Positions 1 to 64,000 of a stretch of DNA of 64,000 bases are shown piece after piece; position 1 is the stretch's first letter, and every line of letters starts with the position of its first letter. The translations under genes and the position numbers were made by a program. This DNA is from Paramarasmius palmivorus (taxonomy: Eukaryota; Basidiomycota; Agaricomycetes; Agaricales; Marasmiaceae): assembly GCA_037176845.1 (NCBI GenBank), contig JAYKXP010000093.1, positions 140,984 through 204,983 on the forward strand, given 5' to 3'. The notes beneath the pieces were generated by a model. That model saw nothing but the letters and a program-made list of their open reading frames with translations. It was not told where the DNA came from and did no database searches.

Positions 1-1239
1 GCCAAATAGTTGATGTACTCGAGTATAGACATATCATTCTAGGTCCTGGACGACCATTCATAGCGGCAGTCCATGAGGTATGTTGTACCTGTGAATAACC
101 GATAAATAGAGGTGCGTAAGGCTGTGGGACTGGAAATGTTGTCTTTCTCACCATCGTAATCAGAGTTGGATGACGATCGGACGTCTTTCTCGCCGTTTGG
201 GCCCTTAGTGAGACCAGTAGGGCACATCAGTATTGAAATCAAATTGGACCTGTGTGTGACCTGCCATGACCGCAGCTTCTTTCGAAAAATTTCGCCCAGT
301 CACAGACCAGATGGCTGTGGTTCGAATACCAGAACCGGGTCACGGACCCCCGTTCGAATTGATTGAAATGTTTCAGTAGACGGGAATTTGAAAGGGTTTC
401 GATAGATCCGTCCAATCGCACTAGAACCTACACCTGTACATTTCCCACGCATTCATTTATGTGGTATTGACACTGCGGTAGTGATGCGGCGAGTTGAGTG
501 CGGTGGTCCATGCCCATGCCATTTGAACACAAATACCACCTCTTGATAGTTTGCTGCCGCAAATATTAGTCCGGCCCGATGTGCCGAGTTCCTATATAGG
601 GAAATTTTCAACAGCGAACCCGACAAATATTTTTGTTTCCAAAAGATCCTTGGACCACCACAGTGTGACACCATGACCACTTAGGTCGATGAATGCGTGA
701 TACTTGAGATGAGTAAGTCGACGTCTGAGTTGCAATAGCTACCCCCTTGGTGAGCAACATCACTTTGAAGTGCTCGATGTCCATTCGTTGATTCATGACA
801 ACTATTGTAGAGATGCTACAATATAAAACAGTCTCGCCATGGGCAGTATCTCCTCGCCGTCGAGGGAAAATCATACGCTCCAGTCTCTACAACTCAATTG
901 TGATCGTAGACGGAAGTCAAGTTAACATAATGATTGTGCAGAGTCTAGAACAATCAAACGTGAAGATATCAACCATCTTGACATTTAGCCCCCAATCTAG
1001 AATACATCCCAGGATGGCTGCTCAAAGCCGCAACCTAAAACATTACATAGACAAAGAAAATCAGGCCCATGATGTGTTGCTTTGTTCTGTTTTCCCTGGG
1101 GTGGCGAGCCCTGCTTTGCATCTTCAATGAATCTTAGGTTGGTATTTCTGTGGGTCTCGCATCAGAGATGGGGACTATTTGCCCAGCCATGTGAGTTTAC
1201 ACAAGCCCCTTCGTAATGTAACAAATCTTGGATACACTC
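1..1239. other. No supported gene
   Basis: Open frames here are short, overlap on both strands, and show no domain, signal peptide or coherent splice pattern. Nothing can be assigned. Confidence 0.5.
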
Positions 1240-2150
1240 ATGCACAAGATCGTCCGTAATGTATGTTCGTAGAATACGATGATCATGGTATATTCAGCAT
1301 GCGACTACCGCTACTATTGATATCTCTGACAGCGGAGAGGCACTATCCCTGCGATTTCGCATCCATGGAGGTAGAGTAAGGACTGTTCTCGTCGGTCTTG
1401 GTCGAATTAACCTTGGTTGGCAGTGCCATATTCCATTGATGTACGTCGGAGGAATCCCGCTGCGGAGCCGATTACTACGGGCTACGTCGTTTTGGAGGAC
1501 ATACGTGGTCTCTCAGTGCTTGATTCTTGTGGGAGAAAGGCAAGGAATTACATGCAGGGCGCTGGCTTCTTGAAGTACTCCACGTATTCGTCACAGTTAC
1601 AACATTGCCGCCAGAATCCGAATGAATATCGGGAAGAGTCAGAGGATGGCAGGATGTCAGTTGAATTACACTTCCCAGTTAATGTTATCGGCGTAGCCGT
1701 TACCGTCAGAATCTGATCATTAGCAATTGAGAATCAGAAAAGCGGCGGGAGTCGTTAGAGTACTCTTGTTGGTGTTATTGGTAACTGTCATGGTAACCAC
1801 GCCACCGTCAGAGTCTGCAAAGATTACAGACTTGAAGTGAAATTAAGATCCAGATGGAGATCCCAGACTTTTCAGCGTTATTGAAGCTTCCGAAGGCAAC
1901 ACTGGAACGAGATTCAGGTATGTACGGGTTCGTCTGGGGTTGATTACATGCTGCGGGTCGCGGGAAGTACTTTTCGTGATTGATCATCAAACTTTGTTCG
2001 GGAGAAACAATGTCTGCATAGCAATGACAGCAAGATGACGGGCACTGAATTTGAAGCTAGCTTGGCGCTTGCCTGTATAGTAAGTGAGCGTGATCGCACT
2101 TCGAGCACTAGTGAGCGTTCTCGTGGGTAAGTACACACGCATTGCATAGA
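1240..2150 (-). pseudogene. A0': decayed copy of the A0 membrane-protein gene
   Basis: This stretch resembles 4440-5470 in the same order and strand. Read on the minus strand, remnants of short exons after AG acceptors code Asp-Ser-Asp-Gly-Gly-Val-Val-Thr-Met-Thr-Val-Thr (near 1815-1770) and a similar unit near 1715-1680. The matching A0 exons code DSxGxxVTVTVTP-like units. Frames are interrupted and no full membrane exon is preserved, so this is read as a decayed duplicate. Boundaries are approximate. Confidence 0.4.
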
Positions 2151-4225
2151 CCATATCTTCCCAAGTAGAACCTAATCGAAGGAATCACTCATTCCAAGTG
2201 AGCGAACGTAAATGAGTTAGGCCAACCGGGAACACAGTACACAGAGCTTCTGCTTAGGTATCTTTTTTGTCAGTTCGGCTAGAGTTTGACGAAGCTCAGA
2301 GGTTAGCAATTGGTCGAGCAACGGTAGAATTATCTTCTGGGGCACATTAAAGCACACATCCGTGAGCACGAATGCAAGGGCGTAGATTCCGCTTAGTCGA
2401 CGATATGTTGTCGAGAAGTATCTTAATTGAAAGCGACGATGCTGTCCGAGTCCATACAATCAAAACTGGGCTTTGCGGAAAGAGGTTATCCGTAGACGTA
2501 CCTTACAGCATCAAGCTGACCACCAGCGCCGTGATAGTATCATGCCTACATCTCACTTTCTAGCTCTAGTTACTATATGGGACCTGTCCGTGCAAGCTTA
2601 TGCAGTGGAGTTGTAGATTTGGCTCTACAAAAGGTGAGTGGAGCATCTCGGTTACGAATCAAATTCATATGCTTGAAGTTGGCTTGAAGTATGCCACCGG
2701 TATCATGGAAGTAACTGATCTCCAATTGCCTATATCAATGAAGAGCAGTGAGCACTGTCGAGTTATCGGAAGATATTTCCGGGGCGGAACGAAGACCGAA
2801 ATCAAGATGAAATGAAACCCTAACCTCTTGCGTAACCTTAACCTGAAGCTGATTTGGCTTTTACGTATTTTTTTTTTCAACGCTTCTTAACGACGACCAT
2901 TCTCTCCCTAACCCACTTCAACCTTTGCTCTCTTCTCCCTCCCTTCTCTCCTTGATCATGAGATATAATGTTCCTACTGCTTGATGGAACACAATGGGCA
3001 CATTATAACAATCAGACTAGATGGTACGTTCTGTCGTTCTGTACTTGCCCTTCGCTGATTCTATTGTCCGACTATCACCTTCAAGATATCCATGAATACG
3101 TACCCATTGGAGAACACACCACCCTAGAGTCGTCCCAGTCTCCGACCACAGTGTCATACCTTACCGTACGTTGGCTCGGTTCTACTAAGACTGCGCTTCC
3201 TAACCTTGACTCCAGAAGACGAATATCGAAGATACTCAGAGGACTCGATTCATTAAATTTTCGTCAAGAGCACCACCCGCTACCGTTTCGCAGGAATGAT
3301 ACCTCCCTTCCCTCCAGATTCTCGGCACAACATGTTATCATCACATCCCTCGATGTCGCCTGCAAAGGACAACCACCGTTCTCGCAGCTCCATCATCTTC
3401 ACTTCTCTCCACCGGCATGGAGCTCTATCAGCCCTCTTTTCTTTCTCCTCGCTCTTCAGTTTACCCGACACCTACCTTCTTGACTTCGAGAGGCTCCGTT
3501 CGTTGTAGGTGAGACACGCTGGGTCATGGGGGTGCAACAGGTTGAGGCAGGGTAGGGAGTTGAAGCGTCGCCGTGCCGTAGAGACCTTACGATACGGAAA
3601 GGAGGTGCAAGAATGGCGATACGACGACACGACAACACTTTCCGATCAACCAATACATCCCCTTCCTCTGTCTTCCACGCTACAGTTACTCTTACCAAGG
3701 ACATCACTCCTGCGTTTAAGAAGCCGCCGAGTGTGGCGGTACGTCGTATATGGGTCGTTCCCAGGATCATCGCATAGAACTGGTCGTCTCGGGCTCTCTT
3801 GGATCAGGTTGATGCCTCCGCGCTTGAAACACCCTTCACCTCACCTCGTTGTTTGGGTTCTAAGATCTCGGTTGTGGGATGCAACGGCTGAGGGTTTTGG
3901 TTGCATCCGTAGGGGTTGAAAGGACTAGAGATGAGATAGGATAGCGGATGAACAACACCTGTGCTTCCGTCCACTTCACACCCACTCGTTATATGCCGGG
4001 GATCAAACTTCATGGGCTCTTCGATTTCATATACTCGACTTCGAGCTGTGGTCAGCTGTGACGTGGTAGAGAGATCATATATTCACAATACTATCTTTGA
4101 GTATGTCATTCTGCCTCATGCATTGGCTTCCTGATCACACTGGAGTACCTTCGTGGCATCGTGGAAGATAGCCATTCAACCTTTTCGCTGTCATTACATA
4201 AAAACGAAACACAGCGCATATCATG
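2151..4225. other. Intergenic; pyrimidine-rich stretch with a CTAACC-type repeat
   Basis: Around 2818-2850 lies a copy of a dispersed CCCTAACC...CCTGAAGCT motif also seen near 11836, 23408, 26402, 30010 and 42650. From 2880 to 3500 the plus strand is pyrimidine-rich. The longest frames (2968-3483 plus and 3509-3919 plus) overlap opposite-strand frames and show no recognisable domain, so they are not called genes. Confidence 0.4.
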
Positions 4226-5335
4226 CTAATTCATGTATAGGCAAGGCTCGTTGAGATAAACAGTGGCACGGGCTACGCCGGTAGCTCCACCCCTGGCAAA
4301 ACCAGTCTCGGGAGCGAAACCATAGCTACACCAGCCGTTTAAAGACGCTCCTTCAAACCAACTTGCGCAGCTAACTGCCACATCGATCGAGCTTATTGGA
4401 TCGTTGTGAGGAAGTTGCGAGAAATCTGGCAAATATAAACTCTTGCATGCACTCATGCACCAATGTATGTTCGTCGCGGTAGATGTGACGATAAAATTCA
4501 GCGTGTTAGTACCAATACTATTGTTACCTCTTACGGCGGAGGGTAAGTATGGTTCTGAGTCTTGTTCGAATGAATGGCATTGTCGTTCAACCTCAATTGC
4601 ATTCAGTATCATATTTCACCGATGAAGGTCAATACAACGAGGAGGAAGCTTGCTATAGTGCCAATTAATATCGGCCGATGGGATTTGGACGATGATCTAT
4701 GTGGGTTATCAGTGCTTGCTATTTCGTTGGATAAGGGCTCTGAGTTTACGTCTGTGGCGGGGAAGTAGGCGCCGCGCCCTGGCTTCTCGTACTTGGCGTA
4801 ACTGTTATGGTTACAATGCGACCGGAATCTGTTTGATTAGTGGAAAGGTTCAGAGAATGATACCGTGTTCATTAGAGTGAACTTACCTGTTGATGTTGGC
4901 GTAACCGTCACCGTTATCTCATCACCCACAGAATCTAATCATAAGCGATGGCGGATCAGAAAGCTGCGCAACATCACTTGAAGTGCGCTCACTTGTTGAT
5001 GTTATGGGCAGACTTGGTGTAACTGTCACGGTAACTACCCCACCGTTAGAAGCTGCAAAGATGGGAGACTAAGTGTGGTTTACTCAAGGATCATATGGAG
5101 ATCTCGTACTGGTTGATGTTTCCGAAGCTTGCGAGGACAATCCTGTCGTGAAAACAGTTTCGACACTGTTGACACCTGGATGAAGATCAGAGAGGGCCGT
5201 ATGAGGGGCTTGCTCCAAAATACACTTACCTGTTGTTGTTAACGTGACGGGGGACGAAACTGGAGGAAGAGACTGTAGCGAGCTAACAGACATATCACTA
5301 GGCAAGGAGATCGAGCTATGTGCAATGTATCGCAT
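4226..5335 (-). CDS. A0: probable Ser/Thr-rich single-pass membrane protein, minus strand, possibly degraded
   Basis: A start is possible at 5335. The first exon ends in repeated Thr before a GTAAGT donor. Further short exons after AG acceptors code a block beginning SNGGVVTVTVTP, then DSVGDEITVTVTPTST (about 4930-4885), DSGRIVTITVTPSTR (about 4802-4758), and a membrane segment PILIGTIASFLLVVLTFI (about 4672-4620). A 128-codon open frame (4612-4226) follows but is not in frame with the membrane exon without another intron. An in-frame TGA lies beside one donor (about 5084), so the gene may be damaged. The repeated VTVTP micro-exons suggest a stalk grown by exon duplication. Exact exon limits are uncertain. 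Confidence 0.4.
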
Positions 5336-5994
5336 AGGTTTTATAGCATACGGCGGGACGCGGGTGATTGATTATCAACTCTTGTTTGTTCGGGAGAACC
5401 TGATTCTGTAGTCATGACATCAAAATCAAGCCACTTATTTCGAGTTCAAGTTTCTTACAACTCCTTACTTCTCTCTATACACTAGTGAATCATCAGTTTT
5501 TGAGGAACGAGAATCCGAAAGATGCTTTATAGATCACCAGGCAATGCCTGATTCCCATCAAGTCGTTGTAGTTTCTTGTCCTTGACGACCATCACGAATC
5601 GACTCCCCTGTGCCGAATGAAATTCAAGGAATGAATCGCTAATGACGTTATGTGCACGATTTGAGGCCTTCAGGAACAACCTTAATCTCTCAATTTTTTC
5701 CAAATTTGTCCTCTCCTCGGCGTCTCTGCACAGACTAGGCTACGAGTCCAAATACCTACCTCCCAGTCAGATGCGGTTGATTGCAATGTGAGTGTCTACA
5801 TCATCTGAGATCACGGCTCCTACTTTATGATGGTGTCCACTCAATGTCCATTCCAATCCTCCCCTATCAAGACGTGAATAAGCTTATCTGGTTTACCAGG
5901 TTCAAGCCACTGGCTGAAAGCTTCGTAGAAACATCAAAATTAGATCAAATCAAGTTTCTGAGCTGATCTACAAAATGCTGTTCATATCGAACAC

Positions 5995-6028
5995 GTATAG
6001 ACGCTCAGTGGGAAGTTTTATATAGGCG
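5995..6028 (+). promoter_or_regulatory. A1 promoter block with TATA box
   Basis: TAGACGCTC (5998-6006) is followed by TTTTATATAG (6016-6025), about 90 nt before the A1 start. The same pair in the same order precedes A7, A8, A11, A12 and A13, which supports a shared core promoter. Confidence 0.6.
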
Positions 6029-6109
6029 AGATTCTACGTGAGGTTGGGCCTTTTGACACTTCCTGCATCACCTGTTATTTGATTGGCCAAACTTGTCCGT
6101 TATACCCCA

Positions 6110-7436
6110 ATGTTCGTCTTTCAAAAGCTTCCACTATTCTACATGGCTAATACAAAACTTGCTTCAACCAGGTTGACCGTTTTCCCGCGCGACAATGGGT
6201 TCTTCTTTGACAATGTTACTCAAATTCCTCTGGAAACACAGTGGGACGGAGCTGTCCAACTCAGGATTGAATGGCATCTCGACCCACACTCGTTGGTCAA
6301 TAAGCCTGTCCAGTTCGTGATATGGCTGGCAAATAACTCACTTTTGAATCTCACCTCGTCGTCACCACCTTGTGACGTATCTCCTTGTAATGCAACGTTC
6401 AGCCCACTTTCCCCGGAGTGAGTAGCCGAAGAGACTGAGATTTTGCCGGTTCTAACGATATTTTCTCGGGAAGCGAAGATTATGATATAGGAGCGAATGA
6501 GGCTCGCGGGTAAGTATCAATCATTCTCTCAGTTTATAGCTTTATGATTGCATACTTCAATTAGGGCATGGCTTGGTTCTTTCAATTCACATTTTCGTGT
6601 ACAGACGAGCGTGTTTAGTACTTCTAGTATGACACCGACTCGTGAAAGGTATACTTGTTCTATCATTGTTTGAATTTCTCCTGACTCTTCTGCGCTCCGC
6701 CTTTAGTTCCACAAGTATTTCAACGACAAATACCACAACAACACTCGCGACACCTCCAAGTTCATATGCTCCTTCGAGTTCCTCGGTTGCCACGACCTCG
6801 TCAATACCCACGACCGCTGCTGTCACCACAACCAGCCTATTCCGGGGAGCGCTCCCATCCACTACTCTCATGACCCCATTCATTCCCAGTTCCGCATCCA
6901 ACCAAGCCGAGAGCACCCGAAATCCGAGTTCATTCGATCCTGTTGGAGCCAATGATACATCCGAGACAAGATCAACAAAGACTTCTATCATTGGACCTGC
7001 AACTGGCACGGGAACTGCACTCGTAGCCATCCTGATACTCGCCCTGATATACTTCTGTCGCCGCCACCGACGCCAGCAATGCACCGCACTCAACCGAAAC
7101 ATGATGGTCCGACAACCCCAAGATCAAAATGTTGAAATCGAGATGAGAAACCGACCTGATTCTGGTTATATGAGTACATATTCGGCATCAGTCACTGCTT
7201 TGAACACAGGAATAGAGATGACGGGGAAGATTGGTGTTCAGACGGAGAGACAGAAAGAGATCGAAGAGCGGATGCAGCACTTGGTGGCGTTGTTGGATAC
7301 ACTGGAAAGTCAGTCACAGATTGACTCGGAGGCGTCAATTGGAAAGGTGAGAGAGAGGATTAAAAGGTTGAGTGCATTGAAGGAGGGGGAGTGGGCTAGG
7401 GAAGTATCTGATGTGAAGCCGGTGGAGATGATGTGA
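6110..7436 (+). CDS. A1: receptor-like single-pass membrane protein with T1 tail
   Basis: Exons 6110-6417, 6474-6509, 6565-6648 and 6707-7436 join in one frame with GT-AG introns, all phase 2, giving 385 residues. The ectodomain has QLRIEWH and the cysteine pair PCDVSPC. The micro-exon codes DYDIGANEARG, the next exon begins AWLGSF, and a long Ser/Thr stalk leads to a membrane helix near IIGPATGTGTALVAILILAL, followed by CRRHRR. The cytoplasmic tail is T1: a helical segment RQKEIEERMQHLVALLDTLE, then KVRERIKR and LKEGEWAREVSD. The start is the first ATG after the TATA box; its N-terminus is a weak signal peptide, so an upstream exon is possible. Ligand and function are unknown. Confidence 0.75.
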
Positions 7437-7555
7437 TCTATGCCATAGGTGTTAGTTCTGTTAGAATTTGACACTGGTTAGAGACGATTGGTCCAACTCG
7501 GGAGGTGCCGGACCACGTCACATGTCAAGATAACAGAGCGGTGACGTAGCTATCC

Positions 7556-7589
7556 TGTAACGCTAATGAAAATTTTCATTAGGGTTACA
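7556..7589. repeat. 34-bp near-perfect palindrome
   Basis: The centre, CTAATGAAAATTTTCATTAG (7563-7582), is a perfect 20-bp palindrome. It is extended by TGTAAC on the left and GTTACA on the right with one mismatched pair. It lies 120 bp after the A1 stop codon and could form a cruciform, be a transposon footprint, or act in 3' processing. Confidence 0.7.
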
Positions 7590-9546
7590 CTTTCCTGGGC
7601 GCTTATGTCCTAATCTGCGTCGCGCTCAAACCATTATACAGAGCGTTTAATGCTTCTGTGGGCGAATGTGATTACTTGTAACCAGTTGGTAGCTAGGTAC
7701 AGGGATCCAAATTGATGGTTTGAGTACGGGAGATAATATCTCTTGCTCTTTGTTGGTGCTGTTGCTGCACACTTCAGACCGCTGGTGGGAGATTTTGATC
7801 AGATGGGACTCAAGCTACTGAGGTGAGTTAGTACAGTTCCTTGCAGTAAGAAGCCCGTAAGGAGTTGGGGGCAAGTAGGGGGTGGAAATAAAGAAAGAAA
7901 CTGTTAGGTTGTAATCCATCATATGAGTGTTATTTTCAGCACAGTGGAAATGTACAGGCCTCCGAGTCCATCAGGAATCCATCTTATAAAGCTTCATAGT
8001 ATATTACTGAATATTCTATGAGATTTCCGAGGTGTAGTATGTATGTATTTTAGTGGAGTCAATAACCATACAATGTTCCCGCAAAGTTCGAACTTCATCT
8101 CATTTTCTCCCGAGCACACCCACTCTCAGCACTCTCCCATATTGCTCTCATTGTCATACCAAGTCCTTGATTCCGGCTGCCTGCCAGTGGGGATGGTTTT
8201 GCACCACTGTACATTCCATCACGGACCATCTTGAGTCCTTTCCAAGATTGCTATTAACAATTTCAGGTGGCTAATTATGTGCTTGGCTAAAAGTTCTTTA
8301 TCCTATCCTGTTTCCCCTGAAACAGAATCCACTCACTGCAGTGCTCCCAGCTGCTCCCTCATCTCTCTATCTGGCTCATTCATTGATGGATCCAAATACG
8401 ATTGGTGCAAACAAGATGGAATATGTACGGCAAGGGTACCGGTAAGCATTCTATGCCATCGAAACTGTTAAAGACCTTCAATACAATTAGATCACTCGAA
8501 GAAACGCACCCGACTGCATTCTCCTCTTCAGCACCTCCCCCTTTCAGTATTAATCCCTCCTTCCCTCCTCAGAAACATTCACGACTTCCCACCCCCAGTA
8601 GAATCCTTCTAAAAACCCGCCGCCGTTTCAGTGTTTGGCAGTCGGGCAGGGAGCCGTGCTCTCGGATGAGCTGAAGGGTCAAAACCATAGGAGGAGCTCG
8701 GAACCAAGGATATGCACATGATTTTTCGCGCTCGCCACGAACATCCGCACAACCATGCACGACGACCCACTTTCCTCCCATATTAGCATGTCTGCATGAC
8801 ATCAGAGATACATTACCCAACGAGACTCTTCCTCGTTCTGTTATGGACATCTATCACCCGGCCTTCTCTCATGGACTTTATGGATGAGTATACCTCGTTC
8901 CAAGATCGTAAGGAAGGAGAGCGAGGATCGGGACGGTGTGCTTTCCGAATATACGTTCGTCCGTCTGGCAGTGGTTATAGTGTGCCATCATGATACATGC
9001 ATTTAAGTGTTTGAGCAGCGAAATGGAGTCATACAGGAGGCTGTGCTGGTGTGTCCGCCCAATCAAGTTTGAACATTCTATTACAGTGCTTACTCTTTTG
9101 TTTGGAGGCACCAACGTACTTCAAACGGTACTCTGCCCTCTCATTACACCTTATTTTCAGGCTCACAAGGATTCTCAGGTGTTGCCGCTCTTCCTCTGCA
9201 CCGTTAACGTTATCGCGAGGTTTCAAGCTCAGCGATGGCTACATGCCCTTTGTCTAGGGTTCATCACCAGTTATCACCTCCTGAAATGGTGCCTCGCTAA
9301 CATTAATGAATTATAAAAGAAACCCATTCACAGTTTATTCCAACAAAAGCTACCTTTCTTTGAATGTTGCGTCCTCGGTGCATTAACGCTAACACAGCAT
9401 GTGTTTGTCGTTTCAAATAGCTCATCTAATATCATCCCCATTCACTCACCTCTCGTCTCAAGATCTACAAACCCACGTGCGTGTGGTTCTAGTAGTCTGG
9501 TCCAGTCTGCGTTGTAGTGGTAAATTCCGGATCTAGTCCCGAACCT
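7590..9546. other. Intergenic, no supported gene
   Basis: Small open frames (for example 8402-8674 and 8990-9316) overlap on both strands and carry no recognisable motif. No repeat shared with the array spacers was noticed apart from pyrimidine-rich patches around 8510-8590. Confidence 0.45.
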
Positions 9547-10459
9547 ATGCGCGTACGGGAGCTCATAATTGCAGTGTTATTGTTAGGTTTGCATCACGCC
9601 TTCGGAAAAATCAAGGAAACCGAAGAGATTATCCGCAGCAATTGACGCTGGCTGTAGATATATATGCACGGAGTTGTCCCATGTTCTGTTGCAACTCTCA
9701 AGAACCAAGACGAGACCGCGATACGCTTTCGTTGTGCATAGAAGCGCATCTAGGATGCCCACTGCACATATTAGCTCCAATCCGGATTTCCCAGAGTATA
9801 GGATTCGTGCTGAACAGAGCCCCCCAGAGGCGTTCCCCGATGGAATGATCCAACTCAATATCACTTGGGGTACGGAAACAGACTATGACGAAGGCAGGCC
9901 TCCTATATACGTTAAAATGTGGAACGAGACATTTATATCGTTGGGCATGACACCGTGCAATGTGTTGCCCTGTTTAACCAACTTCAGCTCACTTACATCA
10001 GGGTCAGTACGTCGATATTATTGCCTTTTCGATAAAATTGATTGTGACATGTATTTCACCATAGAACGTACAACTTGAGTGCAATCACCATCAGTCCCTA
10101 TCAGTAAGTGTTTATGCACCTCGTAAACGTTGGCTTATTCGTACCCAAGGTGGCTTGGCGACTTTATCTCAACAGTTGTCATTCAGGTGCCCCCAACTCC
10201 AAACGTTTCTCCAATCCACAGGTATGTTTTCCTCCCCACGTTCACTTCGACAAATTGATTTGCTGAAACCTATAATGAAACAAGTACGGATACAGGTTCC
10301 GTTATCGGAGGTGTAGCTGGAGGACTTTGCTTTCTCACATTCGTGATAATTGTAGTCATATACTTTCGTCGGCGGAGACGGTTGTCAAAAATTAGGGATG
10401 CAGCTGCATTTGATAACCATAGAATGGTCAAGAAGCCGAAAGAGCGTACGATAGTATAG
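9547..10459 (+). CDS. A2: receptor-like membrane protein with a truncated T1-like tail
   Basis: Exons 9547-9581, 9658-10002, 10065-10103, 10150-10221 and 10285-10459 join in frame (phase 2 throughout) to 221 residues. Exon 1 codes the hydrophobic start MRVRELIIAVLL. The ectodomain has MIQLNITWG and PCNVLPC. The micro-exon codes TYNLSAITISPYQ, the next exon WLGDF. The stalk is almost absent: a Gly-rich helix (SVIGGVAGGLCFLTFVIIVV) and FRRRRR follow directly. The tail stops after about 25 residues, yet its AFDNHRMVKK matches GFNRxxMVK at the start of T1 tails, so this looks like a T1 member that lost the helical end. The exon 2 acceptor is uncertain, with other in-phase AGs near 9747-9760. The ectodomain donor is GTCAGT. 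Confidence 0.55.
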
Positions 10460-10969
10460 ACAGATGGAAGCGGTTCCGGCCTGGTTACATCTTCGTTGTT
10501 GTGGTTCGGTATGACCTTACGCTGTTTCTGTTGGTTGGAACCCGAAGTGCGGGATTCCTTGTGTCAGTAGGTCTCCGGATCATGGTATCATCCTTGTATA
10601 CACATGGACGTCGACTGTATTTTGCCTGCTATTGGGCCTTGATTTATATCATTGACGACACTATTTAAAAGAGGAGCGGTTTGACATGAATACATATCTG
10701 TGATGGCTAATCTCGCTGCGTAACAGCTGATCACTCCCACGATCTGTTCAAACTACCCAGTCGAGACGAACGATTTACTACCAGCAGATATTCCTATTCA
10801 CCGTGAGTCTGTTTGTGACAATGTATGGTCATAATCGACTGGAGGACTGATAAGATTGTATGCTCTTCCTAAGGCCTCCCGACTACGAATTGTCCAGATA
10901 CCGCCAGCAATGATCTAGAGCAATGTAAGATGCATCCCAGCACTACTCGATACACATATTATCACTTAC

Positions 10970-11381
10970 CCATCTTCTGAATGAGCCTCCATTTCATATG
11001 TTTGTCTGAGGAGTCAAGCTTAGAGCGATCTGTTGAATAACGGAAATGTTGTGTTAAACTTACCCTATGGACACTCGACTCCTCAAGAACAGCGCAAGAC
11101 AAAAACTTGCCTGACACAATTCTTCGGCGTCGGTTGGTCCCTGTCCTGAGAAGACAGGTACAAGAGTGAACCGGACAGGACTGTTTGAGTTGTCTTCGAA
11201 ATGGTAGGTGATGTTAAATTGAAATGTGCCAGCCGGCGCCGATTGAGTTTCCATAACACTATCCAGACTGAAACCTTGAGCCCATGCCAAAGCAATTGCC
11301 ATTGATCTAGTCACCGGAAACTCTCAGCTCATAACCTACTGAAGGGCAAAAAAAGTACAGTAACCACAAGTAACGCAACAT
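10970..11381 (-). pseudogene. A3: 3'-truncated receptor-like gene, convergent to A2
   Basis: On the minus strand, exons 11381-11368, 11306-11064 and 11005-10970 are in frame. They code a signal peptide MLRYLSMAIALAWAQG, an ectodomain with FQFNITYHFEDN and a CQASFC cysteine pair, and the micro-exon QTYEMEAHSEDG. After the next acceptor (near 10918) the WLG-type exon is not recoverable and reaches a stop. No stalk, membrane or tail exon exists before A2. It is the remnant of a tail-to-tail pair. Confidence 0.6.
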
Positions 11382-11399
11382 TCTTGAGATTTCCGATTG

Positions 11400-13813
11400 T
11401 AAAGGTTAAACCCGTGCGATACGATGGGGTGTTTATGTGGGGCGTGAAGAATGACAGGGCCTATATAGGCCAGGTCCCGCCGAGCGCCTTGTTAGTTAAT
11501 GTATTATCCTCAACAGCCTTAGTAGATTGGACAGCGTGAATACCCGCGTTTGCGGCAGGTTAGGAACATTTGAACACAATGACTCGGACAAGCATCAGCA
11601 TGTGTTGCGGGATGATGAACCAAAAGGAAACGGTGCCTCGGGGTTTTTGCTTGGCGACGCCTCTGGTACTTATTCATCCCGAGAAAATACAAGTCGAGTG
11701 ACAGCTAGACAGGAGGATAGTGATTTAGTATGGTACGTCGGCCCATTCCTGCCAGTGTGAATATGATTAAGGCAGAGAAGAAGCCAAACTGACGAGGATG
11801 CTGAGAAGAATCACCTATTCGGACACAGCTGCCGAGACCCTAACCTAAATCGGACCGAAAGAAGCGGGTGACAGTCACAGTGCCTCGTTTTTTTCTTCAC
11901 CACGACCATGATCAATCACTCGGCCTCTCTTATTCCGCCTTTGCACCTCTAGAAGATACAAGTCGAATCATAACTAGACAACAACTCAATGTGTTGTATG
12001 GTACGTCCTGCCATTACTGTTGATACGACTCTTGACTGACTCCACCTCTCATCTGGAAGACTTTCTGCGACGAAAACGACCGAAGACTTCGCAGCACCCA
12101 GAGAAACAACGAGAACACAACACATGCGGTCTATACACTAGGCCCATCACCCATCCCTTCCTAGTAGGAATTAAATCCACCACGTGAGGCCAGCTCGTTT
12201 AGGTTGTCCATCGTTCGGTACGTTGTCTTAGTTTCGCTGAATCTGCGCTTCCCTGACACCACCACCTTGTTACAGGCCAAAATGAGCTTTCCGATTCCGC
12301 CTCCGCCAAGATCGTATCAAGAACACCACCCGTTGGCTTTGCTTTCCTTCCTTGACGAAACTGGATATACAATTCCTCGACACGTGGTACGTTGCTCTAG
12401 TTCTGCTCATTTTACGCTTGCCTGACCATATCTTCCTCCACCTACCAGAACCCTGAAGACTTTAGCATCCCAGCCATATAAGTCATCCCTCCTCTCCCTT
12501 CCCCTCATCAGCCCACCCTTCCCCGTCGACCGTTCGTAACTTCGACATGACAGTGTCGTCGTCTTTTAACGGACGAACCTTCACTAGATCCCTTCTGCAG
12601 ACAAGCCCGTTTTACGCGAAGTCATCCATTCCTTCATTCCCTTTATCGATAGCTTATCTCCCTGCTACCCACCACCTTTCGTGTCCATGCTCTCCTCCCT
12701 AACGCGCGCATTTCTCTAGAGGAACATGGGCTCCTCTTTCGGCTGTCTTGCGCTTATGCGATTGGTCTATTGGGCGCGGCTGCAATACTTGGAGAGTCAG
12801 AAGAATGAAGGAGGAGTGTAGCGGATCTTGGCTAATAACGAAGAGGCAAAGGGTTCACACAGATATGGGGGTGACAGGACGACACATATCCCGGCGATTC
12901 CGATAACACATCTCATCCCATACGCTCTCCAGCGAACTGCACTCAATCATATCGCCACATTCTCAGCGTTCGCTCGTCTTATCGCCGACATCGGCGTTCC
13001 TGGAACACGAGGCAAGATACCTTAGGTCACATTCGCCGGGTGTTTCACATGAATCCTTCTCATAGGGCTTAACCGAGTAGATGACGCAGTCTATGGGACG
13101 AGGGACTCCTAGTCATAAGTCGTCGGTTATGTCATCCACAATTCGAATGATTACATCCATCTTCATCGCATTTTGGCAGACAGCGTCATTCGTGTGCCGT
13201 GTCACACCGGAAGGACCAAAATTTCTGCTCAGCGGATATCCCTCAAACCCCCACTGAAAGGTGTTCTGAAATATCGAATGATAAGCCATATAAGGATAAT
13301 CGCGTCATGTGATCGCCCGATATGGTTAATCGGTAGCATTTCAGTACACATATCCGTCGAGCATATTTTTTGGTACTGTCGGTGTGTGTCTGGCGTGTCT
13401 GGGTTCCTAAATCTTGCAATCTGTTCTGGCTAACTCTATAGGGACTACTTTGAGTCATTAGCCGTCTCCATATTCTCTCATGGTGACATTGTCGTACTGT
13501 AAGCACCAACTCTTCAGATCGTCGCACTATTGAAGCTTAACTGGCTTGTTCGCGTTTTCTAGTACTTCTAGGATATAAATCCGTAGAATCAGGGCTGGGA
13601 TGTATCTACACGTTCGGCATCAAGAAATACTATTTCGACGTTCCCTGATACGATAATGCTTAAAGCTTGAATGTTCATGGGTATTGATTACTACTAGGTT
13701 ACCTTGCAAAGACTATAATCGAATAGCCCCAAGAAACTTGAACATTCCTCGATTTCAAAGCGTTAGCAGAATATAGTAATGACCAAACGGAATCATCAAG
13801 TGTTGAGAAGGAA
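11400..13813. other. Intergenic; copy of the dispersed CTAACC repeat
   Basis: Around 11836-11960 is a copy of the dispersed repeat (GACCCTAACC, then a pyrimidine-rich run and CACGACCATGAT) also present near 23408 and 42650. Open frames such as 12828-13025 and 13173-13433 are short and unsupported. No promoter or RNA gene was recognised. Confidence 0.4.
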
Positions 13814-15304
13814 CTAAGCCGTGTACCACAAGAAGACCAACATCATAACCAAGCAAACAATACTCATCTCCGATAAACCATTAGGCTCTCCGTCATTAAA
13901 GCCGTGCTGTCCCTTCGCTGATTCATCACTGTCGTCACGGATCTCCACATACACATCCATAAACCTTCTGGCTTGCACCATCTCTTCAAGCCCTGTCTCC
14001 TCCCAATTGCTATTTACATAAAGTCGCAATTCCTCCAGTTTCGGAAGGGCACGAGTATCCTTCAAAGCCTCCGTCAGGTCGATATTCGCGGTGTAATTTT
14101 TATTCGACAGTCCGGTACGGCGATCGATCCAGGTTGGTTCTATGATCACCAACTTGCGCAGCTCCGGAGTGTGCTGGAAAAGCCGTTCCACTTCGGATGG
14201 CAATGCGGGGAACCGATCTAACGTGAACACTCGGAGACCGGCGCCGTTGCGGAGAATGAAAGGCCTAAAGACGGCAATATTAGGAAAAATGTAGGGGAGT
14301 GCTTTCGTCGACAATGTTCCAATGGTAAGGTTTGTCAAGGAAGGGAGTGAAATGCAGTTTAGGAATGAGAAGGGGAGGTTCTCGCTATGAAAGATGGTAT
14401 CGTACGAAATCGAGAAAGTGTGGAGATGATTGCACGAGATGTCGTATGGGATCTCGAACTGGTCGAATGCTGGTATCAGAGTAAACAACGCCGACTCTAG
14501 GTTCGAGCACTTTCGAAGAAAAAACCATATACACTCTTCCGTGGTAGCGCGAATATGCAACCGAGTCAGCATGGTCAAAGGGCATGTGAGGTGTTGAAAA
14601 CAGTCGATCCTGGGCCAGCAGAGTCGCAATCCTAATTCTCGGATGGAGGGAGCATATTCTATGATGCTAAAAATGTCGGCCATGACCCCACATTCGTACT
14701 GATCATCTTCGTCTACGGGAATGTCGATGTCAAGGTGAAGCATCTCCTTAAACTCTCCATTGAGGTCCGTAAGAATGGGGAGTATAAGAAGGTCCACCAA
14801 GGCGTTTTGATTGCCTCGAATAATGAGATGACGCATGCGTTCTGGTTGTGCGAAGAGCATCTGTAGGAGAGCGGTAACAATGAAGTTCGGCGAATCTGGA
14901 TCAGGTTGCAAAGGCGAGGTAATTGCATCTGCAGTATCCAGGTCAACCAGATAACCACCGAGACCACCTTTGAAATCGATTATGATCGTGAGATTAGATG
15001 ACGCCGAACGCGAAAGTGTGGCGGAAAGTGCATCGAGCATCTCTGTGCGATAGGTGTTGTTGGTGATGTCAACTTGGATGGACGCCCAAAGCGACGGAGA
15101 GGAGAGCACAGTGTTACGCCACTGCCGGCACACTGCCCCGAGGTGTAGTCCTAAGGAGTCGATACGACGATGGAGAATACGCGTTTGACAGTCAAATCCA
15201 TGAACCTTTGGAGTGTCGACAATATGGAAGATTTCTAACAGGACTTCAAGAGGAACTCTTTGCATATACGGCACAGGTTCTTTGATATGCCTCGTTTGTT
15301 CCAT
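13814..15304 (-). CDS. F-box protein
   Basis: A single-exon frame of 496 codons from the ATG at 15304. The N-terminus carries an F-box: MQRVPLEVLLEIFHIVD at about residues 14-30, then LGAVCRQWRNTVLSSPSLW at about 53-71. The rest is Leu-rich with spaced hydrophobic strands, as in basidiomycete F-box proteins with degenerate leucine-rich repeats. By family knowledge the F-box docks to Skp1 in an SCF ubiquitin ligase and the C-terminal part selects substrate; the substrate is unknown. Unusually, the last 18 residues (EMSIVCLVMMLVFLWYTA) form a hydrophobic end that could insert into a membrane as a tail anchor. A decayed copy lies just upstream at 15647-16445. Confidence 0.85.
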   Translation of the reverse strand: MEQTRHIKEPVPYMQRVPLEVLLEIFHIVDTPKVHGFDCQTRILHRRIDSLGLHLGAVCRQWRNTVLSSPSLWASIQVDITNNTYRTEMLDALSATLSRSASSNLTIIIDFKGGLGGYLVDLDTADAITSPLQPDPDSPNFIVTALLQMLFAQPERMRHLIIRGNQNALVDLLILPILTDLNGEFKEMLHLDIDIPVDEDDQYECGVMADIFSIIEYAPSIRELGLRLCWPRIDCFQHLTCPLTMLTRLHIRATTEECIWFFLRKCSNLESALFTLIPAFDQFEIPYDISCNHLHTFSISYDTIFHSENLPFSFLNCISLPSLTNLTIGTLSTKALPYIFPNIAVFRPFILRNGAGLRVFTLDRFPALPSEVERLFQHTPELRKLVIIEPTWIDRRTGLSNKNYTANIDLTEALKDTRALPKLEELRLYVNSNWEETGLEEMVQARRFMDVYVEIRDDSDESAKGQHGFNDGEPNGLSEMSIVCLVMMLVFLWYTA

Positions 15305-15646
15305 GCCTGTTCCTATGAAAACGCTCAAAGGATGCTAGCAACGCCCTCTAAGTATCAGAAACTTACTTTGTTGGTCGTGGTTGATGGACAAGAACAAAGT
15401 GTCACACCTGTCACAAAGGCTATCATGATGTACTTCCCACGTGTTTCCCACGATTTCGCCTGGAGAATCTTTTGCTGAAAGGTTATATGGCCACTTACTT
15501 CGAATGATTCAGCAGTTGATTGGAATATAAGTGTCGTAGTACAGTACATATCTCCCAAAACAGACTAACGTGTTTCATGTACTGTGCGACTGAGTTACCG
15601 GGCAAGGATCTTGAACATTTACAATTTTAGTCGTGATTGAAAGGTA

Positions 15647-16445
15647 CTATCGAGGGGAAGAGATCAATTTCCAGACAAGATAAGTGAGCTTGAAGGGAAA
15701 TGAGAGTAGTATGAACAAAAGGGCAATAGAGAAACGAAGCCAAGGATATCCCAAACTGGACACTCTATCATCAGCACGGTCTTGTTCATTCCCTCTGTCC
15801 ATGATCTCGTCCCGAGTCTCCAAATGCACGTCCGTAAACCTTCTTGCTTGCACCATATCTTCGAACGCTGTCCCTTCCCATTCCCCATTGACATGAAGTC
15901 GCAATTCTTTCAGTTTCGGAATGGTATGCGTATCTTTCAACGCCTTCATTAGGTCGATTGTCGCGGTGTGATTCTTATTCGACAGTCCGATACGGCGATC
16001 GGTCCAGTTTGGCTCTATAATCACTAGCTTGCGCAGCTCCGGAACGTGCTCGAAAATTCATTCTACCTCGTAAGGCGACGTGGGAAACTGATCCAAGGTG
16101 AGAACTTGTGGACCGGCGCCGTTGCGGATAATGAATGGCCTAAATACAGCAAGGTCCGGAACAGTGTAATAAAGTGGTTTCGTGGCCAATGTGCCGACTC
16201 GGATGATTAGCTCTGTTAAGGAAGGTAGCGAGATGGATTTGGGAACGGCGAAGGCAAATCCTTCCCATCATACTCGCTCTCGTAATAAATGGATAGAGTA
16301 TGGAGATGGTCGCACGAAATCGCATGCGGTGTTTCCCACGGAAAATTTTCCTTACTCTCGCGGCCAAGGTTATACACTCCCGTTCCCCAACTCATACTCG
16401 CTTCTTCATTCATTGCAACTACTCAGGAATCTCCCCAGCTGCAAA
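15647..16445 (-). pseudogene. Broken, 5'-truncated F-box gene copy
   Basis: The minus-strand frame 16024-15647 is a diverged copy of the C-terminal quarter of the F-box gene (shared IEPxWxDRRxGLSNKNxTA and EDMVQARRF). It also ends in a hydrophobic segment (FSIALLFILLSFPF). Further upstream, 16025-16445 keeps similarity to the middle of the gene but in shifting frames, and no F-box segment was found. It has no start codon of its own. It probably arose by local duplication and decay. Confidence 0.65.
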
Positions 16446-17249
16446 GGAGCATTCTGCTACGCTGCTACTCCAGTCGTGACTCAAATCGGATCAAAAGAAG
16501 CGAGCCTCGTGTTTTCTCCTTTTCCTTTCTCTTTCCTCTGGTCACTCCGATATGACCTATTTGGCTCGCTCTATCTAATATTTCAGCAATATCTAAAAAT
16601 CCGTGACATTACCAGTCACTTATTCCCCTGACAAATGGACCCACAAGCATCTACGGTCGGCTTGCGGCGTAAATTTCACGCTCGATAACTAACCTTCCCA
16701 AGTCATACAACCCTGAATCGATTGCCACTCCTGCTTCCACGTAGGAATCAAAACGCGGTACCATCCAACCAGTTTATCTTATACTAGGAGATATAGAGGG
16801 CCATCGAAGGAGTTGCTACGGTATGTTACCTATTCCTGCTAAGCCTAACTTACTCGATGATATCAGAGTACCTTGGATGTTCTCACAACAATTCTGCTCT
16901 TCTTTCACCCTCGCAATTTACCCCTCAGGATCGCTCGGATATCTGGCGCTGGACTTTGCATGCATACCTGCGACCTAGGTACCATCGCTTCACCCAATGA
17001 TCCCCGAGTCGCATCACGCTCCTCTTCTTCGGCTGGCACACTTCGTCCTTCCTGACTCCTCTACACATGCCATCCCTCGCTATGGATCTTCATCCACAAG
17101 GTGATCCATCTATTCTGATCGTCTCCATCCCACTATTAGAGCCTATACCTCGATCGAGAACGACTCGTTATATCCTTGTCTATAGGCCCGAATCATGGGG
17201 TTTCCGGTGGGATAGCAGATGAGACTACGTTCTGAACCTGTCGACCACT
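16446..17249. other. Intergenic, no supported gene
   Basis: Only short overlapping frames occur. Nothing recognisable was found. Confidence 0.45.
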
Positions 17250-17990
17250 TGAGCTGAATGACGAAGCACAAGTTGGCTACACAAGAAAGGGACTCGGATA
17301 TTGAAGGAAGATATGACGACACAGCGCCCTTAGAACTCATTTGACGCACTCCCCTCGCTTTTCTCGGTCAAACTCGATTACATCCTTTCCTCACTCCTTC
17401 TAGGTACGCTCCTTTCTTCCTTTATTTTCAGATGCCTGACGATCACCTCGTGTTTAGAACTCTCCCCAGTGCTCGTGACAAGTGAAGAGTAGGGCTGTTG
17501 GAGCAAGAACCATCCTCAAAGATCTCCCTGCGTGCATGTACTTCTAGGTCCGAGTGAATGCTGGATCATAGCATATGAATGTCTTAATCGAGGCAAGATT
17601 CATTCATCAAGAGAATCAAGAGGACCAGATAGGAAGAAGGTAGGCACAATCATGCTGTGATGGGTCAAGTGAGTCCCTACCGCACACTACAGCCAGCTTC
17701 GCTCACTTCAGATGCACAGTTCCGTCATTGCGCGGACTAGGTTCGATTAGATACTATAGATTGTATCGCTCGTCATTCTCACAATGTGTGCCTATCTGAT
17801 TTGTTTGAATAGTGCTGTACGGGGCTGGCTTTTCTCTTGTTTCCAAAATCGTTGACCAACTGATGTTACTCCTGTTGATATGGCGTTTCGTGATGCACCT
17901 CGCCTGCGAACAAATAGTTGAACTCTGGAGATGAGATGTGTAGGGCAGTGCATGAATAGGAATGGAGCCTTCACGAGAAGCTATAAATGG
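17250..17990. repeat. Upstream repeat, copy 1 (precedes A4)
   Basis: This block matches 19670-20515 in order and sequence, for example GCCTGACGATCACCTC near 17432 and 19830. It ends in the TATA box of A4. It marks a tandem duplication with a unit of about 2.4-2.5 kb that also includes the A4/A5 genes. Confidence 0.7.
17975..17990 (+). promoter_or_regulatory. A4 TATA box
   Basis: GAAGCTATAAATGG lies about 75 nt before the A4 start and is conserved before A5 (20503-20515). This promoter type differs from the TAGACGCTC type of the other array members. Confidence 0.55.
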
Positions 17991-18059
17991 ATGCCATGTA
18001 AGGTTCTTGTATTCCTTTCATCGCACCCCGCGCCCATGCCTACATTTACTCCGGCCGAA

Positions 18060-19203
18060 ATGTTTTCAGAGTTTCCGTCCTTATTGTGAGTGCGTCTATA
18101 GAACGTGGATATGGTTCACCCATGCTGTCGTTGTTTCAGCCCAACCCCGTTAGTATCGGCTTTGCCAGAAGCCCAAGCTTTCACAATCGATCTGGTAACT
18201 GTGAATCCAGCACCACACCGTGGTCCTGGGAGTAAAGAAATGGCCCAGCTTACCATAACCTGGCATTACACTCCCACCGCGTTTACAGTCGGGCAACAAT
18301 CTCTCATTGACTTCAGATTAACAAATGATACCGATGTAGTGGACTCTTCGCATTCATGTCGTGTCAATCTTTTAACTTGTTCGACAAAGTTTGACTCGCT
18401 ATCTCTGGGGTAAGCACGTGAATTATGAAGCTTAGTGCGATGATTGACTCATGCTCGATACCAGGAGCATGTATTATCTTGAGGCTTTTTGGGACGATGG
18501 GTAAGTATCTCACCTCACGCATGTTTGGTTGTGTCTTACCGTCTGAGTAGGACGTGGCTTGGCAATTACAGTGAACCAGTCCTAATAGGAACGGACACGG
18601 GCAATGCTCCTACATTCTCTCCTGACAAGTATGCTTCTGCTTATCCCTAGTCTCTCCACGCGGACTAACTCTTACCCTAGTCCCCGGTCCAGTAGTGCTG
18701 ATGTACCTACTCTCCCACGTACCCCCACCAGCATTCTACCCACCAATGACACAAGTACCCATTCAGAGACTCCTACTATCGTTGGAACCCATTCAGACAT
18801 TCCTACTATCATTGGGGGTGCAGTGAGTGGAATAGTCGCACTCGTTATTATCCTCGTGTGCAGCACTGTTATCTTCCAACGCCGAAGAAGGAAAATTCCA
18901 CCTGAGCAGACTATCATCAGCCCTTATCCAACTCGTGGTATGATATCCAAGGTGCTTGGGCACAGGAAAAGGCAACGGTCCGATGAAGATCCTCGTACAC
19001 ATACAGAATCTGGGGCTAATCATGCACCTGGCCCAAGTGATATAGAAGATTTCAACGAATATCGGGAAAGTGAACCCGTACAACAGAGAACTCGCCGTGT
19101 GCGATGCCACGATGATAGCGGTTGGCGCCCATTGCCTCCGCTTTCGGAAGCAAGTGATTCGAGTGTGTTAGACATCCCGCCCCATTACGACGCAGCAACG
19201 TAG
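18060..19203 (+). CDS. A4: receptor-like membrane protein with T2 (PPxY) tail
   Basis: Exons 18060-18085, 18140-18409, 18465-18500, 18551-18628 and 18681-19203 join in frame (all phase 2) to 310 residues. The ectodomain has AQLTITWHY and the cysteine pair CRVNLLTC. The micro-exon codes MYYLEAFWDDG, the next exon TWLGNYSEPV. A Ser/Thr/Pro stalk precedes the helix IIGGAVSGIVALVIILV, then QRRRRK. The tail is T2: RRVRCHDDSGWRP, then LDIPPHYDAAT at the C-terminus with a PPHY motif. PPxY motifs bind WW domains, classically those of Ned4/Rsp5-type ubiquitin ligases. The N-terminus (MFSEFPSLF before the first intron) is a poor signal peptide. A tandem partner, A5, follows with a different tail. Confidence 0.7.
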
Positions 19204-19669
19204 AGTATATTCAATTGTATGTTGATGCTAAATGGTTTTCATAGTGTATAGCGTCACTCTATACGATGGATCGACATCTAGAAACAACCAAATACTCTAC
19301 ATCGAACCACCATTAGCATTAGATCTGCTCAATAGTTAAGATAGGGTAGATACTCAACGCACTCTGTACCCACGTTTACAACATTCATCTTCAATTGGAT
19401 TGCCGAATCAAAGACACACAGTAAATATCAAGTCATTTCAATGCACAACATAGCGTGATGGGAGGTGCAAGACGCATTTAATGGAGTATTTTTCTGGCAA
19501 TTCTGACACTAATTTTCACCTAATTGCGATGTCCAGAAGACTTACAACTAGGTGTAACGCAAGTTACCTCCGGGTAGCAGCGTCGGGCTGCAATCGGCTG
19601 CAATCCGGTCGCAATAACCCACGCCGGTTGCAAGCCCCCTCCCGTCACGACAAAGCGACTTGCGCTGAA

Positions 19670-20515
19670 TGAAGAAGCACAATCTTGCTACACAAGAACC
19701 TGAAGAAGGAAGACACGATCACACAGCATTCCTAGAACTCGAATGACGCAATCCCCTCGTTTTCCTCGGTTGAACTCGATTGAATCTTTTGTCACTCCTT
19801 CCAGGTACGCTTCTCTCCTTGTTTTGAGATGCCTGACGATCACCTCATGTTTAGAACTCGCCCCAGTGCTCATGACACGTGAAGAGTGTTGGAACACAAA
19901 CCGTCCTCAAAGATCTCCCTTTGATCCCCCTGCATGCATGTCTTTCTAGCTCCAAGTGGATAGTGGATCGTATAAGCATATCCGGACGCGTGGTCATAGA
20001 ATCTGGTATGTCGGCAACATAGTATTGTTCGGGCCGGAACCTTGCTGATTCAATCTACGAAGTTGGATGTATATAGGTATTCCCTCGTATCCGCACCACA
20101 TGTCGATCCACAAGGTTCGCTCGGATTCACTTGATACAGCACTCAATCGAGGCAAGATTCATCATAAGCGGACTAAATAGGAAACCATCATGCTGTCATG
20201 GGTCAAGTGAGTCCCCACCGCATATCACAGCCAGTCGACTGACTTCAAATGCACAGTTCTGTTATTGCGTGGATTAGGTTCGATTAGCCACTATAGATTG
20301 TATCGCTCATCGTTCTCACAGTGTGTGATCAGTTTGAACGTGCTGTACGAGTCTAGCCTTCTCTTGTTTCCAAAATCGTGATGAACTGATGTTACTGCTG
20401 TTGATATGGTGTTTCGTGATGCACCTCGCCTGCGAACAAATTGTTGAAACCTGGAGATGAGATGTGTAGGGCAGTGCACGGACAAGAATGGAGGCTTCAC
20501 GAGAAGCTATAAATG
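19670..20515. repeat. Upstream repeat, copy 2 (precedes A5)
   Basis: Second copy of the block at 17250-17990, with scattered substitutions and small indels. It contains the A5 TATA box GAAGCTATAAATGG at 20503-20515. Confidence 0.7.
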
Positions 20516-20586
20516 GGTGCCATATCAGGTTCTTGTATTCCTTTCATCACACCCCGCGTAGGCTAACACGCTCTCAGACAGGAAGA

Positions 20587-21585
20587 ATGCAGGGACAGCC
20601 ATCGCTACTGTGCGTTCTCTCCATACTCTAGTTGTCGTTAATTCAGGTCTCCGTTAATTTTCAGCCCGACCACGATAGTCGCTCCATTTCCAGAGTTCAC
20701 GATCACAAGTGTAATGGACTCGACAGTAACGCTCCCCATCCGTCAAAGACGAGATGTTACTCAGCTTACCATTTTGTGGTTTTACGATCCCATCAAAACC
20801 AGAACGAGTTCGGAGACGCGCATCAATTTTTCGGTTTCGAACGAGACTAACGTATGGGTGAATGCGTCTTCGCATTCGTGTCCAGTCACTACTTTGAGTT
20901 TCGATGCAAAGTTTCATTCGTTGTCATCGGGGTGCGCAAATAGACTAAAATGCTTAGCCGTGACGATCGACTCATGCTCGATGCCCGTAGCACGTATTAT
21001 CTTCAGGCTTTTTGGGATGACGGGTGAGTACCATGACTCGTGCCTGTTTTGTTTTTGTCTTACCGTTTGAGTAGAGCATGGCTTGGGAATTACAGTGATC
21101 CGATCCCCATACGAGCAGATATAGATGATGATCCTTCTGAGAAGTACAGTTCAACTCATTTCTTGTCATTCCACGCAGTTAACTTCAATCCTAGTCCTCC
21201 ATCTGATGTGACACCCCCCACACCCACCATCACACCGACAACGATTGTCCCTTATTCGAGTGTAAGCATTTCCAACCCGGGAATTATCACAATCACCGAA
21301 TCCAGCGAATCTCGACCTACGTTGAATTCCACTTCGAATACAACCCAAAAAAGCGTAAATAAACCTGCAATCATCGGAGGTGTTGTCGGCGGAATAGTTG
21401 CACTTCTCCTCATCTTAATACTTTACTGCCAATGCAGAGGGTATTACAGACAACGAATTCGTGAGGCTCCGTTGGATAACCAAATGCCGGTCAATGAGGA
21501 CGTGAGTAAGCGAAGATACTCGCGGTTATGGAGTACTGTGTCGGATTCGGGAGTGACAGACAAGGCTGTAGTCAATGGAAAATAG
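20587..21585 (+). CDS. A5: receptor-like membrane protein with a third tail type
   Basis: Exons 20587-20609, 20665-20931, 20991-21023, 21075-21143 and 21195-21585 join in frame (all phase 2) to 260 residues. The ectodomain has TQLTILWFY and the CPVTTLSF segment; only one cysteine of the usual pair is evident. The micro-exon TYYLQAFWDDG and the AWLGNYSDPI exon closely match A4, so they are tandem duplicates. The stalk is Thr/Pro-rich, the helix IIGGVVGGIVALLLILILYC, then a weaker basic stretch. The roughly 50-residue tail ends SDSGVTDKAVVNGK, with neither T1 helix nor PPxY. The N-terminal exon (MQGQPSLL) is not an obvious signal peptide. Confidence 0.65.
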
Positions 21586-22004
21586 GAAAATAAGGGCGAT
21601 TATGTGGGTGGACACCAAAGCATTTGTCGCCGAAATGATCAGTTCTTCACCGCATTATTTATTCCAAAATCATTGTACATTAGCTAGATGTTTTACATGT
21701 TGCGCCGGTACCGTACCAGACGTCTTACACAGTCAGAAAGCTCTGCCAACGATGAAGCTGAAATTCTGTATTTCTGAGTTGTCCGAACCACCTGTTATTC
21801 ACTGGACCATTTGCAGCTTTAGACGCATTGAGCTGAAGAGAGCACAACTATCTTCTCATGCCTTCTTGTATCGCCATCTGATGGACAGTCAACTGAACAG
21901 ATGACACATGTTCGTCGCTAGAGAACCCTGTGTATTCATCAATGGTACTGTTGGTGGCGTAAGATTTGTTCTCCCGTCAACTTCCATCCAGATTAATCAG
22001 GGCA

Positions 22005-22018
22005 ACCGGGAGATGAAT
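22005..22018 (+). promoter_or_regulatory. Conserved upstream element of A6
   Basis: ACCGGGAGATGAATC is a slightly diverged copy of the ACCGGGAGATGATC element that lies 150-170 nt before A7, A8, A11, A12 and A13. Confidence 0.5.
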
Positions 22019-22151
22019 CTTGAAGCTTCGTGCTGATAGATGCTCATCACTATGGTTTTATAGAGGAGCCTTGTGAGAGTCAGTCTCTTCGCATCCCTCA
22101 TCAAACACCTCCAGCGTAAGAGTTCAACCTTTGAAGTTGAGAAGTTGGAGG

Positions 22152-23285
22152 ATGTTGTAGGTTCCATTCTTGTTGCGAGTTTTTGTTCTGTTGCTGAAGC
22201 CGGAGTTATAAACGCTCGCTCCTGAATGTTAGTTTAGCAGTACCAGTTTCTACACAAGGTATTCATGGGTTCAAAATTGATAGCGTCGCACAAATCCCAT
22301 CGTCACCAGCAAACTCCATTCAACTTAACATCTCATGGCATTTCGACAACGAGGTGTCAATCCCTATCAATTTCACAGTAGTGGATTACGATCTTAGAAC
22401 ACCCAGATCCTCTGCATTACAACTGTGTCAGGAAGCTTCTAGTGTTGTCAATTTCACCGCAAAGGCGATCCCTCCAGGGTGAGTATATGGTAGTACCTTG
22501 CTTCTGTGGCTGAATTGGCTGTGTGCATAGCTGGTACGGTTTGATGGCTTTCAAAGAGGATGGGTAAGTGCCCAAACGTGTTTTACAGGATACTGGATGA
22601 TTCTCATTCCCTGTGTTTTCAGGTCGTGGCTTGATGATTTCAAGGGAGGACCAATTAATATACGCTTGGGTCCTTTCAACACAATAGGACAATCAGGGTA
22701 TAGCTCTCCTGAAATCCATCAGAGTTCGCATGTTAACCACTTTGTCGTCTTTGATGTTCGAGTTCCTCACCGATCATCTCAATTCCATCATTTACAACTC
22801 AAAGAATATCCGATTCTCCCACTCCCCTTCCGAGTGATCCAAACGTGTCTCAACGAGGCAAAGATACTACCAGTAACCATTCAGTCAGATCTGCTATAAT
22901 TGGGAGTGCTGTAGGCGGCGGAGTCGCGCTCATCATGATCATCGTGCTCAGCACTATAATCTTCCAACGCCGAAGAAGGAAGATTGTGACTGAGCAGGCT
23001 ATCATAAACCCTTGTCCAGGCTCCGGTATGATATCCAAGGTACTAGGGAACAGGAAAAGGCAATGGTACGATGAAGGTCCTCGCGTACCTACTACAGACC
23101 CCGAAGCATCAGCCCCAAATTATATAGAGGAGTTCAATGAAGACCGGAAAGGTGAACCGGTACAACAAAGAGCTTGCCGTGTGCGGTACCATGATGATAG
23201 CGGCTGGCGCCCCTTACCCCTACCTTCGGAAGCAGGTGATTCGAGTGTGTTACACATCCCTCCCCATTACGACACGGCAATGTAG
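22152..23285 (+). pseudogene. A6: receptor-like gene with T2 tail, early stop codon in the signal exon
   Basis: Exons 22152-22174, 22233-22478, 22531-22563, 22623-22697 and 22805-23285 keep a continuous frame of 286 codons, except that codon 3 is TAG where A7/A8 have TGG, and the first donor is GC (GCGAGT) instead of GTGCGT. The ectodomain has SIQLNISWHF. The micro-exon codes WYGLMAFKEDG, the next exon SWLDDF. The helix IIGSAVGGGVALIMIIVLS is followed by QRRRRK. The T2 tail has VRYHDDSGWRPLP and ends LHIPPHYDTAM. The body is intact, so this is either a recent pseudogene or it uses another start that I cannot find. Confidence 0.55.
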
Positions 23286-23389
23286 AGTACAGTCAATTGT
23301 ACGTTGATGCTACCATTGTTTCCAAAGTGTCTGTGCGTAATGCGATCTCCTTTCAACGAACGGTACGTAAGTGTGGAGTGGAGTGCGGC

Positions 23390-24460
23390 GATTCGGAAGC
23401 TATCGCCGTAACCCTAACCTGAAGCTAAACCTAATGCTGTACACCTCTTTTTCTCTCTCCCTGACCTTCCCTGACGACACCCATGATCTTTCCTCAGTCC
23501 CTCTACCTCTTCCTTCAGCCTCCTCTTTCTGCATCTTCAGCCATCCCTTTGAGGATACGACTGTAGACACACGTGGAAGGATAGCTGGATAATGGGATAG
23601 TACGTGTACTCTTTTCGAATGCTGCTCTTATCTGATTCTTTTTCTCTACTACACAGACATACCCATGGCACGGGACAATGGACCCTGGCTCGGGCTAAAT
23701 CATGGAGCAGCATTCCACAAACCGCCCTAACTTATCCGTATCGCATGGTGCGTTTGCCTGACTCTATTCCATTCCGATAGCTCAATCCAACTCTCCAGGC
23801 CTGCTCCATTCCCGTCTGTCGCTGCTCTTTTTCAAACGCCATTCCCTACTCTCGGTCCTTTCGACGATACAAACGACGTCAGCAAGATCGTTTTTCAGTC
23901 CTCCCACACGAAGAAACATACGACTGCATTCCTACAGCATCTCTGAGCCAAGAACGCGTCCTATCGCGAACTCCTCCACTTGACTGGACCGCAGAACGCC
24001 CTTTGCGATTTATCCCCTCCCGCTCTATGCTGGTCTTTTCGCATCGACCTTCCGCCCACGGAGCATTGACTCACGCGCTCCCCTCGCTCACGCCGCGTTA
24101 TTCCTCTGGTTTTCGTTACGATCCCGAGGAATCAAATGCAAAAGGACGATATAAGCGGGGCTCAACCAAGGACTGTGGATGTCGTTGCACAGAGTGGGTC
24201 GTTCGTGTGTTGGGTCCTGTTGAGGGTGTATGCGGGTGTTTGTGTAGGTTATCTGGCTCTGGGAAGGCGAGGGGCAGGAGAATAACGGTACACCGACCCC
24301 AGCACACATTCTTAGAACCTCAATCCAATGTTTCTCTGTCTATCGGTTCGTCGAACTATGAAGGAAGTACAACAGTACGTCATTTCAATAAACCTTATCG
24401 CCTCTATGGTGTATTGACAGCTTCCTCAGGTCATGTTGTGTCGGAGAGGGCCGTACTATA
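23390..24460. repeat. Dispersed non-coding repeat downstream of A6
   Basis: The block starts with GATTCGGAAGC..ATCGCCGTAACCCTAACC and a pyrimidine-rich stretch. It matches 26370-26760, 30000-30350 and in part 42640-42760. Its distal half (24140-24440, with TCATTTCAATAAACCTTATC) matches 40250-40540. No coding frame is conserved between copies. Confidence 0.5.
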
Positions 24461-24479
24461 ACTGTCAGTTTTCCAGTCC

Positions 24480-25085
24480 TATGTTGTTGAAGAAGAGGAA
24501 CCCAGCTTTATTTCAGACGTCCTTCTGAAGGGCTATACGACTCGCTCCTTATCATGCGGTTGTTGAACATAGTACTGTATCCATGCGTCGATTCGACAGA
24601 ATAGAAGTATTGCCTCCATCTGTACGACGCCTCTATCTGATTTGCTGTCACCCAAATCGGACGGCGCGTTGCAGAATCAAGAGTTCATCAACATCTTCGC
24701 CCTGTTTTCATTGAACTAAGACGTAAAGATAATCATGGGTTTTGGCGTTGAGTTTTAGTGCTCGTACGGTACTGACGCGGCGTATTTCTCGTCTTCTTGA
24801 AAGCTTGACGTCCCAAAAGTACGTGCACGTTAGCTTCTATGGACCATATTGGACCACGAATAAGTTATTAATATCAGGTGATACATCAACGCATCAAGAC
24901 GGGAAGCAGCTCCAATCAAAGCAACCGGGAGATGATCAACGAGATCCAGTATTGTAAGTTCTCGGATAGACGCTCGACAGATGCGCTTTATATGGCTGAG
25001 TGTTCTGTGAGGGAGTGTGCTTCTTAACATCCGCATCGCATCAAACGCCGTCGAGCTACAACCTTGAGAGTCGAGAAGTTGCAGG
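24480..25085 (+). repeat. Array spacer repeat, copy before A7
   Basis: This spacer recurs before A8 (26770-27375), A11 (40540-41161) and A12 (43740-44320), and as a remnant before A9 (32240-32472). Shared landmarks are the GGCTATACGATTCGCTC-type start, GACGCCTC, TATCTGATT, the ACCGGGAGATGATC element and the TATA promoter. It defines the amplified unit of spacer plus gene. Confidence 0.6.
24924..24995 (+). promoter_or_regulatory. A7 upstream element and promoter
   Basis: ACCGGGAGATGATC (24924-24937), TAGACGCTC (24967-24975) and CTTTATATGG (24986-24995) occur in this order, with the A7 start at 25086. Order and spacing are conserved across the array. Confidence 0.65.
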
Positions 25086-26268
25086 ATGTTGTGGTTTATA
25101 TTATTGTTGTGCGTTTTTCTCGTTCTTTGTCAATCCGGAATACTCAAGTCTTCCGTGGCTGTCAGATTCGTAGTGTCAGCATCTTCCCAAGGGAGACCCA
25201 AGTTCGTGTTTGATAGTGCCAGTCAGAATCAGTGGGATCCACCAATGCACAATGGATCGATTCAACTTAGAGTCGCTTGGCATTATCAGCCACCCAACGA
25301 TGTCAAGCGGCCTATCGCATTCATGCTCAAGAAAGATGGGCCAGATCCTGAATCCAGTCAGATATCACCGCCATGTGAAGGCTCTCCTTGTTTTCCGTTG
25401 TTCGAAAATCTTTCTTCAGGGTGAGTGGTCGATGTTCCTCAGTACCGCATGTTCGAATTAAGATTTGCGTTGCAACGGAAACTCTAGATCGTATAGCCTT
25501 GATGCTGCTATCCAGGATGGGTGAGTTAAAAGCAGTTCCCCACAAGTCTTCTGATTTCATCGTGCTTTATAAACAGACGATTCCTTAGTTCTTTCAATTC
25601 ATCAGTCACCATAGATACAAGCCTAATAAATGCGTCCAGCTCACCCACGTTGACCCGCGACAGGTACAATTGTTCCATCCATTGATCAACAATACTATAT
25701 TAATCAATTTTCTGGCGCTGCGTCGAGTAGTGGGATGACGATCACGACTCCCACCATCACTTCAAATAATTCCAGTTCTAGATCTGACACCAATCCCAGA
25801 GAAACTGATACTGGTGTGAGTTCGTCTCCATCCGCCGCCGCAGTGGGTGACCGCAACGAAAATAACGGAAGTTCGGTGATCATTGGAGGTGCCGTCGGTG
25901 GTGTAGTCGCACTGATTATCATCGTGTGGAGCACGATAATCTTCCGACGCCGAAGGAGAATTCGGGCTGAGCAGGCTATCATCAACCCTTATCCTGGTCC
26001 TGGTATGATATCCAGGGTACTAGGGGGTAGGAAAAGGCAACGGTCCGATGAAGATCCTAAAACACATACAGAGCCCGAGGCCAATCACGCAGCTGCCCCA
26101 AGTTATATAGAGCACTCCAATGAAGAACGGAAAGTTGAACCCGTACAACAGAGAGCTCGTCGTGTGCGGTACCATGATGATAGCGGTTGGCGCCCTTTAC
26201 CAGCGCCTTCGGAAGCAGGTGATTCGAGTGTGTTAGACATCCCTCCCCATTACGACGCAGCAATGTAG
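25086..26268 (+). CDS. A7: receptor-like membrane protein with T2 (PPxY) tail
   Basis: Exons 25086-25108, 25166-25420, 25488-25520, 25577-25663 and 25728-26268 join in frame (all phase 2) to 312 residues. Intron 1 (57 nt, GTGCGT donor) lies inside the signal peptide and has no stop, so an unspliced form would add 19 residues. The ectodomain has QLRVAWHYQPP and PCEGSPC. The micro-exon codes YSLDAAIQDG. The helix IIGGAVGGVVALIIIVW is followed by RRRRR. The T2 tail has VRYHDDSGWRPLPAPSEAG and ends LDIPPHYDAAM. The ectodomain is nearly identical to A8, which has a T1 tail. The acceptor of the last exon differs from A8, where TCTAG is intact, but stays in frame. Confidence 0.75.
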
Positions 26269-26369
26269 AGTACATTACTGGATGCTCAAGTAAATAGTGT
26301 TTATGGTGTATGTGTACTTGACTCGGCCATGGGATCCCATCCAATTGAAGGTGAAAACAAGGTGGCTCT

Positions 26370-26760
26370 AACGGAGTACGGCGATTCGGAAGCGATCGCC
26401 GTAGCCCTAACCCAAGCTCAAGCAAATGTCAACACCTCATCTTTCCCTGACCACACCAATGATCCCCTTTGCTCGGTCCCTCTATCTCATCCCTGCGTCT
26501 TCCCTACTCCTCAACACACCCTTCGAACATAAGTACACTGTAGCAATACAGGTTAATAACATCGTACGCACACTCTTTTCAAACACTACTCCCACCTGAT
26601 TCTTTTTCTTTCCCTCACAAAGACATACCCTTCACTTGGGACAGAGAACCCTGGCGGACGACACATACAGCCTAGACGGTACCATCGAAGATTTCAGATC
26701 CTTTATTCCTGGACCTGAACCCCACAAACCAGCCTAAGTTATCGGTATCGCATGGTATTT
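26370..26760. repeat. Dispersed non-coding repeat downstream of A7
   Basis: Second copy of the block seen at 23390, with GATTCGGAAGCGATCGCCG and CCCTAACCCAAGC. It ends near ACCAGCCTAAGTTATCGG. Confidence 0.5.
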
Positions 26761-27209
26761 GGTTTACTCTAACTTTAGCCTTTCTTTGCCTGAATGGCTA
26801 TACGATTCGCTCTCCATCACACATTTGTTCATCATAGTGCTGTATTGATTCGGCCGTTGAAAGGAATAGGAGTATTGCCTTCATCTTTATGACGGACGCC
26901 TCACTATAGCATTATCTGATTCGCGGCTAGCCTAATCGGACGGTGCGTTGCAGAATCAGGTTAATCAACGCCTTCGTGTTGTTGTAAATCGTGTACAGCG
27001 GATGGCGTAAGGTGAAGATGATCGTAGGTTTGTCGTTGACTAATATACATTTGAGCGGTCGTTCATATCTGAAGGGGTGTATTCCTAGTTTCCTTGGCGT
27101 CCCGAACTACCTGGTGGTTAGCTACTATGAGGCTCTATATTGGTCCACGAGGATTAATATCAAGTGATACATCAACCCATCAAGGCAGGAAGCAAATCCA
27201 ATCAAGGCA

Positions 27210-27282
27210 ACCGGGAGATGATCAACAAGATGCTGTGTTGCAGGTTCTCGAATAGACGCTCAACAGGGCGTGCTTTATATAG
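27210..27282 (+). promoter_or_regulatory. A8 upstream element and promoter
   Basis: ACCGGGAGATGATC (27210-27223), TAGACGCTC (27253-27261) and GCTTTATATAG (27272-27282) are found, with the A8 start at 27376. Confidence 0.65.
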
Positions 27283-27375
27283 ATGAGCATTGTGTGGGTA
27301 AGCGGGTTTCTTAACACCCGCGACAAACGCCCACGTCAAGTCGAGCTACAACCTTGGCAGTTAAGAATTTGCAGG

Positions 27376-28632
27376 ATGTTGTGGTTTATATTATTGTTGT
27401 GCGTTTTTCTCGTTCTTTGTCAATCCGGAATACTCAAGTCTTCCGTGGCTGTCAGATTCGTAGTGTCAGCATTTTCCCAAGGGAGACCCAAGTTCGTGTT
27501 TGATAGTGCCAGTCAGAATCAGTGGGATCCACCAATGCACAATGGATCGATTCAACTTGGAATCGCTTGGCATTATCAGCCACCCAACGATGTCAAGCGG
27601 CCTATCGTATTCAAGCTCAGGAAAGATCCAGATCCTGAATCCATTCAGATATCACCGCCATGTGAAGGCTCTCCTTGTTTTCCGTTGTTCAGCCATCTTT
27701 CTTCAGGGTGAGTGGTCGATGTTCCTCAGTGCCGCATGTCCGAATTAAGATTCGCGTTGCAACGGAAACTAGATCGTATAGCCTTGGTGCTGCTATCCAG
27801 GATGGGTGAGTTAAAAGCAGTTCCCACAAGTCTTCTGATTTCATCGTGCTTTATAAACAGACGATTCCTTGATTCTTTCAATTCATCAGTGACCATAGAT
27901 GCAAGCCTAACAACTGCAGTAAGCTCATCGGCGTCGACCAGCTCCAGGTATAATTGTTCCATCATTGATCGACAATACTAGATTAATCAATTTTCTAGTT
28001 CTGTGTCGGTGCCACCCAGTAGTGGGATGACGACCACAACTCCCACCACCACTTTAACCACCACTCCAAATGATTCCAGTTCTAGATCTGACACTAATCC
28101 CAGAGAAACTGGCAATGGCGTGAATGCGTCTCCATCCGACCCCACAGTAAACAAGGAGACAGAAAGTCCAACCAATTCCGCCATAATTGGTGGCGCCGTC
28201 GGCGGTGGAATCACCCTCATTCTCGTTATACTCAACCTGTTATATCTCTGCCGACGCCGGCGCCAGTCCAGACGCAGGAATAGCGCACTAGGTTTCAACC
28301 GAACCTTGATGGTCAAAAGCTCTGGACACCGTGAAGTCGAAGTTGAGATGGAATCACGACCGTATTCAGACTACCCCTACCCAGGCTCATCTACCGCCTC
28401 AGTCGTCGCATCCAATTCAGGACTCACGGAAAAGCCGACCGAGAGACAAAAGGAGATTGACGAGCGGATGCGGCATTTGCAGGATTTATTGAGCACGTTG
28501 GAGAGTCAGCCGCAACCGGGAACTGATGATTCGATAGGGAAAGTGAGGGATAGGATAAAGCGGTTTACGTTGTTGAAGGAGGGGGATTGGGCGAAGGAGA
28601 TGTCGGATGAGAAGCCGGCTGACCTGACCTGA
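27376..28632 (+). CDS. A8: receptor-like membrane protein with T1 tail
   Basis: Exons 27376-27398, 27456-27707, 27773-27805, 27861-27947 and 27999-28632 join in frame (all phase 2) to 342 residues. The signal exon codes MLWFILLL. The ectodomain (QLGIAWHYQPP, PCEGSPC) and micro-exon YSLGAAIQDG are nearly identical to A7, as is the start of the stalk (RSDTNPRET). At the membrane helix the two genes diverge: A8 has AVGGGITLILVILNLLYL, CRRRRQ, GFNRTLMVK, SDYPYPGSSTAS, a helical segment EIDERMRHLQDLLSTLE, KVRDRIKR and EGDWAKEMSDEKPADLT. This is the clearest case of one ectodomain with an exchanged tail. An orphan T2 tail lies 1.2 kb downstream. Confidence 0.8.
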
Positions 28633-29789
28633 CCTACGTGGGAAAGTGAAGATGTTCGCGCCCTGATCTATTGCCTCCGATTATAGTCTTAAAGGTTTCT
28701 GGCTGGTCGAAGAGGATTATGGATATACGAATGAATATCGTAACTCGGGAGATTAGGCATGCAGGTACGGGAGATGCCGTGATATGGTTTCGTTAAGGGT
28801 TTCCTGTGTTTTCGCAACTTGTTCGTTATGACACTCACATTACCAAGTTGTTATTTTTCGTCGAGTACATGTCGAGGCACTCTCACCATTGTGGAAGAGG
28901 ATGTTAGTCCACGAGAGGAATGGGGACGTACCTGGTTGAGGGTATGATGGTAGTTTGAGAGTAAGAGTGGGTTTTGATGGATTGATGGCATGGCATAAGG
29001 TTACCACGTATAGACGCCGGTGAGCGCTAAGTGATCAACAGTGTCGACCACAACGCTGGATTAGGAAGGTGAGTGTTAGATCAAAGAATGGACCCCACAA
29101 TCTGCGTCAGGAGGTTTCCTGTCAAACTAAAGTTGTGAATAGCTTCAGTTAGGTGTCAAGATCTTTGGAAAATACTTAGCTAGATAAAATATAACTCTTG
29201 GAGGTTGTACTCGCTCACTCACTTGAAAATAAGGGGGAGAAAAAAATCTGTATTCAAGTAAACTAGATTCACCTTTTAAAGGTGACGATACAAATACCAG
29301 AATCAACATAAAACAAAGAAATGAAACATGTCCATGCCAATAGGCAACGATTTGAGTCGACAACTCCTTTCAATCTGATCAGTAAGTCCTCTGTTTCCCT
29401 CGCTGAGTCTCTTCCTCCCCATAGTGCACTATTTGTGACGGAAGGTACTGCCCTGGCTCAGTCCCCGTGCGCATAGGTTTGGTTGATAGTTGAACAGAGT
29501 CCTCCCTCTTGGAGTGATCAGAGTAGCCTTCTCATAAGTATGAAGAAAGATAAACTAAAATTAAAACAGGTCAATCAGAAACATGTAAGAAAATGAGACG
29601 TTATGTGTATGAGTCATACTTGATTGAAATGGGTCAGAGATGGAAGTAAGAAAGTAGGTCTGGAATCAAGATAGGACAATGAATTAGGAGATAGGGTGAA
29701 ATTGATGATGGCGGTGAGGTTGGGATGTGCATGGGATGTGCGTGGAATGTATATGGTGGATTTGGTGTGCAGGGCGGTAAGCACTACCA
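28633..29789. other. Intergenic, no supported gene
   Basis: Only short, unsupported frames occur. The segment separates the A8 stop codon from an orphan T2 tail and may hold the breakpoint of the tail exchange. Confidence 0.4.
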
Positions 29790-29890
29790 CACCGTGTGCG
29801 GTACCATGATGATAGTGGTTGGCACCCTTTTTCAAGTGTGTTAGACATCCTGCATCCTTCCCCATCACAATGCAGCAGTGCAGAGTACAT
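29790..29890 (+). pseudogene. Orphan T2 tail fragment
   Basis: One frame codes RVRYHDDSGWHPFSSVLDI, which matches the T2 tails of A4, A6 and A7 except that Arg of DSGWRP is His and a short deletion joins WHPF to SSVLDI. The PPxY end is then lost (LHPSPSQ) by further changes. No membrane exon precedes it. The following bases, GAGTACATTCAACT, match the 3' flank of A4 and A6, so this is the real 3' end of a former T2 gene. Confidence 0.75.
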
Positions 29891-29999
29891 TCAACTCTAT
29901 GTTCATGCTAACATAGTTTTCAGTGTGTTTGCGTTTCTGCTTCGGCAATGCCAACCCATCCAATTGTTGAACCATAAGTGTGGAGTGCAGCGATTCTGA

Positions 30000-30349
30000 A
30001 GTCATTGTCGTAGCTAACCTAAAACTGAATCCAATGCGCCTCTCGTTCCCTGATGACACCCATGATCCCCTTTCCTCAGTCCCTCTGCCCCTTCCCTCTG
30101 CCTCCTTCCGCATTCTGAGCCCTTTGAGTATACGACTGTAGACACACTCGGAAGGATATCTAGATAATGTCTCTGAGCCAAGAATACATCCTATCGTGAA
30201 CTCCTCCACTTATCTCAACCATGGAACGCCCTTTGCGATTTATTCTCTCCTACTCTATGCGGATCTTTCTGCCTCAACCCTCTGCCTACTGCGCACCACT
30301 TTACTTGCTCCCCTCGCATTGAACAGTATGGATTTTAGTGCTCGTGCTG
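30000..30349. repeat. Dispersed non-coding repeat, third copy
   Basis: It carries GCGATTCTGAAGTCATTGTCG followed by a CTAACC motif and CCTGATGACACCCATGATCC, matching 23390-23560. It is interrupted at its right end by the insertion that starts at about 30350. Confidence 0.5.
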
Positions 30350-32115
30350 TGTGAGGGTACCAGAACGAAATCGCTGAAAAACAGTCATTTTGACACTAAT
30401 TGTTGTGTTTAGAATCGCACTAGTACATCGTACTAAGTACTATATGGACTTGGTAGCACTACTAGGAACCTAGTAGTGCGCATATGACGAAGAATAAGAT
30501 AGGCATGCACTGCGTAGTGAATACTAGCTGTGCGCGCATAGACGTTGATGTCGTCGTTAGCCCTATATGATTGCGCTAGGATACGCGTCGAAACCTGTAG
30601 ACCGTATCTATACTCTATTACCAGGCTAGAACCTTACGAGGACATGCTACTGTACGTGGTAGACTTCCTAGTAGGTCATATGGCTACACTATACTTGCGC
30701 TATGGGACATATGAGATGGGATAGTGAACGAGGACCAACTACCACAGCGTAGAAGGACCCTAGGGGACGGATCAGAGCTATATACCAAATACGGTAGAAG
30801 CTGGAGGTGCAAGGCACCTTCGAGAGCAGAGTTACCAGGATTAGAAATGTCCGAGTAACCGGTCATCGATACGAGGACCATATGGGGGCTTAACAGCTTT
30901 CACATATCGATCGGAATATCCCTCGAGCTTGAAGTTGGGATTCCTACTGCTAGTACAGACACTAGTGGAAGGACATATAGTCCTATAACAAAGGAACAGA
31001 TAGGATTCTGTTCCAGGACTGTCCTAGGACATAGAAAATATAATATAGAACTACAAAGGCATAGGGCCTACCGTCCTCGGATACGAATCCGAAGCGTATC
31101 GGTCGAGATCGGACTCCTAGCAAGTTCCGAGCGGAATAACTATGTCCTAGCACCGATATCCGAAACGTACCATGCGGAACAGCGCCTCCGCACGCCACTT
31201 CCTAGCAACCAAAAGTAATATGACTCACAGTCCTGCTAAATAATGTCGAATTCCGACCAATATATATCCAAACCTTCCTTTTCGGGTAGATACTTACTTC
31301 ATATGGACAGAATCCTCTCCTTGTTCTCATTTCTGGCATAGTTACTATTACTTTATCGTGTCCACTTTCACTTATATGTAAAATATGTACGCTCGCGGGT
31401 ATATAAGCAGCAGGGTTTCCCCTAGGAAGCCCTCAAGCAATTACCCTGCTATATACATAGCCCTAGTGCACCAATAGCAGAGTTCTTGTCTTCTATCGTT
31501 GACCATAGAGGCGACGTGTGCTTAGAAAATAACTTAGAAAATAAAACCTTTGAAAAGCCCTTCTCTATATTGAACTAGAGTCGTGAAATAAGAACTTTGA
31601 GATACCCATAGGACAGAGCTAGTTCATCTAGACTCTTTGGATAGGATTGATTGTTTCAGGACTAGTGTGAAGCCCCACTAGATCCCTTTTCACTTGGTGT
31701 AGAGCCCCACCAGTGATTGTTAAAGCTTAGTGTGGAGCCCCACTAGCTTATAGGTGGCCTGGTTGTCGTGCTAGTTCGACTAGTGTAACCAGTGCCTTTC
31801 ATAGGAACAATAGGTCTTTACCCTTGTTGGGTTCGATAGGTTATTTTGCATCATAGGAATGTATAGGAATAGTTATAGATAGGTTTTATAGGTTGGCTCG
31901 TGTTGTCTTGATCATATCGAGACTATATTATCATATTACATTGTTTCATTCATCGCTCGTACATTTCCCTTGTGTCCTAGTGATTTGTAGACATTCAACT
32001 AGTGTGCTAGTTGATTTTTTGTGTCGATTGTACGGATCCTTTGACAACGTCGAACCCCGCTCGCACAACTTGGCATATTATTTCGCTCATTCACAAGCGT
32101 TTTATAAGCCTCACA
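30350..32115. mobile_element. LTR-like insertion of about 1.77 kb (possible solo LTR)
   Basis: The array spacer reads TTTAGTGCTCGT..CGGTACTGACGC without interruption before A7 (about 24757-24781). Here the two halves are at 30334-30349 and 32116-32130. The inserted DNA begins TGTGAGGG and ends CCTCACA, the inverted ends typical of LTRs. The flanks GCTGT and GCGGT match at 4 of 5 bases and could be a diverged target duplication. A promoter-like TATATAAGC lies near 31400. No reverse transcriptase or other long frame is present. It could be a solo LTR or another non-autonomous element. Confidence 0.6.
31661..31747. repeat. Three short hairpin repeats inside the LTR-like element
   Basis: Three imperfect copies of a palindromic unit, TAGTGTGnAGCCCCACTAG, lie at 31661-31681, 31692-31714 and 31725-31747. 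Each can fold as CTAGTG..CACTAG. They may be a structured leader or a protein-binding array of the element. Confidence 0.6.
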
Positions 32116-32370
32116 GCGGTACTGACGCAGTTGTTCATTGTTACGAAGAGCCGGCGAGGTATTTACCTGTATTTTACAGTTATTTACCTGAGCTATGTAT
32201 TTAGCGGAGTCAGTCAATTTATAGTTGTTTCTTGTTTCTGACGCAGTGTCCAAAATTATTGCACGTCAGCTTCTATAGACTTTTATATTGATCCACGAGG
32301 ATTAATATCAAGTGATATATCAATCCAAACAAATCACCCAGGAGGTGGTCAACGAGATGCTGTGTTGTAA

Positions 32371-32420
32371 GTTCTCAGATAGACGCTTGACAGGATGTCC
32401 TTTAGTTACATAGCTAAGCG
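32371..32420 (+). promoter_or_regulatory. Decayed promoter of A9
   Basis: TCTCAGATAGACGCTTGACAG matches the conserved promoter block, but the TATA box reads CCTTTAGTTACATAG, so it is probably inactive. Confidence 0.5.
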
Positions 32421-32472
32421 TTGTGTGCATCAAAGGCCTACTATTCCAACCTTTGGATTTGAGGATTGGAGG

Positions 32473-32585
32473 ATGTTGTGGTTTTTACTATTTTCGCGTG
32501 TTTTCTCTTGACTCTTCATGTGAGTCTGAAATACTCAAGGCTTCCGTGGTTGTTAGATTAGCAGGGCCGGCTTCTTTCCAAGGAA
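32473..32585 (+). pseudogene. A9, 5' part: receptor-like gene cut by transposons
   Basis: From the ATG at 32473 the sequence follows the A7/A8 signal exon (MLWFLLF), the intron with a GC donor, and the first ectodomain residues (LAGPASFQG). It is then cut at about 32585. The continuation resumes at about 37152 with AAGGGAGACCC, exactly where the A7 sequence would go on. About 4.57 kb is inserted. Confidence 0.75.
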
Positions 32586-32964
32586 TGTTGTGGATTAGGT
32601 ATTGGATATATTTTGGATATCTATTATACAAAAAAGAGCCGACTTTTTGGAACCTTCCAGATCATTTGTCCCAGACATAAAGTACCATAAAAGGTAAAAA
32701 GTGGGGCAAGAACAGCGAAAGCACAAGAAATTTCCGGAAAAAACTTAGTCTCGGCATCCAGCCAAATATTCTATCGGTGGGGGGGTGTTTAAAATTTTTG
32801 GAAAACGGATCTCAGACTAACCCTTCCTGTGGGTTTCCTCTCCTCGGAACCACACATAAACTAGAATGGTATCTTTCTTAGGTAGCTACTTTTGAAATCT
32901 TGAGGGGATTCGTTCAATAAATTTGGCATAAGATGAGTGCCGGACAGAGGGGTCGCAAAAGGGG

Positions 32965-35900
32965 AGTGTTTAAAACCATCAGTCACAGAATGTCACAGAA
33001 TGTCACCTTGCCGACGAAATGCCGAGAATCGGCACCATATTTGTCCGAGAAGCCCGGAATACACCCCGTCGTGCCTTCAACCGTGTTTATCTTTTGCCTG
33101 GTGTAACATTAAGGCTCCGAACTGTTACAGAACCACATAGACCAATAGATAAGAAGGATGAAGGCACAGGCTAAGCACCAAATGTTGCTTGAAACTAGGA
33201 AACATTGTTACATTGACTGTAAGAAATATGTACAGTAAACTCATTAACTCGAATGACTATTGTTATGGACAATGTGGGGGGTTATGTGCAATAGAGCTAA
33301 GGGGAATGTACCTAGAAGATGGACCAGCTTGGCCAAAAGCATCAGTATGATACAGTGAATCTAAATTGCGGAGGTTTTGAGAAGCAGATGTGGCATTGAA
33401 ATTAGATGCACCATGAAGGGGCACACTGAGTGGAGATGAGGAAGAGGCTGTATCTGAGGCAGGGACTGCATTAGCCGTTGCATTGCCTCGATGACCTTGA
33501 GAATTTGATAGTGTCAGACCGGCGTAAACTGGTGACCGGCACACCTCAGGATGAGAGACAAAGTATGCCTCAATGCATGATACTATCTCCCTGTTAGTAC
33601 CTTCTAGGGATAGCCCAAGACTGTGCGCAATGTCCTTCAGGTCCTCCTTGTTCTTGCTCTTCAAGGATCCCATGAATGGCAGGGTCTTGTCTCTAGCTTC
33701 CCTCAAATTCTGACGCTCTCTCTGCTCTGCTTCCTTTGCGTTCCGTTCTGCCTCCTTTCTAGCTTCCTCAGCGAGCCGCTCATCATTTTCCTTCTCCCGC
33801 ATAGCCAAGAATTCGTCCATAGTAAGGCATCGGGCCTCAACATTAACCTTGCGGCGCTTCGAGGGTCAGTGCTCTTTAGCGTTTAGTTTATGCTTGAGAC
33901 CGACATATTGGTCATAGATCAGATGACAGTGTGCACCGATAGTGCTATTCTCTGACCGCAGACCCACAACCTCTTTCTCAAGCGCAGCAATATACTCGTC
34001 TTTAGTCCGGTACTGAGACCGGACAGTCCGAGGGACTTGAGACATACGAGCACATGCAGGGGGTGCAGGGGGATTGCTGGCTGTGAATGAATGATTGGGA
34101 GTAATGGGAGAAGGGGTCACAATAGGTTGTCCATGGCTAGTTGAAGCAGAAGGTGGAGGCGGCGATGGCGATGCATCGTCCGTGGTGCTGCCGCTATCTT
34201 CTTCGTCATTTTCTCCGTCTTCTTCATCTTCTTGACAGTGTTCACAGAAACTGTAATGGACGTTGTCATTGTAAAAGGAAGGTTGAATTGGAAAGGATGG
34301 TGGAACAACAGCATTAGCGTACGAGGTAGCAAGGCTGGGGGCATAATCGGTGTTGTCAAACACCCCAGGATCGACTGGAGTGGCACTGCTTTTCCTCCAC
34401 GCAGTGATTATTGTTGATGGCTTGAACATGCGATGCCGAACATCCATGTATTCCTGCACAAATTGCTTGCGAGGCATTTCTTGGCCTTCGGTCTCGATGA
34501 TCTCGTCACAGCGTTCAGTCCACGCACGTGAAAATGGACCAAAGACACCAACATCGAGTGGTTGGAGGCGATGGGTTGTATGAGGTGGAAGTGAGAGAAG
34601 AATGATATTGTTGGCTTTTGCGAGTTTGAGTAGCTCCAGAGTTTCGTGTGAGCCATGGCCATCGTAGATGAGAAGGATGGGGTCATTTCCCGGGTGTTTT
34701 TCACGGACTTGGGGTATGAATGACTTCTGAAACCACTCAAGGCAAATGGTGTCACTAGTCCACCCATTCTCGGATAATGAGACGCTAGTGGAACGTGAAG
34801 TCAGTGTGAGAATGAGAAAGTGAATGAGCTATTATGCACCATAACCCTGGATACCATGCATCAAACCACTCCTCACAGTATTGCGTGCCCGAGAAAACGA
34901 ACCCAGGTGTGAGTGCGGTTCCATCTGCACATACGCACTCAATAATTGTGACAAGCTCCAGGTTGTCACTCCTATGCTTGTACTTTGGCCGCCTGTTCCT
35001 TGCAACGAAATACTTCCATTGCTGAACCTTTCTTCCACCGCCACGCTGACACCCCTTCTCATCCATGTTGTACCAACGCTCCGGAGGGATCTTCTCAACA
35101 AGCTCCAACAGTAGCTGAAAGTAACGTTCAACCACGGGCCTGTTGAAAGCCTGAGCACACTTCGGGTCCAGACCAGATGGTCGTGCAAGCTTGATGTCTG
35201 GGTGCCGTGCAAGAAATCCTCGTATCCATGTGCTGCCTGGCCGTTTACTGCATAGAAGCTCCGCCATCTTGCGCAATGATCGTTTGCTGACTGGATTGGC
35301 AGCGTTGGAAAGGAGAGTGATCCATTGGACAAGTGCAGCTTCCTGTTCAGGGGTAAGAAGCATCTGTTTGACATGTGCAAATGGTGCGGCCTGATGTAAA
35401 CCATGAAAACGATTATACAGAGTACCGTAAGGCACATCTGTCTTGTACTTCTCGTCAAGGTGTCGCTTGACTGCTTTGACGTTAGGATCTTCTCCATTTT
35501 CCTCCTGCTGCCGAAGGATGCTGACACCTTCTTGAATGAACTTCTCTCGCTGGGGATCAAAGTGAGATGGCCTGGGCATGCCATTGAGAAGAGAGACTAG
35601 AGAGGAGCAGACCGGAAAGAGTGAGAGTGTGCTCTGAAGTGTTTGCTGGAACTCAAAAAAATCAACGACGCGATGCGTGTTGATGTCATTGTTTAATCGG
35701 CATCCTGTTTCAAACTCCAATTGATCGCCGTTTTTTGTCCGTGTCACGCTCTTTGTCCTATCTTCAACCTCACTCTCATATAACGGGTGCACGATTAAAA
35801 AACCAGTAAGACATATAGTTCTGGTAGATACATATATATAAATCAATTTTTGTGGGTATCCCATCATGAGCACCCAAGAAATTGAGCCATTGATGCCAAA

Positions 35901-36083
35901 ATCAGTGACCTCGAGCAGAAGATTGCAGTCTCGACAGACTGTACTACAACACCCTACTATAAAAACTGTACAATATTACTGAGCAGCAGCATAAAATCAT
36001 GTTCCGTTAATCTCCGAGACCAAAAGGACGTTGGGAAAGTACATAGGACACAATTTTTAAACACTCACCCGGTTTTAAACACT
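32965..36083. mobile_element. Pogo-type DNA transposon nested in Helitron-like element A
   Basis: AGTGTTTAAAACC (32965-32977) and its exact inverted copy GGTTTTAAACACT (36071-36083) flank the transposase gene and are candidate 13-bp terminal inverted repeats. A second similar pair (GGTGTTTAAAATT near 32787 and AATTTTTAAACACTC near 36052) means the true ends could lie slightly elsewhere. No clear TA target duplication was seen. Confidence 0.55.
33263..35579 (-). pseudogene. Pogo/Tc1-mariner-type transposase with one internal stop
   Basis: Exons 35579-34846 and 34784-33866 (GTTATG donor, ACTAG acceptor) code 550 residues. They contain an N-terminal helix-turn-helix, a CENP-B-like DNA-binding domain (about residues 75-145), and a DDE catalytic core with Asp173 in YNMDEKG, Asp286 in IYDGHGSH and Asp322 in LQPLDVGVF. 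It cuts and pastes DNA flanked by its inverted repeats. The C-terminal part is acidic and Ser/Pro-rich, then coiled-coil-like. A TGA at 33868-33866 is followed in the same frame by 200 more codons to 33263: KRRK, a charged helix starting at the Met at 33820, and a SAP-like segment (SKNKEDLKDIAHSLGL). So the original protein was probably about 750 residues. The catalytic core is intact. Confidence 0.8.
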
Positions 36084-36361
36084 GCGTCACCGATAGTTGT
36101 TCCCTGCCGATTAGTGGAACAACAGACAGGTGGAAACGCGACAACTGCTAACAGCAAACAGGTGGAATCAGGAACATGTGCACCAACCCTGACAGAGCAA
36201 AAAAGCAGTACTTGAGAGACAATGGAACCGCAACAGGACACTGACAGCAAACGGGTTTACGACAACCTGAAAGCCTGAAGGTGGGCTGCTCCGGGAAAGT
36301 TATAACTTATTGGAAAGGTAGAGCACCCCTGCACTGTGCATAGCATGGGTTAGTGTTCTAG

Positions 36362-36966
36362 TCTACTATACAAAAAAAGGTGGACTTTTAGAATTTTCTA
36401 GATCATTTATCTCAAACATAAACATTACCAGAAATGGCAATTTGGGGTGAGAACAGTGAAAGGACCAGAAATTTCTGGAAGAAACTGCAATAGGTATTGG
36501 TACCTCCCTTGCTTGCTGATTATCCACAATGGGCAGCAAATGGGTGAAAACATACTGTAAAGCCATGGGCATATAAACCTTTCTTCTCTGCATCTTCAGG
36601 GATATGACAGTTAGGCATTACAGCGATTAGAACATTGGTACAGTAAGTGCATTGAAGAAACTTTGACAGTGGTATCCTGACAGCACCACCAATGTGAACA
36701 GGATCATGCATTCAACCGAGACGTACTTAGAGCCAGCCTTTACTACTAGCCAGCGGCGAACAGAGTTCTTAACAAAATAGAGTTCCGACCAGTTGCCGGG
36801 GCATTACACTTCTTGATCTAGGGCTTAGGCTGATGTGGCACTTTGAAAACCTGAAGATGGGCTGTGAGGAGCCGGCCTTTGGCCAGCAACGAGCAGTGTC
36901 GTCTTGGGGTAGTCATTGCAAAGGTGCAGCACCCAGCACCATGCGTAGCACGGGTTAGCTTCCTAG
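36362..36966. mobile_element. Helitron-like element B (605 bp), abutting element A
   Basis: It begins TCTACTATACAAAAAAAGG directly at the 3' CTAG of element A and ends with ATGCGTAGCACGGGTTAGCT then TCCTAG, followed by host T. The 3' part can form the ACC-TGC/GCA-GGT hairpin typical of Helitrons. Its first 130 bp resemble the left end of element A (32620-32750), and its last 130 bp resemble the right end (36255-36361). Confidence 0.7.
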
Positions 36967-37151
36967 TATCATCTCTAAGTAATGGTCTGGCTTTCATGTA
37001 AGCATCCAGAAGGTTCTATGTATCACTAATCTAGTGGAGTATCTGAGTAAGTAATTGATAAGGAATAGAGATGGAATGACAAGGAGAAGGAAATAGAAAG
37101 CACAAGAAACTTCTACTAGATTCACTGTGCACTCGCTCTAAACAGTAACTA

Positions 37152-37640
37152 CAACAAGGGAGACCCAATTTCATGTTTAACAGTGTCAATCAGAATCAGT
37201 GGGATCCACCAATGCACAATGGATCGATTTAACTTGAAGTCCCTTGGTATTACGAATACAAGCGGCCTATAGCATTCACACTCAAGAAAGAGCCAGATCC
37301 TGAATCCATTCAGATATCACCATCATGTCACGGTGAAGACTCCCCTTGTTTTCCTTTGTTCAGAAATCGTTCTTTGAGGTGAGTGGTCGATGTTACTCAG
37401 TACCGCAGGTCTGAATTAAGACTTGTCGCAACGAAAACACTAGGTCGTATGACCTTGATACTGTTATACAGTATGAGTGAGTGGGAAACAGTTCTCCACG
37501 AGTTGTCTGTGCTCATCGTCCCTATAACCAGACAATGGCTTGGTTCTTTCAGCTCACCAGTCACTGTAGATACAACCGCAACCAGCCGATCACCATCGGA
37601 GAACAGGTACAACTGCAACGCCTACGCCTACTTCTCACCA
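37152..37640 (+). pseudogene. A9, 3' part: receptor-like gene remnant
   Basis: It continues the ectodomain of A9. The A7 equivalent QL in SIQLRVAWHY is broken by a TAA in place of CAA (about 37230). The micro-exon (YDLDTVIQYE, about 37444) and the WLGSFSSPVTVDTT exon (about 37530-37607) are still recognisable before a GTACAA donor. No stalk, membrane helix or tail follows. A degraded match to the start of the A8 last exon is seen near 37885. Confidence 0.75.
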
Positions 37641-39024
37641 TCTATGCATCCCTTACAATCTCCGGTCCCCCATTACCCGTTTACCCAGACTATTACTATA
37701 TAAACAAGCTCGTTTCTTTACCTTCGTTAGTCTTATTTTGCCCAGTGCTTGTACCTACGTTGTTATAAAACCTTGTTGTGTCCAGGTCTCGGGTGATCTA
37801 AGGCTCTAAGCTACCATACCTAGACGTCTCGTCTAGGGAGCTATTACAACAACAGAGTTCCACAATACTAGATCAATGAAGTTTTTAGTTCTGCGTTAGA
37901 GACACACGGTATTGAGACGGATACCATAGCAGTGACAGGGCACGTTTGTGTAATATATACTATCTCATTGCTCAATGATTGCAGCGCAGCCTTGTATAGA
38001 GGGGGAATATCGATGAGATCTCGTCTCAGACTCTGAAGATGCCAGCAGAGGTCTTCATCCGCTATCCAGGTGTTGGCAGACTGGTTCTGGTGTGAATGAA
38101 ATGGGAATTCCTTGCTGTTTCCCAGGAGCTCAGGTTCTGTTGTCGCCTAATCCAAGATGCTGCTGTTTATCTATTCGACGTGTTTCTCACCAACCGGCAT
38201 ATGCTGGCTCGCTCGGCCTTCTGCCTCATATAGATTATGTAAGTTCATCGACCTTGCCCACTGGTACCATGACAACAGCATTCCACTGATTACCTCCTGG
38301 ATTGCTTGATTCAGTGAAGCTCCGAGTAGAGCGAGATCAGCATTATCGGAATGACCTCACTGTAGATCCTCTTCAATGGCTCGGAAACGCAAATGGCCAC
38401 AGAATGGGCCCAATGGATAACGTGGGGCTACCTTGAAGCCGATCAACTCAACTAGTATGCAATTAAGTGGCCACGAGATTGATTGTTTTTCGATATAAAT
38501 GATCCCGTTGATTGTTGGTAACAAAGGGCACGAGCACCTTTCCAGTCAAAGCCATTGACAATACCAACCCCCTGTGGTCAAATCTTCTTATGCTTCGCAC
38601 ATGTAATAACATCCTGGACGCAATGTCTAGGTGTGGTAACTGAGGGCCTTAAACCATCTGCAAGCTGGTCACTACTTTTTGTTCGCCAATGTTAGTATAG
38701 GCACTGACTATAGAAGGTAGGAATACGAGCTGTTTTGTATGCATACAGTTTGGGTAATCGGGTAATCGGAGTCCCGGAGATCGTAAGAAGGACATGAACG
38801 GTGAGAAGCTGGTATAGACGTTACATCACGCCTGGCCTGTTCATTTCGTCTCACTGTGTCATTATTAGTGACATGTAGCACTTCTCAGCAGGGTGCATCA
38901 TTGAGATATCAATTATCATCGCCATGATCACAATGAAAACACTCGGCACAAGACCTGAAGCCGCAACGAGTTCCCGAGATTAATGATCGAATCATTCACT
39001 GTGCTGTATAACTAGAGCTACTAC
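37641..39024. other. Intergenic / decayed end of A9
   Basis: Only short unsupported frames occur. The part near 37860-37950 retains faint similarity to the intron and last-exon start of A7/A8. No gene is supported. Confidence 0.4.
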
Positions 39025-39943
39025 ATGCTTCCGTCTTTCTTGCTTACCCACATGGCGGTGACGGGCACCATAACAATCTTTCCCTCAGTTAACTCTGAAA
39101 CAGTCTCTTTCTCAGTCAATTCTGAATTCAGCTTCGTCACAACGGAATCTGAACTTGCGTTCACCTCTATTTTTACTAGTATGTACACATGCATCATATT
39201 CCCTATATGATATCCTAACAAAGTCAAGGGGAAGACCAAAAAGCAACAACGATCACAAGTAATAACCTTAATAACCAACCTCGTACTTTCTGACGATATT
39301 CAACCAGGCACCAAGACTGTGACCGTGCAGGTTCCGACTGAAATTATCAGTGCATCCATGGATACAATCAAAGATGTCAAAAACTCAATCGGTACGAGCA
39401 AATCACAAAGGAAGTGTCCAGTCCCATAATTATGGTCTTCATAGATTCTCTAGGCTATTACACCACACCTACGGCGGTTGATACCTCCACGGCCAATCCG
39501 ATATCACCGCAGAAGTAAATACATTGTTTTTCCATACACACACTACTTAGCACAGTACTAATCTCTCACATAGATCTGGTCCCAATCTCCCCTTAATACT
39601 TGGGTCAACCATTGGATCCACTCTATTCGTGATGCTAGTTCTCATTATTGTTGTATGCCACAGAAGAAGACGTACATACGCGTTGAAGCTCACTCCTCAT
39701 CCATATCAGACTGAAGAGCACGTTTTTCCCTCAAACCACAAGGCGAAACACGGAAATCAGGCGGAAAATGTCGACTTAGAGAGTAGCCTGGTCAGTAGGA
39801 TGATGGAAGTAACTCTTGCGCCACCTGCCTCACGTCGAATCCGGAGACACCAAGATAGCGGATGGAGGCCTGCTCTGGCGCTGTCAGAGGAGACGGGCAG
39901 CAGCATACTTGATGTTCCACCAGAATATGAACATGCCGTATGA
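39025..39943 (+). CDS. A10: single-pass membrane protein with unrelated ectodomain and T2 tail
   Basis: Exons 39025-39178, 39260-39391, 39445-39514 and 39574-39943 join in frame to 241 residues. The intron phases (1, 1, 2) differ from the phase-2-only core family. The N-terminus MLPSFLLTHMAVTGT may be a signal peptide. The ectodomain is Ser/Thr/Val-rich (TVTVQVPTEII) and lacks the Q-L-x-I-x-W strand, cysteine pair and micro-exon. The helix LGSTIGSTLFVMLVLIIVV is followed by CHRRRR. The tail is clearly T2: RRIRRHQDSGWRPALALSEE and LDVPPEYEHAV with PPEY. So the same signalling tail is attached to an unrelated outer domain. Confidence 0.75.
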
Positions 39944-40539
39944 TTGGTGCGGTTGAGCACGAGCCAGAGTTACTAAGATTTTTGTTGGCTAGAAGATTTG
40001 GAATTAGGGTGTTAGATTGAATGACTTCCCGCAGGATTTAGAAATCTAGATTCAGTATTAAACTCCCACATTGCCGGTTTGTATCTCTCTCAGATTTCTT
40101 TCGGGCGACGAAATTGAGGGAAAAAACATTCAGCATTCTTCCCGGGGGTCACGTTGAATTCAAGACTCTTTACCCACTGATCATTCCTTCACTCGCTCCA
40201 CTCTCCGCATTATTCGTCCAGTCATGTGGTTATGAGACAAGCATACTAGGCGTCGTGGTGGTACGGTACGAGTCGTTCGTGAGCTGGGTGCTGTTGTGGG
40301 GTATGTAGGTGTTAGTGCGGTTTTGGGAAAAACAATGGGGAGGAAAATGACCGTACACTGACACCCATACAAATATACAGATTACTCAGTACCTCGAGCC
40401 AATGTCTCTATCTGTCAGCTTCATCTATAGTAGGCCGAACTGTGAGATCTGAGCCGGGAAGGCGAAGCGGTGACAGTAAGTCATTTCAACAAACCTTATC
40501 GCCGCTTTAGTGTATTGACTGCTTCCGTAGGCACTTAAT
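39944..40539. repeat. Intergenic; partial copy of the dispersed repeat
   Basis: 40250-40540 matches 24140-24440 (GTCGTTCGTG, GGGAGGAAAATGACCGTACA, TTTCAACAAACCTTATCGC). No gene is supported. Confidence 0.45.
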
Positions 40540-41161
40540 ATCCGCGCCTATACCAGTTAGTCTTCGAATCCTGTGTCGTCGAAGATAAAGAACCTTAGCC
40601 TGTCTTTTTCAGAAGGCCTTTGTTGATCATAGTGCTGTATCCTTGCTTCGATTGTATTGCCTTCATCTTTATGACGGACGCCTCGCTGTGGCATTATCTG
40701 ATTTACCGTCAGCGCAGTCGGATGGCACGTCACAGAAAATTTATCAACGCCTTCGTGCTGCTGTAAATGAACAGAGTATAGCGGATGGCGTAAGGCGGAT
40801 ATGATCATGCGTTTTGGCGTTGGATAATTTACATTCGAGCGGTCGTTCAGATCTGACGGGGTGTATTCCTCGTTTCCTTGACGTCCCGAAGCACGCGCAC
40901 ATTAACCTCTATAAGCTCCTATATTGGTACACGAGGATTGATATCAAGTGATACATCAACGCATCATCACTGGAAGCAAAACCAATCAAGGTAACCGGGA
41001 GATGATCAACGAGACGCTGTGTTGCAGATTCTCGAATAGACGCTCGACAGAGCATGCTTTATATAGATGGACATTGTGTTGGTATGTGGGCTTCTTTGCA
41101 ACCCGCATCAAACGCCCATATATAGCCTCGATTTTGACGTTGGGTGTCGAAAAGTTGAAGG
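40540..41161 (+). repeat. Array spacer repeat, copy before A11
   Basis: Matches the spacers before A7 and A8, with ATCTTTATGACGGACGCCTC and GCGGATGGCGTAAG shared with 26880-27010. It ends in the A11 promoter. Confidence 0.6.
40994..41066 (+). promoter_or_regulatory. A11 upstream element and promoter
   Basis: ACCGGGAGATGATC (40994-41007), TAGACGCTC (41037-41045) and TTTATATAG (41058-41066) are found, with the A11 start at 41162. Confidence 0.65.
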
Positions 41162-42394
41162 ATGTGCTTTTTTCTGTTATTGTTGTATGTTTTCGTTTTG
41201 TCGTTGAATTTTCTCGGAGACTCACCTCTTAAATTTTAGATTCATAGCGCCGGCTGCTCCGCAGGGAAATGATGGGTTCAATATTGAAAGCGTTGCGCAG
41301 ATCCAACCATCGCCGGCCAACACAGTGCAGCTTAACATCTCGTGGAGTTTCACCGGCAACGCCTCAATCCCTATCAATTTCACAGTATTGGATTATAATC
41401 GTACACCCACACCCAAGTCCTCTGCATTAGAACCGTGTGAGAAATCCCCTTGTCTTGCCAATTTCTCCGCAATATCGACCCATCCGGGGTGAGTATATGG
41501 TGGTGTCTTGCTTCTTTGACTTATTGGGGATCATTTACTTTAGATGGTATACCCTTGAGGCTCAGAAACAGGATAGGTGAGTGCTCGGTAGTATCTTATA
41601 GTTCCGGGTTTCATTTCCCTTACTTCAGAGGGTGGCTTGGATCTTTCAAAAAAGGGGAAATTACCATTGGCGCGCCTACTTTTCCGACAGCAACGTTATT
41701 TGAAAGGTATAGCTTATTTGAATTCTGTCATTTGCACAAGTCAATTGTTTTGCTTATCCCAAGTTCCATAACTGAAAATGCAGCGCCGACAATTCCAACC
41801 GAAACTGATAATCCAAGCCAGTCCGGCTCTGTGATATCCATAATCTCTAGCATGAGAATCGAAGGATCTGCGACTAAGTCCGTCCCTACGAGCAACTCTA
41901 GTCGAACTGGAAACACCCTAGATACAAATTCTCACCAGTCTGCCATCATTGGCGGCGCAGTAGGCGGTGGAATCGGACTCATCCTCATTATACTCGTCCT
42001 GCTATACCTCCGTCGTCGCCGTCGCCGCTCCAATCGCAGGAACAGCGCCGTAGGATTCAACAGAAGCTTGATGGTCAAAAACTCTGGACACCGCGAAGTC
42101 GGAGTCGAGATGGACGCCCGTCCATATTCCGATTACCCCTATCCAGGCTCATCTACTGCCTCAGTCGTCGCATCCGATTCAGGACTCACGGAAAAGCCGA
42201 CCGAGAGACAAAGGGAGATTGATGAGCGGATGCGGCATTTGCAGGATTTGTTGAGCACGGTGGAGAGTCAGCCGCAAACGGGGGCTGCTGAGTCTATAGG
42301 GAAGGTGAAGGATAGGATTAAGCGGTTCACGTTGTTGAAGGAGGGGGATTGGGCAAAGGAGATGTCAGATGAGAAGCCAGCCGAGCTGAGCTGA
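41162..42394 (+). CDS. A11: receptor-like membrane protein with T1 tail
   Basis: Exons 41162-41184, 41240-41488, 41544-41576, 41629-41706 and 41764-42394 join in frame (all phase 2) to 337 residues. The signal peptide is MCFFLLLLFIAPAA, split by intron 1 (GTATGT donor). The ectodomain has VQLNISWSF and PCEKSPC and is closest to A6, not A7/A8. The micro-exon codes WYTLEAQKQDR, the next exon GWLGSFKKGEITI. The stalk has about 60 residues, the helix IIGGAVGGGIGLILIILVLL, then RRRRRR. The T1 tail is nearly identical to A8 (GFNRSLMVK, SDYPYPGSSTAS, EIDERMRHLQDLLSTVE, KVKDRIKR, EGDWAKEMSDEKPAELS). A6 carries a T2 tail, so this is another ectodomain/tail mismatch. Confidence 0.75.
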
Positions 42395-43739
42395 TCGTGA
42401 AGACGTGGGCAGGTGAAGATGTTCGGGTCCTTGATCTCTTGCCTCCGAGTTTAGTCTTATTCGGACTCGGCAAAGGTATGCTGGTCGAAGAGGATTATGG
42501 GTTTCCTGTTTTTTCGCAAGTTGGTCGTCGGGTACTTGTCAAGGCACTTACATTACCAAGTTGTTATTTATTGCGCTGGTACTATACTGGTAATCACACT
42601 AGTATCTGGGTCATTCCTCTCAGTCTTTGCCGGTCCATGTTTCGGCTACCGCCGTGACCCTAACCCCAATAGTCAAAGTCCAAACGTGATCATGACGTAA
42701 CGTCTCGCCTTCTTTCTTTCACGACCATGACCTGCCTCTTTCGAGTCGTTTTCCCTTGTCTTTTCAACACTCCCCGTTTCATAGACGGCCGAAAACATGC
42801 AGGTGGATTGATATCTGGATGATGAACCAGTTTATGAGACGGTATGTTTGCTCAGTGCTGCTAGGGCTGCTCTTCACTGACTGCCTCTCCTCCGAAAGAG
42901 ATACCAACGCTGACCTCATGGCACATCCCCTGTACAATATGCCCAGCTTCGAACGAAAGATTAGAACCCCTCCCACCACGTCGAAAACAAGAAGACACGA
43001 AAAGAAGCTAGTTTGACTGGAAGGATGTTATACAGCACGTGACCTTTACACTGTTACAGCCTGCCTGACTCAATCCCGTCCATCTAGCCCTACCTTCCTC
43101 CCAGATTCCTGCCTTTTCATTCCTGACGCCGTCTTTCCCGGAGAGTATCTGTCTCCCTGTGTCCTTGCTCGATCATGGTCATTGCGCTGTGGGGTTGATT
43201 ACCCCGATGAAGGTACTCCGGCACCCTTTCGCTACTCCAATTAGAAATCGTATGCTCCGTGTTGGCTGGAAAAGGAGCACCTCCAGCGCCCCATTTTGCC
43301 CTCATCTCTACGTTCCTCTTCCCCTCTGTCCTCGACATACACCTCACATAACTTCCCCTGGAATGGAAAACTCATTTCGGCTACGAGGCCTCAGCAAAAC
43401 GAGCAACAGTTCGAAAGATGCGGCTGGGGGGTGTAGGTTTTGACGCAGGGTTGCCGTTGTTTGGCCGAGGGAGGGGTGATTGAGGATGTCAACGAAGAGG
43501 GAGTATCGGCGACAGGACAACAACACATATTTCGCCCGCCGAACTCAACAGTTTCGAGGTTATCTTCATCTTCTCGATCCTCAACAGCCAAGACAGTTAT
43601 TGGGATATCAGGAGTAGAAGTGTGTCGTTTCACTAGATCTTATCATCCTTCTTGGGGTATTGACTACACCCGCAAATCTCATCATTAGGTCATTTTGACG
43701 GTGCCGCCTATCGTCACTTCCTCTTTACATTGTTCAGGT
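42395..43739. other. Intergenic; decayed copy of the dispersed repeat
   Basis: CGCCGTGACCCTAACCCC (about 42650) followed by a pyrimidine-rich run and ACGACCATGACC corresponds to the repeat at 23400 and 11840. Open frames such as 43159-43443 are short and overlap other frames, so no gene is called. Confidence 0.4.
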
Positions 43740-44320
43740 CGGATGCTATTCTCGCCTGAAGGGCTATCCCATTCGCGATGAATTTATCCTCATCATGTAT
43801 GTGTTTATGCGGATCACTATATCTTTACGCTACTATAGCCTTGTGTTGATTCGGGCTTTAAGAGGAATAGAAGTATTGTCACTATCTCTATGATGCATCG
43901 CTACATCGGTATCTGATTTACGGTTCATCCAGTGTTCGGTCCTTTCGAATCAACATCGTGTGTTCTCGTTTGCTGTAATCGAATTGTATACAGTGGATGG
44001 CATAAGGTTGGCTTAAAGCTTTGACATTGATACATATCTTAGCGCTCATGTGGCCCTAGCGCGGTGTCTTCTCCGTCTCCTGACGTGGCTGTCACTTCTA
44101 TATATAATCCACGAGGAGAAATATCAAATGATATATCAATACATCAATACTGGGAACACAAGGAAACCGGGAGATGATCAGGATGCTGTGTTCTAGGTTC
44201 TCGAATAGGCGCTCAATAGAATTGCCTTTATATAGGTGAGCCTTGTGTGGGTGAATGGGCTTTTTGACACCCCGCATCAAACGTCCACTAGTCCGACCTT
44301 GGGAGTCGAGAATTTCGAGG
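43740..44320 (+). repeat. Array spacer repeat, copy before A12
   Basis: A diverged copy of the spacer before A7, A8 and A11 (CCTGAAGGGCTAT at its start, TATCTGATTTACGG, GTGGATGGCATAAGG). From about 44100 it is also the outer arm of an inverted repeat with 47075-46870. Confidence 0.55.
44166..44235 (+). promoter_or_regulatory. A12 upstream element and promoter
   Basis: ACCGGGAGATGATC (44166-44179), TAGGCGCTC (44206-44214) and TTTATATAG (44227-44235) are found, with the A12 start at 44321. Confidence 0.65.
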
Positions 44321-45461
44321 ATGTTGTGGTTTCTCTTGATATTGTGCGTTTTCTTTATATTTGCGAGCGTCTGGTAATACTCAAACCTCCCGCGGTAGAC
44401 TAGCAGTGCAGGTGTCTCCGCAACAGTATCACAAAATCATAATTCAAGACGTGCAGACTTCTTGGGCGCCGGCCTCCGCAATCTCACTAATAATTACTTG
44501 GAATTTCAATGACGGAGAGCACAAAAATGAGAAACCCCTGTTCGCTCTTGTGCAAGCATCCGACGATCCCCTTGTATTCAATGCAACCGAGGCTTGCGAG
44601 CTAGCCGCTCCTTGCCTTCCGCTATTCACTCTACCACCGTCAATATCCGGGTAAGACCATGAAGGAGTACTGCTGCTTCGGCTAACTCCTTTCACTTACC
44701 TCAGAGAACTCAAATTTCACTTACAGGCCCATTTGGAGAATGGGTAAGTGGTCATGCGTGATTCGCCTATCTCTAGATTTATTGAACGAGCCTGAAGGTC
44801 AGAAGATTTTGATGACAGACAGATCGCCGTTAACGTCGCTGGAAGTGAAGCTAATGCATCTGTAATCTCTGTCAGGTACGATTTTCTCACCACTCTCATT
44901 TGGAAAGGGCTGAAAGTCTTGCATAGTTTCCCGACGTCTACCATGTCAAGTACGAGTTCAAGCCCTCCCACTGCCACTCCTGCCGCGTCTCACGGCCCGA
45001 ATCCGAACAACCCAACGATCATAGGGGCGGCTGTGGGCAGTGTAACAGGATTCATCCTGATTATGGTTTCCCTGATATGCCTTCTCCGACGCCGCTCCAG
45101 GCGCAGAAAGAGCGCAATCGGATTCAATAGAAATATGATGGTCAAGGGCACAGGTGATCTAGAGGTCGAAGCTGATATGGACCCGCGGCGACACTCAGAT
45201 CACCGATACTCCAGTTTATCCACCGCCTCAGATATCGTATCCGATTCTGAGCTCACGGAAAAGCAAACCGAGAGGCAAATGGAGATCGATGAGCGGTTGC
45301 ATCATCTAAATGATTTATTGGGTACACTGGAAAGTCAGCCGCAGGCGGAGAATGATGGGTCAATAGGGAAGGTTAAGGATAGGATAAAACGATTTACGGT
45401 GTTGAAGGAGGGGGATTGGGCAAGGGAGATGTCGGATGAGAAGCCGGTTGAGCTGAGGTGA
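44321..45461 (+). CDS. A12: receptor-like membrane protein with T1 tail, inverted twin of A13
   Basis: Exons 44321-44343, 44399-44650, 44705-44743, 44798-44875 and 44927-45461 join in frame (all phase 2) to 308 residues. The signal peptide MLWFLLILLAVQVS is split by intron 1 (55 nt, GTGCGT donor). The ectodomain has AISLIITWNFNDG and ACELAAPC. The micro-exon codes ELKFHLQAHLENG, and the next exon SEDFDDRQIAVNV replaces the WLGSF motif. The helix is IIGAAVGSVTGFILIMVSL, then RRRSRR. The T1 tail has GFNRNMMVK, EIDERLHHLNDLLGTLE, KVKDRIKR and EGDWAREMSDEKPVELR. Its ectodomain is nearly identical to A13 on the opposite strand, which carries T2. Confidence 0.75.
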
Positions 45462-45724
45462 AGTTGCTTATCAGGTACGGTATTTTTCGAAATTTGTGGG
45501 GTATTATTTGGGCTCGATTGCGAACACTACAACTTGTGTACATCTTTTATTTATGTATCAATGCATTTTGGTCATCCGGGAGAAACTGCAACCCAAGTAC
45601 TATTCAGATCTCAATAAGATAAAACCAATGGAGGAGCCATCATGTTGGCGCAACTTGCACTGGACGTTTTCCACGCCTGTGAGATCCTAAACTCTCATTC
45701 TGATACGTCTGTTCCTTGAGTAGA

Positions 45725-46867
45725 TCACAATGCATTCTCGTACTCCGGTGGAACGTCAATAAAGTTGCTACCCCCATATTCCGAAGGAGGCACGTGTAAA
45801 TGGCGTGGCCTCCATCCGCTGTCTTCGTGTCGACGAAGTCTCGGTTGCTGAAGCGATGTTATCGGTGGTGGAGGCTCTTCAGTAGCTTGCACTGTATCGG
45901 GATCGGCTTTGGGAGCTTGGGCCTCCATGGTAGGCTGTACTGGGGATTGCGAGACCGAGATTTGGTTATATGTATCACTGGGATGATGTTGCTCTTTTCT
46001 CTGGCGAAGCCCCAGTTTTTCGCGCACTTGCACGTCGGTTGGGTAAGGTGTTATGGCTCGCGTTTGCTCTTTGCCTTTATGACGATTGAAACGTCGCCGA
46101 TGTCGACATAGGCAAAAAGAGGCGATCACAAATGCGATTACACTGCCCACAACCGCCCCTATGATCGTCGACTTGTTCGGATTCGCGTCGTGAGACGCGG
46201 CATGGGTAGTAGTGGGAGAGCTTAAAGTCGTACTTGACATGGTAGGCGTCGAGGAACTATACAATACTTTCAGCCCTTGCAAAACGAGAGCAACAATGGA
46301 CTAATACCTTGAAGGGACTACAGACACATTAACTATACTTCCAGTGACGTTAACGGCGATCTGTCTGTCATCAAAATCTTCTGACCTTCAGGCTCGTTCA
46401 ATAAATCTAGAGATAGGCGAATCACGCATGACCACTTACCCATTCTCCAAATGGGCCTGTAAGTGAAATTTGAGTTCTCTGAGGTAAGTGAAAGGAGTTA
46501 GCCGAAGCAGCAGTACTCCTTCATGGTCTTACCCGGATATTGACGGTGGTAGAGTGAATAGCGGAAGGCAAGGAGCGGCTAGCTCGCAAGCCTCGGTTGC
46601 ATTGAATACCAGGGGCTCGTCGGATGCTTGCACAAGAGCGAACAGGGGTTTCTCATTTGGCTTGTGCTCTCCGTCATTGAAATTCCAGGTAATGTTTAGT
46701 GAGATTGCGGCGGCCGGTGCCCAAGTAGTCTGCACATCTTCAATTATGATTTTGTGATACTGTTGCGAAGAAACCTGCACTGATAGTCTACCGCGGGAGG
46801 CTTGAGTATTATCGGACTCGCACGTAAGTATAAAGAAAACGCACAATAGCAAGAGAAACCACAACAT
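45725..46867 (-). CDS. A13: receptor-like membrane protein with T2 (PPxY) tail
   Basis: Exons 46867-46845, 46787-46533, 46478-46440, 46385-46308 and 46256-45725 join in frame (all phase 2) to 308 residues. Intron 1 (57 nt) has no stop, so a retained form stays open. The ectodomain (AISLNITWNFNDG, ACELAAPC), micro-exon and next exon match A12 almost residue for residue. The stalk ends SHDANPNKSTIIG, the helix is AVVGSVIAFVIASFCLC, then RHRRR. From there the gene differs completely from A12: the T2 tail has RRHEDSGWRPRH and ends FIDVPPEYENAL. Gene conversion or inverted duplication followed by tail replacement would explain the pair. Confidence 0.75.
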
Positions 46868-46950
46868 CCTCGAAATTCTCAACTCCCAAGGTTGGACTAG
46901 TGGACGTTTGATGCGGGGTGTCAAAAAGCCCATTCACCCACACAAGCCGC

Positions 46951-47022
46951 ACCTATATAAAGCGCATCCTATTGAGCGCCTATTCGAGAACCTAGAACAC
47001 AGCATCCTGATCGTCTCCCGGT
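46951..47022 (-). promoter_or_regulatory. A13 promoter and upstream element
   Basis: On the minus strand, GATCGTCTCCCGGT (47009-47022, the inverted upstream element), TAGGCGCTC (46974-46982) and TATATAGG (about 46952-46959) occur in the order conserved before the other genes. Confidence 0.6.
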
Positions 47023-47289
47023 TTCCTTGTGTTCCCAGTATTGATGTGTTGATGTATCACTTGATATTTCCCTCGTAGACTATAAAACAGCATCTGGTCT
47101 GAACAACGTAAAGAGGAAGCGACGAGCGTTCTCGAGAAGGATGGTAACGGACGGCAGCATCAACAGTAATAAATACTTGAGGAACCCGAGGGTCTAGTAG
47201 TGCTTTTACCCCTGGAATCCTCATATATTGTTCACTTCTGATTCCAATGATTGAGTATGAAGATAATCTCGAGACTGTTAATTCTGGTA

Positions 47290-47412
47290 GGCGCGATACA
47301 GACGAAGAATAATGGGTCGATAGTGAAGGACGACGATCGAATAAAGCAGTCGACGGTGTTGAAAGAGGGAGATTGTGCAAGGGAGATCTTGGATGAGAAC
47401 CCGCCAGGTTAA
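47290..47412 (+). pseudogene. T1 tail relic facing A14
   Basis: One frame retains GSIVKDDDRIKQSTVLKEGDCAREILDENPPG-like order, that is KVKDRIKRFTVLKEGDWAREMSDEKP of the T1 tails with several changes, and ends in TAA. It lies tail to tail with A14 (T2 tail, minus strand), just as A12 faces A13. Confidence 0.65.
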
Positions 47413-47506
47413 TCTGGTGATCGTGAGAGTATCTTGCGGTAATTCTGGCAAAACTTGCAAACGGTGAACACTCATTCACATTGCTACATTTGATTTGTTT
47501 TATGTA

Positions 47507-48850
47507 TTACAATGCATTCTCGTATTCTGGAGGAACGTCGATGAGATTACTGCCGCCTGACTCTGATGGTGGCGGCCAAGGAATGTTTCGGGGTCTCCAT
47601 CCGCTATCCTCGTGTCGCCGAAATCGAGGTTCACGGGCCTGCCTCGGTGCTGTTATGCGTTCTGGAGCAGATGGTATCTGTGTCGATACTCTTTCAGGCT
47701 GCAGAGCGACGTTGCGAACTTGTACCTGAGGCTCCGTGTCTCTCTCTGAGTCATGAAGTCGTTGGTGTTTACGTTCGCAACGTCGCAATTTATCGCAAAC
47801 TTGTATGAGAGCCGGATAAGGTGTAATACTTCCTTGGTATGATCCATGATGGTCATTCAACGAGCGGTGCGAACGGCGCCAACGTCGGAATAGATATATG
47901 GAGAGTGATATGATCGTGATTGCTAGGATGATGGAGCCCACAGTAACGCCAATAGCCATTGGCTTGGACTTCAATATGCTCGGATGCTTGCCTACAACGG
48001 GGACATAATTATAGGGTCTATGCCAATCGAATTATAAATGACGAACCCGACTCTGAAGTAGGCCTTCCCGTTTCTGAGGACGTTATTGTCTCCACCGGTG
48101 TGGAATCTGAAGCTGTCGTTCGGGGGTTAGCTGATGAGGTGCTGTCAGTGGGTCTTGATCCCATAGTCGTTAAACTGCTTGCGAAGGATTAAATGAGTTT
48201 CCGAGTGAATATGCACCTAATGAATCGCGAACCTTGCTTCCGTTACAGCAATACGGCTACCTATGGGAAAACGCCAGTCTTTGCTATACATCTCTGTTAG
48301 TCCATGATGGATTTGAAAGCTACCGCGTAATCACCCCCCAAGTTCCAAGTGGTAGGTCCTATGTTGGCATTAGTCATGCTACCCAGCATCCAAGTTTGGC
48401 ACCTCTACCCTGCTTTCGTTGCAATGAATGAAAATTTCCCAGTTGTCTGCCCCTTGGTGCACGTCATTTGAATCGTACTTGATCGCTCTTGGACGGAGGG
48501 CTCGTCTTGTACAAGGACAACTCTGAGCGAGTCTAGGTTTTGCCCAGGCAAAAGAGGGAAGCCCCAAGAAGCACTAGCTGGTACATTAACGGTTCCAGTA
48601 GAGGGTGCTGAGACGAAAAATTTGCTCCAGCCAGCTTGATCATGACGGTCTTGGAGTTGACCCCTCTCAACGCGACTATTGATTGGACCATTTAAATCCA
48701 TGGCAACAGTTATCCTGTACCAAGAATGTTGATACAAGCATTAGTGGAAAACATTCATGTGCAACTCACAGTATGAGGAGGATGCTAGCGAGAGTGATAG
48801 AGAACAACAGGCCGTGGGAGAGTTTCCGACGAGGCTTTGTACTAACGGAT
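47507..48850 (-). pseudogene. A14: receptor-like gene with T2 tail, start codon missing
   Basis: Minus-strand exons about 48850-48770, 48714-48409, 48358-48335, 48283-48233, 48174-48047 and 47991-47507 are in frame. They code a hydrophobic leader (LLFSITLASILLIL), an ectodomain with SAPSTGTVNVPASASW and no cysteine pair, the micro-exon TYHLELGG, the exon RFPIGSRIAVTEAR, a Ser/Thr stalk, the helix IGVTVGSIILAITIISLSI, then FRRWRR. The T2 tail has FRRHEDSGWRP and ends IDVPPEYENAL. Upstream of the leader the frame runs into TAA without an ATG. The copy A15 has an ATG in sequence that is deleted here. It may be non-functional. Confidence 0.55.
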
Positions 48851-48859
48851 TAATCCTCT

Positions 48860-50019
48860 CACATCCTTAGAAGCACTGGTATCAACTGCGGAACCAATGT
48901 CTCAAGGTGATTATCAAGCCTAGGGCACGTGATCGGAGTGTTCGGCCAAGCAAAACTTGCGCAGGATCTCATAAGCAACATCGCTTTTTTTATGTTCCCT
49001 TTCTTCCCCTGTTCTCGCTCAGCATAGGACGCAACATGGTACGCCTCACGCTTACTTTTCTGATAGCTGACTGTTATCAGATCTGTCTCATCTACGTACG
49101 CCGAAGCACTGTTTACGACTACGGTCTATTCTTGACGAATCAGGCCTCTGATGACTGCGCAAAAAATATCGCTCTCTGAGTAGGATGATTGGGATGGCAT
49201 TGATGACGAGCTAGGGATGCTTCGGGTCAAGCTGCGTTCCTCCACGATTTCATTCCTGATAATGTACTAATCCAATCACAAACCACCCGAGTCGTCAATA
49301 CAACCCGCTTATCAGCCGTCGCACGCAAGTCATGTATAAGCAGATGTTTCAGCATCTCGTCCTTCCTCTCCCTCAGCAACTGTAGGCTATCGCCTCCTCC
49401 GCCGTTCGCCTCCAGTCTGGTGTCCATCTCGCTCTCCGTAACACGCTGATACAACTCTCATGTCCGACTCTGCCCCCTTTGGCTTGTCAACGCTCATGCC
49501 TCATTACCTGGCTCGATCCCTTTCTTGTAGTGTGTGGAAAGGGAGGGGTATACTGGGAAGAGGTTATACAGTAAGTACGTTCGGAAACGCATGCACTCAC
49601 TTTCCCTGGCTATTCGTCCTGAAACGGCGCCTCCTCATGCCCCCTTTGCGACAACAAGCTCTCACCCCCTCCTCCTGCTACAATACCGAGAGGTTAGAAG
49701 CCTATCCGATATCCCTCTCTCGATTCGTTAATCTACCGCAGAGCATCGCCCTACATACTTTCCCCCATGGTCATCATCGGGTAATAATTACAGGAAAGGA
49801 GGAGTTCCTGACTATCACCAGTTGAACCTTGTACTGTATGCACCCTTTATGTCGAATGATACTCTCTTAACGTTCATTCGACCGCAGAGCTTCGCATACC
49901 CCGGTACTTCTATTACTAATCAAACCGACCCGTGTCATCGCCCATCTTGGGGCAAGAGAACCATCCAATGCGACCGAGACCAGCGAACACAGTATCTACG
50001 TTTCATTGATTTGAATCTT
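48860..50019. other. A14 upstream flank, no supported gene
   Basis: Duplicated at 52980-54135 with high similarity, and more weakly near 54330-55260 before A16. Open frames (for example 49460-49825) are not preserved in the second copy, so they are not called genes. Confidence 0.5.
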
Positions 50020-50827
50020 TCAATTATGATTTTCTGATACTGTTGCGAAGAAACCTGCGCTGCAAGCCTCCCGCAAAAACCTCTAGTACTTATTACCAGA
50101 TACTCGAATATATGAAGAAAACCAAGAGGAACCACGACATCCTCGAAATTTTCGACTCTCAAGGCTGTATCAGTGGACGTTTGATGCGGGGTCCCATTCA
50201 CTCACACAGGGTCTACCTATACACAGCTCGAGAACCTAGGTCACAGCATCCTGATCATCTCCCGGTTTCCTTGTGTTTCCTGTATTGATATATTGACGTA
50301 TCACTGGATATTCCCCTCGTAGACTATAGAACATCCAGTCTAAACACCGTAAAGAAGAAGCTACGAGCGTTCTCGAGAAGGATGGTAACTTGGGCAACAA
50401 CGGGAACCCGATAAAGTCTATTAGGATGACATAAATTTACTCCTGGCATTCTCATATATCACCTATGATCCTAGGACCTATTGATCGAGGATAAAAATGA
50501 CGAAGATCACCGTTAAGTCTGGCAGACGGGATATGTGTTCATGTTCTCTTGGCACTCTTCGAGAACCGTCTTCGCCTGCACAAAAGTCCACAACGCTTCA
50601 ACATCAGCATCCGGATCTAATTGATATCATGTAACGCATCTGCGTCAACTTCACCACACACGGCTGCGTATGACCTGTGTATATTCGAGTAACCGAACGG
50701 AAAGCTACGAGGAGCTAAACCGACGCGGGCGACATGGTAAAGAAGCAACAAATGAGTAAGGTACGTAACGTAGGTAAAAGCGAAAAGGTATCCCTGATAC
50801 GAACGCTAATACGAGCGCCTTTTCGAT

Positions 50828-51022
50828 CGATGCAGCCTACGTTGGAGATCAATGACTCGCTGCATCATCTGCAGGATTTACCAAGTACGTGGGAAGGTCA
50901 ACGGCAGACAGAGAATAATGGGTCGATAGTGAAGGTCAAGGATCGGATAAAGCAGTGAACGGTGTTGAGAGAAGGGGATTGGGTAACGGAGATTCGAATG
51001 AGAAGCCGATTGAGGTGGGGTG
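50828..51022 (+). pseudogene. T1 tail relic 1
   Basis: Codes EINDSLHHLQDLPSTWE, then GSIVKVKDRIKQ and a TGA. Out of frame beyond it lie the remains of the LKEGDW..EKP end and GGGGTGA. It is a degraded T1 tail without membrane exon. Confidence 0.7.
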
Positions 51023-51310
51023 ACTTGCTGAGAGTGGTTTGTTCAAAAATCTTGTAATTCTGTGAAAATCTGCAAACGGTAAACACCCATTCACCTTGTT
51101 ACATGTGATTTATTTTTACCCCTGGAATCCTCATATATTGTTCACTTCTGATTCCAATGATTGAGTATGAAGATAATCTCGAGACTGTTAATTCTGGTAG
51201 GCGCGATATGTGTTCATGTCCTCTTGGCAATCTCCGAGAACCGTCCTCGCCTGCACAAAAATCCACAACGCTTCAACATCAGCATCTGCATCTAACTGAT
51301 ATAACCTTCA

Positions 51311-51499
51311 ATGCAGCCTACATCGGAGATCAATGACTCGTTGCATCATCTGCAGGATTTATCAAGTACTTTGGAAAGTCAACCACAGACGGAGAATGAT
51401 GGGTTGATAGTGAAGGACGACGATCGAATAAAGCAGTCGACGGTGTTGAAAGAGGGAGATTGTGCAAGGGAGATCTTGGATGAGAACCCGCCAGGTTAA
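51311..51499 (+). pseudogene. T1 tail relic 2, facing A15
   Basis: Codes EINDSLHHLQDLSSTLESQ, then VKDDDRIKQ and LKEGDCAREILDENPPG, ending in TAA. It is a fuller copy of the relic at 47290. It is 95 bp from the A15 stop codon on the opposite strand. Confidence 0.75.
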
Positions 51500-51593
51500 T
51501 CTGGTGATCGTGAGAGTATCTTGCGGTAATTCTGGCAAAACTTGCAAACGGTGAACACTCATTCACATTGATACATTTGATTTGTTTTATGTA

Positions 51594-52929
51594 TTACAAT
51601 GCATTCTCGTATTCTGGAGGAACGTCGATGAGATTACTGCCGCCTGACTCTGACGGTGGAGGCCAAGGAGTATTTCGGGGTCTCCATCCGCTATCCTCGT
51701 GTCGCCGGAATCGAGGTGCACGGGCCTGCCTCGGTGCTGTCATGCGTTCCGGAACAGATGGTATCTGTGTCGATACTCTTTCAGACTCCAGAGTGACGTT
51801 GCGAACTTGTACCCCAGGCTCCGTGCCCGATCCAAGAAGTCGTTGGTGTTTATGCTCATGACGTCGCAATTTATCGCGAACTTGGATGAGAGCCGGATAG
51901 GGTGTAATACTTCCTTGGTATGGTTCATGATCGTCATTCATCGAGCGGTGCGAACGGCGCCAACGTCGGAATAGATATATGGAGAGTGATATGATCGTGA
52001 TGGCCAGGATGATGGAGCCCACAGTGACGCCAATAGCCATTGGCTTGGACTTCAATATGCTCGGTTGCTTGCCTGCAACGAGAACGTAATTATAGGCTCC
52101 CATGCCAATTGAAGTATAAATAACAAACCCGAATCTGAAGTAGGCCGTCCCGTTTCTGAGGACGTTATTGTCTCCACCGGTGTGGAATGTGAAGCTATTG
52201 GTCGGGGAACAGGCGACGATGGAGTGGTGCTGGCGGAGCTTGATCTCGCAGTGGTTGGACTGCTGGCGAAAGATGAGATGTGTCTCCGAGTGAATATGCC
52301 CCTAATGAATCGCCAACCTTGCTTCCGTTACAACAATACGGCTACCTATTGGGACGCGCTGTCGACTATACATCTCTGTTAGTCCATGACGGATTTGAAA
52401 AGTAAGGCGCAATAAAATTCACCCCCAAGCTTCCAGGTGGTAGGTTCTATTTCGGTATTAGTCATGCTACCCTAACATCCAAGTTTGACACCTCTACCCT
52501 GCTTTCGTTGCAATGAATGAAAATTTCCCAGTTGTCTGCCCCTTGGTGAACGTCGTTTGAATCGTACTTGATCGCTCTGCAACGGAGGGCTCGTCTTGTA
52601 CGAGGACAATTCTGAGCGAGTCTAGGTTAAGCCCAGAGAAAAAAGGATAGTTCCAAGAAGCATTAGCTGGTACATTAACAGTTCCCGTAGAGGGTGTTGA
52701 CCAGGAGAATTTGCCCCAGTCTCCACTGGAATCTTTTGAACCATTCGAATCCATGGGAGCAGTTATCTTGTACCAATAATGTTGATACAAGCATTAGCGG
52801 AAAATGTTCATGTGCAACTCACGGTATGAGGAGGATGCTAGCGAGCGTGATGGAGAATAAGTAAGTAGGCCGTGAGATTGGACAAAAGAGTTTTCGACGA
52901 GGCTTTGTAGAACACAAATTGATCATCAT
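51594..52929 (-). CDS. A15: receptor-like membrane protein with T2 (PPxY) tail
   Basis: Minus-strand exons 52929-52823, 52725-52498, 52446-52423, 52365-52318, 52259-52129 and 52072-51594 join in frame to 338 residues. The leader contains YLFSITLASILLI. In A14 and A16 exon 2 begins at an acceptor followed by GATA. Here that acceptor is shifted by a G-to-A change (TACAAG) and would give an immediate stop, so I used the in-frame acceptor TTCCAG at 52726, which shortens the ectodomain start. The ectodomain has STPSTGTVNVPANASW, the micro-exon TYHLEAWG, then RVPIGSRIVVTEAR. The helix is IGVTVGSIILAITIISLSI, then FRRWRR. The T2 tail ends LIDVPPEYENAL. Confidence 0.6.
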
Positions 52930-52979
52930 ATCTCCCGTTGTCGATGCAGCGCTCCATCACATCCTTCGATATCAACAGA

Positions 52980-55277
52980 AGCACTGCTATCAACTGCGGA
53001 ACCAATGATTATCACGCCCAGGGCACGTGATTGGAGTGTTCGGCGATTGGCCAAGCAAAACTAGCACAGGATCACATAAGCAACATCGCTTTTTTCATGT
53101 TCCCTTTCTTCCCCTGTTCTCGCTCAGCATAGATGGTACGCCTCACGCTTACTTTTCTGATAGCTGACTGCTATCAGATCTGTCTCATTTACGTCCGCCG
53201 AAGCACTGTTTACAACCACGGTCTATTCCTGGCGAATCAGGCCTCTGATAACTGCGCAAAAAATATCTCTCTCCGAACAGGGTGACTGGGATGGTATTGG
53301 TGACAAGCTAGGGATGAGTTGGGACAAGCTGCGTTACGCCATGATTCCATTCCTGATAATGTACTGGTCTAATCACAAACCAACCAATCAGCCGTCGCAC
53401 GCAAGTCATGTATACGAAGCTATTCCAGCACCTCGTCCTTCCTCTCCCTCAGGAACTGTACGCTATCGCCTCCGCCGTTCGCCTCCATTCTGGTGTCCAC
53501 CTCGCTCTCCGTAACACGCTGATACAAGTTACAACTCTCTTATATGTCCGACTCTGCTCCCTTTGACTTGTCAACGCTCATGCCTCGTTATCTGGCTCGA
53601 TCCCTTTCTTGTAGTGTGTGGAAAAGGAGGGGTATACTGGGAAGAAGTTACACAGTAAGCATGTTCGGAAACGCGTGTGCTCACGTTCCTCGGCTATTCG
53701 TCCTGAAACGGCGCCTCCTCATGCCCCTTTGCGACAACAAGCTCTCATCCGCTCCTCCTGCTACAATACCGAGAAATTAGAAGCCTATCCGATACCCCTC
53801 TCTCGATTCGTTGGTATACCGCAGAACATTACCCCTATATACTATCCTCCATGGTCATCATCGCCCGACAATTACAGGAAAGGAGGAGTTCCTGACTTTA
53901 TCATCGGGTGAACCTTGTACTATATGCACCCTTCATGTCTAATGATACTCTCTTTTAACGACCATTCGACCGCACCCTCGTTTCAACTTGCAGAGCTTCG
54001 CATACCCCGGCACTTCTGTTACTCATCGACCCGATCCGTGTCATCACTTTCTGCCGCCGATCTTGGGCAAGAGAACCATCCAATGCGACCGAGACCGGCA
54101 AAGACAGTATCTACGTTTCTTTGATTTGAATCTTTCGAATCAGAATCAACCCAGCCTCCAGCCTTACATAACCAACCGGCTCTCTTGCATCGAAGACCAT
54201 CATCGCAGTTCCTCGTTTTCCGCTCTCTGTCTATGGAGAGTTGATTGATGTCAGTATTCGTGCGCAAAAGGTATTCTCCCAGTGAATCAGACCTCTAGTA
54301 ACCATCTGAGCGATATAGATTCATCTCCTGTTTGGATAATTGGGATGGTATCAGGCAAGAGTTGAGGATGGATTGGGACAAGGTACGTTACTCTACTTCT
54401 ATTCCCGATCATATTGATACATCAGTAGCTCTAGCAATCCATACTTCCTCACATCCGAGCCGACACATTCATCTGCTCACACGCAGCGCCATATATACAA
54501 GTCGTTCCAGCAGTGCAGACTGGTGCACCTTCTGCCATTAGCGTCGACCTTTCTCTCTTGCCATCACGCTGGTTCCTAGTCAGACCAACTCAGCTGTCTG
54601 TAAGCTGCGTGGAGATGGGTAGGCGATTACGTGGGTTTAAGGTATAGACGCTCGGCAGCACATGTCCCGGAGAAGATGTGCTTACACTCCTATATTTGGT
54701 ATCACATTTCGTCTCACAGCTATTAAAAAACACTAGATCCACCTTCCCCCTTCTCCTTCCCCTGCCACAATACCGTGCATTTGAGATATATACATCCCTC
54801 ACTTCGCCCATCTTGCGGAGCACCACCTTATACACTCACCTATGTCACCATGATCGCGTTGTGCTGCACACATTCTGTGTGTCTGTATTTAGAACGGTCT
54901 CTTCAAACATTCTTTCGAGCACGCTACTAGTACTTCGCAACTTCACATATTGTAGAGCCTTCAGCATCGCCTGGCTGCCGAATTTCGGCGCATCTTCGGC
55001 AAGGAAACGATCAAATGTGACCGAGATCGGCAGGTAGCAACCTGTGCGTTCCGACCCGGTCGCTGGCCGTTCTGTAGCCTGAGTTACTAGCTCCCGTTCT
55101 CACTGCATCATTCACCGTCAGCATATAAATCATGCAGCCTTGTGGAACCCATCTCATCGACACTATGTCAACCTTAAATGATAATCAATAGATGGTAGAT
55201 AGGTCAGGATCCGTGTCTCTCTGCATCGCAATTGGCATGAAGATGACTGATTTATGCTCTAAAAAGCTACGCCGGCC
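52980..55277. other. Upstream flank of A15 and A16, no supported gene
   Basis: 52980-54135 duplicates 48900-50019. 54330-54560 resembles 53310-53540 and lies before A16, so the flank was duplicated with the gene. TAGACGCTC occurs near 54647 without a TATA box in the usual place. No coding frame is conserved. Confidence 0.45.
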
Positions 55278-56697
55278 ATGGGATCTTTCTCGCTTCCTCC
55301 CAGTCTCACGTATCCCGCTACATTCGTTTCTATCACATTCGCTAGTATCTTCCTCATATTGTGAGTAACCATATATGATTCTTGTCTGCGACTACTCAAT
55401 CGAATACTTCTGGTATAGGATACCTATTTTCATGTATTTGGATAATTCAATGACTGGTCTGGCGGGGAGAGGCCAAGATGAATCACAAGACCACCGCGGG
55501 GACTGGAGCAAACTTGTCGTCTCCGTACCCTCTACTGGAACCGTTAATGTACCAGCTAGTGCTTCTTGGAAATACCCTCCTTTCTCTGGGAAAAACCTAG
55601 ACTGGCTCAGAATTGTCCTCGTAAAAGACGAACCCTCCATCAAAGAGCGATCCAGCAAAATTCAGACGACGTTTACCAGGGGGCAGACTGAGGGAAATTT
55701 TTCATTCATTGCAACGGAAGCAGGGTAGAAGTGCCAAACTTGAATGTTGGGGTAGCATGACTAATACCAGAATAGGACCTACCACTTGGAAGCTGGAGGG
55801 TGAATTTTATTGCGCTTTACTTTCCAAATCCGTCATGGGCTAACAGAGATGTCTAGCAATCACCGGCGCATTCCCATAGGTGAGCGTATTGCTGTAACGG
55901 AAGCAAGGTTGGCGATTCATTAGGGGCATATTCACTCGGAAACTCATTTCATCCTTCACAAACAGTCCAACCACCACGAGATCAAGTTCCACCGTCAGCA
56001 CTTCATCGGCTGATCCCCGATCAACAGCTTCAGCCTCAATACCGGTGGAGACATCATTGGGTTCGACCCAATCAGAACGTCCTACCTCAGAGTCGGGTGA
56101 TATCTATCATTAAATGCAACGTATGCTGATGATTACTTTGCAGGACTCATCCCCCATACTCGATTGTGACCTCGATAGTGACAACCACCACTTCCATAAC
56201 GCCATCAATCACTCCTCCCGCTGAAGTGAAGGCACCCAGTGTTATTGGCCCTATCTTAGGATCAATTCTCGGTATTCTCGTTTTTACAATTGCCGCAATT
56301 CTCCTCTACTTTCGATGTCGTCGAAGCTCTGCACATGCCGTCCATAGCAACGTGAAGGTGGTTCCGAGGCCCTGGTGGGCATCCTCGCGTTACAAATTCG
56401 GGATAAAATCGCACTCTCGAAGCAATATACAATCGGCAGATGATATCCCAGAGACTAGTACCATTGCCCCATCCGATTCTATCTCGCAAGTATGGGCGAA
56501 AAAAAGGAGATCGGAGAAACATCGACCACTGCGAGAATCGTCGGACTTGGCCACTGTCGCTGAGAAGTCGAATGAGCAAAAAGGTAGAGAAACAGGGAAT
56601 CTGGAGCATTCACGAGGGAGGTAAGTGTGTAAGCCATCGATTCCAGCCCTCGCGCTACTTACTGATGTTCATTCCTTCTTGAAGCACGGACGACTAG
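55278..56697 (+). CDS. A16: receptor-like membrane protein related to A14/A15, different tail
   Basis: Exons 55278-55360, 55419-55724, 55776-55799, 55857-55907, 55966-56096, 56179-56620 and 56685-56697 join in frame to 349 residues. The leader is FVSITFASIFLILIPIFM. The ectodomain has SVPSTGTVNVPASASW and ends FSFIATEAG at a GTAGAA donor. The micro-exon is TYHLEAGG, the next exon RRIPIGERIAVTEAR. A Ser/Thr stalk precedes the helix VIGPILGSILGILVFTIAAI, then FRCRR. The cytoplasmic part (about 110 residues) is basic and has neither T1 helix nor PPxY, ending in STDD. It lies in opposite orientation to A14/A15 and is the most intact member of this subfamily. Confidence 0.7.
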
Positions 56698-57262
56698 TTG
56701 GATGTAGATATTCTGGGACCAGATTCCACGTCGGTATTGTCGTGTGCATCTCAGTTTTTCGGAACCGAACTACCGTAATAAACATCATAATAATATTAAT
56801 CACACTAAGACACTAAGTACCTTGAATGCCTTCGGCAATCACTGGCGGGTGTGAGATGTACCTTCGCCTCCGACCATCACCATAATCATCTATGCTTCCA
56901 AGATACGATGAACTTCCGGAGCTAGATTCACGTACTGAGAAGCACTGTGGATGGTTGTTTCATGATGACGAAGGCAATATCGTCATTTCTCAATCAAGTT
57001 TTCCCGTTGTTCTTCTCTCGAATCCAGCTCTCAGTCGATCGACACTTGAGAAGCCGATCAGTATGACAGATATCTTTGCTCTGGACAGTCTTCCTTTGCC
57101 GAGTCTTATTCTTGAGAAAACAGGAACATCTCCATCATGATGATCTCGAAGTTGCATGTCGCGATGAAGGATGGAGATTGCGTGGATGTTGGGACTGAGG
57201 TGCGTTCAAGTGGAATCTCCCCTCTCATCCATTTATCTAGTTCTCTGTTGGGGGTGCTACTC

Positions 57263-58915
57263 ATGTTCTGCTCCACCTATCGTGAGACTGGCTCCCATAT
57301 ACGCTCTTTTTCAATATTCCCACTGTAAGTATTCTAATGTGGACCAGCAAGCAAGATATTCAACATTGTTCACAGCATTTTATTTACTGTGCTGTTCCCC
57401 TTTGCCACGGGACTCAGAATCATCTCTACCTCCTCTGCCCCAGCAATCATTTCGTGTAGCTTCACTCCATTTCGTTTCGTCCGAGAGGCAGGGGATCCGG
57501 ACTCATTCGGAATTCTTGCAATGAATATAGACAATCAACTAAAGGATCATGGACAGCCGGTACCAATAGATTTTGGTGAGGACGAAGGAGAGTTTGAAAT
57601 TCAATTTCCTAAAGCGGGGTGAGTAGTTCTCGGATCTTGACGTCTATACATCCCTTACACGAGGCTTTAGTCAATATCTTCTCAAAGGAATAGCAGAACA
57701 AACGTACGTTTAGCGCTTATAAGACTAGCTACCTTGAGCTGAATATTCCATAGGCTCTCCAACGGCCAACAATTCACGGCACTTACAACAGGGGCCCAAT
57801 TCAGCGTTGCATCAGGCGGTACTCTTTGTGACTACGACCAGTTCAAAGGCTCAGGCAATCCTTCCCAGAGCGAGACAACCTCAAGTCCATCAACTCAAGG
57901 GTCAACTTCTAGGTACGTAGCCTACTCCAATCAGGTGTTATCAACTCATAGAAAAGAAAGCACTGTAATCAGGACCTTCACTGTATCACCCCCAAGCGGG
58001 ACGACAAGATCGAGGTATGGTTCATCTTTCTAACTCTGAGGTACCATCTCATACGCGTCTGTAGGACTATCAGTACCACCCCTTCGACGTAGGGACGCTA
58101 TTCGAGTTGGGAGTATTGAATATTGAACATTATCAGTCAAATTTCTACAGGGTCCGAGGGTACGATAAATATCCCAGGGACGTTAGCAAGCACCTCAAGT
58201 CAGGAACTCTCGACGACATCTTCGAGTCCGACACACAGCTCTTCGGCAGATGAAACAACATTGACAAATACGTGGGTCCTGTGTATGCAGTGTCCCTATG
58301 ACGACTGATGATCATTCTACTTTTCCAATACCAGTATCACAATGCCATCATCAAGGTAGAGCTGATTTTGATCCCTGGCCAATAACAGTGGTATCTAAGG
58401 AGTTATCAGTCCCCAGTCCAGCTCAACATCTCACACAACAACGACAGTGCCGGGAAATGCACATACGACCACCTCATCGACCAGCGAATCAGCCACACCC
58501 ACTCCTCCGTGAGTAGACCCAATTTTCATGCGAGTTTCACGCCGATTATTCATTTCCGGAAAGAGTTACTTCCCCTTCCAACCAAGACGCTGAGCGTAAC
58601 CAGCGGAACGGCATGATCTTAGGCATTATCGGAGGTATATTTGTGTTTATACTCCTCCTCATGGCCTACTTCCGCCGTCAGCGCCTCGAATCATCCAGAA
58701 GAGTGGAGCTATGGCGGGAACATCTATTTGGAGAGCGCCGGGAACCACTTCCAGTTCGCCCTAGACCCTCATGGAGACCATTGAATCTCAATAACCTATT
58801 CGCTGGTGCCCGTGAGGATAGGTCATCTGCGAGTACGAATACAGGTAGTCGCTGGGTTGAAACTCGGCGAAATTCACCGTTGATATTTAGACCTGAGCGT
58901 ATTATAGCAGTATAG
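57263..58915 (+). CDS. A17: receptor-like membrane protein with many small stalk exons
   Basis: Ten exons (57263-57324, 57376-57618, 57671-57703, 57754-57912, 57973-58014, 58065-58088, 58137-58271, 58335-58355, 58422-58508, 58564-58915) join in one frame, all phase 2, to 385 residues. The leader is FSIFPLILFTVLFPFATG. The ectodomain ends IQFPKAG, followed by the micro-exon QYLLKGIAEQ. The stalk is built from five small Ser/Thr exons of 21-135 nt, such as TFTVSPPSGTTRSR. The helix is ILGIIGGIFVFILLLMAYF, then RRQR. The tail (about 75 residues) is Arg-rich (RPRPSWRPLNLNNLF) with no T1 or T2 motif. The structure rests on splice signals and phase only. Confidence 0.6.
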
Positions 58916-59170
58916 AATAGGAGAAATAGTGGTTAGCTTGAATATGAGTATCTCCCCGAGGAGAGTACGTGAATAGTGAGCGGATAGACATTGAGACGGA
59001 GCAATCCCAACCCAGTGAGTAAGATGCATGAGGATCACAATGCATAAGACTGAGAGTAGGTACGGTTCGCTAAAAAGCCTGTAAGCTACGTGTAAAGACC
59101 GATAAATTCTCTCCGTCTAGTCGCGTACCCCTACTAAAAATGCTGTCCTACCCTAGGGTGCTCGATCAAT

Positions 59171-59826
59171 TTATTGTCTCCCAATGTTCTTGTCGGCCAA
59201 CACCCTGCCAGCGTCACTATGCCGTCGTTCACGGTCTCTGCCGCGCGGCTTTGTAAATACTGCTCGTGGCTCTGAAGGAACCTTGCTTTGAGATATCTGT
59301 CCTTGAGAGGCACAGTTGATGGGAGTCTGGAGAAGGCGACGTCGGTATAGAATACATCCGAGGATGATTATAAATGCAAATAGGAGAGTAATCCCGACTA
59401 TAATACCAGCAATTTGACCTCCTCGCAGAGTTGCTGGATCTTCTTCGTGTGGAGATACGGAGCTTGAAATGTCTGGAATGCGTGTCAGTGTTGAGGATGA
59501 AGAAGACAGTGGCACTTATACTCGACTGATCACATTCCATGAAGGTGGCGTCTACTGATGAGATGTAATCCCGTGTCCATGCGCTGAGGAGGTAAGTGAA
59601 AACGACGCTCGTCTGTCTTATGATCAGACGTACAAGAACCTAACGTAAATTTTAGTTCAGCTCTGCTCGTACCCCTAAGCAAGACGCACCAAGCTCCGTT
59701 ATCCCAAAAAACCCGAGAGTAAAAGGCATTAAAAAGCCTGATATTTGCTGAACATGCACGGTCTTGTACTGGAATCGATAATCTAAGTGCGATGAACCGT
59801 CGTTTTGGACAATAGCAATCCAACAA
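59171..59826 (-). CDS. A18: partial membrane-protein gene, minus strand
   Basis: The last exon (about 59515-59171) codes a Ser/Thr stalk (PLSSSSSTLTRIP), a helix QIAGIIVGITLLFAFIIILGC, then YRRR and a basic tail ending KNIGRQ. Upstream, the frame 59826-59530 contains SRVFWDNGAWCVLLRG, which resembles the micro-exon end (AFWDDG) fused to the AWLG exon without the intron. The connection between the two is unclear, and no signal exon was found. It may be a degraded array member. Confidence 0.4.
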
Positions 59827-60711
59827 GGACTTACGAGCGATTAAGGATTGGTTTGCAGCTGGCTAAAAATCGCTCATATGTTTCCTTTGCTTGATAATCA
59901 ATGTAGGCTTGTAGACTGTAGAATAACAGCAAACCCTAATACTTACGAGCGTCAAATCCAATCCTGGCATCCCCTACTCCTTTCTGGCATCTGTAAGATT
60001 CGTTAGCCAATGTTTCCTTTCATAAATGATACGGCCTACGATAAACATAACATGCTTAATGAGAACGATATGCTGTTGCAGCAGCATTCCTCTGTACACC
60101 CGTGAGTTTCCTCGCTGCCTTGTAAGTCAAAGGATGATTACCTCTACTAGGACGGCACATGTCAGCTGGAACGTTTTTGGGAAATTCATCGACATTATCT
60201 GCAGATCGAATCAGTATTTCCCCTCCGTGACAAGTCATCCAATCTCACAGGTTGGATCACATAATTGATTCAGTCGTTCGTATGTCCGACCTGCATAATT
60301 AGCATTCGTACTCTTCGCCAGAAACGTAGGAACCTTACTTACAGGGACTCTCCCCGGTTTTATCCACGTACCAATTCAAGCCTGGGTCTGAGCATGCTGT
60401 ATAGGAAACCTGTGTCATGGAAGGAAGAATGTCAAGAATTCCAGACACGTTCGCCACTGGCCAATATATAGCACGAATGATAGCCACGATCAATATTCAA
60501 AATGTATTCAAACTGATGCGTTGGAAGCATGCGGTGTGACTAATGATTCCGGGATGACGGATTCTTGAAGCTTTGATGGTATCACGACATGTTCATTGTA
60601 AGGTTCTCTATTTATTTTACACTAGGGATTACCTTGTCCGCGATATCTGTCACTTCAATCGGCACCGCATACCTATGCATCATAGTGTTTTTGCATACTA
60701 GGGCTATACTA
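59827..60711. other. Intergenic, no supported gene
   Basis: Short overlapping frames only. Donor-like GTAAGT sites at several places on the minus strand may be remnants of upstream exons of A18. Confidence 0.4.
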
Positions 60712-60990
60712 TCAACGAGGTTGCCACTGCCGCGTCAGAAAGAAGGCGCACCTTATCGCGTTGATGAAACTACCTCGTCGAACTGAGGATGTTTCAGGAA
60801 GTGAGTTGTCGTGTTTTTGAGTTTTGAGAGGCTGGAAACTCCTTGATCTGTTAAACACCACAACTCGACTCATCATTGAGTACGAGCGGAATCGAGCTCT
60901 CACTCGACGTTGGTATAATGCCGTGCAAAGGAAGACCACCAGTGTGAGAAAAGCGGCGGTTGCGACAATGACAATTGTACAAGGGACCAA
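60712..60990 (-). pseudogene. A19: orphan membrane/tail exon
   Basis: The minus-strand frame codes PCTIVIVATAAFLTLVVFLC, a typical helix, followed by YQRRVRARFR and about 50 mostly polar, basic residues. The frame continues upstream into the end of A20 without an ATG. It has no stalk or ectodomain of its own, so it looks like a leftover membrane/tail cassette. Confidence 0.4.
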
Positions 60991-61037
60991 ACATGCCGAG
61001 AAATTTTTCCATGAAAGAGTATGTACATCCGTAAACT

Positions 61038-61556
61038 CTATGAGATCGCCGTCTCATAGTCTGGCGGAACATCGATTATATTGCTACTCCCAGACTCTGA
61101 TGGTGGCGGAGGTGGATATCGTGGTCTCCATCCACTATCCTCGTGTCGACGAAACCTTGGCTGTCTAGGGGGTAATGTGTCTGGAGGAACTTCCTCATCG
61201 TGACGTTCTACGCGTTGCGTGTTGCCCCGGGCTGAGTTGTCCATCTGAGGCTGGCTTTCACGCTGACGCTGCGATAGATTTGTGCAGAAGTGCATGATGG
61301 TGAGGAATCGAGCGATAATATGCAAGGTGGTGCTATCGTTTCCGAGGCGATTTGAATGACGTCTATGGTAGTATACATAAAGTGGTATGACCACTATAAT
61401 GAGGAAGATTGCTCCAATAGTGACGACGACGATTACAAGTATGGGTGGTTCTTCTGATGGTATGGGCATAGTGGAAGGCGTTGGTGATGGGATTTTCTTG
61501 ATGTGGACCCTGTTTGAAGAGGTGTGGATTGTATGCCCCTCTCGGTCGTTGCTATA
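61038..61556 (-). CDS. A20: membrane protein exon with T2 (PPxY) tail; 5' part uncertain
   Basis: The minus-strand frame from an acceptor near 61557 codes a Ser/Thr/Pro segment (PSPTPSTMPIPSEEPP), a helix ILVIVVVTIGAIFLIIVVIP, then YYHRRH. The tail has FRRHEDSGWRPRYPPPPPSE and ends NIIDVPPDYETAIS. The PPDY is the eighth PPxY in the window. Upstream on the minus strand, a hydrophobic leader (SVATLVILPLAVVLYSLRF, about 61885-61825) followed by GTAAGT probably starts the gene, but no in-frame ATG or clear joining exon was found. Confidence 0.5.
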   Translation of the reverse strand, partial: YSNDREGHTIHTSSNRVHIKKIPSPTPSTMPIPSEEPPILVIVVVTIGAIFLIIVVIPLYVYYHRRHSNRLGNDSTTLHIIARFLTIMHFCTNLSQRQRESQPQMDNSARGNTQRVERHDEEVPPDTLPPRQPRFRRHEDSGWRPRYPPPPPSESGSSNIIDVPPDYETAIS

Positions 61557-61889
61557 CTTGTGAAATGGTTACCGTAGGAATATAATCAAAAATGGGAGGA
61601 CCATACCTCGGACCAACGATTCAATTACAGTATGAATTATGTCCACTTGTTTGATTATTGACCTGAAATCACGAAAAAAAATTCGAGAATCAAAAAGCCA
61701 TGATCACTAGCAGAACGTGTAACCACTAACTCATCTGGTAGTGTAGCTATCAGAGAATATGAACTGATGGGATTATGATTAGCCGAGTAGCAAAGTCTTC
61801 TCATTTGACATACTTACCGCAAAAGCGAAGCGAATAGAGGACAACGGCGAGAGGAAGTATTACGAGGGTGGCGACGGAACTAATTGGGG

Positions 61890-62864
61890 CGTTTACTAGT
61901 CTTGACCAACCATCGACTTAAAGATACAAGGGTTGGATGCGGCAGTGTTAATAACGGAAGGAACAAAAGTTCACCGGATAACCTAACCCATAAATACTTT
62001 TACCATGACAACCTCATCACACTGATCATATCCCTCAGTTTGATTTATCCACAGCTTGTTTTTCCGACATTCATTAGTGAAGCTGCTAGCGGGGCGAGAT
62101 AAGCACGTATCGAAAGTACCTTAATCACTGCAACATTCCAAGCTCGCAAAGACGAGAAAGTAGAGATCGAGCTCTAGGGAAGCTATGGGGGCTACCTTAA
62201 GGCGTCCCATCCAATCATCGCCATCATCATCTCGTCTCAACTCCGACGGTGATTCAGCGGTGGAAATCGCACTACGGTTTATCCTTTGAGCTGGTATGGC
62301 TCGGCGGTCGTGACATTATTGACTTACAAAGATATGATTACTGTGTCCTGGAAGTATTCAGATAGTAGGGTTGTTGAGCGTCGAAGCCAGTGGCCGTCCT
62401 GATGAGGGCAATCAATGGCGATTTTCTGTGTGTAAGCAACGTCTTTGATTATCTTGTTTGTTGGTGAACAAGAGTTTTATGGACACTTCCAGTCATGGCC
62501 ATTGAAGGTATTGATCAAGCGGATCCAGAGATGGTCAGAGCCAGGGACGCGATGGGGACAAGTAAGGCTTTGTCCCGGAAACGGGATTCGGAAATTTCAA
62601 GAACGAAACGTGATCAAATCAAGAAACAACCCTTGCCCAAGCTCACATCAATGAAATTTCTTTTCCTCGACGACCATCGCCGTTGCTCCCCTTGTAGATC
62701 ATGGGTTGTGTAGCAATGGCTTATGGAAAAGTCACATCGGAGCTAGCGCGTTCCCCTGGTACACCGCACTTATGCCTGGCTAAGAATAGCCTCCACTGTT
62801 AGATTGAACTAGGGCCAGTCTTCGTTACGGTCCAGTTTCGTAACACTCCCCAAAAACTACCATT
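61890..62864. other. Intergenic, no supported gene
   Basis: The frames at 61884-62102 and 62495-62713 lack recognisable features. Nothing else is seen. Confidence 0.4.
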
Positions 62865-63600
62865 CTAAGTCTGAGAATTATTAATGAAATCCGCGAACTG
62901 CGAAAACGTGATAATATCATCCGTGGCACCCGTATAATCCACGATTGCTTTCCACCAGATATCAATTACCTCGGATTGAGCGCTGCCGATTAATTAGCAT
63001 TTTCATTAAAAGGGGGAAGAAAAGAAAGGAAAACATACTCTGGCCAAACATCTGTCCCGAGTTCATCCAAAATTCCATAGATGTAGTCAATATAATGCTG
63101 CCTCGTCGCAGTACATCTTGGTGGAGCAGTGTTGCAGTTTGCAAGCCTGTACCAGATCTACGCATACCATTAGCTTGCTTCTTCACCTAATAAAGCAGTG
63201 GATCGAAAGCTCACCTCAGGGTTAAAGAACGTATCGGCATTGCCATCCTTGAGACACTGCGCGATCCCCACAGTTTTAGTCGTACCCTGGCACGTACCAG
63301 TAGCGATACATGGGTGGGTGTACCATACACGACCTACACCGGATGATTGGACAAAGTCAAAGCAAGCATCGGCCTATGGTGGCGGATAGAGGTGTTACTT
63401 GGATGGTTTGTAGAGATGGAAAGGAAACACACCAAAACTTTACAAGCCGGACTATAGTGCCCATGATACACTCCGATATCGGCGTTCCATGCTTCGCATT
63501 GCTGTGGTGTCGGAGCGTCTCTTTTCGTATTGTTTAAGGGGTTAGCTTGAGTAGAGACGATGACGCCAAGAGCGAGTGAGATTGTCGTCAGGAACTTCAT
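62865..63600 (-). CDS. Small secreted protein, four exons
   Basis: Exons 63600-63439, 63373-63215, 63157-63039 and 62982-62865 join in frame to 185 residues. The N-terminus MKFLTTISLALGVIVSTQAN is a standard signal peptide, followed by NTKR, a Kex2-type processing site at residues 26-27. The mature part has cysteines at CEAW, SPACK, DACFDF, HPCIATGTC, QCLKDG, LANC and PRCTA, most able to form disulfides. I do not recognise the family. The first donor is the unusual GTTTTG; the other introns are canonical. It stands apart from the receptor array and looks fully intact. Confidence 0.8.
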
Positions 63601-63638
63601 GATGCAGCTTGGGCACTAGTTAAGCGTTTTTGACGCGA

Positions 63639-63646
63639 TATTTATA
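63639..63646 (-). promoter_or_regulatory. TATA box of the secreted-protein gene
   Basis: TATAAATA on the minus strand, about 40 nt before the start codon at 63600. Confidence 0.6.
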
Positions 63647-63649
63647 CTA

Positions 63650-64000
63650 ACCCAACAAGACGCGGGGAAAACATGCCGCGATGTATATCAGAGTATGAGG
63701 TTCTCTGATCGATGTGGCCCTGGCATTGACCGTGGTTCTCGCCTGTTCTAGCTGTACACAAAGCACGAATATACTTGGCGATATCAATCCTTGGCGTTTT
63801 ATTCCAATCTAACTCTCACATCCCGGCGTACTCAGCATGAGGGGCTGATAGCATTTTCAGTTGTTAGTTTACACGCGGCAAGACAAAGCCTTAACTAACA
63901 CTGTTGAGATTCTTGATGGACCTAAAAAAACACACGCCGATTAGCTGTAGAAGAATTCAAAACGCCGACGATAACCCCACTTGCTCCATCTCGACAAGGT
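63650..64000. other. Upstream flank of the secreted-protein gene
   Basis: No gene or recognisable element was seen up to the window end. Confidence 0.4.

What the first reader, a model, noticed from the sequence alone, without database searches (positions are those of the whole stretch)
6110..61556. Array of receptor-like proteins built from interchangeable outer and inner modules
About twenty loci share a plan: signal peptide, ectodomain, micro-exon, stalk, membrane helix, Arg-rich stop-transfer, tail. Outer domains and tails are combined independently (T1, T2 or unique tails). I know of no named family matching this plan; that is absence of recognition, not a search result. A role in allorecognition or sensing is inference.
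Basis: partly seen in the sequence, partly recalled or inferred. Interest (0 to 1): 0.85.

Follow-up and report, generated by a model that had tools for sequence, protein, structure and literature searches.

The report
Fungal receptor array with paired tails
A mushroom-forming fungus carries a long row of surface-receptor-like genes in which neighbours with two different inner tails share the same outer domain by copying it from each other, a pattern known from paired immune receptors of mammals, while some of the outer domains differ strongly between two versions of the row.

Summary
The array is real. The window ends contig C93 of Paramarasmius palmivorus (Agaricales). It holds 12 copies of one small outer domain (predicted Ig/FN3-like); 10 lead into a membrane exon, all 10 with a modelled 24-39 bp micro-exon. 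They end in a coiled-coil-like tail (T1, 4), a PPxY tail (T2, 4), a short or a unique tail. Six or seven further membrane genes carry other outer parts. In the proteins scanned, Pfam passes its cut-offs only on the low-complexity stalk and membrane helix.

The new result comes from a second copy of the array (contig C104, probably but not surely the other nucleus). In the tandem T2/T1 pair W25/W27, flanking and tail sites group by tail (T 45 and 212; H 2 and 3), but the outer module with its introns groups by array copy (H 127, T 0, S 2). The inverted pair W44/W46 shows a weaker exchange in the same place. Two control quartets show none (T 146 and 418, H 0). So neighbours with different tails share an outer domain through local gene conversion; in W25/W27 it is about 50% identical between array copies.

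Best reading: fungal analogues of paired receptors. Ligand, outputs and allorecognition are inference; I had no RNA or strain data.

The parts
6110..7436 (+). W6: E ectodomain, micro-exon 36 bp, stalk, TM, T1 tail; exons 6110-6417, 6474-6509, 6565-6648, 6707-7436; signal peptide weak
9755..10459 (+). W9: E ectodomain, micro-exon 39 bp, TM, short basic tail; start codon and signal peptide not settled
11069..11278 (-). W11: E ectodomain exon, no TM exon found
18036..19203 (+). W18: E ectodomain, micro-exon 36 bp, TM, T2 tail (NCBI VNI00_015135)
20587..21585 (+). W20: E ectodomain, micro-exon 33 bp, TM, unique tail
22240..23285 (+). W22: E ectodomain, micro-exon 33 bp, TM, T2 tail; first exon not settled, fourth intron weak
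25086..26268 (+). W25: T2 partner of the tandem matched pair; exons 25086-25108, 25166-25420, 25497-25520, 25577-25663, 25731-26268
27376..28632 (+). W27: T1 partner of the tandem matched pair; exons 27376-27398, 27456-27707, 27782-27805, 27861-27918, 27982-28632
25051..25663 (+). Conversion tract in W25 (partner stretch in W27 ends with its exon 4, about 27918): sites group by array copy, not by tail (H 127, T 0, S 2)
   Evidence: controls
29781..29912 (+). T2 tail relic
37233..37379 (+). W37: E ectodomain fragment, closest to W25 (70% aa)
39025..39943 (+). W39: different outer region, TM, T2 tail ending PPEYEHAV; upstream exons uncertain
41162..42394 (+). W41: E ectodomain, micro-exon 33 bp, TM, T1 tail; coding DNA identical in C104 (C59)
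44321..45461 (+). W44: T1 partner of the inverted matched pair (NCBI VNI00_015140); exons 44321-44343, 44399-44650, 44705-44743, 44819-44875 (start of exon 4 uncertain), 44927-45461
45725..46867 (-). W46: T2 partner of the inverted matched pair, tail to tail with W44
44445..44771 (+). Exchange tract of the inverted pair: 4 swapped sites (44445-44498) plus one swapped 3 bp indel, then 5 copy-grouped sites (44648-44771), between long tail-grouped stretches
47254..47409 (+). T1 tail relic
47507..48714 (-). W48: K-type outer domain (48408-48632), TM, T2 tail; first exons uncertain
50749..51496 (+). Two T1 tail relics (50749-50955, 51305-51496)
51594..52754 (-). W52: K-type outer domain (52497-52721), TM, T2 tail; first exons uncertain
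55278..56624 (+). W55: K-type outer domain (55501-55725), TM, unique tail
58613..58915 (+). W58: TM and unique tail; upstream exons not resolved (merged in my model)
61038..61991 (-). W61: short outer part, TM, T2 tail ending PPDYETAIS

Best explanation
A lineage-specific array of single-pass surface receptors that works in part as paired receptors. Each gene encodes (seen in the sequence, exons modelled) a small outer domain (Ig/FN3-like fold, predicted), an S/T-rich stalk, a membrane helix, a basic stop and one of a few tails. In the two neighbouring T1/T2 couples that share an outer domain and occur in both array copies, the outer module is exchanged between the partners by gene conversion (shown: strongly in W25/W27, weakly in W44/W46). 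Inferred: one ligand specificity is read by two receptors with different outputs. T1, with a coiled-coil-like tail, would assemble and pass a signal. T2, ending in PPxY, would bind a WW-domain ubiquitin ligase of the Rsp5/NEDD4 kind, so that it is taken up or dampens the response. When the outer module changes in one partner it is copied to the other, so the pair stays matched while the specificity changes. What the outer domain binds (a partner hypha, another fungus, a host or bacterial molecule) is unknown.
For: Tandem quartet W25(T2)/W27(T1) against C50(T2)/C52(T1): tract 25051-25663 H 127, T 0, S 2; upstream 24525-25050 H 2, T 45, S 2; 25869-26420 (TM, tail, 3' part) H 3, T 212, S 0. 35 of the 127 lie in introns 1-3 and 25 at third codon positions of the ectodomain exon, so protein convergence does not explain it. 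Upstream DNA groups by tail, so a whole-gene duplication in each copy does not explain it. Inverted quartet W44(T1)/W46(T2) against C63/C65: nearly all exceptions to tail grouping lie in the same module. Controls: K-type T2/T2 pair T 146, H 0, S 0; non-adjacent W22(T2)/W41(T1) T 418, H 0, S 0. Ectodomain aa identity between copies 0.55 and 0.48 for W25/C50 and W27/C52, TM+tail 0.78 and 0.86 with dN below dS. 27 of 28 long T2 tails in the fetched DNA end in PPxY, 0 of 15 T1 hits hold it. Two models give a beta-sandwich matched by Ig/FN3-type domains. Precedent: conversion preserving ectodomain similarity between CD300A and CD300C despite opposite signalling (PMC12447643, abstract).
Against: Only two such couples, in one genome; the inverted pair rests on 4 S and 5 H sites plus one indel. 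Conversion among tandem paralogues may be neutral. A third neighbouring T2/T1 couple, W39/W41, is not matched (W39 has no E domain), and W6 (T1) and W22 (T2) have no adjacent matched partner. Strong divergence between array copies is not general: ectodomain aa identity is 0.72 or less in 4 of 9 compared E genes (W6, W22, W25, W27) and 0.89 or more in 5 (W9, W18/C45, W41, W44, W46). No binding, expression or ubiquitination data. C104 may be a segmental duplicate. Excess of nonsynonymous change in W25/W27 is not significant (about 12 to 0 in the ectodomain; 16.8 to 2.2 over the outer module, p = 0.20). T1 as a signalling tail is a guess. No Foldseek match reached E <= 0.001.
Confidence: 0.45

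Rival explanations
1. Neutral concerted evolution: tandem paralogues convert each other wherever they are similar enough; the tails escape because they are too different. No functional pairing.
For: Both couples are close (start codons 2.3 kb apart; stop codons 0.26 kb apart, tail to tail), and the tract ends where T1 and T2 sequences become dissimilar.
Against: The alignable DNA upstream of W25/W27 stays tail-grouped (T 45, H 2), and the nearby, alignable K pair W48/W52 shows no conversion (T 146, H 0).
Confidence: 0.3
2. Sensors of the environment, host or microbes: each receptor has its own ligand, and the array grows by duplication and module shuffling as in other lineage-specific receptor families. 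Matched couples are recent shuffling products.
For: Large number of copies (91 T2-like and 28 T1-like matches), many outer domains on few tails, relics beside intact genes; C45 is a fusion of W18- and W20-type parts.
Against: The couples share the outer module within each array copy although their tails and upstream DNA are older than the split of the copies, which fits repeated matching rather than one recent shuffle.
Confidence: 0.2
3. Cell-wall or adhesion proteins of the Mid2/Wsc kind with variable outer parts, not receptors for specific ligands.
For: Same overall layout (outer part, S/T-rich stalk, TM, basic stop); sub-threshold Mid2 hits (16.6 bits against 23.2; 15.8 and less); UniRef calls two of the proteins Mid2 domain-containing.
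Against: The Mid2 hits cover only stalk and TM and stay below the cut-off; a folded outer domain with cysteines and strong differences between array copies is not expected of a mechanical rod.
Confidence: 0.05

Closest known systems
Vertebrate paired receptors (CD300A/CD300C; KIR, LILR and SIRP recalled)
   Same: Single-pass receptors with Ig-like outer domains; partners share the outer domain and differ in the tail; conversion keeps ectodomains alike (PMC12447643, abstract).
   Different: No sequence relation shown; fungal; no known signalling motif of the ITIM/ITAM kind looked for or shown; outputs unknown.
Hydractinia Alr allorecognition complex (recalled; one review, PMC11999971, seen only as a search listing)
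   Same: Cluster of polymorphic single-pass proteins with Ig-like outer domains.
   Different: Animal; like-to-like binding is known there (recalled) and untested here; pairing of one outer domain with two tails is not a feature I recall for Alr.
Fungal heterokaryon-incompatibility NLR repertoires (hnwd and others; PMC2873952, PMC1805685 seen as search listing with abstract starts)
   Same: Fungal multigene repertoires that diversify quickly in parts.
   Different: Intracellular NLR proteins; no NACHT or WD-repeat family among the Pfam hits here.
Mid2/Wsc cell-wall sensors
   Same: Outer part, S/T-rich stalk, one TM, basic stop.
   Different: Mid2 profile below cut-off, no hit on the outer domain.
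Moniliophthora roreri A0A0W0FDH9 (P0008)
   Same: T2 tail with HDDSGWRP and PPDY end, TM and stalk.
   Different: Different outer domain; not named or studied as far as the hit shows.

Membership tests
Paired receptors (as a way of working) | Neighbouring receptors with near-identical ectodomains and different tails | tested here: met
   W25/W27 89% and W44/W46 93% aa over the ectodomain exon; TM+tail aa identity 0.25
Paired receptors (as a way of working) | Gene conversion restricted to the outer module | tested here: met
   W25/W27: H 127, T 0 in the tract against T 45 and T 212 on either side; W44/W46 weak; two controls negative
Paired receptors (as a way of working) | Shared ligand and opposite outputs | not testable with these tools
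   No binding or signalling data
Immunoglobulin/FN3-like beta-sandwich | Outer domain has the fold | tested here: inconclusive
Mid2-like cell-wall sensors (PF04478) | Pfam score over the curated cut-off | tested here: not met
   At most 16.6 bits against 23.2
Fungal NLR allorecognition proteins | NACHT or NB-ARC domain | tested here: not met
   No such Pfam family among hits of the array proteins scanned
Allorecognition determinants | Polymorphic between individuals and controlling fusion or rejection | tested here: inconclusive
   Strong difference between two array copies of one genome in 4 of 9 compared E genes; no strains, no phenotype
Substrates of Rsp5/NEDD4-type ligases | PPxY motif in the cytoplasmic tail | tested here: met
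   27 of 28 long T2 tails in the fetched DNA, 0 of 15 T1 hits; binding not tested

The most novel reading that the evidence does not exclude
A fungal paired-receptor allorecognition system: each haplotype carries T1/T2 receptor pairs with one shared specificity, local gene conversion renews both partners together, and the divergent outer modules of the two nuclei are different recognition alleles. It would be a surface counterpart in mushrooms to KIR- or Alr-type gene complexes.
Probability: 0.22. Interest if true: 0.92.

Novelty: new variant of a known kind. Interest (0 to 1): 0.7.

Why it matters
As far as I know, the surface molecules by which mushroom-forming fungi tell self from non-self in vegetative growth are unknown. 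This locus gives defined candidates with a recognition module, two kinds of output module and a built-in mode of change, and it makes a testable claim: one specificity read by two tails. If true, the paired-receptor design would have arisen outside animals too.

Tried and rejected
Rejected: (1) Convergence as the cause of matched ectodomains: 35 of the 127 copy-grouped sites are intronic and 25 are third positions of the ectodomain exon. (2) Whole-gene duplication in each copy: upstream and tail DNA group by tail. (3) A full inversion swapping the ectodomains of W44/W46, which the proteins suggested at first: only a short stretch is swapped, its flanks are tail-grouped. (4) Position next to a telomere: the left end of C104 is a high-copy dispersed repeat, and its first 300 bases show no telomeric repeat. 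(5) Pfam hits such as Alpha_GJ and MGC-24 (over cut-off) and Glycophorin and RIFIN (under it): on the low-complexity stalk and TM. (6) Positive selection on W25/W27: p = 0.20.

Led nowhere: literature for a described Agaricomycete family of this kind (9 papers listed; none; 12 of 39 listed; 1; none fits by title or abstract start); a nuclear genome paper of the species. [quoted passage not shown] I did not see whether it is this assembly, nor anything on ploidy. Protein searches found relatives in this genome, one M. roreri and one weak Pilatotrama protein; the tool needs shared 5-residue words, so distant relatives are not excluded.

Left out of counts: dN/dS covers 15 pairs of E genes with T1 or T2; W9, W18, W20, the fragments and all K genes were not included. 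W39, W58 and W61 were not scanned against Pfam. Stalk alignments are unreliable. Two-to-two site counts use gap-free columns only.
Full report
Where it is. The window is the last 64 kb of contig C93 (204,983 bp) of a 68.3 Mb genome in 393 contigs. NCBI proteins from contigs of exactly the lengths of C93 and C104 (204,983 and 172,674 bp) are from Paramarasmius palmivorus, Marasmiaceae, Agaricales, recorded (as Marasmius palmivorus; that the names are one species is recalled) on cacao and on oil and coconut palm (passages of PMC8581569). C104 holds a second copy of the array, collinear with the window from 4.3 to 64 kb with gaps.

What the genes look like. I wrote a small gene finder and modelled each locus backward from its stop codon, then fixed some models by hand. 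Outer domain type E has 12 hits in the window and 13 in the fetched 130 kb of C104. Ten window copies lead into a membrane exon; all ten have a micro-exon of 24-39 bp and six a 23 bp first exon. These are models without RNA. NCBI models exist for W18 and W44 and for C104 genes C47 (partial), C50, C52 and C55; they overlap mine and differ at some N-termini and exon edges. In particular NCBI starts exon 4 of W18 and W44 earlier, and for W18 that fits the family better. A second outer domain type, K, occurs in W48, W52 and W55. Signal peptides (crude hydrophobicity) are clear for W25, W27, W41, W44 and W46 among the E genes.

Tails. T1 is about 130 residues with a stretch that reads as a coiled coil (by eye) and a DWA...SDE.P end; seven more distant T1 tails from C93, C195, C40 and C152 all keep DRQMEIEE and variants of that end. 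T2 carries HxDSGWRP or similar and ends PPxY; in the fetched DNA 27 of 28 long T2 hits have it, 0 of 15 T1 hits do. In the whole genome 91 T2-like and 28 T1-like matches pass E 0.001, lower bounds by the tool's own note; by my count of the listing 26 of the 91 lie on C93, 11 on C104 and 10 on C195. One Moniliophthora roreri protein has a T2 tail with another outer domain (E 7.5e-7). That PPxY motifs bind WW domains of Rsp5/NEDD4 ligases is established knowledge (recalled; arrestin-Rsp5 papers seen as a search listing); binding here is untested.

Main result: matched outer modules. For each of the two T1/T2 couples that share an outer domain I aligned the DNA of both partners in both array copies and sorted two-to-two sites: T, grouped by tail; H, grouped by array copy; S, swapped. 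W25(T2)/W27(T1) with C50(T2)/C52(T1): 24525-25050 H 2, T 45, S 2; 25051-25663 (leader, first exon, ectodomain exon, micro-exon, exon 4 and the introns between) H 127, T 0, S 2; last intron and stalk H 9, T 5, S 2; 25869-26420 H 3, T 212, S 0. Of the 127, 35 are in introns 1-3 and 25 at third codon positions of the ectodomain exon. Ectodomain residues differ by 10 and 13% within a copy and by 45 and 52% between copies; TM and tail differ by about 75% within a copy and by 22 and 14% between copies. W44(T1)/W46(T2) with C63/C65: upstream H 1, T 107; first exon and intron T 7; ectodomain exon H 1, T 3, S 4 and a swapped 3 bp indel; from there through intron 3 H 4, T 0, S 0; intron 4 and stalk T 6; TM and tail T 119, S 1. 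This second case is weak by number but lies in the same module. Controls: K-type W48/W52 (both T2) T 146, H 0, S 0; W22(T2)/W41(T1), not neighbours, T 418, H 0, S 0. So conversion is not general in the array. A third neighbouring couple, W39(T2)/W41(T1), is not matched and W39 has no collinear partner in C104. A further kind of shuffling: C45 in C104 has a W18-type ectodomain and a W20-type tail, where C93 has two genes.

Divergence between array copies. In 250 bp steps the DNA identity is 0.60-0.79 over ectodomain and stalk of W6, W22, W25 and W27, 0.82-0.96 over their tails, and 0.91-1.00 from 57 to 64 kb except one step of 0.82. Low steps also occur where I see no ectodomain: 0.67 at 5.5 kb, 0.70-0.77 at 16.5-17.5 kb, 0.77 at 24 kb, 0.78-0.88 at 53.5-54.25 kb. 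Not all receptors diverge: ectodomain aa identity is 0.47-0.72 for four of nine compared E genes and 0.89-1.00 for five; W48 and W52 are nearly identical too. 28.75-40 kb has no collinear match in C104.

Alleles or duplicates. Three RPB2-like loci and nine chaperonin loci occur once each, and the left flank of the array in C93 has no near-identical copy, so the assembly is mostly collapsed or haploid. 59.0-63.9 kb has one full partner, C104 at 96%. Near C104:82.7-83.1 kb three contigs stop: C93 (match ends at 82,688), C164 (its end, 94,808, matches 83,112) and C137 (121,495 long; match ends at 121,011, C104:83,031), which looks like the edge of a haplotype bubble. Against two simple alleles: right of that point there are three copies, C104, C137 (99%) and C164 (92%). 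I give about 0.65 to alleles of two nuclei. The pairing result holds either way.

Mechanism. I favour paired receptors: one specificity, two outputs, kept matched by conversion; T2 with a turnover or dampening role through PPxY, T1 with an assembling role. Shown: matched modules, a conversion tract, different tails, PPxY. Inferred: ligand sharing, outputs, benefit. CD300A/CD300C in primates is a published case in which conversion preserves ectodomain similarity between receptors of opposite function (PMC12447643, abstract). The main rival is neutral, homology-limited conversion; the unconverted alignable upstream DNA and the unconverted K pair speak against it, but two couples in one genome do not settle it. 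Allorecognition is one possible use, not shown.

Novelty. In the proteins scanned, no Pfam family passes its cut-off on outer domain or tails, and the literature searches showed no description in what they listed. This is not proof of absence.

Noticed in passing
window 40.5-43.0 kb and 50.75-53.0 kb: Blocks at or near 100% identity between C93 and C104 inside a region otherwise about 80-98% alike; W41/C59 coding DNA is identical. Recent exchange, or an assembly effect.
   Followed up: partly
window 33263-35975 (-): Tc5/pogo-like transposase (HTH_Tnp_Tc5 and DDE_1 Pfam matches), in the part of the window without a collinear match in C104.
   Followed up: partly
window 13814-15334 (-): F-box-like gene inside the array (Pfam below cut-off); besides the collinear copy, similar DNA (72%) lies at C104:42346-43686.
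   Followed up: no
C93 upstream of the window to window 154 (-): Laccase-like multicopper oxidase gene, named by eye from my gene model; no near-identical second copy.
   Followed up: no
window about 60969 (-): Another membrane gene with a Cys-rich outer part (TACSDPGLNWYVDKTGESPC in my model) of a kind I recall as common in Agaricomycetes; not searched.
   Followed up: no
window 62865-63989 (-): Predicted small secreted protein beside the end of the contig.
   Followed up: no
window 30349-32115 and C104:9923-11727: 93% identical stretch in opposite orientation outside the collinear order; perhaps a mobile element.
   Followed up: no
C104:55758-56875: Extra T1 gene (C55) in C104 with a stop inside the T1 tail frame; ectodomain 0.45 identical to W41.
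   Followed up: partly
C104:1-4900: High-copy dispersed repeat, often at contig ends.
   Followed up: no
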